Assembly (NCBI GenBank): GCA_015179045.1
Contig: WHUZ01000021.1
Coordinates: forward strand, 310,001 to 374,000
From: Kalaharituber pfeilii
Lineage: Eukaryota; Ascomycota; Pezizomycetes; Pezizales; Pezizaceae
DNA: 64,000 nt
Direction of reading: 5' to 3'
Numbering within the stretch: position 1 is the first letter of the stretch; each line of letters starts with the position of its first letter. Made by a program: the position numbers and the translations under genes. The notes beneath the pieces were generated by a model. The model ran no database searches, was not told where the DNA came from, and was given only the letters and a program-made list of their open reading frames with translations. Below are positions 1 through 64,000 of the stretch, piece by piece.

Positions 1-2306
1 ATGAGAGCTCCACGAACCTCCACCTCAACCAAGTGGTTGCAGGGAAAACGGCACTAGAGTATGCAGTTGAGCAGGAGAATTGGGAGATGGTATCAATGTT
101 AGCTCATTGGGGAGGCAAAATGCATGATCGGCACAGATATCTAATTGATGCCATTATTCAAGGCAATGTCGAGCTAGTGAAAAGGTTATTATCACACATC
201 AATTCCACAGCCCTCCGCCTCAACCAAGTGGTCGAAGGTAAAACAGCGTTGGGGTATGCAGTTGAGCGGGAAGATTGGGAGATGGTGTTGATGTTAGTTG
301 AGCAGGGAGGCCAAATGCATGATCAGCACAGGTATTTAATTGACGCCATTATCCAAGGCAACAACGAGCTAGTGAAAAAATTAATATCACACATCAACTC
401 CACAACCCTCCGTCTCAACCAAGTGGTCGAAGGTAAAACAGCGTTGGGGTATGCAGTTGAGCGGGAAGATTGGGAGATGGTGTTGATGTTAGTTGAGCAG
501 GGAGGCCAAATGCATGATCAGCACAGGTATTTAATTGACGCCATTATCCAAGGCACCATCGAGCTAGTGAAAAAATTAATATCACACATCAACTCCACAG
601 CCCTCCGCCTCAACCAAGTGGTTGCAGGAAAAACGGCACTAGAGTATGCAATTGAGCAGAAAGATGGGGAGATGATGTTGATGCTGGTTGAACATGGAGC
701 CAAAGGCCTTAGAGGTAATGGGAGACAAAAAGTGAGGCCATTTTGTGACGCGCTTTGGTCAGAGGAGGAGTATTACAGATCTGCAGGTCAAGTCTTAGCA
801 GAATGTGAAGATGTTGACACTAGGAGGCAGTATTTGGAAGTCATGTTTCGAGTTTGTGAGGACTCGAGCCCATGGCTACTGGCATTGAGTATCATGGACT
901 CTGAAAGCGAACTTCTACCTTTCCTTGCCAACGATAACTTCACCAAAACTTTGAACCTTATTTCGAACCCCAACAGTCTCAGTCATTATACTCACGTGCA
1001 GCTCAAATGTACCCCTCTAGCATATGCTATTGCTAGAGGGCCCCGGCATTGTGGCATTATAAAACTGCTAGTGCAAGCGGGTGCCAACCCCTGGACCGAA
1101 CCTTTGCAAGGAGTCTGGAAGGCCACCCAGGCCCGGTTAAATTTCATCCATCGATTCTTAACCGACCATTTAACTGGCTTGCAGGTCCATATGATCATGC
1201 TTCCCTCAGGTTCAACCTCGACCTTATTCGAAGTTCTGTATTTTTCCCACCATCAGGGTTCCACGCTTGTCAGTGAATATAGCGCCAATGAGTTCAACTG
1301 GCCGAGGTCGGCAATTGTAGCCCACAACAGTGGCAGAAGCATTCTTCAGCTAGGCGTTGACTACGTTGCTGCACAAAGGGCCCATAAGGCACTGCATGAG
1401 AAATCCCAATCGGGTCCAAGTATTCCTTCGCCATTCGCTAGCTCTCTGATTGCACTTGCCAGAATTATGCCAGAGAGCCTCAAGAGAGCCATTCGACCAC
1501 CGTTCTGGGTGAAGCATCACAAAGATGTATATTCTGAAGTCAGAGATTTGGTCAAAAAGTGTGGCGGAAACGAAGGCCCTATAGGTTATTCGACCGCTTC
1601 TTGTAAGGCAGTCCAGCTTATACTGTCCCAACTCCCAATCGTCAAGTGCCCAACTTTGATTCATCGCATCCTCGATGAGGCCGGCTTTTGGACCATGCAA
1701 ACCTTCACGTGTGTCTGGACGGATCCCATCAAACCTGCTTTGACAGAAGTGGAGCGCAAGTGCGGCACCAGGGTCCACATGATGGGTGGGCATCTACGGC
1801 ATATTAGGTTTGACATTGCAGTCATGCTAGGTTTGTCTTCTCCATATGATGATCTGTTGCCAATAGAGTGTGAAAAGAAGGGCATGCGCTAATAATACTA
1901 CTGTTATTGTTATCTACAAGATGAAACACCTGGCTATAGTGATCCGCTCTTTACAGTTCCGGAGGCACCTCCCACATGGGATATCTCAGTTATCCTCAGC
2001 AATGGGGAGCATGGGCAGATCAATAAGCAAAGCCTGTACTGGGATTCACATTATTTTGTTGACTCGGTCTGTGATGATGGCTTTCCTCCCAGGGAAAATA
2101 ATCCACTAGCATCTCAAAGTTCTATACGTTATGTATCAATTGACTGGAGCCATAGGACTCCAGACAAAGGTTTAAGGAACTGGATGGATTGTCTTCAAGA
2201 CAACCACTGGCTTGGGTTCCAGATATTCAACTGGAGTTCTGGTGATAGATCTGTCACCCTGAGGGAGCTTCGGATTCGAGGAGAGATATATTATTCATAT
2301 AATTAG
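1..2306 (+). CDS. Ankyrin-repeat protein, 5'-partial, two exons in window
   Basis: The reading frame is open from base 3 and enters the window mid-repeat (ESSTNLHLNQVVAGKT), so the true start lies upstream. The N-terminal part is a string of 65-residue ankyrin-type units (LNQVV-GKTALGYAVE, WEMVLMLVEQGG, LIDAIIQG-ELVKKLI). A further ankyrin-like stretch (CTPLAYAIARG...IIKLLVQAGANPW) lies near 1005-1100. An in-frame TAA TAA at 1890-1895 is removed by a 51-bp intron at 1870-1920 (donor GTGAAA, branch GCTAAT, acceptor CAAG). The second exon, 1921-2306, continues in frame (YETPGYSDPLFTVPEAPP...) to TAG. The C-terminal half has no domain I recognise. Ankyrin arrays are protein-interaction scaffolds, and in fungi they are often attached to NLR-type immune proteins; a nucleotide-binding domain could lie upstream, but that is speculation. 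The repeat domain is well supported, the splice model is inferred from signals. Confidence 0.8.
26..690 (+). repeat. 195-bp tandem repeats encoding ankyrin units
   Basis: The motif CAACCAAGTGG recurs at 26, 221, 416 and 611, exactly 195 bp (65 codons) apart. Units 2 and 3 are almost identical at DNA level. The spacing keeps the reading frame, so copy number can change without breaking the gene. The array continues beyond the left edge of the window. Confidence 0.9.
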
Positions 2307-2353
2307 TCGATGATTACTTGTATGTAGCAGAGTTTGGAAATTGTTTTATGACA

Positions 2354-2419
2354 TGGTTGTATGTATTTTTTTTTTTTTTAATATCACGTAACCCCGCTTA
2401 TCGCTACTGGTTGTATATA
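2354..2419 (-). mobile_element. Ultrashort tail insertion, family B, with 12-bp TSD
   Basis: A T13 run followed by AATATCACGTAACCCCGC and a few more bases is flanked by TGGTTGTATGTA (2354-2365) and TGGTTGTATATA (2408-2419). Only about 28 bp of non-poly(T) sequence is present, the shortest copy in the window. Read on the minus strand it is the 3' half of the family-B hairpin plus poly(A). Confidence 0.75.
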
Positions 2420-3480
2420 GGGTTGGGGGTTCAGAGATACAAGCTTCGCAATGGCTACTTACTACCGGTTGAAGGTTGTTTAGGGTTACGTGAGCACAAG
2501 ATCGAAAATAAAGTTCCAATACTTAGTAGTTGTGTTAAGGTTTAGTCTAAGAAGTTTCTGTTCATAATGCAACATCATGTGTTTCCAAAATCCAGAGATT
2601 CATCTGTGCCGTAGAATAAGAATCTCATACAACTGATTGTGGACCAAATACATTTATGTAGTTTGAAGAACAGCACGGTGCATAGCAGCTGACCTAACCT
2701 TCCGTAAGATGACAGTTATTGGAAAACCGCATTCTACCTCCCTGGCCGCACAGTCTCTCTAACTAGGGACGGAATAGCCTTTCCCAGCCCTAGCCTCTAC
2801 GCTTCTAGATACTCTTCTCACCCGCTGCCTCCCTTCACTGTGTTATTGGAGGTTTCTCTTTCATACTCTTTACTTGAAATACCGTGGGTCAAATCTGAGC
2901 TGGCAGCAGTCTTTGCAGCAAACCCAGGAAAGAGTGGAAGCGCAACAAGTTGATGGTATCAGAGCCCGTGGAAGTAATGGTGGGAGGGTGAGAATGGCAG
3001 CAGTTATTAGACACACAGGCCCTCAAACATGGTCCGGTGCGGGAACCAGGGGTCTTCATGTCTCTTGGAAGAGGGACGCTCAAGCCCGGCACAAGCGGCG
3101 GGACCTTACATTATTAAGGCCTGGAGACAAATGGCGTCTAGTTGAGGCTGATTCTCCACCAGACATCTTTGGTCTCGAGACTCAGTAAACTCAAGTCTAG
3201 TTTCTTGTTCAACGTGGCCCTTTCGTTGCTAGGCTAGCCGCTTGAATTCACTTCTTTATCCAAAGCCCGTTGATATCTCTCTATCCAACGCCAGCATCAG
3301 CCAGGCCCAGAACAAGTACCGGTCTTAGGGAGCTTCCTACAGTAGACTCAGTGCTTATTTTCCTCACAGTGTCTTCCTTGAATCCCAAGTCTGGCTGAGT
3401 TGATTGAATACCAGTGTTATTGTGTTCTTGGAGGCCTCAGGCCAACAAAATTATAACATACTATGCTTGACTTTGAGTAT
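2420..3480. other. Gene-free stretch with a possible LTR primer-binding site
   Basis: No convincing gene. TGGTATCAGAGC at about 2954-2965 matches the primer-binding-site motif common next to 5' LTRs of Ty1/copia elements (initiator-Met tRNA). I cannot find a matching pair of LTRs or a pol domain by eye, so at most this is a relic. An ORF at 2874-3188 overlaps the motif and has no recognised domain. Confidence 0.2.
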
Positions 3481-5568
3481 CCAAAGGAAACATTCCATGC
3501 AATGGTAGGGCAGATTCGGGCTCACATTGTGGCGAAGGGGAAGCGGCACCGGGTGGGTAACGTTGAAGGTTTTTTAGAGGATGAAGAGCCACCCATGGCC
3601 ACCAGCGATGGTATGAAATGCATCCGTGTAACCCAGATGTAGAGTGGGTGCTGTGGTGCTGAATGTGGACGGAGACAGCCCTGCAGCAGTGGCCTTACTA
3701 CGGAAGGCCCCATCGTGACCTAGCCATAGGAGGCAGTGGTGGTCGATATTATAGTCGGCGACATTAAGGAGGGAGGGAAGGCGACATATGACGACAATTC
3801 ATCTAGTAGGTGATTGGAGAGTGCGTGCTGCGCCTGCCACCGGGTTCCGAAAAATAAGCGGAGGGTTTTATCTCCGCCCCGCTGCCTGCAAGAAGAAGAC
3901 AAAGCTCACTAATCTGGCGACAAAGCTACACGCCGAAGAAGTATTGCTCAAAGGTCCTAGTTCTGCTAAGAGCTAAAGGCTACATACACTACTATGTTAA
4001 GTAAATCTACTAGCCTGGCAGTGCTAGCTCCTCCATATGTATTTGGTACTTTACCGTACGTATACGTGCCAGACCAGGTGCTACCAGCTACAGACATAGA
4101 GGGTCCCTTGAATTAACTACTTTAGACCCGGAGCCTCTGTGTCCAAACCATCCAGTTTGGGACCACTGACGCATGTTGTTCTGTTCGTTTTGCGTTTATC
4201 AACACTTGTCACCTCAGTAGGTTATACGTCTAGCCAGGGTGAAGTTATGATACAAAATAAGCCGGCGCCGCACCTGCGGGCTGCATTTGCATCTGCCCCG
4301 GCTGAAACCTAGATAGGTTGGAACTCGGTCGAAGGATTTGAAATTTTGGAATACACAGCTGGAGTTACCTACTGCACTGCGCATGGAACCAGCATGGTTA
4401 TTCCTATTCTCCGCCTACATTATATATATCTTGGAATGCGCTTTAGAATAATTAGAGATGTCATATACCCGTAACTGCCCTTACTCCGGCACTCTCGATC
4501 ACCGGAAGTGTTGAGAGAACATCGCATGTCCATACGCATCATTTAGTAGTAACAGCATCCGATATCTATCATTCCGCAAATATGACGAAGGCCCCGGGAA
4601 GTTCAATTGCCTTAGCTCAGGTTCTTGGCCGCCATTCTCTGTCTTTTCAATTTATTCTGGACTAATTTGACAGATTTAATATAGCGATCATCGTTATCCT
4701 CGGAGAAATTGTTCACCCGCAGACATCGTCCTCTTTTTCAATACTCCACCGCTGTCTTCCTGGAATACTTGTTCGTTCTTGTCGCTCCTTGTTTTTTTAC
4801 TCGCCGCTGTATCTCATTAAAACCAATGTTGCAAGCAATACTAGTTGACATGCCCACCATTCGTCATCGGTTATCGGGGTTTTTGTCTCTATTGTACTTA
4901 TTAATATCATGTGCTCGCGGTTTTATTTATACCAATGTGAGCGCTACGATGGTCGATTTTTGATGTGGTTTACCGAGGCTTTTAGGAAGTAAAATTTGGT
5001 ACCAAAAGTGCTACAACTTCTGGTACCTAGATAGGCAATAGAACATTTTATATGTGTTGAGTGAATCTACAGACTCAGTTCTATCCTTTGGGCATGGTCA
5101 GGAAGAAAATAGCGGTTACAATTGCGCTAGGTGTCTTGCCAGTGCTCGGTTTCGCTGTGTCAGCCTGTTGCTACGCACGAGTATATACAATTCAATCCAA
5201 TCCTGTTACGGTCTCATACTACCCTCCAACGCTCAGCCTTCCGAGGATGCACTTTTTTCGAGGATAGATAATTAACTACAACTCCGGATCATATACAGCT
5301 AAACTTATACTCTACAACCACAAGCTGCGTTTACACATCTTTTTTCCGACGTCCCAAATTTTTGTATTGTCGCAAACATTATCATATTCGACGTCGGAAG
5401 TATTTCTACTGATCACATATACTAAACTGGGTGTATTGTCACACTTTGCCCAGGAGCGAACTCAGCTTGCTGAGGAGTGGATGGGTTGGTTACAAGCAGC
5501 TCAGTGTTTTTCGTCCCAATGTGGTCATATTGCCAAGAACTTTGGTCAAAATGCCAAGCCTAGCGTCA
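3481..5568. other. No supported gene
   Basis: Only short unrelated ORFs occur here. One at about 5090-5230 has a hydrophobic segment (KKIAVTIALGVLPVLGFAV) that could be a single leftover membrane helix, but nothing around it supports a gene. No RNA gene or transposon end was recognised. Confidence 0.4.
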
Positions 5569-5636
5569 GCTCAGACCTGCTATCGGCTCAGACCTGCCAT
5601 CGGCTCAGACCTGCTATCGGCTCAGACCTACTGTGA
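5569..5636. repeat. 17-bp tandem repeat, four copies
   Basis: GCTCAGACCTGCTATCG is repeated four times head to tail; copy 2 has one change and the last copy is diverged. A simple minisatellite with no sign of coding. Confidence 0.8.
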
Positions 5637-5654
5637 GCTATTATAATACTATAG

Positions 5655-5740
5655 TTACAGGAATCGCAGCCACTCGTCGTAAGTACTCCTGGTTGCGCCT
5701 CACGCCGGATTGAACCCAGTCATATTTGACTTCTAGCACT
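5655..5740 (-). repeat. Dispersed repeat, copy 1, tRNA-like B box
   Basis: On the minus strand this matches 16780-16870 over about 75 bp, sharing GACTGGGTTCAATCCGGCG, then AGTACTTACGACGAGTGG, then GCGATTCCTGT. GGTTCAATCC fits a pol III B box. No poly(A) tail and no clear TSD, so the SINE idea is tentative; the repeat pair itself is directly visible. Confidence 0.5.
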
Positions 5741-6067
5741 CCGGTATATATTCCTGCACCTGTAAGGTCACTTAAACAACATGGCCGCCAGCATCCCGGT
5801 AATCGCTTAACAACCCGAACCCGAGAATCTGCTAGAAGAACTCGGATCCCAGAACCAGCCGGAAAGCCGTAGAACCAGCCGGAAAGCCCTAGAACCTTCT
5901 GGAAGACTCCGGAATCCACCAGCGACAGGTATCGCCGAGCTCATTCCCGGATATTCCTACAAAGAGGCCCTCCCCCTCCTCTCTCTTGCCTCTCCACGCA
6001 ACAACTTGTATTCTACCCAAGTTGTGTAATTAGCTTTCAAATACATCTACCTCTCGGTATCACATAG

Positions 6068-6110
6068 CTCCGACCGCCTCTGCCTCTGCCTCTGCCTCTG
6101 CCTCTGCTGT
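6068..6110. repeat. CTCTGC hexanucleotide microsatellite
   Basis: Six or so uninterrupted copies of a CTCTGC/CCTCTG unit lie just left of the longer minisatellite. Confidence 0.85.
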
Positions 6111-6179
6111 GAAATCGCCCCGGCGCCTGCCGCCCGCCCCGTACCTGGGTCCTGTACCCTGACCCGACCCGGACCGATT

Positions 6180-7020
6180 TATTACATAGATATGACAGCT
6201 CCGGCCTGATAGCATGAGATGTGGCAGAATGAGTTGAATTTAAGAGATATGGTAGGTCCGGCCCCACGGCCTCAGGTGAAGAAGAATGAACTCAATTTTA
6301 CAGGTATAGCAGGCCCCACCTACCGCCATGAGATGAGGTAGAGTGAGCTGAATTTGACAGGCATGGAAGGCCCAACCTAACGACGGCGTGAGAAGGTTGA
6401 CAGGTATGGCCGGCCCACGAGATGAGGCAGAATAAGCTAAATTTGGCACGTATAGCCGGCCTGACATAATAGCGCGAGATTAGGCACCATGAGCTGAATT
6501 TGACAGGTATGGCGGGCCTAACCTACTGGCACGAGATGCTGCAGAATGAGCTAAACTCGAGAGGTTTGGCAGGCCCTATTCGGCGATGTGAGATGAGGTA
6601 GAATGAGCAGAATTTGCAACATACAGTATGCCTGACCCGGCGGTGTGAGATATGGCAACATGAGCTGAATTTGATAGATATGACAGGTCCGACCCGACGG
6701 CATGAGATGATATAGAATGAGCTGAATTTGATTTATGTGGCAGCCCGACCTGCCAGCGTGGGATGAGGTGGAATGAGCTGAATTTGACAGGTATGGCAGG
6801 TCCGGCCGGACAGCATGAGATGAGGTAAAATGAGCTCAATTTGACAGGTATGGCATATCTGAGCCGACGGCGTGAGGTGAGGTAGACTGGCTCAATTTCC
6901 CACGAATTGCACGCCCGACTTGACGGCATGAGCTGAATTTGGCACATATAGCTGGCCCGACCCGATGGTGCAAGATGAGGTGGAATGAGCTGAATTTGAC
7001 AGGCATGGCCGGCCCTAGCC
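6180..7020. repeat. Degenerate minisatellite, about 55-65 bp unit, about 13 copies
   Basis: The unit contains GAATGAGCTGAATTTGACAGG, then TATGGCAGGCCCGACC, then a CGGCATGAGATGAGGTA-like segment, with substitutions and length changes between copies. The long minus-strand ORFs across it are by-products of the repetition. It ends close to the 3' end of the Helitron gene and may be part of that element's non-coding 3' region. Confidence 0.8.
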
Positions 7021-7082
7021 ATTTCAGTAGCCATTTCGGTAGCCATTTCAGCAGCCATTTCAGCAGCAGTTTCAGCAGCCAT
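7020..7082. repeat. 15-bp repeat CATTTCAGCAGC-like
   Basis: Five short copies of GCCATTTC(A/G)G(C/T)A follow the minisatellite. Read on the minus strand they give an Ala-Glu-Met-rich peptide, which I regard as incidental. Confidence 0.6.
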
Positions 7083-7174
7083 TTCAGATAGGGTACGATA
7101 GTACCAACATTTATATATTTCCACTCTTATCTAGTTAAATACACTTACTGTAATTTCATGACCTCCATCCTATG

Positions 7175-10100
7175 CTATATTGTGCCTAATTGCTCGTAAT
7201 CCAGCGTATTAGTTTTTAGCTCCAGGTTGTGAAGTCGCTTCATCTCATCCAACAGAGCATCATCTGGTCGTGCAAAAAAAACCTTATCTCGAAACCCTCT
7301 CAAAAAATTGAGACCATCTAGACTACGGCATCTTGATAATGCCACATATACCGCCGTGAACGTACGATGTTGCCCAAATGAATTGGTTGACTCTAAGTCA
7401 ACTAAAATATTGTCGAATGTTCTTCCTTGTGCCTTATAATCAGTGATTGCAAACCCGGGGCAACATGGTATTTGAAACCGCCGTACTTTGACCTTCTCTC
7501 GTTTATTTCGTTGATCTGGCATGTGTACTGTGAAGGTTTGGGGATACACTGGCACCATACCCTCCGCTAACCCTGAAAGTGGCTTAAATCGAGCATCCTG
7601 TACCTGTACAAAAAGACACTTTGGTGGCCTGTCAACGATCCATATATCCTGTCCTTGAAGAATTTCTGGCAGATCAATATTAGACTGATTCAAAGCATAA
7701 ACACTTGAACACTCATCCAGAACAATATCCATAGCAATTCCTTCTTTTCCGTTCACAAGTCCCAACATAACATGAACATTTTGATTGATTATTACTGGCA
7801 TCCCTTTCGTGTAAACAAAGATTCCGGGCCCAGGTACACTGCTGCCAGCATCCCCAATACTGAGCATATACCAAAGGTCTAATGCGAGGTCTCCAGTAGT
7901 GCTATAATGTTGCGCCATAAACAAAAATATCTGTTGTCGCTGTACTCTCGCCAGTTCGAAAACTGTACCGATATTTAGATATTGTCGAATCGCATTTGAA
8001 CGTACAATAACCTTTCGTGCACTGGTTCCGGAAGGGTTTATCCCGATACTGTACGTACTAATGACCCGCTCCATTAAAAGCATATAGTCATCATATGTTG
8101 AACAGCCCCCTCTTATGCGTCGTAACAGCTGTGAATACTGAGCATCTTCTGCCTGTCGCATTTGTTCATCCAGCATAACCACAGATGAGAAATTATGCCA
8201 AATATGCTGCCCATTTAAAGCTTCCTCAAGAACGTTATGCCTATCCAATGGCTGCCACAAAGCCTTTCCATTCACAGGCGGGAATTGGTAGAAATCGCCT
8301 GTTAATAAAACTACCTTCAGCCCTCCAAATAGTGATGAATCATTACGAATAAGGCGGCATTGTGCCTCAATCTGCGAGAGTGTTGTCAATGATATCATGC
8401 TCACTTCATCGATAATTAGTACCTGCTTATGGATCCATAGCTGTTGCAACTTATTCGAATTCCGAGATTGAGATCCACGAACAGATAAACCTAATGCTCC
8501 GTGTACCGTAGAGCCTCCAATGTTGTCGGCTGCAGCACCGCTTGCTGCTGTAACCTGCACGATTCCTGCCAAAAGTCAACTCTGTTCAATACTGACATTT
8601 CTATAGAATACTAACCTTCTCGCCCAGCAACCTTCATGAGATACACAATGGCTGCAACTATCCTGCTCTTTCCGGTGCCCCCCTCACCACCACAATATAT
8701 CAATAATGGTGAAGTAGATACATTGCCCTGGACACCGGCAGCCACCATGAACAATACTTGACGCTGCTTTGCATTCAATGAAAAGGAAGATGCGACTAAG
8801 CTAGTCTGCTGGTGCCAATCTGCCGCAGTGTTGCAAAGTACTATTTCTATATCTCCACCATTGGCACTATTATGGCTAACCTCCGGTACAACATAATCTT
8901 CAAGTTCCTCTGAGTCTTGTGCCAAGTCACCATTATCCCTTCCTCCACTCCATATAAATAAACGGTCTTCTTCCTGCGTTCGCATTTGGTGTCTCCACTG
9001 AGTAATAGTCTCGTTGGACACGGTCCGAGTTCGGGTGACCACTTCTTCAAGAGAGACAACAATAGTACTACCCTGGGCGTAAGTTGAAGTACTCCTGCCT
9101 TCAAGCCCCTGCGGACTACTTAGCATAGAGAGAAGTGCTGACACTGCAGAATCTCCACTGGACAAGGAACATATATCAAACGCCGGCTCTCCAAATACGG
9201 CTTCGTCTGACATGACAGTGCCCAATGCCAATCCAACGCTAAAAGGAGTATCAACTTCCAGTCGTGTCTGGGGGATAGAATTGTCAAATATATCGTCATC
9301 TTCATCAAACACACCGAGACGAGTCAACAAGGTTTCTGTCTCCCCAACCTCCTCTGATCGTATTCTACGATCTTCCTTGATGTCCTCAGAAGACTTGCGT
9401 AACAGCTCCAAATTATCAATTAGCTGTAATATGCGGTCAGGCATAACGCATGGTTTTATCTCCTTATCAAGTATATGCATATTCTTCCACCTTTGTAAAA
9501 CGTTTTCAAAGGTTTTGACATCATAGATGACATCGGTGACAGCCGGAATCAATTGCCATGGAAGGAACAAGCCGAGAACAAGTGCACTGAAGCGTAAACG
9601 TCCCTGTGGAGTATCATAATGTGCAAATATGGTGCCACCAGTCAGCGTGGGAACTCGAAAATCCTCCTTCTTCCTCAGATAGTACTTGTTGTGACGTTTA
9701 TATACCGTTGATCGAAAGTCGTAAAGACTAAAAGATTTGAAAGCTAAGGGGCGGGTAACGTAATCATCGAAATAGCTCTTCACATTACCATATCTATCCA
9801 CCTGAACAACTGTATCATCCATTGGCGTAGGGAATGGTTCCTTAGGGACCAGATCCGGATACATGTGTCGCATCTGTGCATATAGTGCATCAAGGTTAAT
9901 GGAGATATGCTCATGAGAAGAATAATACTCCGGCTGAGACAAGGCAACATTAGCAATTTCGACCCCAGATAATTCACGGTCAGTTGCGAGCCGATTAAAC
10001 GTTTGCAACAGAAACTTCCGGCTGCGCTCAAAATTGGCCCTGTCAACTACTTCACCTTCACCTGCATCGGGCATCTTGGCTCTGATACCTGCCGCAAAAG

Positions 10101-12781
10101 CAACTCGATGATATGTTTTCTGCGACATCTTAGTCTGGTAATCAGTGATGTAGTAAATTAACGACAATGCCTTTGCCTTGCGCACCACAAACTGAAAGTC
10201 ATGGTTACATCGCAGTGCGGAAGCAATGAATGGACTCCATGAAACAACGCGACCATGATTTCGATACAAATGAATATTTCCTAAGCATCATTAGTATAAA
10301 GTAGTACTATAGACCAGACAGTGAAGAAATACCGTCACTGTCAACAGTTGTACTATCATGTAACGCCCAAGGTGCACCGAAGCGACACAGTTGGCGATTA
10401 AATTTCCAACATGTTGATGTATGTCTGTGCATGTTTTTCCGCCTTGCAACAGCATTACCATCTGCTAATAAACATTCTCGAAAGGATGCAGCGGGCTGGT
10501 CAATCAGCACATTGCCACCATGGAGATCAAAGTTCTCAATTTGGGATTTTAGGTCGATATCCTCCCGGAAAAGGGCCCCAATGTAATCCAGCACTCGTGC
10601 TTGAAACCCATCTTTATTCTCCAAAATTTGCTCTCGCAGATGGTGAAACTGATGGTTACCACGCAGCCAAAGAAAGCCATGTAAATGGAGAGATCCTCTA
10701 CCATTTGTCTCTGTGGTACCAAAGTATGCCTCCACATCTCCAAAAATTCCAACTTGATCACCAGCTGGCTTGACTAGGGCGTCAAAGAAGGATGTGATCA
10801 TTTTTCCGAAGAAGAGAGCAGACGACACAGGATCGCGGGTCGCTGCCATGTGTTGTAGGTGTTCACGTTGCTCCGGTGGAATGTTCATAGGAATAGTAAC
10901 TCCTGCTATTTTGCATAGCATGGGATGACTCAGGTCTGACGGACTAATAGTGAACCAAATAGCAGGAAGCCCGAAACGTAAAATATTACCACGAATTGCC
11001 TTCCTCATTGCAAGTCTACTCTCATTGGACAATGGAACCTGAGAGCCCATAGCAGTTAAAGATTGCAGCAATGACCAGACTGGTTTGACAGTAACAGGAG
11101 ACCCATCCTTTAGTTGCTCTGCCGCCAACCGAAGCTCTTCCGCAGTCAAGGATGCTACCTCTTTGCTTTTCCTGTCCCAATCAGCTCGTTTTGTCATCAT
11201 CCGACTAACATAATTAGTACGGTGTCGAAACTGAATGTTATGTGCAAGGTACAGAAAATGTGGATGCCGCGCAAACCGGCGAGTATGGTGCCGCAACAAT
11301 GAGACCAACCAAGTTTGATATGAAATCTTTCCCTGAAACAGCGGATCTAGTGGGCCACCACGACCATTCCAAAATAATGTTGGAAATGTTCCGGGAAAAA
11401 CTCGGGCATCATTATAATCGTTCAATAATTCCTTTCCAGTCCGCACAGCCAGATATTCAGTAACTAGTGTAGGCAGCGAGTTCTGGGATGCGGTAACTGG
11501 CGGTAACTGTCCAGGGTCAGTTACGTCACTATCATCGTCGCTATTGCCATCACCGGACCCAGAGGAAAACAGTGAAGTAATAACTTCGGGGCCGATGCGT
11601 TGCGTAGTATCGTCCACGGGTGCAAGGACGGATGTTGTAAAGACCTGCTCAAGATCATGAGCATTGTCTACATGTGATGTGCTCACATTGCTGTCCTCTT
11701 GATCCAGAGTTCCTCCATCATCAGGTGTGTACCCTGAACGCTCTGCTGCATCCGCTTCCACGTCATCGATTAGCACAAGCGAATCACGCAGTTCCTGCGG
11801 AATGAAATGAGGAGGCCAACTATTCAACAGCTCATGGTCCACTTCAACATCACGAAATAGATTATTGTCCCGCTTTAATCCAAGGAGTGCATTGAGGACC
11901 ACGTCGCGCCGTACCTGCAACGTCGGCCGTAATTCCTCGTCAGATGGCCGAGATTTCCCCACCCACATCACCTTTATGGTTTCCGATAAACGAAGGTCAC
12001 GTGAGGGTAGAATTTTGAATAATGGCTGCACATTTTGCGGAACGACGATCATATGACCCTTGCAATGACGATAGTGTACTGGGGATGAGCCGACAAGTTT
12101 CGCGATAAACCCGAAGGCCTTGCAAGGAGCAATTAGTTGCTCTTCAACCAATGTCAAGTTGCGTAGGTACAATGGCATATCGTCGTGACAGCCGAAATCG
12201 AACCCTGAGCGAATGGACACTGGTGGAGCAATAGGACGTGCACGATCAAGATAACTCCAACATTCCCGACACGTCTGTACAGCGGTGGAATTGCCAACGA
12301 CTTGTAATCCACACTTGTCAAGGCAGACTCGATGATTGCTATCCGTAAGCACCTTTAACTTTTTGCACGGGCGACCTTGCTGCAAAATCCAGTGGTGACA
12401 GTCACTCTCCTTTGCCAGCAAACCACACACAGCGCAGGTTGCGGTCGGCAAATCCCCTTGCAACCTGTAGAAGTTTGTGTAACAGTCCTTTATCACTTCA
12501 TCGGCAATAGGCTGGGGCCATGCAGCACTAGCATCCTTTTTCCGTTTGAAGTCCTCTTCCAAGTCACGTAGACATTGTGCGGCCTTTTCTGGTTCGTGAG
12601 GATGACTGGAAGGTTTAGCTGGGAGGTTTGCTGTGACATCAACCCACCTATCCGGTGTAGCCAGGTAGGTATTGAGATAGGAACTCATGTCGCGCGAGGG
12701 TTTGCGGTTGCACGATAATTTCTTTACTGTCCAAACATATGTTGTGCCAAGAGGAAACTTCGGCTCCCGTTCAGTCGCCAT
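7175..12781 (-). CDS. Helitron Rep-helicase (RepHel), three exons, 1834 aa
   Basis: Rolling-circle transposase joined to a Pif1-type helicase. Exons 12781-10333, 10280-8616 and 8565-7175 sum to 5505 bp (1834 codons plus stop). Introns are 52 bp (GTATTT...CTTAG with TACTAAT branch) and 50 bp (GTTAGT...GGCAG). An N-terminal Cys/His region (CAVCGLLAKESDCHHW) precedes a Helitron_like_N domain with the HUH motif H699-L-H701, then HRHTSTCWKFNRQLCRFG. The two catalytic tyrosines are Y860 and Y864 (YITDYQTK), just past intron 1. The helicase has Walker A GGEGGTGKS (about 1347-1355), Walker B IIDEVSM (about 1422-1428), GDFYQFPPV, ITDYKAQGRTF and VALSRCRSLDGL. No stop or frameshift was found, so the protein may be functional. 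Known family chemistry: nicking, strand transfer and unwinding during rolling-circle transposition. Confidence 0.93.
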
Positions 12782-13287
12782 GATCTGATGGTAGGAAGAG
12801 GACAGGACGATGTATGGTAGCTAGAGCAGACTTTAACAACAACCAGTGAATCCTGAAGGGAGCTGTAAGAACAAAAGTATAAATCACGTTAAGAAGCAGA
12901 GAACCCTACCTATTCAGTATGGTTACGGACGTTGGATATTATCGAGGAAGTACTGAGAAGGATGTACACGTCAGGATCGTTAGGCCATAATAGGTGAGAA
13001 AGATATCCAGAACTGAAAGGAACGTTCTACGCAAACAGCATTTACATAGAATCAGCATAACTCATACCACGGACTCTTTTTATTGCTAGAGCTAGTGCTC
13101 TTACCATGTCTCCTGCATGCTAGAACCACAAGCATTGTGAAGAAACCTATAGAATGATGGAAGGGGACAGAACCGCTTCCTGTGAGGTTCCAGCAAACAC
13201 CCGGCAAAGCGCATATATAGAGAGAAGGTTCGCCACTTGTATGAGCTGTAACGTGAACAGCGACAACCCAATAACAATTTTCGAAAG
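12782..13287. promoter_or_regulatory. Divergent intergenic region
   Basis: About 500 bp separate the RepHel start (-) from the start of the unknown gene (+), so promoters for both probably lie here. I see no confident TATA or repressor motif. Confidence 0.35.
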
Positions 13288-14517
13288 ATGCCGGGGAAGG
13301 TGCGCAAACAGTCCAATAGGAGGAATAAGAGCATAGTCATAGAGGAGAAGGAAAGCATCGATGACTGGAGCGATGACGACATGGTAACGACGGAGGGACC
13401 CTGTAAAACAGAGCATAGCACCAGGAGGCCTAGCAAGACATCTAACGGTCTTAACACACCAATGCCTAATAGCAGTTCGCAGGAAAGCAATATGGCAAAG
13501 CTCCATGCATATGGAAGAACAGAAGATATGGATAAGGATATGCCGCCGGATGAGACGAAGGAAAGCTACATAACACTTGCGCGGAGCCTACCCATAACAA
13601 AGTTAAAGGCAGATCACACAGTTCGAGAAAAAGAATGGAAACTAGTGTCGGACGACTCGGAGTTCGAGGACACCAATAACCTTGTCAACATGGAGCCACC
13701 AACAGGAAATTCTAAGCGAAAATTGGAGCCACATGTTGTATTGGAAAAGGGCAAGGAACCGCAAACAAAGAGGGAACGTATAAAGAGCGCGGAAACAAGT
13801 GCAGTAAGGTTGGAGGAACGACGGGTCGCCGAAGAAGCTGTAGAAAGGTGGTACTCAAGTGATTGGTACATTGATAGGTTGGTTAACACGGAAGTGGAAT
13901 GGACCAAAATTGAAGGGGGTGGATATCAAATCGTAGATAATGAAGAGGAACCTGCAGATATGTAAGTAATCTTGAACGTCTGTACTTCACATCTAACCTG
14001 TGCGAAATAGAATGATATGCGGACTCATTATCAATAATTACCTTACACAGACAGGAAAAGGGGGAAGTATAATCTTCATGTGGAGCTTTCCAATGATACC
14101 ACGAACAAACTTAAACAAGTGCTCCAGTCATGTCCCGCATACCCCGACACGGAGGATAAAGCAAAGTCATTTTGGCTACCATTAAATGGAACAACACTAA
14201 AACTGAGTAGCCGTCAAACAGACTGCTATACGATAGACGAGCTGCGGGCCGCGATAAAGGAGTTACCATATCCCGACATATATGAAGCAAAGTCCACAAC
14301 CAAGGGACTACAGTCCGGAAAGGAGCTGCCCGAGTTGAAAGCAACCTTTTTGCAGAAATTCGAAACAGTCTTCGTATGGTTTCAGCTGCGCAGTTGGACA
14401 GTCACTACAGGAGGAATTTCCGCGATACTGCAACGAGTTGTCGCAATTGATCGCAAAAAAGCTCCGACGGCTTTGTTTCAGGGCAGGGATGACATGGAGA
14501 CGAGAAAAAGCTCCTGA
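13288..14517 (+). CDS. Unknown charged protein, two exons, 378 aa
   Basis: ATG at 13288 opens a charged, probably disordered N-terminus (KVRKQSNRRNKS, DDWSDDD, repeated K/E/R stretches) with a tryptophan-rich patch (VERWYSSDWYIDR). A canonical GTAAGT donor at 13962 and a CAGACAG acceptor ending at 14054 give a 93-bp intron and join the second exon in frame (KRGKYNLHVELSNDTTNKLKQVL...). Exons total 1137 bp. I recognise no domain. It sits divergently from the Helitron gene and could be an accessory gene of the element or a captured host gene. Confidence 0.5.
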
Positions 14518-15904
14518 ACAAGCGAGAGAAAGGAACGGACCTAAAAGACGTAAAATGATTGCGTGAAAGGGTCAGTAGTCATTGGAAGGCCATCTGGGGT
14601 AGCAATATCAAAGTGTGGGGTTTTTGTAGCGTACTAGTGAATCGATCCTAACTCGTATACAATAAATACAATTGGCGGAAGGGGAAAAACTCTAGAAGGC
14701 GGAGTAAGCAAATCGTCAACCTATGGTGAATGAAGTGGACAATTATAGTCCTAACAGTAGGAGCCTTGAATGCCTTGTAGTAGCGATAAGGTTAAGCGTA
14801 TTCCCGTACCCAGGTCTGCATTGTAACGCAAGGGTAGTAGTTAGTAGTGGATGCCCAGGAAGCGGCTCAAAAGCCCAGGAGATCACGTGACTTTAACTTT
14901 TCACAGTGGCGCAGCGGTACGCACTATGATGTCAGATACGCCTGAATTAATGATGGTACGAAGGATCTCTGAGTTCAATTGCTCTGCATACCATTCTTTT
15001 TCTTTTGTTTTTTTCCCTTTCCGTGGATTTGGGGTGCATCACTGGTGCAAAACTACGGGGATAAATTGTGCTGCATTAGAAATGTAAAGCTTTGGAACAA
15101 ATGAGTCATCCGTTAAGGAAATAGGTAAAACGTCTACGCTAAAAATTGAGCCGCTGAGTGGCTTGACGACACTACTTAACCTAGTTCGAAATGTGACAGG
15201 AACGAGCGATGTACGGTCAATCTAAACAACTCGACAACCTGACATTTCGACTACTCGAAAGCTAGGCATCATGGAGGGTGTGTAAACACTCAGATCACAC
15301 GTCGCCGATGCTACCTTCTCGTAAATAACAGTAAAGCAGCTTGATGGCATGGCAGGTCCGAAGCGTAAGAGCTCAACATCGGCCAAACTCGACAGCAGAG
15401 CACCGTTGTCAGGGTGACCGAACAAAGTATCAATGATAACATGCTGATGAGAGATGACGCATGGTAATGATGCCATTCATAGTTATTGATGATGCCATGA
15501 TGATGATGACCGTGACAAAGAAGCTTGCTAATTAGCACTCAATGTTAAATAGCCTGAGTGTAATGCAATAACTTTCACGCTGGACGCCTATATATAGAGG
15601 CCTAAACGGCCTCTATACAAATGGTAAGTTCTAAGCGTTGTCCTAAGTTACATCTACATGTTGCTGTAATCGTAGACATCGTGATAATCGTCGCAACTCG
15701 ACCGCTTGGCAAGTTGACAGCTCGACAGCATGGCGGCATTACAGATCAAAAGTTCAACACATAGAGACCGCACCTTCTCAACATGTGGACAACATGGCAG
15801 CAACACAGCTAAAGAACTCGGCAGCTGAACGGCATGGGATCATTGTGAGTATACATGGACTCAAGGTGTGTTTTGCGAATGCTGACGTCTGGTGAATAGC
15901 TGCA
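14518..15904. other. No gene; one perfect 10-bp hairpin
   Basis: No gene supported. TATAGAGGCC (15593-15602) and GGCCTCTATA (15608-15617) form a perfect 10-bp stem with a 5-nt loop TAAAC. Its role is unknown and it is not followed by a Helitron-type CTRR end. CTCGACAGC-like motifs recur around 15220-15790. Confidence 0.5.
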
Positions 15905-16765
15905 TGCCAGTCAGTGCCAATGAATCCAACAAGCCAGGCCAGGCCAGGCCAACCGGAGGCCTGGACTGGCCTGGGCCGTGAAATTCTGGGCCTGGCCTGG
16001 GCCGTGAGATTCTGGGCCTGGCCTGGGCCGTGAAATTCTGGGCCTGGCCTGGGCCGTGAAATTCTGGGCCTGGCCTGGGCCGTGAAATTCTGGGCCTGGC
16101 CTGGCCTGAACAATCAGGCCAGGCCGTGAGGGCCGCCTGGACCGGTCCAGGCCAATCAGGCCGGCCCAAGCCATGCAGGCTGGCTCAGGCCATTCAGGCT
16201 GGCCCAGGCCATTCAGGCCGGTCCAGACCATTCAGGCCAGTCCAGGCCAACCAGGCCATTTACGTAAATTCAAGCGATTTTGGAATTTAACCCACGTGAA
16301 TTAGATTTTAATAGTCCTCGATATTTCCTCATCAGTAATTGACAATTGCGCATTAGGTATCATCATCCAAGAATTGAGTCTAGTCTGTTGTATTATCTGG
16401 AAGGTCCATCATTTCTAAAATGTTTCTTAGTATATATAGTTGAATACAAAGTGTGATACATACTTGAGAAAAGTCGTAGACTGCTGCTGTTTAAAACTCT
16501 AGACATACGGGAGATTCTACTCATATAAATACTCAAACGATCTGGTAAATGCTGGCCTCAATTCACCTGGATAGCTGTGGAGCGATTCGTTTAATTGGCC
16601 TGGACTGGCCTGATCGGCCTGGACTGGCCTGATTGGCCTGGACTGGCCTGGTTGACCTGATTTATGTGTATCAGGCCAGTCCAGGCCGGTCCAGGCTGGT
16701 CCAGGCGGTTTCAGTCCAATGTAGATCACGGCCTGTCAGGCCAGGCCAGGCCGGCCGACCAACTC
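15905..16765. mobile_element. GGCCTGG-rich element, probable decayed hAT relative
   Basis: Two blocks (15930-16260 and 16590-16765) are packed with GGCCTGG/CCAGGCC motifs. Block 1 holds five copies of a 26-bp tandem unit GCCTGGGCCGTGAAATTCTG plus GGCCTG (15969-16099). The same GGCCTGG..CCGTGAAAATCT pattern lies just inside the left end of the hAT element at 48324, so both belong to one family in which these motifs look like subterminal repeats. Clean terminal inverted repeats are not visible here. Proline/arginine-rich ORFs across it are artefacts of the repeats. Confidence 0.6.
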
Positions 16766-16779
16766 GGAACTCAAAACTT

Positions 16780-16870
16780 CCTGTAGCCGAGAAGCATGAG
16801 ATGCGACTGGGTTCAATCCGGCGCGAGGCGTAACCAGCAGTACTTACGACGAGTGGCCGCGATTCCTGTG
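16780..16870 (+). repeat. Dispersed repeat, copy 2, tRNA-like B box
   Basis: Plus-strand copy of the repeat at 5655-5740, with GGTTCAATCC (B-box-like) and an upstream TGTAGCCGAG that weakly resembles an A box. It directly abuts the GGCC-rich element. No acceptor-stem pairing, so it is not a tRNA gene. Confidence 0.5.
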
Positions 16871-17520
16871 TAAGAAATAGCCAAGGAAAAACATAAAAGA
16901 ATCCAAAATTTTAATTGGTAAAACAGTACCGTAGGTTATAATCTCTTTGTACGTAGCAGCTGTGTGGGGGCGTGTCGTAGCAGCTGTGCTGTGTTGTGGG
17001 GGTTTGGGAGTGCGGGGAAGTGTGCCACAATTGCTGGTTATGCTAGTGCCGCATCTAAGGGCTCTAAGGCACTTGGAAGGGCGGTAGCAGGGGTATGCAC
17101 TAGCTTGTACTCGAGGTACATGAAGTTCATGTACTAGAAACTCTGTCCATGTGAATACTGATACAGTAATTGGTCAGGTGATAGATTTGGTCAGCGTTTC
17201 AGCCATGAGAAACCTTTGACAATACAGGTGAGACCTTTTTCCTTCTATTAACAAGGAAGCTGGCACCATCACCAATAGAAGCAATCTGCAAAGATGCCAT
17301 ATGTCTGAAGATGTGGTGCACTGCGTAACCTACAAAACGAGGTGGTGGTGCGGGTGGCAGGTATAGCGGGGTACATACGGTGGAGTTGTGATGTCACGTG
17401 CAGAGAACCACGAGTTAGCAAAGGAAGCTTGAATACATGTTGAAGTCTACGTCGCGGTTTCGGGGGAATGTTTAACCCGAGTAGGCAGCCCAGAAATGGG
17501 GATTTTTAGGTGGGGATTCA
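16871..17520. other. No supported feature
   Basis: G-rich low-complexity sequence near 16950-17030 and otherwise unremarkable sequence. No gene, RNA or element end recognised. Confidence 0.4.
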
Positions 17521-18125
17521 AATAAAATCCATATTCATATTAATATTCACCGCACATCAAAAAATCGCACACCTCCAATTTAAATACCCTCAGGAAATAG
17601 AGGTTTTCGGACTTGGAGTATCCGACAATTTTCCCTTCTCTGAGTGTCCTCCGTACTTTTGAGCGAATACTTGTTCCGCATACTTATCTCGAATGTTTGC
17701 CAACTTCATGTGTAAACCTTGGACTCGTATCTAGTTTCTAGTGAGCATCATGTGTTGTGTAGGCGCTGGTGCTGCCGATTAGATGGATTATACGATCACA
17801 TAACCCCGCATGCAGCTGTTCGCCATGGCAGGGCGGATTGTACGAATACATAAGCCATATCCTACTCAGTGTAGGATCGTATGTCAGGCATATTCTGTGA
17901 GTATTCGCAAGTACACGGCCGATTTTTGTAAGCAATGCAGGCATCCTCTCGAGCGTCCGAATATTTGTTTATATGTCTTGTAGATCTTTGCGCAAAAAGT
18001 ATTCGGGATTTTTCATATCCGACAATATCCAATCGAATAGCTTTCAGTCTGAATAACCGCAAGTCCTAAGGGTATTCAGATTAGAAGTGTGAGATTTTTT
18101 GTGTCCGCGGTCAATATAAATACCA
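17520..18125. repeat. Imperfect inverted repeat, about 100-bp arms
   Basis: The segment from about 17540 (AATATTCACCGCACATCAAAA, then TCGCACACCTCCAATTTAAATACCCT) reappears in reverse complement at about 18050-18115 (ATATTGACCGCGGACACAAA, then TCTCACACTTCTAATCTGAATACCCT). Both arms then run into GTCGGATA/TATCCGAC-like sequence. This looks like an old foldback or TIR element carrying the family-B insertion at 17796 in its middle. Confidence 0.6.
17785..17845 (-). mobile_element. Ultrashort tail insertion, family B, 11-bp TSD
   Basis: GGATTATACGA (17785-17795) and GGATTGTACGA (17835-17845) flank 39 bp TCACATAACCCCGC...CGCCATGGCAGGGC. The poly(T) has been lost but the hairpin and its usual 5' limit are intact. 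Confidence 0.8.
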
Positions 18126-18289
18126 TATTTTGAGCTGCATACTTCCAGTGAAGATTGAATATTGGCCAAGATCCCCACGTAAATGTTGGCATGTATTCAG
18201 ACTGGCGCAAGGGATGAGTGAGCTTTAAGCTTCCTTCGCATTTGCGCCAACCACGCTTCAACCGCCACATCGCCATCCCGCAATCAATA

Positions 18290-18620
18290 GCCACCACCAC
18301 CTCTGTTCGTAAGCCATTTCCAAGGCGCCTGTTACCAGTCCTGTTTGTGTGCGCTTGTTCGTTGTGGATGAATAAGGTGAATTCTTAGGTGGGTAGTGTG
18401 AACTATAAATTCAAGCTCCCCAAATCGAAAGGTCAGTTACTATCAGGGTGCAATTAATAGATGAATTAAGGTTGGTCCCATACGAATTTTGTAGGACTTA
18501 CAATATTTTGCTCTGACTAAATCTATCAAGCGACCGAATATTGCAAATGTGTTCACCTTCACATGAAGCTCACATTCAGCTGAATACTTGGCAATGTATC
18601 CGCTTATGGGACCCCATGTT
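18290..18620. repeat. Diverged repeat, copy 1 (partner at 63010-63300)
   Basis: From CTCTGTTCGTAAGCCAT through GTGTGAACTATAAAT..., GGACTTACAAT... and CCGAATATTGCAA this aligns loosely, in the same order, with 63012-63300 (CTCTGTTTGTAAGCCAT, ATGTGAACTATATC, GGACTTACAATC, CCAAATATTGCAA). An old dispersed repeat of unknown class. Confidence 0.5.
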
Positions 18621-18809
18621 CATGGATATTTTTGCAACATATTCGACCCTTCGAATACTTCTTTATACGAACTCGTGAACACGAAAAAGGTATTTGAATG
18701 TTCAATTTTTTCATGCTAACACATATACACCTGAATACTTCTGGTTTGAGCACCCCTAATATGCATATTATGACGCAAGATACTAGTATAACGTTGTGTG
18801 TTAATGGTG

Positions 18810-19153
18810 CTGGGTACAGTAATTTTTTTTTTTTTTTTTTTTTATATCATTACTCGCGTGCCGCCCTATGGGCTATGGCGAGGTCTAGTTACATCAAAAC
18901 AAAGTACAAGTACGGAAAAATAGAAGTAAATCCAACGCGCATCCATCCCCGGGACTAACCCCATTCCAAGATTCCCATCACTCCCCGGAGGCCCTCCCTT
19001 TCATCTTGGTCATCCAAGGGTCTGCACAATCCATCCTCACCCCTTGGGCATCTCGGCTTCCAGACTCTACATTGGGACAATATGTGGTGGGTCGTTTCTT
19101 CAGCCTCACCGCACCACCGGCATTCCGGGCTGTCAGCTGGCTGGGTACAGTAA
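18810..19153 (-). mobile_element. 5'-truncated LINE (318 bp) with 13-bp TSD
   Basis: Perfect TSD CTGGGTACAGTAA at 18810-18822 and 19141-19153 bounds 18823-19140. Read on the minus strand it encodes the C-terminal zinc-knuckle region of a Tad1-type LINE (PECRWCGEAEETTHHILSQC, CX2C..H..C), then a 3' UTR, then the family-A hairpin and poly(A). It is the key copy that ties the ultrashort family-A insertions to a LINE. Confidence 0.9.
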
Positions 19154-19835
19154 GCATATCAAAGTAGCTTGCATAGTTCTATTGAATCGCTGTGAAGAAT
19201 ATGAAAGCAAGGCCTCAAGCAAGGTCTGCATTGCGGAGATAGCTTCGCACGAAATGTATGCGGGTGTGAGATATCGTTGAGTCTATTTATCAATGAATCG
19301 CAGGACGGACAGGTTTATATACATGAGTGTATCATGACGTGAGTATAGAACCATGGCCAAAGAAGAAAGATCAAGAAGGCGTTGCAGTCACCGATATCAT
19401 AGCTACAAAAGGTACTGAGATATGAGTCCTATGCAATGATAGAAGGATAAACATGCATGTGAGTACAATGAAGTAGTCATAAATGAACTATGCATACAGG
19501 GAGTAACTGCAACATCAGGCAACGGATGTAATATTCGGACAAAGAAGTGGTCTCGATGCATCATAAAGAACTGCGTCTCTTCCATCATATCCCGCGCCAC
19601 TATCTATTAATGCCAAAGGGTCTCTGAGCATCATGATCGATAACGGGTATCTTTCTTGTCGGAATCGTACGGTCGGCTTGTCTTCAAGTTTTGTGGTTGT
19701 TGAGACACAGCCTATAGAAGTTGTAGTGCTGGAAAACGGAGTCCTATGTAGCTCTAAGCTGGAGCTGTGGGCAGCTCCACCGAGTGTTGTGCACCAGTCA
19801 CAATCCTTAGGCTCCTAGCATCACAGCGGTGAAAA
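19154..19835. other. No supported feature
   Basis: Intergenic sequence downstream (on the - strand) of the DUF7580-type gene. Only short unrelated ORFs; nothing recognised. Confidence 0.4.
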
Positions 19836-22111
19836 TTACTCTGTCAGATTGCGACTCTTGGTGTCCTCACTTGACCCCCACCCCTGCATAAAATACCGCT
19901 CCAACGGCCTCACCACCAAATTATAAACCTCTTTCTTGAAATCATCCCGATCGAGCGTCTTTTTTCCTGGATGGTCCAATCCATCAATACACCTTCGCGC
20001 CGCGTTAAAATACGGATCACAGTCCGCATATTGTGTCTCCAGATGCTCCATAATCCCTTTTGCAGCAATGAACCGGTTAATCTTATCATCTCCGGAGGGA
20101 TCGAGAGGTATACTAAACTTTTTTTGTAATGATGCCAGGCTCTTCCATTTCAATAGTTCGATTAGAATAATACCGAGGGAGAGAAGACTTTCGTTCGGCG
20201 CGAGCACACGCCAAAGTGAATCTTGAGGGTTTTCGGCACACTGAAGTGTAGGAGGTTTGTCAGGGCGGGAGAAAGCTCGATGAACCAACGGCGTAGCAAG
20301 TATATGTTCTATAGGTGCCTCAAGATTTTGAAACCAAATGTCCGAAGCGGACCAGAAATCATTCAACCAAGCCGTGGAATGCAGTTGCATGACAGATGAG
20401 GCAAGCTTAAGTCCGACGGTTATTCGAGATTTGAGGGATGGCTTTGGCAGGGGCCGAGAGGTGAGGAGAGACTCTAGGGAAACAACCTCCGCAGGGCAAA
20501 TATATAGCGAATGCTCTTTAGGGACCCACACTCGAGTTAGTAGAGCGGGGTTGCTTTTAGCAGAGAGGATTCCCAGGCAACAGTGAATATCAGTTGCGGA
20601 TCGTATTGTAGTGCAGAAGCGGTCAATCGTTGTAAATGTTGCTTTGTTGTAGTTGTCTGCTTTATATATAAGTTCTGCCGGAGGGGCTGGGACTTTATTC
20701 TCATCATTGATAGTCTTCCCCGGATTAGGTTGACTCCACGATACAAATTTTGATTTTCGGCCCTTGACCGCTGGAAGTTTAGACTTGGAAGTGCTGTTCT
20801 CTGCAGGAGGACGTTCGGGCTGAGTATGTTTGGAAAATCTGGAAGCCATGCGTGGGTGACTTGGGTTTCTTATACCGATTGTAGTCAGTAATGATAAACC
20901 TCAGGTATTGGCCGTAGGTGATTTAGGAGGAGTTCAATGCTGTACCTAACGGAAGTTTTGGTTGGATTACTCCTGCTCACACTCGAAAGTGGAGTCGCTA
21001 TTGCATTTTTGGAGAGAAATATAATCTTTTCATCGTCTTCGAACGCATCTCCAGGTGGAATAAAAGTACCCAGCGCCTGCTCGGGGCCTCGTTCCTGGGT
21101 TATGTATGATACAACTTCCGGCACTTCCTTCGGAAGCTGTGGAATCTCTACCGGATGTATATGCTCAAACTGTAGTTCTCTCCATGTGCTCGGCTTTACC
21201 CGCAAGTCCTCGATAGAAAACATGACCTTGAATAGCAGTTTTGGATCGCTGTGCGATTTCGGCGCAGCACAGAAACCAGTAGTGCTCTGCAACTCCAGCT
21301 GCAGGTTCGCGTGATGCGGCGTAGGGCAAGCACAAACTGGCGGTTGGAAATGCTCCTGAAAGATCTGGTAAAGCGCCTTTGCATGACTCTGCACCCGCTT
21401 ATACTGTTGGACCGCTTTTGCAAGAAAAGCTTTGTTGTTGTTTCCCTGACCAATGATAAGCGGATATTCATAACCTACACTAGACATGCTAATGAACTGT
21501 TGGAGCTTGATATTAAGCATGCGGATGCGCTCAATCTGCGTTTGCCGGTAAGTAGCTAGCATGCCGCTTTTCCACGCCAGAAGTGCCTGTCGGTATCGGA
21601 GGGTCTTCGAGGTTGTTCCTACTGGCTATGGTTTCAGTGGGGGTAGAGACAGGTGAGTTAGCCCTCTTTAATCACCATAAACTTTATGCTTCGGAGAAAA
21701 CCTCGTAGAATCACCACTATACGAACTAACCTGTGGAAATTTCTCAGCCACCTCTCGCAATGTTCGATCTAGGAGCTCTGCTGTGCGGAGAAAGAGCATC
21801 ACAGCCCCATCGTCATGCATCCATGCTTGAAGCTCCACCTGAACATTGTTAGACTTCCAAAGCTTTCCTCCGGTATCTTTCATCAAACGATCTATCTCGC
21901 TCGGCTGCAGCTTCCCCTGTAACAAAGTTTCAAGAGTCTGTCGGAAAAAAAAGTCCTCCATCGAAATTTCAAGCTCAAATATATCAAGCACTTCACGGTA
22001 TTTTACCATGTCTTTCATGGTTTGAATCCCTTCGGCGTAGGCTTTAATCGCTGTAAGGGCGAGTGGGAATGCAGCTAGTACAAGTCCGGCGGTTTCGGCT
22101 CCAGTAGCCAT
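19836..22111 (-). CDS. DUF7580-type fungal protein, three exons, 697 aa
   Basis: Exons 22111-21731, 21625-20946 and 20868-19836 sum to 2094 bp. Intron 1 (105 bp, GTTAGT...CCATAG) is phase 0; intron 2 (77 bp, GTACAG...TATAAG with CTGAC branch) is phase 2. The start MATGAETAGLVLAAFPLALTAI is the typical hydrophobic opening of this family and was preferred to an upstream in-frame ATG. The C-terminal half has the pseudokinase-like DUF7580 pattern: SLESLLTSR, ITVGLKLASSVMQLHSTAWL, SLGIILIELL and late VYNLVVRPLERY. These proteins are widespread in ascomycetes, often associated with heterokaryon-incompatibility or NLR-like gene sets, without a proven reaction. Divergent from the C2H2 gene at 22448. 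Family is strong; function inferred only by association. Confidence 0.8.
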
Positions 22112-22447
22112 TGTTTGGAATATCGTGTGCGATGAAATATTGAATCTCAAAAGGGAACGAGTGTTAACATTGACGATGTCCGCAGAACCGCAGCCGCAGA
22201 TATTAATTAATATACCCCACCTCCCAGTTGTAGAATATCATAGCCAATTAAACTGCACCCTTGTACATAGCAGATTAATCGTAAGACACATTGCGGGGTT
22301 TCCAAGATGACAAATAATCCATCACCGCTTTCTAAACAAGGTATCCGCTCGACAAGACACGAGGACCAAATCAACCGCCTTAGGAATTTTAACATATCGT
22401 GGGGGTAAGCATTGTAATTGGGAGGATCCGTTGTGCCTGACAGCGAT
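22112..22447. promoter_or_regulatory. Shared divergent promoter region
   Basis: 336 bp separate two intact divergent genes, so both promoters and 5' UTRs must overlap this stretch. I see no unambiguous TATA box. Confidence 0.5.
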
Positions 22448-25400
22448 ATGTCATCAGTATCAACACGCACCGGCCAAGTGCCAGCTGGATCCATCGCCTC
22501 TTCATATCGTGAGTGCATATCGTATTTCAACGAGCTTTGTTCAACATCCGACTCCTTGGAGGACGAACTAGCCAGAGATGGATTGTCAACATCCTTTGCC
22601 GACGAACTTGCGCGTTTCAGAATTTGGGCTGCAAACTCTGGTGCCCATCACCCTGCCAAGTCGAAATACTCCATGGAGTACCGACTTAGAGAGGCTTCTA
22701 ATGCCACAACAATGGTGCTACGTGCATTGGGAAAGTTAAAACAGTTGTTGCGCAGTGGTAAGCTTCTCACACACCTCCTAATCACGCAAGGGGAATAGCA
22801 GGCAATAACGATGTTGTAGCTGCGGATAGGAGGTCCCACGATCATGATTCCACCGAAGTCGGAGGACACCCGCTAGGCAAGTCAGAGCTGTTGCCACCAT
22901 CATCACCTATCTCATCCTCTGGCTCTTACGACCCCCCGGATCTCGAACCAATATCGGAGGAAGCCCGACTTCAGGATATTTGTTCCAATATCAATGCCAT
23001 TATCACTCTCCTTTACCGACTCCTGATCGCCATCCGCCGTCCAGTAGTCCGTGATGACTCCCCAAAGTATTCTACAATCGATGTTTCTCACTGGGAGTTC
23101 TACGACCGCAAACACGTTCAGGACAAGTTTCCCAAGACCCACGAGTTTCTGTTTACCCGCCTTGGAAAGGCAAATACCCAGCGTCGACAGTTCTTTCAAT
23201 ACCAGAAAGATCACCGGGAGAAGCTTGCGCGCGAGAGAGGGGAGGTACATATCAACGATGAACCAGCTCCACCAGAGGGGACAGTTGTTACCAAGGTGTC
23301 GACCTTGGTTGACCTTCCCGGACCAGCACTGGCGGCAGAGAATCCGCTGGGTATGATGGTGGAAGTGGGGTCGGATGGTGGGCAGACGCAAACGTCTTAT
23401 GCATGTATGTCAGCAATGGGGGATGGTGGGGGCGGACGCAACTTGAAGGCACCGCCCCCGCCGAATTCAGTGCGAGCATATGCGGGAGAACCGTTCGAAT
23501 GCCCATATTGTCTGTACCCAGTTGCTGTGCAGGACTTTCGCTCGTGGCAGTGAGTACGAATTTGATTCCAACTCTCCGTGTTCCCCGCCATAACCCCTCC
23601 TTCCGCTCTCTCTTTTCGCCCAGTGTAAGGCCTTTGTGACACTAATCCCCTTGCTTCCAGTAGGCATCACGTATTCAAAGACCTGCGACCTTACCTCTGC
23701 ACATTCAGGGACTGCACCACCCCGGACCAACTATTCGAGACTCGTCGGAAGTGGTTCGAGCACGAGCTCCAATTTCACAGGAAAGAATGGTTCTGTAATG
23801 ACTGCGAAATTGTATTCACTTCCGAAAAGGACCTTGAAAAACACCTGCAACAACTCCATTCGGGCATATGCACCGCGGTACTCCTACCTATTATCATCAA
23901 AGGATGTCAGAGAGCACCCAAGTCGACTCAACGTTGTGCACTATGTATGGAGGAAAAACCAGCTTCTAAGATCAGGAACCATGTTGCGAGACATTTGCAA
24001 CAATTGGCGCTGTTTTCGCTGCCACAGAGGAAGGATCTCGAGGTGAGTGAGGAGGGCGAGAATCAGGATACTGATGAAAATGAGAGTGGGATATCAGGTT
24101 TGGACAATGCCGACGTCGACCCAGGCCGGCAACAAGCCCCGTCCCTGACCATATTAAGCGATACTACTTCAACGGCATTCTTGAGGGAGGATATCGACGA
24201 GAGTGAGGAAGGCGAGAATCAGGATACGGGTGAGAATGACAGTGGGGTAACAGGTTTGGAGAAACCCGAGGTCGACCCAGGACGGCAACAATTCCCGCCC
24301 ATTGTCAACAATACTATATCGGCATTCTACAATGAAGAGCAGTATGTCACTCGTGCGCAATCGCCTCAGCGAGGAACACAGAGGTACTCACATCCATCGA
24401 CGGATAATAGAGCATCTACCGGACCACTGTCATTAGAGGCATATTATCCACGTCCGCATCAGGGGCAGTTTTCGAATGCATATGGAACCGGGCCACCATC
24501 GCCAAGACAACATTTACATTCCTCTCTGCCGCAATTTACTGGTATGCCTACCCAGCTAGGCATGATACCGGGCGGCTATCGCCCGCTGCCAATGCAGGAT
24601 CGGATGCGCCGCGAGCTCGGCGATCCGTCTCGTCCACTTCCCTCAAGCGCCCTTCTTCACAACAGTGATCCTATTCGTCTTGAGGATCCTAACCCCCTAC
24701 TTTTTGGGCTGCCGGGAGGTCACACTGATGGCTCTCCTTCTCCCGATTATCATCTTCTGAGAGGTCCCTCTCCAGATGATGAGCAAGAAAGGGAATGGGA
24801 GAGGGAAAGAGAGAGGGAATGGAAAGCGGAAATGGTTGTTCTTAATGAAGGCAAGCAGCGGAAATGGACCAAGATCAGCAAAGAGATTTTGTCCCAGCAA
24901 GCAGTGGAGCAGATGGGATACCAGTTTGAGCTGCATGAGGATTCAATCACGATTCATAAAGAGCTGATGAGGGATGAGATTGATCACCTTGTGGAACTAT
25001 CGATGGGTATTCGGGGACATGGAAGGAGAGACAGGGACAGCGAGAGAGATGGGGACAATGGCAGTGCTGGTCCTATTGAGGGCAAGCAATGGAAATGGAC
25101 CAGGATCAGCAGAGAGATTTTGTCCCAGCGAGCAGTGGAGCAGATGGGATACCAGTTTGAGCCGCATGAGGATTCGATCACGATTTATAAAGTGCTGATG
25201 AGGGATGAGATTGATCACCTTGTAGAACTATCGATGAGTATTCGGGGACATGGAAGAACAGACAGGGACAGCGAGAGAGATGGGGACAATGGCAGTGCTG
25301 GTCCTATTGAGGGCAAGCAACGGACATGGACCAGGATCAGCAGAGAGATTTTGTCCCAGCGAGCAGTGGAGCAGATGGGATACCAGTTTGAGCCGCATGA

Positions 25401-25722
25401 GGATTCGATCACGATTTATAAAGAGCTGATGAGGGATGAGATTGATCACCTTGTGGAACTATCGATGAGTATTCGGGGACATGGAAGGAGAGACAGGGAC
25501 AGCGAGAGAGATGGGGACAATGGCAGTGCTGGTCCTATTGAGGGCAAGCAACGGAAATGGACCAGGATCAGCAGAAAGATTTTGTCCCAGCGAGCAGTGG
25601 AGCAGATGGGATACCAGTTTGAGCCGCATGAGGATTCGATCACGATTCATAAGGAGCTGATGAGGGATGAGATTGATCACCTTGTGGAACTATCGATGAG
25701 GATTTCCAATTTGGGGACATGA
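22448..25722 (+). CDS. Fungal C2H2 zinc-finger protein with four C-terminal repeat domains, 1039 aa
   Basis: Exons 22448-22757, 22799-23549 and 23664-25722 total 3120 bp. Introns are 41 bp (GTAAGC...ATAG) and 114 bp (GTGAGT...CAGTAG). The N-terminus has the conserved RFRIWAANSGAHH...SMEYRLREAS and DICSNINAIITLLYRLLIAI blocks of a fungal family. A Cys/His finger block follows: CPYC at 338-341, then HVFKDLRPYLCTFRDC, WFEHELQFH and WFCNDC...HLQQLH. A Pro/Gly-rich linker leads to four tandem 77-residue units (about 749-1036) with WTRISREILSQRAVEQMGYQ and EIDHLVELS, resembling the fungal DUF8035 domain. The best ATG (MSSVSTRTG) was chosen over an upstream TTG. Nucleic-acid or protein binding is likely but the role is unknown. 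Confidence 0.82.
24849..25720 (+). repeat. 231-bp in-frame tandem repeat, four copies
   Basis: GGCAAGCA recurs at about 24850, 25081, 25312 and 25543, exactly 231 bp (77 codons) apart. Copies 2-4 differ at only a few bases, whereas the last is cut short. The near identity implies very recent expansion or gene conversion. Confidence 0.92.
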
Positions 25723-27500
25723 AAGACGAGACACGGACAGCAAGAGAGGCAGGGACCGACATGTTACGCCTCCCCCACCCCAAGCTTACCTCGATGGGCG
25801 CCTCTCGGCTGCGACGGTGTGACCTGCGCCACACCTCTATCGTCTTGTTCGCCGTTTCCTAAACTGAAAGCTGTACTCTACAGGCAGCCTTGGCCGCCCG
25901 CTCATCACCAGTTCCTCATCGTCTTCCCCTTAACAAGCGCCTTAAGTAACAAGCATTTTGTAACTCAACAGGGATGTAAGGGATGTTTCGTTTCAACACT
26001 CAATGGCTTCTCTCTTCCACCCGACGTACTCTACTTCCGCTTTCTCGCTCCAATTCACTCGTTTCGTACACCCATTCACTCGCCCCTCCATCATCCACTC
26101 ATCCCTCTATCTTCCACTGGTTGCGGCATGTGCTTTTACCCTACTTCCTAATACCGCCGCTTCTCCCTATTTTTTTTTTTTTTTTTTTTTTTTAAAAATA
26201 TCAGTACTCGCATGCCGCCCTATGGGCTATGGCGAGATGCTTCTCCCTAGCGGATGTGTTGGGTTCTTGATCTCCTTCCCATGCCGCTTACGTTCCTGGG
26301 CCGCCCGCCTGTTCTATACATAGCTACCATACCTCCTCTCACCTGATGGTGGATTTTCCCAGTTGATTAAGATTTCCTTATGGTAGACACTACAGGTGGG
26401 ATTTGTGCATGCTTTCCTTTAAAATGGTGAAGGAAATAGTAGATATGCTGTGGAGACGCTCCGGGAATACGTCAAAATGGATCCCCAGCATTCAGGTTTC
26501 CACACATCGGGGACATGGAGAGTTGTAGCTATAGCGCTAGAATAATATGACGCAACTCTCTCCACTACTGGTACAGTAAACATACAGATAGCAATGGCAG
26601 AAAGATAGCATCATCGAAGTGCATATGTCATGACGCGAAACTGGACAAATCTGTATAGAGCTGTGACAGAGAGTGGAGAGTGGCTTTCGCTTCCTCAATC
26701 CAAGGAGTTTTGAGATTTCCGGTTCAAGGCGCTGAAAAAGTATCCGCTGCCACCTGTAGTTCATTTCTATTTTAGGGATAAGACTGTGATCTGGGAAGAT
26801 GCCTTCAAAAAAAAAAAATTGTAGGAATTTTACAAGCTTAAGGGCCAAGATTCCGGTAACAAGTCTTGGGAAAATTCAAGGAGATATCGACACAACAGGC
26901 ATGAATATAGGTAGATATTGGACGATCTGGACTAGTGAGATAAAGTTATGTTTGTATACGGAGAGCGGAGGGTGTAGAAAGCAGGTGCTCCAGACACGGA
27001 GAGAGATATATGGGAAGAATAACGGAGCTCGTTGAGCACCCATTTCATATGAATAGAAATAGATCCTTTAGACTATCACTCTGAACATATTCTGTAGTTT
27101 ACACTGGAATCAAAAAATAGCTGAGGTCATGCGGCTAGCTGTCTTAAGAAAATTGCAGGCCACTCCGGTAGCTCAGGGCTCTTTGCATTTGAAGGAGATG
27201 AAATTACTGTAGTTGCATACTTAGCAGCAGCGAAGCAAGGCCGTCAAGTAGTAGCAGGAGAATCGCATGTACTGCCGTAGATAGCATGCAAGCAAGCAAG
27301 CAAATAGCAATAAAACAGCAGAAACAGCAAAAAAGCGAAATAGAAAGCAAGAACGCTTTCTGAAGCCCCTCTCGAACAGTGGACCTTGTTGAAATTATGC
27401 GTACACCCGAGTTGCTATCCGCCACTGGGTGGCGAAGCGCTAGGTACGAAAAAGCCTATTGTATCATTTCTACGATTCCTATTGATTTCATCACTGCTCA
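25723..27500. other. No gene supported
   Basis: Apart from the family-A insertion at 26170-26238 I see no gene. Pyrimidine-rich sequence at 26000-26150 and an A8 run near 26810 create spurious ORFs. An ACTCCGGTAGCTCAGGGC stretch near 27163 is only superficially tRNA-like. Confidence 0.4.
26159..26249 (-). mobile_element. Ultrashort LINE-tail insertion, family A, 11-bp TSD
   Basis: TSD GCTTCTCCCTA at 26159-26169 and 26239-26249. The insert is a T23 run, AAAAATATCAGTACTCGC, the hairpin and CTATGGCGAGAT. Only the hairpin and tail of the LINE are present. Confidence 0.85.
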
Positions 27501-27583
27501 TATCTCGACCTTTTTTTTTTTTTTTTTTTTTAATCACGTGACCCCGCTTGTAGCTCCTCGCCATGGCAGGGCGTATCTCGACC
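27501..27583 (-). mobile_element. Ultrashort tail insertion, family B, 10-bp TSD
   Basis: Perfect TSD TATCTCGACC at 27501-27510 and 27574-27583 around T21 plus AATCACGTGACCCCGC...CCATGGCAGGGCG. The clearest family-B copy: 42 bp of sequence plus tail. Confidence 0.9.
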
Positions 27584-27837
27584 TAAATACTGGGGCTTGA
27601 AGGCGAACATACACTATGTCATCCTTTCACTCTTTGTAGCTTTATTCTAAATTTGGCCTCTTGCTGCCTATCATTAATCATGTATATAAGTCAGAGGTTC
27701 TTGCGACTCTTCATACCATATACGAAATCTGCTACATAATTCTAGAAATTTACTTCAGACCTCAACATCGTGCCTATGTAGCCATGCGTAAATAAGCCAT
27801 GACTTATCCCTGACTAAGCCCCAACCAAGGACTAATC

Positions 27838-27929
27838 ATCCCACCAAATCCCCTCGCCATAGCCCTTAGGGCGGCATGCGAGTAATGATATATTAAAAAA
27901 AAAAAAAAAAAAAAAAATCCCACCAAATC
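27838..27929 (+). mobile_element. Ultrashort LINE-tail insertion, family A, 13-bp TSD
   Basis: Perfect TSD ATCCCACCAAATC at 27838-27850 and 27917-27929. The 66-bp insert reads CCTCGCCATAGCCCTTAGGG, CGGCATGCGAGTAATGATAT, then poly(A). Plus-strand orientation. Confidence 0.92.
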
Positions 27930-28062
27930 GCCGGCAGCTCCACTCACAATACTACACCATAATTTTGATATGCAATGGAAAGAAATAGAATAAAGACAAA
28001 TTCGACGTCACCGTTCCTCTTCTCCAAGGCCACGTGGCCAATCATCATCAAGGCTATACGGT

Positions 28063-30453
28063 TCACAAGAACATGACAGGGAGAGAAGTGATAACATCGG
28101 CAAGCAGTACTGCCTCTTCACACCTAGTCACTTCTCTGACATTGTCTGCGACCAGCGTTCCCAACTTCCTTACCATAAAGATACGCTTGAGTTTTGCCGC
28201 CGTCATCTCAAACGCGTTCCCCACGAAGGAAGCTACTTCTGCATTTAGACCAAAGTCAACATCATCACCTTCTTCTGTCCACCAGCCATTCAACCCATAT
28301 TTTCCCACTTTGCCCAATCCCTGACAGGCGATGGGTGCAGCAACTCTGCTAATACCCAGGATGTTGGCATTTTCTCACAATCGAGGGCGTGAGTGATCAA
28401 CACATATGCTTTGGACCTGCTGGACTGAATTTCGGGTTGATGTTGTGAAAAGATGGGCCATTAGTCGTCGCAACTTGCGGGCAATAGAAGTAGTTGAACA
28501 TTTGTGCGGTTAGGATTATGTCTTGGTAACGTTCTTTGCCCTGAACAAATGACACAGCATAGCACTTTGAGGAGGGCTCCCAGAGTACCCTGTCTACCAG
28601 GAGTACACGTGCACAGCACGGAACCAACAAAGCGCCTGACTCTGGGTCGTACTGGAACGTTAGCATGGAAGATTTGCGGCCGAGGGGTACTGCGGGGAGC
28701 AAGCTTGGGCGTTGCAACTCCAAGCCAGGCTCGCGGCGAAAGGCAGTCACTTGCGCCCAAGTTGGAATCCAACTAGCGCTCCCGCTTCCTATTGAGAGAG
28801 CTTCCTGCTCAGTGTCGCTACGAGCAGTCGGGAAGTTGAACAGCAGCTCCAGCTGTGCGAGGGCCGGGAGTTGTGCCACCAGGCGTAGCCATGCGTACTC
28901 GATGAGCTCGTCCTCAGTGTATAGAGGCAAAGCTTTACATTTCAAAAGATAGCCGAGCCCCGCAATCTTATCTTGCTCATTGGAAGCCCAGCGCTGCGTG
29001 ATTTCGCATGTAAGGTCTAATATACTGCTACAGCGCATCTTCGCAGTATCCGATGGCATCAATTCCATGCTTGCTGTATTGTAAGCTGGGTGATGCCTTC
29101 CCAGGAACGTCGCGATTGCACTGTATTCCCCTTCCGCATCCGCAACTATGGTGGTCAGCCGTGACAGGGCCTCGCGCATTTGCTGGAGCCGGCCGCGATA
29201 GCTGATTTTTGCACGCAGTGGCAAGTGCATACCAAGAGGCACGCCTGCGTTCACCATGATGTATTCTGGGCGCGTTTCCTGCAGGGTCCAGGCGCGGTTG
29301 ATCCAGTGCCGAGAGTCATCCCATCCAGTCAACTTTAGGGGTCGCCCGAGACCATTGAAGTACCGTATCACGTGTCTTGCTTGTCGGTAAACATTTCCTA
29401 TGGTCGGCACGTCAATAGACCACTCCTCACGACGCCGCTGCTCATCAATCTCGTGCTTCCCCCACCCCGCTCTACAATCTCAGTCTTCTGGCGAAGGCAG
29501 AGCACATCGAGCCAGCAATATTCCGCACCTGCCCGTATCGCCTCCCACCGGATCTGCTCGAATGTAGTGCCGGCAGGCAGTGGCACTGGCCATTGGTAGT
29601 GGTTGATTGGAGTCATCCACAGTTGCATATCAGCTGTCCAGCTGTGTGAGATTGCCCAATATCCAGTGAGTGGAACCCGCGGGACAGCCTTTCCTTCCTT
29701 AGACTCTGCATAGACATCCAGCTCCACCACTCTGTTCCGCAGGAGGTCCCACAGGCGTCGGGGAGTAATGTTGTATGGATTTGGAATAGTAGGCCCTCGG
29801 CCACTGGCAGAGGTCATTCGAAAATTGCTGCCCAATCCTTGCGGGCGGGGAACGAGTCCGGTGCACTGTCGTAAGCAAAAGTCGTTTATTGTAGTGAGAA
29901 GTGTGCCTGTCGACCATGTCCGAGTAGCAAGATTTGCCATCATGGTGCCAAAGTCCATTGTTTGCTCAGACCGAATATACTCCAATAATGGGATGAAGGA
30001 ACGGTCTAGAGAGTTGATTCTCTCATATACGAAGCTATCTTGCAACAATTCTCCAGCCAGCACTACAGGAGTGGTGTCAGCTGTTAAAATCAACCTGTTA
30101 AATCGACAAGAGGACTCTTCAAACATCCTGCGTTCCAATTCAATCGCTTTATACTCAAGTTCCTTACACTCGCGCTCGAGGGACTCCCAAGGGTCCGCAT
30201 CACAACGTGCGCTAGCTCGCTTAGCGGATAAGGGTAAGGCAAATGTCCGTATCAGTGTGTTGCTATCTGTTTGGGACGCTTCCATTGGCGGCACAAGAAC
30301 ATCAAAGTGAATTGGCTCCCTATCCATCTCAGAGGCAGCGTCGTGGTGATGATAAAAGATGTGGCGCCCTTGCAACGCATCTTCCAGAGTTCTATTTGAC
30401 CAGTACGCGGGTCGACACTTTTCCCACAATGCCGTCTGAAGGATAAATGGCAT
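28063..30453 (-). pseudogene. HET-domain protein gene with a -1 frameshift
   Basis: The first part (30453 to about 29470) ends in the HET signature GYWAISHSW...GAEYCWLDVLCLRQ. The second part resumes in another frame with RRREEWSIDVPTIGNVY and HVIRYFNGLGRPL, WINRAWTLQE. Joining them needs one missing base in the G5/G4 run near 29457-29470, and the wrong frame hits a stop soon after. At the 3' end an intron at 28349-28403 (GTGTTG...ATTAG) would add a last exon to 28063 (RVAAPIACQGLGKVGKYGLN...). HET proteins trigger incompatibility cell death in fungi. The break lies between two conserved blocks of the domain, so the product is probably dead. A homopolymer sequencing error is the alternative. 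Confidence 0.78.
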
Positions 30454-33400
30454 GGTACTTAAATTAAACGAAGGAACTTGTAGCAGGAAGTTGTCAGTAT
30501 ATGCAGTAAATTTTGGGGAACAAAACTATGCTATGCGATATTGCTGAAAGGTATGTGCGGCACAAACACTAAAGATATATATCCGGGCAACCGTAATAAC
30601 ACGCGAGTAAGACAGTGGAATGAGGTGTTCACAGGTCGAAAAAAAATATTATCTGATTCACAGAGCCCTATTATTAAGGGAACTACCTTAGCCCACCAGC
30701 GTTACATGGTAATTTACCACCCAGAAATATCACTTGTCATTTTGATACTACGCTAAAGAACGAAATACATTCATTCAACACCAAAATAAAAAGAAAATAA
30801 ACCGTCTCATTTACGAAACTGCTGTCTTTATTGGCGAACACCGTCCTACTACCCAGGTTCGCTCTCCCAAAATTAACGCACATAACGGTGCCAACCTGTC
30901 GTACTTGGACATGGGTTGAACGTTGCTGCATGCATGAGCTGCATTACCTATCTTTAGGCACCAATCACACGACAGCATTCTCTGCTGCAGTCTGTGGGCG
31001 TGAGGCTGAAGGCCGAGGGTCAATAGCAGAAGACAGTCCACGAGCTCAGATGCTAGCTTCACTAATATCTGACGATGCAGGAGAAGCGCTGCCGGTCCCG
31101 AAGGAAGAGGCAGATACCGAGAAGGTTGGATATGCCGAGAAAATTGGATGTGCCTATAGAGCCGGGAAAGCTGGCAATAGCATGTACGGTATGCGATGAA
31201 GACAGTGAACAGCAGATGCTGGTCAAACAAAGTGGTAAAGCTGGGGCGTTTAGCGATCTAAGCCGCGATTTGGGGCGGAAAGGCATGCGTGGTAGAGCAC
31301 CGCTTCTCTGCAAAGATGAGATTGCGACCGTTGATGTTGGACTGTTTGGGAACCTACGACTTAGGTCGTTCTAGCCGGAATTAGCATCGGAAGTGATACG
31401 CATGGCTGATGCTGGAGTGTTTCGTGTTCGCAGAAAAAACCCTTGGCATACATCTGCCGATCTCCTATGCAGATGTCACCTCGTTACCGACACTAATCAT
31501 TGCTACTTCAACACAGTTCGAAGAATTCCCTAATGGGTACAAGACCAGGAGTATCCTGTTGTAATTTTTTGCGATGCATGTGGTTTTTTTTGTTTGTAGT
31601 AGCTGTGCAGCGAAGACTGCGTGTAGTAGTGGCAGATGTGGAAAATCGTGATTCGCAAGCTAGCAATCTGCTAATGCCAACTCTAGAACGTAACCAGCTG
31701 AGCTGCACTCGCGCCACAAGCGCCCGCGGCAGCCTTCCAACCAACGCCTGCACAATTTTCCTTTCATTTCACCGAGCGATTCACTCACTCTACTGTACCC
31801 ACTCTTGCATATCGCTCACCCTAACAATACCGTACCACCATCCATGTTCGCTATTTACCTACATGCGGTAACTACTGTTGCCGTATAGCGCTATCCAGCA
31901 GGCATTGTTCTGTGGGTTAGGACTGTGGGTTAGCAGATGATTTATTCGGGATTGCGCTTTCTTCAATTACATTGGGAAGAATCGGGAAGCCTTAGCAAGG
32001 GATCAAGGACGTCCATTTATGTATTGTGAGCAGCGAACTCCAAGTCATCCCAGTATTCCCAGCGCCCCACTGCCTTGGAGCATTGCACACTTTCTCAAAT
32101 ATATTGGCTTTCCACGCCACAGCCTGCTTACTGCAGGTTGCCTGCTTCCTCGAGATCACCAGCATTCGAAGTATCTCCTGCATCCTCGCGTACCCCGCAT
32201 CCTCGCATTCCCCCCATTCCGGCATCCCCACATCCCCGCCTCCCCGCCTCTCCGGTATCTCTGATGTCCCTATGCATAGCATCCCTAGGATACCGAATCC
32301 TCGCATGCCCTTAACTCTCTAGGGCGTCTCCAGCTTTTTGAATGTCCGCGACATCCCAACATCATGGATATCCGTAGCAACTCAACCGCTACCACCTTTC
32401 CCGACATGAATGGTTTCCGGCTTTCCCCACGCAACTCGACATACCAGCATCTCCAGCTTCCCTGACCAGATTCCGCAGCATTTGCAGAATCCCAGCGTTT
32501 CGAGAGTCTCCACATTGCCTGGCATAGCTAGGTTGCTTGACTCGGCAGCATCCAGACTATTGGTAATGTGTACGAAATCTGCAGCATTTCCCGCTCTCGT
32601 GCATTTATCAACCTGCGCTGCGTCGCTCGTGTCGCCAATGTGTTTTGGCAATGTGTGTGTGAGGGGTGGGGGGGGTTAATCTGAGGGTGCAATGACAACC
32701 ATGCCAAGGGAAATATGTACAAAATTTAAAACTCTCTAGCACGTTACCTACTAGTTAATACAATATCTGTAATAGGAAGTGGCCGACAAATTGAAACTGC
32801 TCCTCTTTACTACGAGAAATTCTTTCAAGAAAATACAAAAATTATCAACTGATAGTCCTATTACACAATAACTTTATCAGCAATTAAATCAAACTCAATT
32901 TAGACTTCGGAAAATTTTAACTATTTAGATGTTTGTGTAAGCTCTAAGTTTCCGCTGGAATTTTATACCGTCCGGCATGCAACATCGTACACAAGTGGAC
33001 ATTCTCTGTTTTGGTATTCGATGCAATATGCATAACGTAGTGGTAATGATCTCCGCATCCAGATATAACAATCCTCACACTCCAGATCAGCGTTAGTAAA
33101 GGTTGGGAGGCTGGGCTGATGCCAAGCATTATTATCTAAGGTATTCTTTTACGTCTTTGTAATTCTTGCTAGTTGTGAAAGAGCGAACTCTGCATATAAT
33201 ACGGTTGCAAACCCAATGACAGGACCAGAGCATACAAAATCATTTCCTACAACGTTGCCAGAAATAATCATCATCCCACCATCACCCGTCAGCTTCAAAC
33301 AACGACTTTCTATTCAAGGGCTTGCCTTCCTTACTCCGTACCTCCGACACTTTTGTGATTCTGCCCACTTGTCATCCAAGATGGAAAACTCGAAACCTGG

Positions 33401-33640
33401 AGGTTCAGGAGGAGGCCCATAAGCGGAAACTTTTAACGCATGAATTCCCCCTCAAATCCGTTTTTAAAATAACGGCATTGCATCTCTGCATTCCCGAGGC
33501 CAACCTCTGCTAATTGATAAATCCTCATCAAGATCGAAGTCTCCTGCCGGGAAACCTATATATTCCAGCAGAAGGATGACACATCCACATGACAGTAATC
33601 GCTTTAATCTATTCGAAGCTGTTCAGATCTTCCTTACAAA
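30454..33640. other. No gene; CATCC-rich degenerate tract at 32160-32340
   Basis: No convincing gene on either strand. Around 32160-32340 the sequence is a loose array of CATCC/CGCAT words (GCATCCTCGCATTCC, GGCATCCCCACATCC), which yields several parallel ORFs in all frames. G8 at 32669-32676. Otherwise nothing recognised. Confidence 0.45.
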
Positions 33641-33699
33641 TGCCATTCCACAGAGGCTTTGCTTCATTTTAATTTATTATTTGTTTATTTTAATTTATG

Positions 33700-34040
33700 T
33701 GGTGTCACACCGTGTCAGTATTCACTGGCAGCCCTGCTGGGCATTGCTAAGGCGTGTGAATCAAAGGTTGGCTTGATTCTTTTTTTTTTAAAAAATTTAT
33801 TTTTTTTATTTCACGTAACCCGCTTGCAGCTGTTCGCCATGGCAGGGCGGTTGGCTTGATTCAAGGAGCAGCTGGGTCCGGAAAGTCAACATTCAATCAT
33901 CATCTTGCACACCATTTATGGTCTGAGTATGATAGAGCTTTAGAATCAAGCAACTACAGCGGTTCCTGTATTCATTCCACTCTTCCGAAGTATAATATAG
34001 GGAACCCACAACCACGATGTAATAGCGACTTTCTTTCCTA
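33700..34040 (+). pseudogene. P-loop (STAND/NACHT-like) NTPase relic
   Basis: With the insertion at 33780-33848 and one TSD copy removed, the frame reads SLAALLGIAKACESKVGLI then QGAAGSGKSTFNHHLAHHLW. That is the lead-in, Walker A (GAAGSGKST) and following helix of a fungal STAND-type NTPase. No Walker B or repeat domain follows and the frame soon closes, so only a fragment of about 60 residues survives. Such NTPases are the nucleotide-binding core of fungal NLR-like proteins. Confidence 0.6.
33766..33862 (-). mobile_element. Ultrashort tail insertion, family B, 14-bp TSD, inside a P-loop gene
   Basis: Perfect TSD GGTTGGCTTGATTC at 33766-33779 and 33849-33862. The insert is a T/A-rich tail (partly mutated), TTCACGTAACCCGC and TGTTCGCCATGGCAGGGC. 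It lies two codons before the Walker A motif of the NTPase relic. Confidence 0.92.
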
Positions 34041-34223
34041 AACATACTTTTCGTGAAGACCAGATGACAGCTGGCTCGGCATAAACGGCAGTTCATGTTC
34101 ACCATGGCTGGCTATGAAATTGAAAATGGGACCACAACTTTATCGAAAATGAGCTTGACCTATGGAATGCTAAAGTTATCATTACCAGTCGACCTGAGTT
34201 CTTTCTCCAAGGATATCAGAGCA

Positions 34224-34606
34224 AGCTTCACTAGTGAGCGGCACGAGCTAGCTCGAGCCGAGCTGGAGGGTGAGCTCGAGCCAGCTCGTGAGTAAGTGAG
34301 CTCGGCTCGAGCCTGGATTGATTATATACATAATATTGACAAACTAAACTAAACTAAGCTAAATTTTCATCTTTCTCACTGCTATCAGCTAAATTGTGCA
34401 TTTCGAAGTTGTTGGTAGGTCAGAATGAGCTCCAAGTCTCTAATTATTACTATATTAGGTATTTACAGTTTATGAAACCTTGCACTGGCTAAGCATTTTA
34501 GCGAGCTGTCAAGAAAAACACAAGTATGATCTTGGCTCGTTTGAGCTCGAGCTCAAGATCAGTCGAGCTCGAGCTGGCTCGGCTCGTGCCGCTCACTAAG
34601 CTTCAC
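34224..34606. mobile_element. hAT-like MITE, 367 bp, 8-bp TSD
   Basis: Perfect 8-bp TSD AGCTTCAC at 34224-34231 and 34599-34606. Ends are TAGTGAGCGGCACGAGC and GCTCGTGCCGCTCACTA, followed inward by GAGCTCGAGC-type subterminal repeats. The internal sequence (GTTGGTAGGTCAGAATGAGC, AAGCATTTTAGCGAGCTGTC) matches the right part of the 1.29-kb element at 51039, so this is an internally deleted copy. An 8-bp TSD is diagnostic of hAT-type insertion. Confidence 0.9.
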
Positions 34607-35226
34607 CTCCGTGGGCAGCCGCAGCTATGACAAGAATATTGGATTGCACCATTTTCGAAGTCAAGCATCCAGAAGTATATTTCACAATATGTAATGGCTA
34701 AATCTACTGGCCATTCAGTCAAGGAGCATGAGCAGCATATGCTAAAGCCCGACATATGTGCGTTAATCAGCAACCTGTTGGAATAACTCTGAGTCACCAT
34801 GTGTCTTATTGATCTCAATGTATACTCTGTTGGACATTCTGAGAAAGTATAGAAAATTTAGTGTCACTTCGACTAATATGTAGAGACGTACTACTGTATT
34901 ATATTGAAAGGTACATTTTTGCTTATACATGAGCACAGGAATACTGGGCCATTATGCGATGGGAAAACTTGTGTAGAGACTCGCTACAGCTATAGGATAG
35001 AGACACATATAACAAGCGAATTTTCTGAACTGTTGCCAGCACTAAATGAACTTGGGCCATTGAGTTCTATCACGCATAAAGCCTACTAGGGATAGTCGCC
35101 AGCCCTCTGCGTAGCTCTATCGTACTTGCAACTATGGACCTCGTTACTGCGACCACTTGTCTCGTACACTTATTGTCATCTATGTCTACTACATACTCAA
35201 TACGCCGCTCACGCTGCATCCTGCAC

Positions 35227-35305
35227 TCCGACCACTCTTTTTTTTTTTTTTTTATATCATTACTCGCGTGCCGCCCTAAGGGCTATGGTGAGGATCCGAC
35301 CACTC
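35227..35305 (-). mobile_element. Ultrashort LINE-tail insertion, family A, 11-bp TSD
   Basis: Perfect TSD TCCGACCACTC at 35227-35237 and 35295-35305 around 57 bp: T-run, ATATCATTACTCGCGTGCCG, CCCTAAGGGCTATGGTGAGGA. One outer-stem base is mutated (GGTGAG). Confidence 0.9.
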
Positions 35306-36352
35306 AAGTGGCTACAGTGAATGACATCTATCTAAATCCATTACCCTACATTAACGCGAGGGCCACCGAACTAATAAGATACATGGCGATTCAGAGTATT
35401 CCAGCTTAGGGTTTTGTATATACCAAATACATCACTACTTATATGAATTTTTGTTGTAGCATCCAAAAATGTTCAATATCCCAGCTGTGTCCAATATCCC
35501 GGTAGCTTCCATCACCGTTACTGCAGCGTGGCTGACTAAGATTCCGCACCCCTTACTCCCACCACCATCAAGCTCAGGGGAACAATCTATGACATCAAGA
35601 TGTATGAAGATGGCTCGCAATGTAGCTCCAGGATTTTGACAAAAAGCCGACTTGGATTTTCTTAATCGGAATACTGCAATTGTGCTTAATTGTGGAAACT
35701 CCTCAGTTCAAAACTCACAAAGCCACTAGCGCATAATCTCCTTCCGCCTCAACCTCCTTAATGCAGGTTTATTAACTCTATCTGTATCGCCCGCCGTCAC
35801 ATCTGCAAAACCCACAAGCTCCGTAGACATTGCCACTGTCAGCTGCATGCAGACAAACTGAAGTTGATGTCCATATCTTCCTCCTCGTCCGCCAATTCAC
35901 TGAACACCTGTTTCTCGAACCACAAGGCATACTGCATGATGTAGGGCTGTTAGCATCTGCAAGTAGCGTTGATAGGACTTGTCTTTCATTCCAGCTCATC
36001 AACAGGTATTACTCGGACCTACATATTTCAGTACGAGACTCCTGCATTTTTTTTTTTGAAACTTCCCGTTCGAGGTATCCTTCCTTCAGCTGCTCCAACA
36101 CGTACACTGGGAAACCAGAACGTTCGTCAGTATGGTTTCTGCTAATGGGGCATGGCGGCCCGGAAGTACCCCTGGCCAAGGCCTGCCAGGAGGGCTAAAG
36201 CCAGTGCCAGGCTATCGACGCTAGCAAAGCGCACCATAAGTTTCTTGAAAGCTTACATTTCTGGGAAAAACAGACGCACCGGATTATGAAGATCAATGGT
36301 TTACCTCCCTTAGAATTTCCATAATTCGGACTCTGGTAGTTGCTCTCCAAAC

Positions 36353-36433
36353 TATGGTCAACTTTTTTTTTTTTTTTCCTTAAATCAGTACTCGCATGCC
36401 GCCCTAAGGGCTATGGCGAGGGTATGGTCAACT
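36353..36433 (-). mobile_element. Ultrashort LINE-tail insertion, family A, 11-bp TSD
   Basis: Perfect TSD TATGGTCAACT at 36353-36363 and 36423-36433 around 59 bp of poly(T) plus the family-A hairpin ending CTATGGCGAGGG. Confidence 0.9.
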
Positions 36434-36550
36434 GTATTATGTTTTTGTTTTTCTAGTTCCTAGTTTTGGCTCGTGCGATAGTCCCTTGGTACCAAAACAA
36501 AAGTAATGATATATTTGTAAATACCCGAGAGCCTCCCACAGGAACACGTG

Positions 36551-36581
<31 letters not shown>

Positions 36582-36885
36582 AATGAATACTGATGACATG
36601 TTGTTCTGTTCCTTTAGAGGAACGGAAAAAAGAGTTTCAACAAATAAAAGTAGAAAGAGTATACATGTATCCCCTCACTTGATGTTCTGATTAAATAAAA
36701 AGGGACGAAATGATATGAAAGGATCCAAACAGATTATTGTGACGTAGAATGGAAAGTATAGGAATTTTTAAAAAAAAATCTTGCTCAAACATGAACCCAA
36801 AGAGCTCTCCTCCTAAAAAGACAAAAAACACAGTGCGATAAGAAGCCAGGAACCACGAAGAATCCTAAAATCACCTATAGCGCGA

Positions 36886-39800
36886 CTACACGAAAATCTC
36901 ACCCGCAGGCCCTCGTCCCATCCCCCACTTCACGCTCCCGTCCACCTTTTCCGACCATTGACCCGTCCATTCTTCCGACCACGATTGACTACCAGTTACT
37001 ACGCTACATCCGGAACCCTCCACACCCAACAATCTCCTCGTCATCTCACACTCCTTCCCAGGCCCGTGCACAATCTCTTTCTTCCCTTTCACCTTCACCG
37101 TCACCGTGACCTCCAGCTCCGCCTCCTCGAGCTCGGACGCCTCGCACTCCATTTGCAGCTGGAACTTAGGCACCAGCGACTTGGAGGTGCCTTGCACCTC
37201 GTTGAGTTGAGCCATGAGCGCCTGGATTCTCGACATGATAGCAGCAGCAGTGGTGTCTTGGTGGACAGCGGAAGAGGTGGTGGACGTGGAGATGGTGTTG
37301 GTGCTGCTGCTTGCAGAGATGTTGGAGTCGGCAAGGGTATCAAGAGCAGGTCTGCCGTCCTCAACGTGGAAGTGTTCCACAACCGTGGTCTTGGTGGTGT
37401 CTGTGGTGGTGACATACTCTTGGTCGCACATGTTGAGACCTTGGTTGTGTTGGTGTGCAATCGTGGTTTCCTCGCGTTCCCATTGCTCCTGTTCATGATC
37501 ACTCCTGTCCTCATCCACAAGCACCTCTCGCAACTCGTTCGTTACCTCCGTGATCTCGACAAGGTCCTTCGCCGCATTCGTTACCCCGTGCACCTCTTCC
37601 TGGACCGAAGATATCACCTCGACGCCCTTCATACCCGAGCCGAAATTGCTTCTAGTATCAATAGCTCTAGTGAAGTCACTCTCCAGCCCATAACCCGGCA
37701 TAGTGCACTCAGGTCCGAATGGCAACTTTGGTTCGACCTCGAGTCTACGAATCTCATAATTGGTTGAGAACTTGGAACTGTTGATGATGGAGTCGATGTC
37801 CAACTGGGGAAGGCAAGATTGGGGACCCCGTGGCGCCCAGTTGAAGACGGGACCAGGAGGAGGCAGATATGGTTGTTGTTTCACGTCCTCTACGTCCTCT
37901 TCCTCTTCCTCTTCCTCTTCCTCTTCCTCTTCCTCTTCCTCTTCCTCTTCCTCTTCCTCTTCCTCTTCCTCTTCCTCTTCCTCTTCCTCTGTTTCCTTTA
38001 TCTGTTCGCCAATGATCTCATCAACTTGGACGATGTCCTTCTGGAGTTCATCGACGGTGGTGACCGTGTTTGTGACCTCTTTCGTCTCGGTGACTTGGAC
38101 CACCTCTTGCTGCCATTGCTCCTTTGTGCCCTCCTCCTCAACACTATTGTCGACCGTAGTATATTGTTCTTTCACATCCTCTACATCCAATTCCTCCTTT
38201 TCTGTCTTTATTTCTTGTTTGTGCTCTTGGATGGTCTCAACGATGGTAGTAACAATTTCTTCGACCTTCTTTTCCGTCTCGGTGACTTGGACCACCTCTT
38301 GCGGCCGCTGCTCCTCTTCGCCCTCCGCATTGACACCCTGATCGACCGCGGTATCTTGTTGTCCACCGTACTCTGCATCCAATTCCTCTTTTCTCTCTAT
38401 TTCTTCTTGTTCGTCTTTGTGGGTGGTCTCATCGACGGTAGTGACAGTTTCTTGGATCTTCACGTCCTTCCTGGTGACTTGGAGCACCTCCTGCGGCCGT
38501 TGCTCCTCCTTGTCCTCCACTGTGACAACACCATTCTCGATCTCAGTCCCATGTTCTTCCACATCCTCTACATCCAATTTCTCTTCTTCTCTCTCTATTT
38601 CTTGTTTGTGCTTTTGGGTGGTCTCATCGACGGTCCCGACAATGTTTTGGATCGTCTGTTCCGTCTTAGTGACTGTGACAACTTTCTGTAGCCGCTCCTC
38701 TGTGCCCTCCAGCTTGACACCACCATAATCGACCTCAGTTCCTTGTTCTTCCACGTCGTCTGCATCCGATTCGCCTGCTTCTTCTTCTACCTTTTGTGTC
38801 CGGTTGCGGGCGGTATCATCAACTTCGAATGTGTTCTTCTGGATTACTTCGGTCTCAACGGTATTTACAATTCGTTCGATCTTCTGCTGAGGCTTAGTGA
38901 CTTCAGCCATGTGTTCCCGGGTCACTTCCTCGACGGCATTGACAGTTTCTTTGGTCTGCGTCTGTTCAGATTTAGTAACTTCGATCCCCTCCCCCTCCCC
39001 GTCTTGCGTCCCATGCCCACCATCTGCAACCTTACCATCAAACCCGAACTTCGTCAGTATCTTACTGACCCTCTTTCCTATGACCCCTCCAACCACAGTT
39101 TGCAGCCCCTCCAACTTCTTCCCTAACGTCGACCCATCAATATTAACGTCCATCATGTTCACACTCGCGTTGCTTCCCCTCCTTGATGTCGCTGCCGACG
39201 ACCTACGACTCAGATCAAACTGGAGCCCCAGTCCCAGCCCTTCAACACGGCGTGCGATGGGCGTTTGGAGCGCCTTCTCGAATCCTTGAGAATGCTTTCT
39301 CGCGGGTGACATCGTAATGGTTGGCGTGATGGGCGTGGCTGGTATCGCCGGCATGTCCACATTGGTGTTGGAGCTGGATGGGTTGAAGGGGGCGGTCCAG
39401 GGGAAGCTTGAGTTGCGCTTATGGATATAGCTATTGGTGCAGCTGGTGCTAGGAGAGACGTCATGTTGAGGTTCTTTGCTGTGAACGGTGCTGTGTATCT
39501 TTCTGATAGTAGTAGTAGTCGTCGTGACGCTTGATGCGCGGCGGTGGTCAGCGTCCCAGTGAAGAATCGAAGGACGGCGGTACGTAGTGTCGGTATCATC
39601 CGTAGAAGAGCTCGAAGTTCTTCTCATGCCTGCCCCACTTGATCCTGTGACAGTACTGCGCGGAGAAAGCATGGTCGAGAAGCGGCGTTCATCATAAATG
39701 CTTTCGGTACTCACAACATCGTTTTGTTCCTTGTTGTCGACGCGGTCAGGGGTAGGCACATGGTCGGCTTCAGATTCATCGGTGATGATTGTGACCTGTT

Positions 39801-42015
39801 TCTTCCTCTCCGAACTTAGCTCCGGGACGACAGCTGGCGTTGGTGTACTGCGTTTCTCAGTGATCTCGGTGAAAGCTTCTTTATTCAGGGTATCATGTTG
39901 ATCAGCAGCCTGTAACGTCACAACTATTGTATTGTTTTCATGCTACTTACCAGTTATGTCTTGCACTGGCTCAACATTCTTATCTTCCCTGGATTTCAAA
40001 GTCTCATGCTTAACGACGGACTCGAATCTCGATTCATGTGTTTTTTCCCTCGCTTCAACAGGAACTGGTACAGCCTCTTTTGTGAAAGGGGCTGGCAGTT
40101 GCAGGGTTTCCAGAGGAAGAGGGTCGTGAGGGCTGCTGCTATCCGAGCTGACATTGCCCCGCCATTAGCCTGAAGAGCCCTCCATCTATCTCAACCACCA
40201 CACACTCCAAAAATCCACGCATGGATCCATGGCGATAAAAACATGTACTTACCTCGCAAGAACTTTCTCAAGCTCTGGTGCCGTCGTCGGCACTGGAACA
40301 ATTCTAACCTCCTTCTGCTCCTTCTCAACGGTAATTGTATCGCGAACATCTGTCGGCTTCGGCGTCGCTGCTGTACTTGGCACCGGCGATGGCCACAGGC
40401 CAAAGGAGTCATCGAAGCCATTTAGCCCCGGAATATGGAACTTTGGCTTGGGAGACCACGGTTCGTATGGAATGGTTTTGGTGTCAACGATTTCGGTGCT
40501 AATGAGGACTGTGTCGTCCTTGGGTGGGGTTGGCGTCAAGGGCACTGGTCGATTGTGGCTGGGTCCAGTCGGGGGCGTGTCGGGGATCGTAGGCTGCTTG
40601 GGCTGGCCAGTGGCAGCAGGAGTGGACACCAGGCTGCTCCGGCTCGTGACAGTTTCTGTGGTGGTCTCGGTGCTGCTCCATGATGCCGTCTCGTCCCTTT
40701 GAGGCTGCTCTTTGACATTGTCCAAACCAACATCCGTACCTTCACCCTCATCGACGGATACTATAGTCGTCTCCGTCGTAATCTGCTTCCTTGTCCTCCC
40801 CAAAGTGCCAGTGTCCTGCGGCTTTTGCGAAATAAGCGTCTGCTGAGAGGTCTCCTCCATTGTAATCACCTCCATGATCTCATCCTCATACGTATCCTCA
40901 TCTGCGTCCTCGAATCCCCTCATGGCCTCCTCAAGCTTCTTCATCAACCTCATCTTGCGCATTTGTACTCTTGCATCCTGTACATTCACGTCCTGCTCAA
41001 CCGATAAGGCAATGTGCACCGTGAACCCAAACCACTTGTATGCGCCCAGCATACCCGCAGAGTTTGCATTTTGCGGAAGGCCCTTGAACGGGGAGTGCGC
41101 CCCGGCACAACATTGGAGGGAGGCGCAGTACGGGCAAATTTTGGCGTGAGGCGGAGCGGGTGGCGGAGAGGGCGGCCGACCGCGAGAAGAGGAGACGGTT
41201 TTGGATTGCACTTGGGGCTGTGTTGAGGACTTCTGGACGGTGCTGTGTGCGAACGCTGTAACGGTCGTGACAGGGGCGGTGACCTCGGGCACGACGGGAG
41301 CCGATGCTGGCATTGTGATAGTGGTGGAACCTCCACGGGCCGCTTTGGTGGCCGGCCCAGGGACACTAGAAGGAGGAGTAGGGTCGCCGACTTCGAAAAC
41401 TTTAGTATCGACCCGGACCTGGGTAGGAATGGATTTGCTTTCGGGGCCGGAAGTTGGTGGAGCTCTGATGCGCGCGCTGGAGGTATACGGGGGCGTGAGC
41501 GGGAGTGAAGCTTGCTGTGCCGTGCGCTGGATGGACGTGGAACGGATGGGGGTGATAGGGCGGGCGGAGGTGCTGTTGCTGGGATAGAAGTTTGTGGCTG
41601 TGCCGTTGTTGGCAAAGACGTTGGAACTGCTATAGCTAGCAGTCCCTCGCATGACGACCGATTGCCTTGGAGATAAGTAGTGCTCATGATGCTCCTGGTA
41701 AAACACGTTGACGGGGGCAGCGTGCTCGTGTAGCTGCTCTTGCTCGGGCTGGAGTTCGAGCTCAGGCTCCTCCGGCTTCTCGCTTTGATCCTCGTCCATC
41801 CCAACATCGAATGCGATATCCTCTTCATCTGCCGGCGGCAGCTCGGCGTAGTACGCTTCCAAATCATATCTATAGTCTTCAACATCCTGCCGGAAGATGT
41901 CCCACGCGAGCCTCCATAGGTTGTTCAGCGAAAGGTCGTACGTCAGGTTTGGGAACGCACAGGGGACGTTCCCGGCAAGCTGCTGCATTGTGACGCGGAG
42001 CGGTGGCAGGGACAT
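36886..42015 (-). CDS. Large acidic low-complexity protein, three or more exons
   Basis: Exon 1 runs 42015-40253 from ATG (MSLPPLRVTMQQLAGNVPCAFPNLTY) and ends at a GTAAGT donor; it holds a Pro/Ser/Thr-rich region and a CPYCASLQCCAGAHSPFKG segment. The acceptor at 40139-40140 (GATAG) leads to a short exon, 40138 to about 39953 (SSPHDPLPLETLQLP...). The third exon, from 39909, is about 1000 residues of Glu/Thr/Val-rich sequence with five degenerate units of about 65 residues (QEVVQVTETE, IVTTVDET, ELDVEDV-EQ) and a run of about 35 Glu. The exact donor of intron 2 is uncertain (GTGCAA or GTTGAG both keep frame). No enzymatic domain recognised; it looks like a disordered cytoskeletal or nuclear scaffold-type protein. 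Serine/leucine ORFs on the plus strand are mirror images. Confidence 0.7.
37895..37990 (-). repeat. CTCTTC hexanucleotide tract coding poly-Glu
   Basis: About 16 uninterrupted CTCTTC/TCCTCT units encode alternating GAG-GAA codons on the minus strand. Hexamer slippage would change length by two Glu without frameshift. Confidence 0.95.
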
Positions 42016-42137
42016 GGTTTCAAGGTGGGTTGGAGTGAGGGCCTTTTTTCCGGAAAGTTCAAGTCATTAGCATTGCATTGACACAATACCAGACTTCTCG
42101 TGGACAAAAGCCTAGATGGGGGAAAAGCATAATAAAA

Positions 42138-42745
42138 CTAATCTTCACATACCTCACACATAACCTCCCTGCAGGACCCTTGGGCCTCCCTCCCAGCATA
42201 CTCAAACCTCCTCACCACGCATCTGAGTTCAAAATCTGGCTCCTGTACTCCTTTGGCGACAATATTGCAGTCATCCGTTTCGACAACGGCGTAGCAGATG
42301 ATGACAGCAATCTGCACAGCACCCTTTCCATTGGCCATCCACAGGGTCATCTCATGGTGAGCCTGGGCATAATCCCTCTCCATACAGGACAGAACGACAA
42401 TGGAGGGGATCAAGTTGTTGGAGTAGGTGATCCCCCAGTCGGAACTGGGACGGGGGTTTTGAGGAGGGCGGAGGTTAAAGGCCTCGTAAACTAATATGAG
42501 GTGTGAACATCAGGGATGTTAGTTACTTGTAAAGGCGTGATGCTGACTGCCCGAGGGCTGATCATGAAATGCCTGCAATAGGGAGAGCTCAGGGACTTAG
42601 ACGTACCGTTTCCTCCCCACGGGTGAAAACCCTCAGTATTGAATCCCACCACCGAAACCATGTATTGTATCTCGTTCAGAAGCCATTGTTCGTGGGCTGA
42701 GATGGGAGCCTCTGTGTTGAATATGGGGCGGTGCGAAATGGACAT
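42138..42745 (-). CDS. Small unknown multi-exon gene
   Basis: Two conserved-looking coding stretches lie on the minus strand. The first starts at ATG 42745 (MSISHRPIFNTEAPISAHEQ...EIQYMVSVVGFNTEGFHPWGGN) and meets a GTACGT donor near 42605. The last runs from about 42495 to 42138 (LVYEAFNLRPPQNPRPSSDW..., SIVVLSCMERDYAQAHHEM, ending VMCEVCED). A possible middle exon lies between TTGCAG (about 42575) and a GTAACT donor (about 42532), but I could not settle phases. No family recognised. It is divergent in base composition from surrounding repeats, which favours a real gene. Confidence 0.45.
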
Positions 42746-45700
42746 TGTGGTACTAGTACTGTTACCGGCAAGGGGATGCATGTGGTATATGGAGCGGCAG
42801 AGCTATCAAAAGCTTCACCGTGATACCTCGAAGGGTACTTAATGTCGGGATAATATCAAAGGGCAAAACAATAAGTAGGCGCAAACCTCGAAATTGAGCG
42901 GGAGAGGCTCGATGGGGCAATTGAGGTTGTGGACGTCAAGGAGGATAGGCGGTAAAGGGGTCTTTATATCGATAGGTCTCAGAACAGATCGGCAGGCCAG
43001 AAGCAGAGATAAGAGTTCTGAGAGCTGTCAGCCTACAGTGTTCGGTGGGGAGGAAGTGGTCAAAGTCGAAGTTAGGCTTCCGTGATGAGCTGGGGTTCTC
43101 AGGACGACCCAGAGTTCCAGCCTTGTGATTCATCAATTTCCCTTTTTCATTACAGTCCCAGAACCCTAAAGGACACTGTCGTCAGCGAGTTGCGAGTTCT
43201 TGATACGGCTAGTACTTCGCACTGAAAGTACCAACTGGCGACTTTGACATCAGAGTATGCAAGCAGCGCTCATCGCTGTGTATCTCAGCCAATACATTTC
43301 AAACAGAGCGGCATGCAATGATTACACTAGGAATAGTATCGTGACTGATAGCCGGCTGTTCACAGCGCCACTGGACTGAACACAAGGTTGGAAAAAACGC
43401 AATGTATGCGGCTGAACAGGAGCCTCACATTCTGGCTATGCATGGAACAATTCATGTGAATTTCAGAACCGAACGGTTCAAATTTCCTCATCCACAAGGA
43501 CTAGGGCTGTCAATTGCAGCATTGGGTGCGGTAGCCAGTGGAAAAACCACAGCCAAAGTGAGCAGTTGAGTGACTGTGTCATGCTTTGAGGGCCCTATCA
43601 GTTTGTGATGCAGGTCATAACAATGAGAGGAACGTTCTTCAGATTTCTCTGCACCGTCCAATCAGACAAACACTCAGTATGGGCGAACCGAGACCAGGAC
43701 CCAAGGCCAGAGACCGGCGAGTAAAAGGAAGGAACTTTCCGCCCCGCATCTTGAAGCAATATATGATAGCATCCTCAGAATAATGTACTGCAAAGTTAGC
43801 ATCTCAAATAATCCTTGTTTTGAGAGACCAGGCGTACTAACAAGGCTGCCCAGTGCTTTCATCATAGATACCGCAGAACAAGCACCCATATCGATTTGTC
43901 AATGCACCTCAATCGCTCTTCGCAGACTCGTATTCATCCTGCGTGATGCGTAGCACAGCGTACATGTCGTTCTCATGAGCAATATTTTTTTACTAGCGTT
44001 GAGGCTCAGTTACCCTGATTGGAGGTGGAAGTGAAAAAGAGCCGCACTAGTGTCCACCTGCAGGAGGTTTATCCCTGAGACACATTATGCCGGGTACTAC
44101 TCCGCAATCTGCGCCCATGCACACTGACACGTGCACCATACCGATATATTGGCAAAAGCACATTGGTCCCCCCCCCCCCCAGCCATGAATAGCTCCTATA
44201 AGTCGCAGGTGGTGGCGGTGCGCCTCATCGACATGGTACATAGTTTAACGCTATATGATGATTCGTGTACGACCCCAATGGTGCATGGTAGATATCGATA
44301 TTGAAAGACTATTCGCGAGCTCACCGTTGCCATCAAGCCAAGGTAGATGTTCGTCTGAAGAATTTTGTTTGAAGAAAGCCCGGTAGGCGTTCATTGGCGT
44401 AATTTGCATGTTCAAGCCCCCGGTACGGAAAATTTGAGGCTGTGGAGTAAAAGCTGCATATGCATGCAACGCCAGCTGGATGATGCACGTATCACTGTTC
44501 AGCAGGCGAAACCCCAGGTACCCCAAATTTACTTACCACTAGCCCCACACCAAAACCCAAAAGCTGTTACTTTAGCGACCACAATAAGGATCGGGGCCAC
44601 GTTACCCCGTCGCAAGAAAGTCAAGAAGATCGGGGCAGTATACAGATATCTGGACTTTTTCGGCCAGATTATGTAACTCACCTTGCCCTTGGGCTAATCG
44701 ATAGTTGTCTTTCCACCGTATCGTTACCAAATTTGGGGCGGGCAAGGGTCAGGGAGTGATGTCACTTTAGAAGCTCATTGCTTCCAATATCGGAATACCC
44801 CATGTTGCTGTGCTGGTAGTGTCGATCACTCCGCCGATCAGCGTTGCATTGTTGTCAGAGAGAGGCTCAAATGGGGGCCCTGTCAACACCTGTCCCTAAA
44901 AGAAATCGGTAGTCCGCAGCACGGATCCACGCTAGGTCAGTTAAAGTATAGTCTACTACTAGAGCGCTGTACGATGAATATTTTGGGTTTAGGGTTCCCA
45001 AACATTCAAACCTTTCATATTGAATACTCGGTTACTAGATATCTACTATCATGATAATTTGAATTCTCCCGACCTCTTGCACTATGGGCAATATTAGATA
45101 TTCCAAACTATTGGATGGATAGCTGTTTCCGGCTCCCTGAACAGGGAACTACCAGGAATATTCCCTCCGTTACTTGATAGCACGACGTGCTACCGCAAAG
45201 TGTGATGCGCCGAGCGTATATGTAGTCCTTTAGCCAATTGCGAATGTAAAAGACTCATATCTCAGGGGAGTGAAGACATATGTTGATCTAGCCTTGTTAT
45301 TCACTCTGCACGTACCTAGTTTTTTTTTTTTTTTTTTAATGTATTACTGTAGCACCTATTGTACCTTGATATTCTCTTCTCTCCCGCTCAATTAATCTCT
45401 ATTCCTATTACTGAATACGAGGCATTATTGGATAAATTTCCTTGTCCGTCGACATCCAATATGACAGGTTTGGCTGTGCAAACAGCTCCAAGACATTATA
45501 CGAAAATGCGCTGTAACCATAAATCCCTGGAAACTGCTTCTGTGTTTGCGCGCATCGCGTCTGGTGAAATGCAGTTACCTACTTTGGAAGAGGTATACTA
45601 ATAGATTGCAGTTGAGACAGTTGTGGACGGCAACGATTACTTAATTTAACCTAGCCTCAACCTGTGCTGCGGACCGCAATGTTCCTCTGAGGGACAGCTG

Positions 45701-45814
45701 TTGGTCAGCCAATAGTCTGCTGTCCCGACAGATCTGACTCCGACTGTCTCACCAGTCTCGAATCACAATTTTTTAACCTAGTTTAAGTAATACACATTTT
45801 AGAAATGTCACTTC
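42746..45814. other. No supported gene
   Basis: Short ORFs only. A C12 run lies at 44168-44179. A T16 run at 45320-45336 followed by AATGTATTACTGTAGCACC, with GTACCTAGT/GTACCTTGA flanks, may be a badly decayed tail insertion. Nothing else recognised. Confidence 0.4.
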
Positions 45815-46861
45815 CTCAAGCGATGCGATTTTTTTTTTTTTTTTTTATATCATTAATCGCCTGCCGCCCCAGGGGCTATGGCGATGAGTTGTGAGTTTAT
45901 AAACACAAAAATAACAGGAGGAAATGAAATGAGAAAGAATCAGTCTCCGCGGGAAATAACGAAGCGTCCTCATTCTCTGAGCAACCCCATCAGCTTCCTC
46001 AGTGGGTCCTCCCCACCCTCCCCTTCGACCCTTGGAGGTCTCCTCACGTGCTCCTCACCTCCCGGCCACCTCCGTCGCCACACTCTACACTGGCCTAACA
46101 GGTGACCCCTCGTCTCCTCCTCCTCCTCACACTACCTGCACTCCGGACCATCCCCTTCCCCTACGTGCCACCTCAATTCCCGCAAACCTTTGCCCCCCAG
46201 CAGTCCCGCCAGCCGTCCTGTCAGGTGTCCCAACGTTTCTAGCGGTCTATAAGTCAACTCCAGCCGGTTCCTCTCCCCCGCTCTCTCCCTCCTCCCGCTT
46301 TGTCTCATACCGGCTTCCGTCACTAGCTCCGGTGCACTCTGCAACGCCGTGCCCACCCTTGCCGCCTCGTCTGCCGCCTCATTGCCGGCGATGCCCTTAT
46401 GGGCTTTGACCCATAACACCGCCATGTCCCAGTCTCCTCGCTCCACTCTCCTCTCCCACGCTTCTCTAAGCCGGTTCGTCGCCCCGTCGTGGGTGGGATC
46501 CCCCCCGCTGCGTCGGTCATTCTTCTGATTGCATATCTTGAGTCAGTTACTATGAGCAGTTCCCCCTCCACCCTATCCATCGCCTCGCCGATAGCTATTA
46601 GCTCCGCGTCATTCACTGTAGCGTTCTCCCCCAAGTACACCGACGTCGATCTGCCCTCTTTGAATAACCCCGCCCCCGCTATGCCCCCTCTCATGCTCCC
46701 TTCGGTGTACACGGGTGTCCACCCCTCGTCCGTGACGTCGTCTATGTGTCTCTCCCACTCCTCCCGCTCTGCGTCCTTGTGCAGCGTCGGTATGATCACC
46801 ACGGGTAGTTCCCTGCCGTGTGTCAGTGACCCCCTCAGGTAGACCGTCTCAAGCGATGCGA
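45815..46861 (-). mobile_element. 5'-truncated Tad1-type LINE (1019 bp) with 14-bp TSD
   Basis: TSD CTCAAGCGATGCGA at 45815-45828 and 46848-46861, perfect. Minus-strand coding gives the LINE RNase H domain (TPVYTEGSMRGGIAGAG, NDAELIAIGEAMD, LLIVTDSRYAIRR, then KAHKGIAGNEAADEAARVG after a frame change) and the start of the zinc-knuckle region (DGPECR). The usual first catalytic Asp reads Glu in YTEGS. Several frameshifts make it non-coding now. It ends in the ATCGC/GCGAT variant of the family-A hairpin and poly(A). Confidence 0.9.
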
Positions 46862-47133
46862 ACTGCGAAAAAAAGAAACTTAAGCAGCACATTCGGCGTC
46901 TCTAAAATTCAGCTCCTTCATCCCTGCTAGCAAATTGATAATCATGTACCTTCGCTCAACACCCTGCACCATGTCTATCACCCTCGCCAAATGTGGAGAT
47001 TAGTCGGATATGATAATATGCTCCTACGTACTCTTCATGATATAGAGGTCATGTAGTTCGTGTTACCACGTGAGGATGCCGAAGTCTTTGCTAAACGAGT
47101 TAAAGATTTCAGCATTGCCCTACACAAAAGCTT

Positions 47134-47512
47134 AAATCAATCCACATTTTGAATATCTCATTACTCGTGTGCCGCCCCTGTGGACTATGACGAGATTAGA
47201 CACATAGGAGATAAAAGTTAACATAGTAAACTGCGTAAGGAACAATAACAAATAAGTAAACGGCCTGGCCACCTCTCTGCCCATTTCAGCATTTCCTAGA
47301 GCAGATCCAGATTGTCGTCTGGCCCCGTCGGTGGCTTCCTGATCGCCTCCCACACCCCTGGCCATTTCCTTCTCCATACCTCGCACCTGGGCCAGATATG
47401 GTCTGTGATCTCCTCCTCTGTCTCGCACCACTTGCACTCTGGGCTGTCTGCCTTGCCGATTTTGCGTCTCCATGACCCCCAAGCTCGTTGCCCCATCAAA
47501 TCAATCCATATT
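47134..47512 (-). mobile_element. 5'-truncated LINE (349 bp) with 15-bp TSD
   Basis: TSD AAATCAATCCACATT (47134-47148) and AAATCAATCCATATT (47498-47512), one mismatch. Minus strand encodes the post-RNase H region GQRAWGSWRRKIGKADSPEC and ITDHIWPRCEVW with the CX2C...H...C knuckle. The terminal hairpin here is CTCGT/ACGAG, a further paired variant. Poly(A) is almost gone. Confidence 0.85.
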
Positions 47513-47789
47513 GAAAGTACCTCGTCAATTTGCACCTGCAGGGCCGACCAGCACATTACCTCAGCCCAAGCTGAAAGGACAAGTGCTGCGCGTACCGTAA
47601 CAGGATCTGAAATGGCAGAAAGGCAAAGGAAGCAGGCTGGAGCACAAAGTATGGAAGAGGCGACTGAAACTCAAGATTGCATTAATATTACATGCGCTAC
47701 TGCCCTGCAGAGTGTCCTTGTATATACAGAATAACTGTCTTCGTGTTGGAGGCAGCGTAGCATTCAATTCAATCTTAAACCCACCGGGA

Positions 47790-48323
47790 AAACTTGACAT
47801 CCGAAGCGGCGGCCGAGGGATACGCGATCGATCCCTAACAAGTCTAAGACCCTTATCATAGGGGTCAAGGGCCCAGCCTACAGACTCGCGGGGCTGACAC
47901 TGGACTGGGAACTAAAGTTCAACCAACACCACAGGAGACGACTACATCTCGGAAAGGCAGCCTGGGGCGTGGCCTCGAGGCTAACACAACTATCCCCAGT
48001 CAAGAAGCGTCAGCTATAGACTAGCATTGCCCGCACTATAGCAACTTGGGGCAGCTAGGCCTAGACAGACTACGCACGAGGGGCACCCGCAGAGATAAAT
48101 CTGAGAGACCTGGAAAAGTAGCAGTACACCGTAGCCCCAGAAATCACGGGAGCACCGTGGGGCACCCGCCGGGACTTGGTGGAGGGACTGGCAAACCTAG
48201 AGTCCATCCAGACGTTCATATACCACGAGGCGACGAGGGTCGAAGCACGGACGCTGAGACATGCACACGAACGACTGAGAAACGAGGAACCCGACACCAC
48301 ATACCTAAGAGGCTTCCTTCAAT
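47790..48323 (+). mobile_element. Decayed LINE reverse-transcriptase 3' region, interrupted by a hAT
   Basis: With several stops the plus strand reads KTLIIGVKGPAYRLAGLTLD, WELKFNQHH, LGKAAWGVASRLTQLSPVKK, PEITGAPWGTRRDLVEGLAN: the RT thumb/connection typical of Tad1-type LINEs. It resumes after the hAT at 50884-51038 with the RNase H opening ERVEWERAIDEATDEGWDGT and YTDGSRIESRAGAG. The hAT therefore inserted into an already present LINE. Confidence 0.8.
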
Positions 48324-48594
48324 CAGTGTTCCCAACAGGCCGGCCAGACCAGGCCAAGGGTACGGCCTGGGCCGGCCTGGACCGTGAAAATCTAGGCCTG
48401 GGCCTGGCCTGATCTTTCAGGCCGTCCAGGCGGGCCCAGGTTGGTCCAGGCCATTCAGGCCAGTCTAGAACAAAGAGTGAAATAATATAGCCATGCACAC
48501 GAGAGAATAATAGGTAGTGAAATACATATATGCGGTATGTGAAAGAATAATGGGTAGCGAAATAACTACACCTGAAAAGAATGAGAGGTGGTGA

Positions 48595-49110
48595 ATCAAA
48601 CACGCGTTCACGCGAAAAGGAGGCTGGAGAGAGGAAACCTAGACATAGCAGTAATGTGGGTAAAGAGTCATGTAGGCATACTGGGTAACGAAGCAGCAGA
48701 TGAGGCAGCGAGAATAGGGACAGCATTAGAGCAGGCAACAGAGGTGGTGACAGAAGCAGGGATGAGACAGGAGGCAAAGCGGGAGAGAGCACGAGAGAGA
48801 AACCGGCTGGGCCTGACATACCGGCCCCTGGATAGACGGTGCTCAGGTGACACGACTAGCGGGGTTGCTGGGGGCGAAAGGTTTATGCGCCTGGAGACAC
48901 CACATAGGGGAGGCGACAGACCCGGAGTGCAGGTGGTGCGGAGAGGCGGAGGAGACCACTGGACATTTGCTGAACGATTGCAGAGCGTGGCAGAAGAGAT
49001 GGCCAGGTGGCATGGCAGCGGGATGACTCGGGACAGGTACTTTTTACCTGTCCGCTCAGGGACAGGTAGTTCCTTGTATGGTAAGCTGATCGCCAGTGGC
49101 GTGCGCTAAT
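48595..49110 (+). mobile_element. LINE fragment (RNase H C-terminus and knuckle) nested in the hAT
   Basis: Plus-strand ORF with RRLERGNLDIAVMWVKSH and VGILGNEAADEAARIGTALE, NRLGLTYRPL, then a frame-shifted knuckle region. Same LINE family as 45829-46847. 5'-truncated within the RNase H domain; the 3' limit is unclear. Confidence 0.8.
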
Positions 49111-49202
49111 ATGCAGAGTGTTCAAGGGTTACGATTCAGAGGTACCTAAGCTAAGATATTATGTACAATGCCTAAACAACTAAATAGATGCAGTGGAAGA
49201 TA

Positions 49203-49287
49203 CATGAGACCTTTGTTTTTTTTTTGTTTTTTTTTATATCATTGATCGCATGCCGCCCTAAGGGCTATGGCGATTCATGACACCTTG
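49203..49287 (-). mobile_element. Ultrashort LINE-tail insertion, family A, imperfect 12-bp TSD
   Basis: CATGAGACCTTT and CATGACACCTTG flank a T-run plus ATATCATTGATCGCATGCCG and CCCTAAGGGCTATGGCGAT. ATCGC/GCGAT stem variant. Nested inside the hAT. Confidence 0.8.
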
Positions 49288-49587
49288 ATGCGACAAGAAT
49301 AACATCCTACATAGCTTGCGTATCCTCTTCAAGCTCAACTACACCTGAGGAGCCTTCCCTATGGCGCTTTCTAGTATTTCTTGCAGCAGCTGTTCATTCA
49401 GCCAACTCAGCAGAGGTCATAGCATGCGCTTTAGCTTTCCCTTGGTCTTTTCCTGACGAAATTGACTTAAACCTGATGGTACAAATTGCTGGATAATTGG
49501 CTGAGCACCATGACTAGCAAGTGTGCTGGTGAACATGCGTTGCATGTGGCTGGTATGAGTATGCTACAAACATGCAAAAAGCTTTGC

Positions 49588-49626
49588 ATATCATTGATCG
49601 CTTGCCGCCCATGGGGCTATGGCGAT
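49588..49626 (-). mobile_element. LINE-tail hairpin without poly(T), family A
   Basis: ATATCATTGATCGCTTGCCG, CCCATGGGGCTATGGCGAT. ATCGC/GCGAT variant. No T-run and no clear TSD, so an old copy. Confidence 0.65.
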
Positions 49627-49927
49627 GCCTTCTCACCAGTAAGGGTACCATATAACTGTTCTTGGTCATATAATGATCGCAGAAGGAGATATCAGCCTTG
49701 ATTATTATATTGGCTCTGTGGTTGCTGTTGAGGTATTGTAATAGGTAGATCTGTAGGTACTTCTCTGTCGCAGCAATTCGAAAACCACCAAAACGCGGGG
49801 AAGGGGAGGATGATCCGCTACAGGGGCTGATAGAGATGTTGGGAGAGGACGGAACGGGGGACTAGGTTTTCTTTCCTTTCTGTTTACGTGAACATTACTA
49901 GTATGACCTATGTATTTAACATAATAC

Positions 49928-49983
49928 CTCGCCATGGCCTTACAGGCGGCAAGCGAGTATTGATATAAAAAAAAAAAAAAAAA
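49928..49983 (+). mobile_element. LINE 3' end with poly(A), family A
   Basis: CTCGCCATGGCCTTACAGGC, GGCAAGCGAGTATTGATATA, then A18. The upstream pyrimidine-rich stretch resembles the LINE 3' UTR, so this may be the end of a somewhat longer copy. TSD not found. Confidence 0.7.
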
Positions 49984-50620
49984 CGCGATATGTGACCTCA
50001 ATCTGAAAGAACAATAGACTGCGAAATAAGTACACGTGGAAAGAATAATAGGTGGGCAAAATAAATACATCCGGAAAGAATAATAGGGGGTCGAATGAAT
50101 CGATGGGCATTTGACCGCAGTCCCTGCGCGTGGATATTTGTCGGGGTTTAAAAATTAAAAAATTATACCTAAATGGTCTGGACCGGTCTGGACCGCCTGA
50201 ATAGGATCAACCAATCAGTAACTGAAATTTGGTCTTTAATCGCCTATCCGCGGAATAACTACCACCAATTAGTGGCTGAAGTACCGCCTTGGCAACATAT
50301 CTGTATTTATAGAACATGTAATATACGTAATGATTGACTGAATTGAGTAATTTCCATTGTGGTACAGCCAGCACAAGGTCATCTTGCACCTGTACTTATA
50401 CATGTAAAGTTGTTATGATAACCTTTGGGCAGTTCACAGAGTTCAGGCACTGTAGGTGCGAAACTGAGAAAGTGGAATTGAGCAGATAGTAACTGTGAAA
50501 AGTGGGAGGAGGATGTGGTATACTTTGCTATAGCAGGATGTGTGAGTTAGATTCGGCAGGCGCCCACCTCTACACAGTGATCAGAACGTTAACGAGAACA
50601 CAGAATACAGAACACAGAAC
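49984..50620. other. Interior of the hAT element, no gene
   Basis: Contains GAAAGAATAATAGG-type short repeats matching those near 48500-48580 on the other side, and GGTCTGGACCGG motifs near 50175. No coding sequence recognised. Confidence 0.5.
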
Positions 50621-51038
50621 ACAGTTAAAAACAGATAGCATAGTGAACTGAACTCTCTAATGAAATAACTTCCTCAGCACGCAGGCTCAAACTGGTGATG
50701 GTATTAGTATTTGCGCGAACTGGTCTTCCTGAACTGGCCTGAGTCGGCTTGAATGGCCTGAGACGGCCTGAATCGGCCTGAATCGGCCTGCATGTTTCAG
50801 GCCGGTCCAGGCCGGTCCAGGCCATCGAAAGCTCCGCCTGGTCCGCCCCAGGCGGTTTCAGGCCTGGCCGGTTGGGAACACTGCCTTCAATCCCGGGACC
50901 CATAGCAACCTATCCTCCCCATCAGCAGACACGGAGAGAGTAGAATGGGAAAGGGCAATTGATGAAGCTACAGACGAAGGATGGGACGGCACATACACTG
51001 ACGGTAGCCGAATCGAGAGCAGAGCCGGGGCAGGCACA

Positions 51039-52327
51039 TAGTGAGCGGCACGAGCCGAGCCAGCTCGAGCCAGCTCGAGCCCGAGCCCACGCGACTTGAG
51101 CTCCGAGCTCGTCAAATAGAAGGTGGGCTCGAGCCAACGAGCCTTGAATACATGATATTAATAACTAATCTAAACTATTCTACAGCTTCATCCTCATCAC
51201 TACTATCTGCTAAATTCAGTAGCACATGATAGCGCTCATAGTCTCACCTTCCATTCTGTTTCAGCGTGTGTTGAGAACTTCGCCTGCCTGTAGTACATTG
51301 TCAGCTTAGCTAGAGATAGTGTTATGTTGAAATACTTACCTGTGAGAATATCTGTTCGGAGGGGACAGAGGAGGCAGGTATTGCTAAATACTCTCATGCT
51401 ATATGGTCTAGATTTGGCGACATCCCTGCTCGAACTTTGAGGTGGAGGAGCTCTAGAAATGATGCCTTTTCTGCTAGTTTGATTGGTGAATTTGTTGAGA
51501 TAAGAAAGCGGCAAAGGAGTTCACAATACGTGTTTCGGAAAAGCCCTCTGGTTTAGCTCGCTTTGTTGGAACCATTATCTCAAATGGTATTCGTTGCTTT
51601 AATTCTGTGGCGTTTACTAGCTGACGCGAAAGTGGAACTGATGCATGTGACTTCCGAAAATAGTGACGTAAGTCTGGTTACGAGACTAGTGAAGTATGTG
51701 GTTGTTGTACAGCTTTTGACGTGCCAAGTCTTGAAACAATACACACATATAAAATTTCGTGCTCATTATCTGATATTTTTCGCCACAAAATCATACATCT
51801 GTCATAAGAGTTCAAAACAGTACAGTATGCTAATCTTTAACTAAAGAATATTGGCCAGCTAGGCTGGCAAGAAAGGCATTATAAATTGATATAGAATTGG
51901 TTGTCATATTGATAAATTGCCAATTAGTATAAGGAACAAGAATCCTGAAGTGTAGTATGAGGATTAAGGGTCTCGAAGCATAGTATGAGTCTCGAAGTCT
52001 TGAGATTGGGTAGTAGTAAAGAGAAAAGAATTTCAAGAAGATAGAGAGAATAGAGAGGCCTAATATACACTCTTAAAATATGCAACTTACCTTCTAAAGA
52101 TTGATATAGGTCTATGTAATTGAATCACTTTTGATATTTATAGAAGTTGTTGGCAGGTCGGAATGAGCTCCGGATCTCTAATTTATTACCATGTTCGGTA
52201 TTTACAGTTTATGAAACCCTGCGCTGGCTAAGCATTTTAGCGAGCTGTCAAGAGAAACACTAGCGTGATCTTGGCTGTCTCAAGCTCGAGCCAGAGCTCG
52301 AGCCTGCTCGGGTCGTGCCGCTCACTA
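51039..52327. mobile_element. hAT-like element, GAGCTCGAGC family, 1289 bp
   Basis: TAGTGAGCGGCACGAGC at the left and GTCGTGCCGCTCACTA at the right, with GAGCTCGAGC subterminal motifs; longer relative of the MITE at 34232. Flanks CAGGCACA and TATGGACA do not match, so it may be rearranged. An interior open stretch around 51420-51720 (ALEMMPFLLV / SGLARFVGTIISNG-like in two frames) is not recognisable as transposase and could be captured sequence. Left end lies inside the LINE RNase H remnant. Confidence 0.75.
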
Positions 52328-52555
52328 TATGGACAGTACTATTTTACTGATATTCAAGCCTATGCTAGATTCGATAGCTCGCCTACTTTACCTTGAAATG
52401 ATATTATTTTCCTGCCTCCTGAATCCCACTGCTCAACAATATTCTTACAGTAATAATTCGGGTGTAAGACTGCAGTCTTAAACATTGACTGTATGTTATG
52501 GCTAAAGGCTTCCCACAGTCTTTTACGTGGTTACTTTCTGGGCGTCAAACTTAGC

Positions 52556-54527
52556 TAACGTCACTGACCGGGATCCGGCGCACTTCCGGAATAAAAACAA
52601 TAGCCTCCTGTAAGGCCAAATCTTCATAGAAGATAACCAAATTGGACATACAGCTTGGAGAGGTATAGGAAAGTAACTTCCGCACCTCAGTTAGCCAATT
52701 GGAAATTTTGAATGATACTCTATGGTGGTAGTTGCCCAATTAGGCATCTGAACCCTATGCAGGTGTAAAATGGCAAGATGGCTATTGAGGACCTTGAGCA
52801 AGTGCATATACCTTCTATAGTATGTATTCAAGAGATCTGGAATGTTTCATAATAATTGGATATATATGGAACAAGTGGTGAGCCAATATCCATACATATA
52901 TTTTTACTACTAGAAGTGAATTTTGATATTCAGTCTGTATATATTTCTAAAAATATGAGGCATGTTTAAAATGCTCTAGAATATAACTCTATACATAGAA
53001 GAATATATTTTGAGTAGCCTATAGGTATAGGTATTGACAGAAAGTAGAGGTCAATAGGGATATCCATCTATATATACCCAATTAGGTAATGCATATTCCT
53101 TAATACATCATATATGAATGCTGCAGTCCTGAGCTATAAAACTTCAGAAATATAATCTAAAAGCTTCTAGAATATTATATAAAAACTTTTAGAGTGACTT
53201 AATTATGTTTGTTAAAGTTACGTATAATTGCTTAAATTTGGTCTATTTATTTTCTTAGAACTAGATAAAGTAAAGAGAACAGTTGGATTCATAGATGCTA
53301 TTTATTTTACAGAAAAGATAGTGAAAGAGTAAATAAGAAAGTCACCCCTTATAAGTGAGTTGAGTAGTAGGGAGCTAAGTACGGAAATAAAAAAGTGATA
53401 GAAATATATAAGAGTAGAAATAAGTAACAAAAATAAGAAACAAGTAATAAACCTTCTAATACACTTGCGCGATGCCCTCAAAGTAAGGTATTAGTGATGT
53501 ATTAGCTATTATTGGGTCATAATCATAGTATTTATGCATGTTGCAATAATATATAGACTAAAATTCAAGGTGTCTTTATATAGAAGAAGATATAATTATG
53601 TCTACTTTGAGCAAGTAGTATTAGGTCACTCTGAGAGTTTTTATATAATATTCCAGAAGCTTTTAGATTATATTCCTGAAGTTTTATAGCTCAGGACTAC
53701 AGTATTCATATATGATGTATTAAGGAATATGCATTATCTAATTGGGTATATATAGATGGATATCCCTATTGATCTCTACTTTCTGTCAATACCTATACTG
53801 TTACGGAGGTGGTAAACGCAGAAAGTTACCGTCCGCCAGGTCAAAAAGACACTTGACTAGCGATACTCGCTAGTCCTCTGCGTAGCTCATATAGTACTCA
53901 TTATGCGACTGCGGCGCCTTTCCGGCTGTCGCATGTCGCTTACGTCGCATATGCGCATATCGTATGCGCTTGCATTTTTCGCTTTTCACGCGCTCCACCG
54001 GCCGCCCACACTACGGTCGCGGTGAACCCGTAACATATACCTATAGGCTACTCAAAATATATTCTTCTATGTATAGAGTTATATTCTAGAGCATTTTGAA
54101 CATGCCTCATATTTTTAGAAATATATACAGACTGAATATCAGAATTCACTTCTAGCAGTAAAAATATATGTATGGATATTGGCTCACCACTTGTTCCATA
54201 TGTATCCAATTATTATGAAACATTCCAGATCTCTTGAATACATACTATAGAAGGTATATGCACTTGCTCAAGGTCCTCAATAGCCATCTTGCCATTTTAC
54301 ACCTGCATAGGGTTCAGATGCCTAATTGGGCAACTACCACCATAGAGTATCATTCAAAATTTCCAATTGGCTAACTGAGGTGCGGAAGTTACTTTCCTAT
54401 ACCTCTCCAACCTGTATATGCAATTTTGTTATCTTCTATGAAGATTTGACCTTACAGGAGGCTATTGTTTTTATTCCGGAAGTGCGCCGGATCCCGGTAA
54501 TGCGCCGGATCCCGGTCAGTGACGTTA
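52556..54527. mobile_element. Long-TIR (foldback) element, copy A, with solo LTR inside
   Basis: Arms of about 645 bp (52556-53200 and 53632-54527 minus the LTR) are reverse complements around a 430-bp unique centre. Ends read TAACGTCACTGACCGGGATC and its complement; TA at each end fits Tc1/mariner-type TA insertion, though other classes cannot be excluded. The right arm duplicates a GCGCCGGATCCCGGT motif. No transposase found. Both arms carry the same 60-codon ORF (MGNYHHRVSFKISNWLTEV...). Confidence 0.85.
53794..54040. mobile_element. Solo LTR, 237 bp, 5-bp TSD
   Basis: 53799-54035 begins TGTTACGGAGG and ends ACCCGTAACA, with 5-bp TSD TATAC on each side (53794-53798, 54036-54040). The left arm of the host foldback element lacks it, so the empty site is available in the same element for direct comparison. 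Confidence 0.92.
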
Positions 54528-55033
54528 CCAACATGTACAAAGTGGAATTCATGGAATTCACTTCGCCCAGAGATCACATGATACAATTGATGTTGGCTGA
54601 CTCGATGCCCTTTGTGTCCTTATAACCGCCGATCCAGGCGAGCATTGCCTTGTGGAGGTGGGCACTGCCTTCTAGAGGCTTCATCATCAGGATGGTCTGA
54701 AGTAATCACGCTTTCGAGCGGAAGGAATTCATAATTCGATTAAAATCTGAAGTACGTACAGGATCTATGCTTTATATGCCCCTTGGAGCGGCCTTACGAT
54801 TCTCCGAAAACAAGTACATAGACAGACGCCACAGGAAAATTGCCACAGAAAAAAAAAAATCTTTTCACACAATACCATAGTTAATCCGCCTGTCAGGCCT
54901 TCGGCCCCTAGGGGAGGGGGAGAGGGGGAGATATATAGGGGAGCCTCCCTGATGCAGAAACCAGAAGAACCGTCCGGAAGTTTGTGGAATCAGGTAGATA
55001 GAAATTTCTTTGTTTTGAGGGCTTGCCCAGGGA

Positions 55034-55071
55034 CCCTGCCATGGCTTGGCACTGCAAGCGGGGTTACGTGA

Positions 55072-55100
<29 letters not shown>
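55034..55100 (+). mobile_element. Ultrashort tail insertion, family B
   Basis: CCCTGCCATGGCTTGGCACT, GCAAGCGGGGTTACGTGATT, then A27. Stem CCCTGC/GCGGGG is intact. No clear TSD. Confidence 0.7.
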
Positions 55101-55102
<2 letters not shown>

Positions 55103-55749
55103 CCCTCGGCCCATAATTCCTCCGTGCATGAGCGCCAGGATTATCCCATCGTTTCAACATGGTCTTATACAAGGACTTTTGCACGTTGTCACCCTAGGTA
55201 GCTTTCTCAAAGTCTTATTCTCGATTACTTTCTTACACGCGAATTGTTACGGTATTGTAACTACACTCAGCAGACATGATCTTGAGTATTTATTAGTGCA
55301 TCATAGAGCACAGCACCTTCTCAGCTTTAGCGATCCTGTATCTAATTTACTAAAGAGTTCTCTGTTGTATTTTGTTAGGTGTGCAATAGAAGCTCACTAT
55401 CTCCAACGCTTTCATAGTAAGCCGCTGGCAATTGGGGGCGCTACTGCGAATAGTTCTTGTACTCTGAAAGTGCACAATGTTCAGTTACATCCGTGGCGGA
55501 GCGAGCACAGCCCTAGGAAATAGCCTCGCCGTTTTGACAAAGTTCGGAATTTCCCTCCGCTATTGTAGTTTACAATTTAAATACGCGTACGTATGCCACC
55601 CAAGCCGATGTTAGGTCCAGCATAGCCAACAAAATTACCGCATGTGAACTAAAATTTGTGCCTCAATGCGAACTATGACTGTGTTAAACATAAATCTGCG
55701 TTATCTGAGACCGATAGGGTCCAACCGGCCTACCCTCAACGGGCATAGC

Positions 55750-55824
55750 ATTCGTTGCCTTTTTTTTTTTTTTTAAATATCATTAATCGCTTGCCGCCCT
55801 GGGGGCTATGGCGATATTCGTTGC
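55750..55824 (-). mobile_element. Ultrashort LINE-tail insertion, family A, 9-bp TSD
   Basis: Perfect TSD ATTCGTTGC at 55750-55758 and 55816-55824 around 57 bp ending CTATGGCGAT. ATCGC/GCGAT variant. Confidence 0.88.
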
Positions 55825-56533
55825 ATTGTTGACTTGATATAATTGCTTTCGATGCACAATCAAGTGTACATCTGCTGGGCAATTTATATATGTGGATCTC
55901 GAACCACTTTACGCACTCCCGAACAGTTCCAAGAACGTTCCTGGCTACGAAAAGGAAGCAAATAATCTCTATGTATTCTGCATTGATCCGTGCTGACATC
56001 TTGTGTTACACAAATGGAATATATTACACCGGGGCATGGATTCTCAATGTACCAAGCTTATGATGTCTAGTTAGAGTTGCGAACTCCGAATGTTGATCCA
56101 GCCACTGCTGTCAACCGTGCCAAAATTAGCCTGCACCTCGGTCATCCCGTCGCGACCGGAGCTAGCCGAATACTTGCTTGAACACCTCATTCTCCGGGAA
56201 GACTCCCAGATGCTTGAAGATTTCGCTACCATCACTTAGGTTACGAAATGCAAGCAATCCACATTCTTTTTACAGTACACCTGGCCATCTTCGGAGCTGC
56301 ATCCCTCCACCTATACTGATATACTCATTATGACTTGACCAAATGTCGGAGCATAGGTAAAAAAATATCAAGCTGAGAGTGGAACGTGAATAGCGCACAC
56401 TCAATTCTGAAGCGGCGGCCCAGGTCACCTTGGCTACGTAAAACAATCCCAATTGGGACCCAAGGGGTCATCGAGAGATCTACTTCGTCCACGCACGCAT
56501 TTGGTCCCAAACGAAACGTTAGGGTTACCACAA

Positions 56534-56612
56534 CGACTCTCCGGTTTTTTTTAATTCAATTTCACGTGACCCCGCGTGCAGCTATTCGCCATGGCAGGGC
56601 GACTCTCCGGTT
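56534..56612 (-). mobile_element. Ultrashort tail insertion, family B, 13-bp TSD, upstream of PAF-AH gene
   Basis: Perfect TSD CGACTCTCCGGTT at 56534-56546 and 56600-56612. The 53-bp insert is a short T-run, ATTCAATTTCACGTGACCCC, GCGTGCAG, ATTCGCCATGGCAGGG. It lies about 200 bp before the start codon of the gene at 56810. Confidence 0.92.
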
Positions 56613-56706
56613 ACGACCCATGCAGTAATTGGGTGGCTGACGAGAGATACAGCTCTCAATCAGGCTGTGTTGACATCCAAATAGTGGAACGCGCGTTGCT
56701 GAGAGA

Positions 56707-56713
56707 TATATAA
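56707..56713 (+). promoter_or_regulatory. TATA box of the PAF-acetylhydrolase-like gene
   Basis: TATATAA 97 bp upstream of the ATG, at a typical distance for a fungal core promoter. Confidence 0.55.
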
Positions 56714-56809
56714 GGCGGTGCGGAGCAAGCTCCAATGTCAACTTAGGTTATTCAGAGCACAGTTTCTTCCTCTACTGAATTGCAATTGCTCGGGAACAGC
56801 TTGACCAAA

Positions 56810-58114
56810 ATGCATCTCCTTTTTCTTTCAGGCCTTTCCAGGGTCAGTCTAGGTTTAACGGCCCTCCTACTGACTGTCACCCCGTTCTCTGCCGCAGCCT
56901 CCACAACGTTTGAAAAAAATATCATCACCAGTCGAAATGCCACTGGCAAGATCACAATTCCTCCTCCAACAGGTTCATACACGGTTGGCCGCACGACCCT
57001 CTATCTCACGGACAAATCGCGTATCGATCCCCTTTCTCCAACCCCCCACGAGTACCGACTGGTGGTCGCCCAAATTTATTATCCCACGCACCCCCCGCAC
57101 AAGCTCAAGGGCAAATATCATCTCGATGGCTACGTCAGTGAGCGCATTGCTGCCATCATCGAAGCAGAGTACCCTCTTCCCCCAGGCATGATTGGCAGCG
57201 TCACGAGCAACAGCTACCTTAACGCACCTGTCGTCCTTCCGAAGAAGGGCCCTGCGGAAATCGTACTATTCAGTCCTGGCTACGGAGGAACAGGCAGTAT
57301 CTATGCCACATACCACGAGGACCTAGCGAGCCATGGTTATATCGTCATTTCCCTCGATCCTGTCTACGACACCGTAGTGATAGAGGTCCCTGGCAAAGGT
57401 GAACTCTGGAACCGCTTCAACGGAAGCGCCGTGGATCCCACAGCGGATGACTTCATCCAATTCAATGACTTACGGTCCGAGGATGCAGCATTCGTAGTAG
57501 AAGCCCTTGGCGATCCTAAGAGCGATCTTGTAACCGGAGTGCCTCTCGAGGCCGGACACTGCACCCCCAAGGGCAAGAAAGACTGGTGGTCCAAGGACGC
57601 AAAAATAGCCATGTTCGGACACTCTCTTGGCGGCAGCGCAACGGCTCGCTCCATGCTGCTCACGCAAAAGATTGTAGGTGGCATGCTCATCGACGGCAGC
57701 ATCCAGGGTACCCCTCCACCGCCGCCTTCCCCCGGAATCATCACCAACCCGGTAATCCTCTTTGGGACCCATGACCACAACCGCGAAACCGACCCTAGCT
57801 GGCCGCCCTTCTACGGCAACATCGCCAAGGGCTGGAAGCGTGAGCTTCTCCTCAACAATTCCGGGCATTTGACGTTCTCGGATTTCGCGCCGATGGCAAA
57901 GCTGATTGGGCTGTGGGATCTACCGGAGGAGGTCTTACCAGAAGCAACCTTAATGGAGGTGTTAGGGAGTATTGATGGTGAAAGGGCCATGGCAGTTGTC
58001 AGGGAGTTCATTAAGGGATTTATGGGGTGGGTGATAAGGGGGGACAAGGAGGGGAAAGATATGGTAGAGGGTAAGGGTATCGGGGAGTGGCCGGAGATTG
58101 AGGTTAGGGAATGA
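56810..58114 (+). CDS. Secreted PAF-acetylhydrolase-like alpha/beta-hydrolase, 434 aa
   Basis: First ATG (CCAAAATGC context) at 56810; the frame is open a little upstream but without ATG. Residues 1-30 (MHLLFLSGLSRVSLGLTALL, then LTVTPFSAAA) are a clear signal peptide. The body fits the isoform-II platelet-activating-factor acetylhydrolase family: VVAQIYYPT, VLFSPGYGGTG oxyanion region, nucleophile elbow GHSLGG with Ser272, LIDGS Asp295 and SGHLTFSD His353 complete the expected Ser-Asp-His triad. Length is normal for fungal members. Single exon, no defects. Expected to hydrolyse short or oxidised acyl groups of phospholipids or related esters outside the cell; true substrate unknown. It is the only complete, clearly enzymatic host gene in the right third of the window. 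Confidence 0.88.
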   Translation: MHLLFLSGLSRVSLGLTALLLTVTPFSAAASTTFEKNIITSRNATGKITIPPPTGSYTVGRTTLYLTDKSRIDPLSPTPHEYRLVVAQIYYPTHPPHKLKGKYHLDGYVSERIAAIIEAEYPLPPGMIGSVTSNSYLNAPVVLPKKGPAEIVLFSPGYGGTGSIYATYHEDLASHGYIVISLDPVYDTVVIEVPGKGELWNRFNGSAVDPTADDFIQFNDLRSEDAAFVVEALGDPKSDLVTGVPLEAGHCTPKGKKDWWSKDAKIAMFGHSLGGSATARSMLLTQKIVGGMLIDGSIQGTPPPPPSPGIITNPVILFGTHDHNRETDPSWPPFYGNIAKGWKRELLLNNSGHLTFSDFAPMAKLIGLWDLPEEVLPEATLMEVLGSIDGERAMAVVREFIKGFMGWVIRGDKEGKDMVEGKGIGEWPEIEVRE

Positions 58115-58375
58115 TTGACACTGAGTGAGGGCAGCGTGGGATGAAAAGCGCGTTTAGTCTTTAATTTTATTTACCGTTCGTTGTTTGGAGTGGGTTGAAG
58201 CTGAGGGGGGGAAGAAGAAAGTGAGGGTAACCAGATTTGGGGCTATTACTCCGCTTCTTGTTTTCGCAGAATAATATTAAAGATTTCTAGTTATGTTTGA
58301 CTAATATTAATCACTGAGACAATACCCTGTCACTAACTGGCATGCAAGCATTTTGTTCTAGAACCCATTTTAAAC

Positions 58376-58510
58376 AGTGTTCCCAACCGGCCAGGCCAAG
58401 GTTCCAGATGGCCTGGGCCGGTCCAGGCCATTCAGGCCGTTCAAGTGATTCAGGGGTAGGACCGTCGGAGGGCTGGTTACGGGGCGGTTCAGGGGCCACC
58501 TTCAGGTTAC
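58376..58510 (+). mobile_element. Single end of the GGCC-type hAT family
   Basis: CAGTGTTCCCAACCGGCCAG at 58376 matches the left terminus of the hAT at 48324, followed by GGCCTGGGCCGGTCCAGGCC. The other end is not visible, so this is a truncated copy or solo end. Confidence 0.75.
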
Positions 58511-58739
58511 TTGGACACGGATTTAATATAAACCTTTCTATATCCTGGAAATCTATCTAGACTTTTTTTGTTGAGTGGCGCTTTTTGCCGGTATTTAGGT
58601 AAGTACTTTTTTTTAGTATCACTTGATTGTTTACTAATTTCTTTCATTAGTACTGCATGGAGACAGATATTCCAACCACCAGTACTGGAGATGATGATTC
58701 CTTCAGTAATCTTTCTTCGCTCTCCATAGTGCAGTTCAA

Positions 58740-59310
58740 GTTTTGATCTTGCATCGATGATTCCCTGCAGTCAATCTGATGCTGAAATCGAGTCTTCTGG
58801 AATTTTGGTTACAGCCTTTTCTCTGTCCAGTAGGGTACCTGTCGGTCTGCGTGCTGCTGTCATGTGTTGCTTCTCCGCTGTGATGAAGTTTCGTTGGATC
58901 AGACTGTCGGCAATCTCCCGATCCGTGCCTGGGACTCGCATCAAGTCCCTTTTCCGGAACGGGTCCCTTGCCAGTCTGAATACATCCCACGGCGACTCGA
59001 TTCTGTCCTCCTCGAGGAACTCCTCCCAGTACGTTTTCTTCCTTTCCCGTATGATGTCTCTGAGTATGCGCCTAGCCCTCGTTCTGCCCTCCGACGTGGC
59101 TCCGCTATCATTTGGTAGGATCTTCCTGACAATTCGTCGTGCCTCTTTGACTTCCCTGTCGAACCACCATGTCCCCCCACTGTGAAATGAATTCCTCCCA
59201 CTTATCCCAGTCCATTACCTTGATCACTCTATTCTTTTCTGCCCTGTTTGTCCCGAGTCAGCCCTTAATCATCGCGTGGTCCGATCGCGCGATCCAACTG
59301 TTTTTGTTGT
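58740..59310 (-). mobile_element. LINE fragment: endonuclease C-terminus and EN-RT linker
   Basis: Minus strand, with stops and shifts, reads SWIARSDHAMIKG (end of the APE endonuclease, SDHxxI), then WWFDREVKEARRIVRKILPN, IIRERKKTYWEEFLEEDRIE, SPWDVFRLARDPFRKR. This is the linker before the RT in Tad1-type LINEs. It supplies the 5' half of the element whose 3' parts occur at 45829-51038. Confidence 0.75.
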
Positions 59311-59712
59311 TGCTGATGGAGTTAAAGCTTAATTCAACTTACATACCTTATTAGATCTTGACGGATATTTACCCTCATTAGTCTGTACTTGAGTGAACTC
59401 TTTTCTTCAAATACACCATCTTAAGCTACCAACTCGTTAGTCAGATCTATTAAAATATGTATTATTGTCACCTATGAAAAGCAGTTTATTAACATATACA
59501 GTTAATATGTACAGGCAGGTAATATGATACTTACATGATCACTTCTCTCGAAACCATTATCCTTATACAACTGGCAACCTCTTCCACCTGAAGCAAATGA
59601 AGAGCATACACAAAATCCTGACAACATGACATCAGAAGAGAATGAGTGGGAGGATTGGTGGTTGACATTACAAGATGTTCATACTATGGACTGGAATATA
59701 TATAATTTGTTA

Positions 59713-59714
<2 letters not shown>

Positions 59715-59760
<46 letters not shown>

Positions 59761-59802
59761 GTCACGTAACCCCGCATACAAGCTTCCAGCCTATGGCAGG
59801 GA
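59715..59802 (-). mobile_element. Family-B tail with a 45-nt poly(T)
   Basis: T45 at 59715-59759, then GGTCACGTAACCCCGC and GCCTATGGCAGGGA. The longest tail in the window, suggesting the youngest insertion. Clear TSD not found. Confidence 0.7.
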
Positions 59803-60233
59803 CCCATATACCCGGGTCAGGTTAGGAGCAACTAACTACATACTCTACGTACATACAAACCTCGGGCATATTTTGTCATCAGTCAACTTCAGTTTTTCAA
59901 TTTTTATTTCAATTTGTATTTTATTTGGTTTTTTTGTTTTGATTGTTCTTTCCAGATATGAAATATTATTCGCGCTGGGCATATATACGACATGTAATTT
60001 TGCTGTGGTGCGGGTGTTGCAACGGATTTCGACTTTCGACTTTTGATTTTCCGACTTGTGGCCCTTTGTAACCCCAGGCCGCCGTATGGTACCCCAACCT
60101 TTTCTCTACTCTTGGTATTCAGTGTTCTCCAACTCTAAATGATCTCGTCTGAGTGTTGGATTTAGGTTAGTGGCCCACTGGTTGACGGCAAACACGCGCT
60201 TTCAAATTCGGATTAGTGCAATTCCGAGCCTTA

Positions 60234-60965
60234 TAACGTCACTGACCGGGATCCGGCGGATCCGGCGCACTTCCGGAATTAAAGCAACAGCCTCCTGTAA
60301 GGCAAAATCTTTATAGAAGATAACCAAATTGCACATACAGCTTGGAGAGGTATAGGAAAGTAACTTCCGCACCTCAGTTAGCCAATTGGAAATTTTGAAT
60401 GATACTCTATGGTGGTAGTTCCCCAATTAGGCACCTGAACCCTATGCAGGTATAAAATGACAAGATGGCTATTTAGGACCTTGAGCAAGTGCATATACCT
60501 TCCATAATATGTATTCAAGAGATCTGGAATGTTTCATAATAATTGGATACATATGGAACAAGTGGTGAGCTAATATCCATACATATATTTTCACTGCTAG
60601 AAGTAAACTTTGATACTCAGTCTGTATATGATCCTAACAATATGAGGCATGTTCAGAATGCTCTAGAATATAACTCTACATACTATAGAAGGTATATGCA
60701 CTTGCTCAAGGTCCTAAATAGCCATCTTGCCATTTTATACCTACATAGGGTTCAGATGCCTAATTGGGGAACTACCACCATGAAGTATCATTCAAAATTT
60801 CCAATTGGCTAACTGAGGTGCAGAAGTTACTTTCCTATACCTCTCCAAGCTGTATGTGCAATTTGGTTATCTTCAATGAAGATTTTGCCCTACAGGAGGC
60901 TGTTGTTTTAATTCAGGAAGTGCGCCGGATCCCGGTAATGCACCGGATCCCGGTCATTGACGTTA
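60234..60965. mobile_element. Long-TIR (foldback) element, copy B, 732 bp
   Basis: Ends TAACGTCACTGACCGGGATC and its complement, flanked by TA. The arms match the outer 430 bp or so of copy A (52556-54527) but the middle is deleted. It abuts the 3' end of the DUF3638-like relic, next to a GTAAGA splice-donor-like sequence at its border. Confidence 0.85.
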
Positions 60966-60974
60966 GATGTGATC

Positions 60975-63013
60975 TTACAAGCGGATATAGTAAATGCCTC
61001 CATATTCCTGCGGTAGGTATGTGGACTCTCTGATCGATGCCTGTTTTTGAAGATGCTCCTCCCCGCTGTACATCGGAAAATTGACTATGCCTAGCTGTGG
61101 CTTCCCTTGTTGTAGGATCGATTTAATGACAGGATAGAATTTGGCATGCTGACACAATGAAGGTAAATTTTCCAGCCATGCAGTCTTTTTCATGGCATCG
61201 CGGTCGTGTTCATCCGCCCATTCATGATCGTACTCACCGTACCGGGACCAAACTGGAGATCTGGCAGAGAAGTTCAAATTCGCTTGGACCTTGGGTGTTG
61301 TCGACACTTATTTTTTGGAAGGTGCGTGCGCTGGCAGAGCGGAGGTCACCAAGAGTTTGTTCAGTCCCTGTTAATCCCGTGACGGGCTCTGGTAGGCAAT
61401 ACGAGGTCAAGGCGTGAAGATAGACCTTTAACAGCAAGCTTTTCATGCTTCCGTTAGGAATGAGAAGTCCAAGCAGAGTGTCAATAGTATATAGGTGGTA
61501 ACCTATGGTTTCTACAGGACCAGTACTTTCTTCAATCCAAACAGTGGTATGATGATTTGCACGAGCATAACATACTTTTCCATGCGAAATGATCACGGTT
61601 CTCACAGCAGCGTGCAGTTCGTATCGGCTTCTCGGAGAACAAGATACGACTGTACTCCGTACAATGTTCGCATGTCTTTACCAACCTTGGGCCGCACATC
61701 GATAACCATCTCTGGGAAATAGCAAGAAGCTATTTGTGATTTCCAGCTCTGGTTGCTGTAGAAGTAAAATCAAGTTGGTATCGAGGCAGCCAAAAATTAA
61801 GTTTATTGCCCGGGGAAACAGTGACTTCGATATATGACCGTTTCTCTATTGATTTGAAGACGCTCTTAATGGCATTGTGTGTCAGCAAGCCTCCCGGTGC
61901 GATGCGTTGACATTCGGCTAACCACGAACCAGTCCATTCAGAGATGGAAACTACCCAGTTTTAGTTGGAACTTGACCATAGGTTCACTCTTGTTGAGTGG
62001 TCGGAACACCAGTATATGTTGGTTTAGGTCCAAGAAGTGGATATGCGAGGTTAACATGAACGTTGGGAAGTCGTTTGTGAGTTTCTCTTGTGGAATGACT
62101 TCATGTATCGTAGACCCCTTCTTCGTTCGAATAATCAACTGGTCGCCGCGCATGGCAAAATATACCTAGGATCGTAATTTAGAGAAAGGTAGCAACAGAA
62201 TGTTGTCCAAGGTGTTCTTACCTTGAGTTCCCAGTACACCTCATGCACAGGATGAACCATCTGAAATAACATTCCAGGCATATCTATATCTGCTCTGGTT
62301 ACCAAAAAGGTCCGCTTGAAATAGTCAGCTATACAGAACATATTCTACTAGGATGGGCAGTCAGAAGTGCCACTTACATTTGAAACAATCTTTGTAGAGT
62401 GGATTATTCACGTATTCCTTCCGCACCTCCCCTAAAGGAAATCCATTTACAAGCAACACCCTTCTAACAGATTATACGTAGTGCACATTCATCGGTAAGC
62501 CTCCACCTGTCCTAGTCGTGGTCCATCTATCATTCGGAGCTTCCAATACACTCCACGGCTGTCCAGCAACATACTGTGGAAAGACTCTGAGAGCAGCGGC
62601 ATGGAACACTCATTATTCGCACAAACAAGGCCCCGTAAGTACGGCTCCATTCGATGTGCTAACCTCTCGTTTTTTGTAAGCAGATATGAGAACTCATGTA
62701 TATTGATATCGGAAGGGGCAGTATTGTAAATGCATGCCGTACATTCGATGAAGTCGGCTAAGTCGCACTTGGAGTTGAACACGGCGTAGAGGTCGCCCAG
62801 GTCTACATCAAAAGTGAGTCGGCACGTGGCCGCCATTGCTAATGCTAGCTTTTGCCATTTCTGCCGAGTTCTGTCATTGTCGGAGGAGCAGATATAGCGG
62901 AAGATGCCCAGCATCCAGTCCATATACACAGCACGCGACATCCTGAGAAGGTGCGCAGCTCTTGATTTGATTGCCCCTGATGGGGCGAAAGGGAATATGC
63001 AATCAACCATCAC
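60975..63013 (-). pseudogene. Relic of a very large fungal DUF3638/DUF6606-type protein
   Basis: Minus-strand blocks in order: AHLLRMSRAVYMDWMLGIFR..., FSYLLTKNERLAHRMEPYL; RVLLVNGFPLGEVRKEYVNN; IPGMLFQMVHPVHEVYWELK; GDQLIIRTKKGSTIHEVIPQ; NKLNFWLPRYQLDF; SLLLKVYLHALTSYCLPEPV then TGLTGTEQTLGDLRSASART; WLENLPSLCQHAKFYPVIKS. Order and wording fit the N-terminal half of giant fungal proteins annotated as ubiquitinyl-hydrolase-like. Intron signals survive (GTAAGT at 62372-62377, GTAAGA near 62224). Frame changes near 61745 and 61715 and the abrupt end at the foldback element mark it as broken. Family assignment is from memory of conserved blocks. Confidence 0.6.
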
Positions 63014-64000
63014 CTCGAGCTCTGTTTGTAAGCCATGTACAACAATTTTATGATCCTATTACAAGTCTTGATTCTATGTGCTAGTTTGTGGTGTGAGTGA
63101 ATAGGTGAGTGCAGTTTGGTTAATGTGAACTATATCATGATCATCCCTCACAAATTAAAGCCATGCTCAGCAAGCATTATTTTACAGGTGTCCGTTAGCA
63201 GGATATCACAAAGCCATTCTTGGCCACATACAAATTTGGACTTACAATCATTTTCCCCAATTGCGATGACTACATCACCTGACCAAATATTGCAATTGTA
63301 TTGCCATGTACATGTTATTTACCCGAAGTATTCGCACATGAGACGCTCTATATTCATGAATATTTTTTGAGCGAATACTCACGAGGTTGCCGTCGACGCC
63401 TCAAATACTTTTACTGGCTGGTTCGGAAAACGTATGCGCTATTCACTACGCTCATCCGACTGTGTGCAAATCTCACACCACACCGTCTTACTGTGGGATC
63501 GATCAGATAAGAGCTTTGAACCAGGATGTACTGTAACAAGGCCGGAAGCAGTCTTGCTGCAATAGCGGAGGCAGTAACATTTTGTACAACATGCGGGACA
63601 ATTTAGCCTTAGTTATTGTACAACAGTCATGAATTTGGCTGCATCGAAACCATCAGTGGTTACGCGGCAAACTGGTGACAGATACTGTAACTTCCATCAG
63701 TGCCCTTGCAGCCTACAGAGAGCACAACTAACTGCATCACGGAGTCTGATGATCCTCTCCGCATGCCACTTCGCCCAATTCAATTGATGGTATCGACAAC
63801 TCCTTGCCAGAACGGGAGGCTCCAACATCTGCAGGGAAGCAGCGGCAGTGCAACTACGACAGGGATGCTTGAAGGTGAGGCTATGCCTGACAATGGTGAA
63901 TCTAGGTATATCTTTGTTAGATCCCCAGTTGTCGCGATGACTGGTATTGAGCTGCCACTTCAATACGAAAAGGAACCCTCTTTGCATACTATCACTCGTG
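63014..64000. other. Diverged repeat (63012-63300), then no supported gene
   Basis: 63012-63300 is the partner of the repeat at 18290-18620. Beyond 63390 I see only short ORFs; a minus-strand ORF at 63697-63987 has no recognised domain. If the DUF3638-like relic had more 5' exons they were displaced by the repeat. Confidence 0.4.

Follow-up and report, generated by a model that had tools for sequence, protein, structure and literature searches.

How LINE copies come to lose their 5' ends, whether by drop-off of the reverse transcriptase (RT), a broken template or loss of cDNA, is an old open question. A stretch of 64,000 nucleotides from the genome of the desert truffle Kalaharituber pfeilii (the window) raises it in a form that can be tested directly, since many truncation points here lie on the feet of hairpins and each model predicts distinct end points and junction bases. 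What, then, makes a LINE insertion begin at the foot of its own 3' hairpin?

Hairpin-only insertions in the window

Six insertions in the window had been described as comprising only a family A hairpin and an adjoining A run, with target-site duplications (TSDs) of their own. All six are present, each made up of the hairpin, 9-13 nt and an A run:

26159-26249, minus strand: ultrashort family A insertion; TSD TAGGGAGAAGC at 26159-26169 and 26239-26249; hairpin 26207-26236; 2 extra nt; A24 tail
27838-27929, plus strand: ultrashort family A insertion; TSD ATCCCACCAAATC at 27838-27850 and 27917-27929; 2 extra nt; hairpin 27853-27882; A23 tail
35227-35305, minus strand: ultrashort family A insertion; TSD GAGTGGTCGGA at 35227-35237 and 35295-35305; hairpin 35263-35292; 2 extra nt
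36353-36433, minus strand: ultrashort family A insertion; TSD AGTTGACCATA at 36353-36363 and 36423-36433; hairpin 36391-36420; 2 extra nt
49203-49286, minus strand: ultrashort family A insertion, subtype ATCG..CGAT; imperfect 11-bp TSD AAGGTCTCATG/AAGGTGTCATG with one mismatch; hairpin 49245-49274; 1 extra nt
55750-55824, minus strand: ultrashort family A insertion, subtype ATCG..CGAT; TSD GCAACGAAT at 55750-55758 and 55816-55824; hairpin 55786-55815; no extra nt

The original prediction also had all six stop at one identical base. They do not: the 5' TSD ends 2, 2, 2, 2, 1 and 0 nt from the first base of the hairpin.

Other family A copies in the window:

18809-19153, minus strand: 5'-truncated LINE copy of 317 bp; same hairpin and A21; 14-bp TSD TTACTGTACCCAGC
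45829-45885, minus strand: 3' end of a longer copy; hairpin and A18
47164-47194, minus strand: degenerate hairpin, the end of a longer copy, without an A tail
49588-49626, minus strand: hairpin without a tail or 3' TSD, similar to a copy at C2:102516 that has both
49928-49983, plus strand: hairpin and A17, probably terminating a longer copy; TSD search negative

Three longer LINE copies were thought to share the 40-bp end of the ultrashort inserts. The copy at 18823 is a clear LINE insertion with this end; the one at 45829 adjoins an RNase H frame (46135-46542, its profile match slightly under the Pfam cut-off), and a search for its TSD found none; the one at 47149 is the degenerate, tailless copy.

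A second, unrelated hairpin family (family B) shows like behaviour at 27511-27573 and 33780-33848:

27501-27584, minus strand: ultrashort family B insertion; TSD AGGTCGAGATA; one extra C; hairpin GCCCTGCC..GCGGGGT; A21
33766-33862, minus strand: ultrashort family B insertion; TSD GAATCAAGCCAACC; insert begins right at the hairpin foot; A tail impure
2354-2416, minus strand: family B insertion cut within the hairpin; 28 nt and A14; TSD ATACAACCA
54895-55115, plus strand: 5'-truncated family B copy; imperfect TSD

Covariation bears out the proposed hairpin in family A. Over its 9 pairs, 93.8% of cells are paired, compared with at most 90.2% in column shuffles, and 37 cells carry double changes, where the largest of 500 column shuffles reached 14 and slid versions of the stem 1-14. 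The LINEs thus appear to have a conserved 3' stem-loop like that of stringent-type LINEs, covarying in A and predicted from folds alone in B. LINE frames with RVT_1, RNase_H and endonuclease domains lie upstream of the hairpins. The B LINE has the complete Tad1-like set, with overlapping frames that match Exo_endo_phos (endonuclease), RVT_1 (RT) and RNase_H; the A LINE fragments have RNase_H above the cut-off and RVT_1 and zf-RVT below it, the endonuclease search having covered B only. The RTs of A and B are 33% identical over 169 aa; both LINEs are putative members of the Tad1-like clade.

A peak of insert starts at the hairpin foot

The sequence sampled comprised C2:1-200000, the window and targeted stretches, and is not a random sample of the genome. 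In a scan blind to the hairpin sequence, A-runs in 285 kb were tested for a TSD within 400 nt at a score cut-off of 8, under which the 49203 insertion falls with its one mismatch. TSDs scoring at least 8 flanked 82 of 197 A-runs, compared with about 5 per control set; the 82 include one duplicated insertion counted twice (C2:156861 and C2:192936) and one run with a 5-nt insert (C2:97040) that is probably a tail duplication rather than an insertion. Every one of the 82 inserts could be assigned hairpin A or B, and none of the 45 A-runs lacking both hairpins reached a score of 8, an indirect hint that the LINE protein may need the stem-loop. The inserts were 20-49 nt long in 53 of the 82 cases, with a swapped-flank control of 0 in each of those bins, and the commonest length was about 40 nt. 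An ultrashort insert consists of the hairpin, a few to about 15 nt and the A run, and nothing more; TSDs are mostly about 9-15 bp.

Insert starts coincide with the 5' foot of the terminal hairpin in 28/61 A and 14/21 B inserts of this set, and in 23/40 of a further B sample (swapped flanks, 0/764). The sharp peak at hairpin length expected of an insert-length plot is therefore seen for both families in the sampled sequence, and the breakpoint is non-random, as had been argued. A first scan by regex fuzzy matching, which covered all sequence then in hand and overlaps the hairpin-blind set, gave 127 unique matches, reduced to 113 by removing 14 with 7 errors (one retained copy, L057, has 6); 22 of these 113 had a TSD scoring at least 8 and ending 0-3 nt from the foot, against 0.36% of swapped-flank trials with a score of at least 7 no more than 6 nt away. 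Two window copies (35280 and 47182) are absent from that scan, and the later scanner was an ungapped two-arm one. The later family A set holds 207 copies, 6 of them unclassifiable and two pairs (C14:58374/C168:3614 and the C2 pair above) being duplicated insertions counted twice. Its ultrashort members number 49 by strict and 58 by relaxed calling, the 58 including at least one false positive (C33:84144, where LINE sequence was taken as TSD) and one doubtful case (C2:144526).

Not every insert starts at the foot. Twelve of the 61 A inserts start inside the hairpin, where those at -2 to -6 may reflect TSD microhomology (the TSD caller is greedy, so offsets of -1 to -6 can arise in this way), and 21 start beyond the foot, at +19 to +333. 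No clustering is evident among these 21 or among three of the four such B inserts (+113, +122 and +262); the evidence for a hairpin rule is thus limited to the region near the 3' end. Empty paralogous sites exist as well: one ultrashort insert lies inside B LINE DNA that has two empty paralogs, 98.6% identical over 140 nt without gaps. TSDs and empty sites together fit target-primed reverse transcription (TPRT) of a LINE.

Family B provides a second breakpoint. In a third B sample of 20 copies, the starts of all eight TSD-bearing inserts fall on the 5' foot of the adjacent upstream hairpin or next to it. Two of the eight were judged by hand: L185 has an AA overlap with its TSD, and in L188 the TSD is separated from the hairpin by 15 T. 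Other B starts at this second foot include two at +37/+38 and one at +35. The bases at the junctions differ between the families. Single extra bases at the B foot of clear-core inserts are t, a, c, t, t and C, C, C, G, where longer B copies almost always have G; a match in only 1 of 9 is as expected for run-off addition. The 1-4 extra bases in family A resemble the upstream LINE sequence, with C at -1 in 16/27 and A at -2 in 13/20 (82/104 and 70/104 at the same positions in clusters of longer A copies). The A breakpoint thus often lies 1-3 nt outside the stem, and the bases look templated, unlike those of B.

The template of the ultrashort inserts

Two exact 39-nt family A haplotypes each hold both LINE-continuing copies, with one shared 3'UTR, and TSD-bearing ultrashorts, and the median A tail is 21 in both kinds of copy. 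The ultrashorts of these two haplotypes thus come from the LINE, with whose copies they have the tail and 3' sequence in common. The reading that we prefer, to which we assign a probability of about 0.5, is that the ultrashorts are TPRT products of the genome's own LINEs made on template RNA that had been shortened beforehand to the 5' foot of the 3' recognition hairpin. Decay of the full-length LINE RNA would proceed from its 5' side and halt at folded hairpins of the 3'UTR, most strongly at the terminal one, which is probably protected by bound LINE protein, presumably the RT. The surviving stub of hairpin, about 9 nt and an A tail of about 21 would still be a complete substrate, which the RT could copy to its end, sometimes adding 1-2 bases, and insert with a normal TSD.

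Two successive 5' feet and the mostly non-LINE extra bases of B fit a template that already ended at the foot better than they fit a stopping RT. Against such a stub stand the extra bases of A, which look templated, as RT termination would also make them; the 12/61 A starts inside the hairpin, which point to some RT drop-off; and the ultrashort tails, which are no shorter, contrary to what deadenylation-dependent decay might produce. Nor does the stub explain why B subtype GCCCTGCC (subtype G) has a far greater non-continuing output than subtype ACCC.

Regular stopping of the RT at the far side of its own hairpin, as originally suggested, is possible, though we do not favour it. The enzyme, working on full LINE RNA, would often dissociate just past the recognition hairpin through a failed switch from initiation to elongation. 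LINE-like extra bases in A are expected if the template continues, and the truncations inside the hairpin suggest abortive early synthesis. In the portions of the literature available to us, template-switch hot spots of a Magnaporthe LINE RT adjoin predicted hairpins (PMC2104539) and human L1 ORF2p grips a hairpin stem beside the A-tract (PMC10830416). However, the RT meets the 3' side of the hairpin first. A structural block should therefore fall at the near foot, and the inserts stop at the far one; a further, non-terminal hairpin also has a breakpoint at its far foot, and most B extra bases are non-templated. Two related candidates were set aside: the Magnaporthe GCC hot-spot rule would place A breakpoints 6 nt inside the hairpin, and an RT grip on the hairpin does not account for stopping at the 5' foot.

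Trimming of the cDNA is unlikely. Here a longer cDNA would fold into the same hairpins, and nucleases would cut its 3' single strand back to the foot before second-strand synthesis. Such trimming would predict both the LINE-templated extra bases of A and a breakpoint at each successive 5' hairpin foot, but not the mostly non-templated bases of B or the truncations inside hairpins.

Less probable still, and unlikely for family A in particular, is a minimal retroelement independent of the LINE, namely a discrete RNA of hairpin and poly(A) that has a source of its own and is moved in trans by LINE proteins. The case for it comes from B subtype G, where exact 21-mer counts across the genome are suggestive: 148 of 1321 subtype G copies follow AGGG, as LINE copies do, compared with 257 of 343 for subtype ACCCTGCC, which leaves about 8 non-continuing copies of subtype G per LINE-continuing copy, a ratio far above the ultrashort share of about 27% (28/102) in family A. 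The two mixed haplotypes argue against this second of the original suggestions for family A, and in subtype G the top core haplotype is the same in upstream-continuing (11/20) and other copies (7/29). Moreover, an insert of about 40 nt is probably too small for any known promoter, and neither a SINE-type small-RNA head nor a promoter of their own is present in the ultrashort inserts as read from sequence.

Ordinary random 5' truncation, with the peak an artefact of TSD calling, would suit the 21/61 A inserts at +19 to +333, but it is refuted by the hairpin-blind peak, the further B sample and the second-foot set, by swapped-flank controls that are empty at the foot, by the empty sites, and by a density at and beyond the foot that is incompatible with a flat distribution (20 beyond-foot A inserts were entered in that test rather than 21, which leaves its outcome unaffected).

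Relation to known LINE insertions

In their TSDs, A tail and LINE-identical 3' end the inserts are like other 5'-truncated TPRT insertions of LINEs; they differ in that many 5' ends lie at hairpin feet and the commonest insert is about 40 nt. ZfL2-1 and ZfL2-2 are stringent-type LINEs whose 3' stem-loop is bound by LINE protein (PMC4176376, in the part available). The K. pfeilii LINEs resemble them in a conserved, covarying 3' stem-loop, present as hairpin A or B in 82/82 inserts; as far as that part of the source goes, they differ in being fungal and poly(A)-tailed, with two stem-loop families and abundant stem-loop-only inserts. The chimeric retroelements of Magnaporthe (MINE, LINE MGL) also reflect a fungal LINE RT that leaves its template at preferred sites. 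According to the accessible part of PMC2104539, their LINE pieces of 230-5461 nt are joined to a second RNA, and the switch point carries a GCC motif, whereas the K. pfeilii copies read carry no fused RNA and break at the stem foot. SINEs with a LINE-like 3' tail (PMC3747384) are likewise non-autonomous and have a LINE 3' hairpin in common, but the K. pfeilii inserts have no small-RNA-derived head, and the family A inserts that were followed are not a separate lineage. Among the literature matches listed, no title or abstract describes hairpin-only LINE insertions, which is weak evidence of absence.

The inserts suggest that degraded leftovers of LINE RNA are copied back into DNA, and that a hairpin and an A tail may be the smallest part of a stringent-type LINE that can move. 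Rather more speculatively, LINEs here might have a quantised second output, in which stubs set by successive protected hairpins are reinserted, probably in hundreds or more, while the roughly 40-nt hairpin-poly(A) RNA of B subtype GCCCTGCC multiplies as an independent retroelement, with no head, promoter or gene; to our knowledge, no smaller retroelement than such a unit has been described. Insertions of this class, at about 60 bp, would probably escape annotation and repeat finders.

Insert lengths and start points

All six ultrashort insertions named in the original prediction (each an insert of about 40 nt starting within 2 nt of the foot, or 5' base, of a LINE 3'-terminal hairpin, with an A tail) were located in the window, and each has a target-site duplication (TSD). 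Over 78.0 Mb of genome in 360 contigs, the window being positions 310001-374000 of contig 124, the hairpin 13-mer CTCGCCATAGCCC occurs 3370 times (1695 + 1675) against none for its reversed control, and the variant ATCGCCATAGCCC 1883 times against one for its control. Hairpin copies are strongly clustered on contig C1, where, among the matches listed, CTCGCCATAGCCC is absent between 549730 and 2329763 though present in both arms, and the ATCG variant and hairpin B are few in that interval.

To avoid selection, A-runs were chosen without reference to hairpin sequence, taking every run with a score of at least 10 on both strands of 285,091 bp (the window, C2:1-200000, and seven 3-kb loci that had themselves been chosen as carriers of the 13-mer). 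A TSD scoring at least 8 within 400 nt accompanies 82 of the 197 runs, compared with 5.0 per swapped-flank set. Without the A tail, 53 of these 82 inserts measure 20-49 nt, bins in which swapped flanks gave no match, and the mode lies at 39-42 nt, so that the length plot proposed in the original prediction does have a sharp peak. By sequence, 102 runs belong to hairpin A, 50 to hairpin B and 45 to neither, and the TSD-bearing runs divide 61, 21 and 0.

Relative to the first base of the hairpin (offsets counted upstream), 28 of the 61 A inserts start at -1 to +4, one being counted twice through duplication of its locus, while 12 start inside and 21 at +19 to +333. For B the figures are 14 of 21 at -1 to +4, three inside (the doubtful C2:97040 among them) and four beyond, at +35, +113, +122 and +262. 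Ultrashorts therefore make up roughly 28 of the 102 A-type copies and 14 of the 50 B-type ones. The C2:97040 (-) run, with its 5-nt insert and 13-nt repeat CGGGGTCACGTGA adjoining another B tail, looks like a duplicated hairpin B tail rather than a new insertion.

Two further samples were taken. The first scan covered 113 copies in all sequence then examined, which overlap the A-run set and over-represent the listed matches on C1 and C2; 57 have a TSD scoring at least 8, with 22 starts at 0-3 nt and 35 scattered over 7-384 nt. For family B, whose exact 19-mer occurs at 1755 places genome-wide, 40 of 100 listed places (on C1, C3 and C4) were sampled. Twenty-six have a TSD, at offsets 0 (18), +1 (5), +6, +37 and +38 (one each), and the TSDs of two of the 23 foot-starting inserts are weak (scores 8.0 and 8.4); swapped flanks reached a score of 8 in 9 of 764 cases, never within 4 nt.

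A comparison of all the sequence examined with the joined flanks of 57 inserts gave no junction-spanning paralog for most of them. Those found were as follows.
C2:183703, A ultrashort within B LINE DNA: two empty paralogs, 98.6% over 140 nt, gapless
C2:196443, junction-spanning paralog: 96.5%, one gap
C2:124254 (family B), junction-spanning paralog: 95.7%, one gap
C2:9797, junction-spanning paralog: 94%, one gap
C2:152534, junction-spanning paralog: 85.9%, gapless

Several loci hold more than one copy. Two ultrashort A insertions lie about 100 bp apart in opposite orientation at C2:41044-41150. The window at 49588-49626 has the same kind of ultrashort A insert as C2:102516, in similar flanks, but of the two only C2:102516 has an A tail and a second TSD. 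The ultrashort B copies L142 (C1:178252) and L144 (C1:213851) apparently landed in hairpins belonging to other B LINE copies, and are likely one insertion, duplicated.

LINE RNAs as the probable source

The original prediction had also entertained a minimal hairpin RNA acting as an independent retroelement. For two exact 39-nt haplotypes of hairpin A this is made unlikely by LINE-continuing copies that share them; the case of family B is less clear. All 18 genome-wide copies of the first haplotype were read: nine run into one LINE 3'UTR, one ends 9 nt beyond the foot, and eight are ultrashort, including one with a TSD of only 6 nt and one with 4 extra bases. Of 38 copies of the second, 26 were read; 18 run into one LINE 3'UTR, C223:2106976 runs into related sequence, and seven ultrashort places represent six distinct insertions (one locus is duplicated), the one on C257 having an imperfect TSD. 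Since each haplotype includes LINE-continuing as well as ultrashort copies, the ultrashorts of these two haplotypes trace back to RNAs that also gave rise to LINE copies. The core is identical to a long copy in 21 of 58 A ultrashorts under relaxed definition, and ultrashort and long A copies alike have a median A tail of 21.

In family B, AGGG precedes 148 of 1321 exact copies of GCCCTGCC (subtype G) and 257 of 343 of ACCCTGCC, the class without AGGG also taking in mutated copies. Among the 40 sampled B copies, 21 of the 29 with G first and no AGGG are TSD-bearing ultrashorts that start at the foot; one ultrashort is preceded by AGGG by chance. Upstream of L174, a G copy, lies a C-terminus that by eye resembles that of the B LINE, from which we infer that a G-type B LINE exists, and core haplotypes of subtype G are common to upstream-continuing and other copies. 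The excess of G ultrashorts is left without explanation by LINE origin.

A third B sample comprised 20 further copies (of 131) that continue upstream with CCCAGGG, with 120 nt read upstream of each. All eight with a TSD start at or beside AAGCCTGCCTCCGGGCTT, itself a predicted hairpin (hairpin 2, next upstream of terminal hairpin 1), one carrying a one-base variant; six are plain, and this reading needs microhomology in L185 and a T-run in L188. No TSD-bearing insert of this sample starts between the two feet. Nine of the other 12 copies run into one common LINE 3'UTR, and L180, L181 and L187 have different upstream sequence and no TSD scoring at least 8. The +37 and +38 inserts of the 40-copy sample and the +35 insert of the A-run scan start at the same hairpin 2. 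In L188 (C34:9804-10029) the TSD is followed by 15 T, hairpin 2 and hairpin 1, placing a T-run at the 5' junction.

Hairpin structure, junctions and mechanism

Hairpin A is predicted to fold into outer and inner stems of 5 and 4 bp (-11.5 to -13.5 kcal/mol with tail). In a set of 100 hairpins of 30 nt, all unique, standard pairs fill 93.8% of pair cells (at most 90.2% in column shuffles, 16-53% in slid versions) and 37 double changes occur (at most 14 in 500 column shuffles and in slid versions), in a test biased in favour of the structure, which was derived from the same sequences. Most of these changes replace C-G by A-U at the foot pair or by U-A beside the loop. The predictions for hairpin B (outer stem 7 bp) and hairpin 2, three variants of which fold alike, come from folding, covariation having been tested for hairpin A.

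The 49 strict A ultrashorts start at offsets 0 (22), 1 (7), 2 (14), 3 (4) and 4 (2). Where extra bases are present, C is the last of them in 16 of 27 inserts (p ~1e-4 against 0.24), as in 82 of 104 longer-copy clusters, and A occupies the preceding position in 13 of 20, as in 70 of 104. Given this resemblance, family A copying often passes the stem by 1-3 apparently templated bases. In B inserts whose core is clear, the single extra base reads t, a, c, t, t (40-copy sample) and C, C, C, G (A-run scan), whereas longer B copies nearly always have G there, a match in one of nine. The templated-looking A and mostly mismatching B bases point to slightly different end chemistry.

Reverse transcriptase (RT) copies RNA 3' to 5', so the hairpin is entered from its 3' side; a stop at the far foot, after the whole hairpin is copied, is as expected from a template ending there. 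The family B breakpoints at the 5' feet of two hairpins are such as 5'-to-3' decay would leave by stalling at structure: RNA decay would halt at folded hairpins, leaving a template that ends at the 5' foot. LINE protein bound to the 3' hairpin could protect this stub, since LINE proteins elsewhere are reported to bind a 3' stem-loop (PMC4176376) or a hairpin stem adjoining an A-tract (PMC10830416). RT abortion probably contributes some inserts, since some start inside the hairpin, several of these at AGGGCGG by the loop.

The inserts are products of target-primed reverse transcription, a known kind. None of the titles and abstracts listed by the paper searches describes their hairpin-foot 5' ends or hairpin-only size, though as evidence that no such report exists this is weak. 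Among fungal work the nearest parallel (PMC2104539) deals with template switching and LINE pieces of at least 230 nt.

The LINEs and neighbouring frames

The B LINE at C2:84760-88373 encodes RVT_1 (1.5e-23) and RNase_H (7.8e-11), and an overlapping frame carries an endonuclease domain. Fragments of the A LINE match RNase_H (1.6e-15), with RVT_1 (2.7e-6) and zf-RVT both below cut-off. The two LINEs are, by protein comparison, related yet distinct: their RTs are 33% identical across 169 aa and their C-termini 31% across 229 aa.

A repeated frame lies slightly upstream of hairpin B at C2:148036-148641, 161638-162210 and 180917-181708 (the region of L023-L027). It ends in KK(A/T)SS(V/I)VIYLEGEVESDSQTPAK, and the one tested (L025:1638-2210) had no Pfam match. 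The frame may belong to a gene-bearing, non-autonomous element that B LINEs mobilise. In the window, 7175-12820 (-) holds large frames that we take to resemble Helitron helicase.
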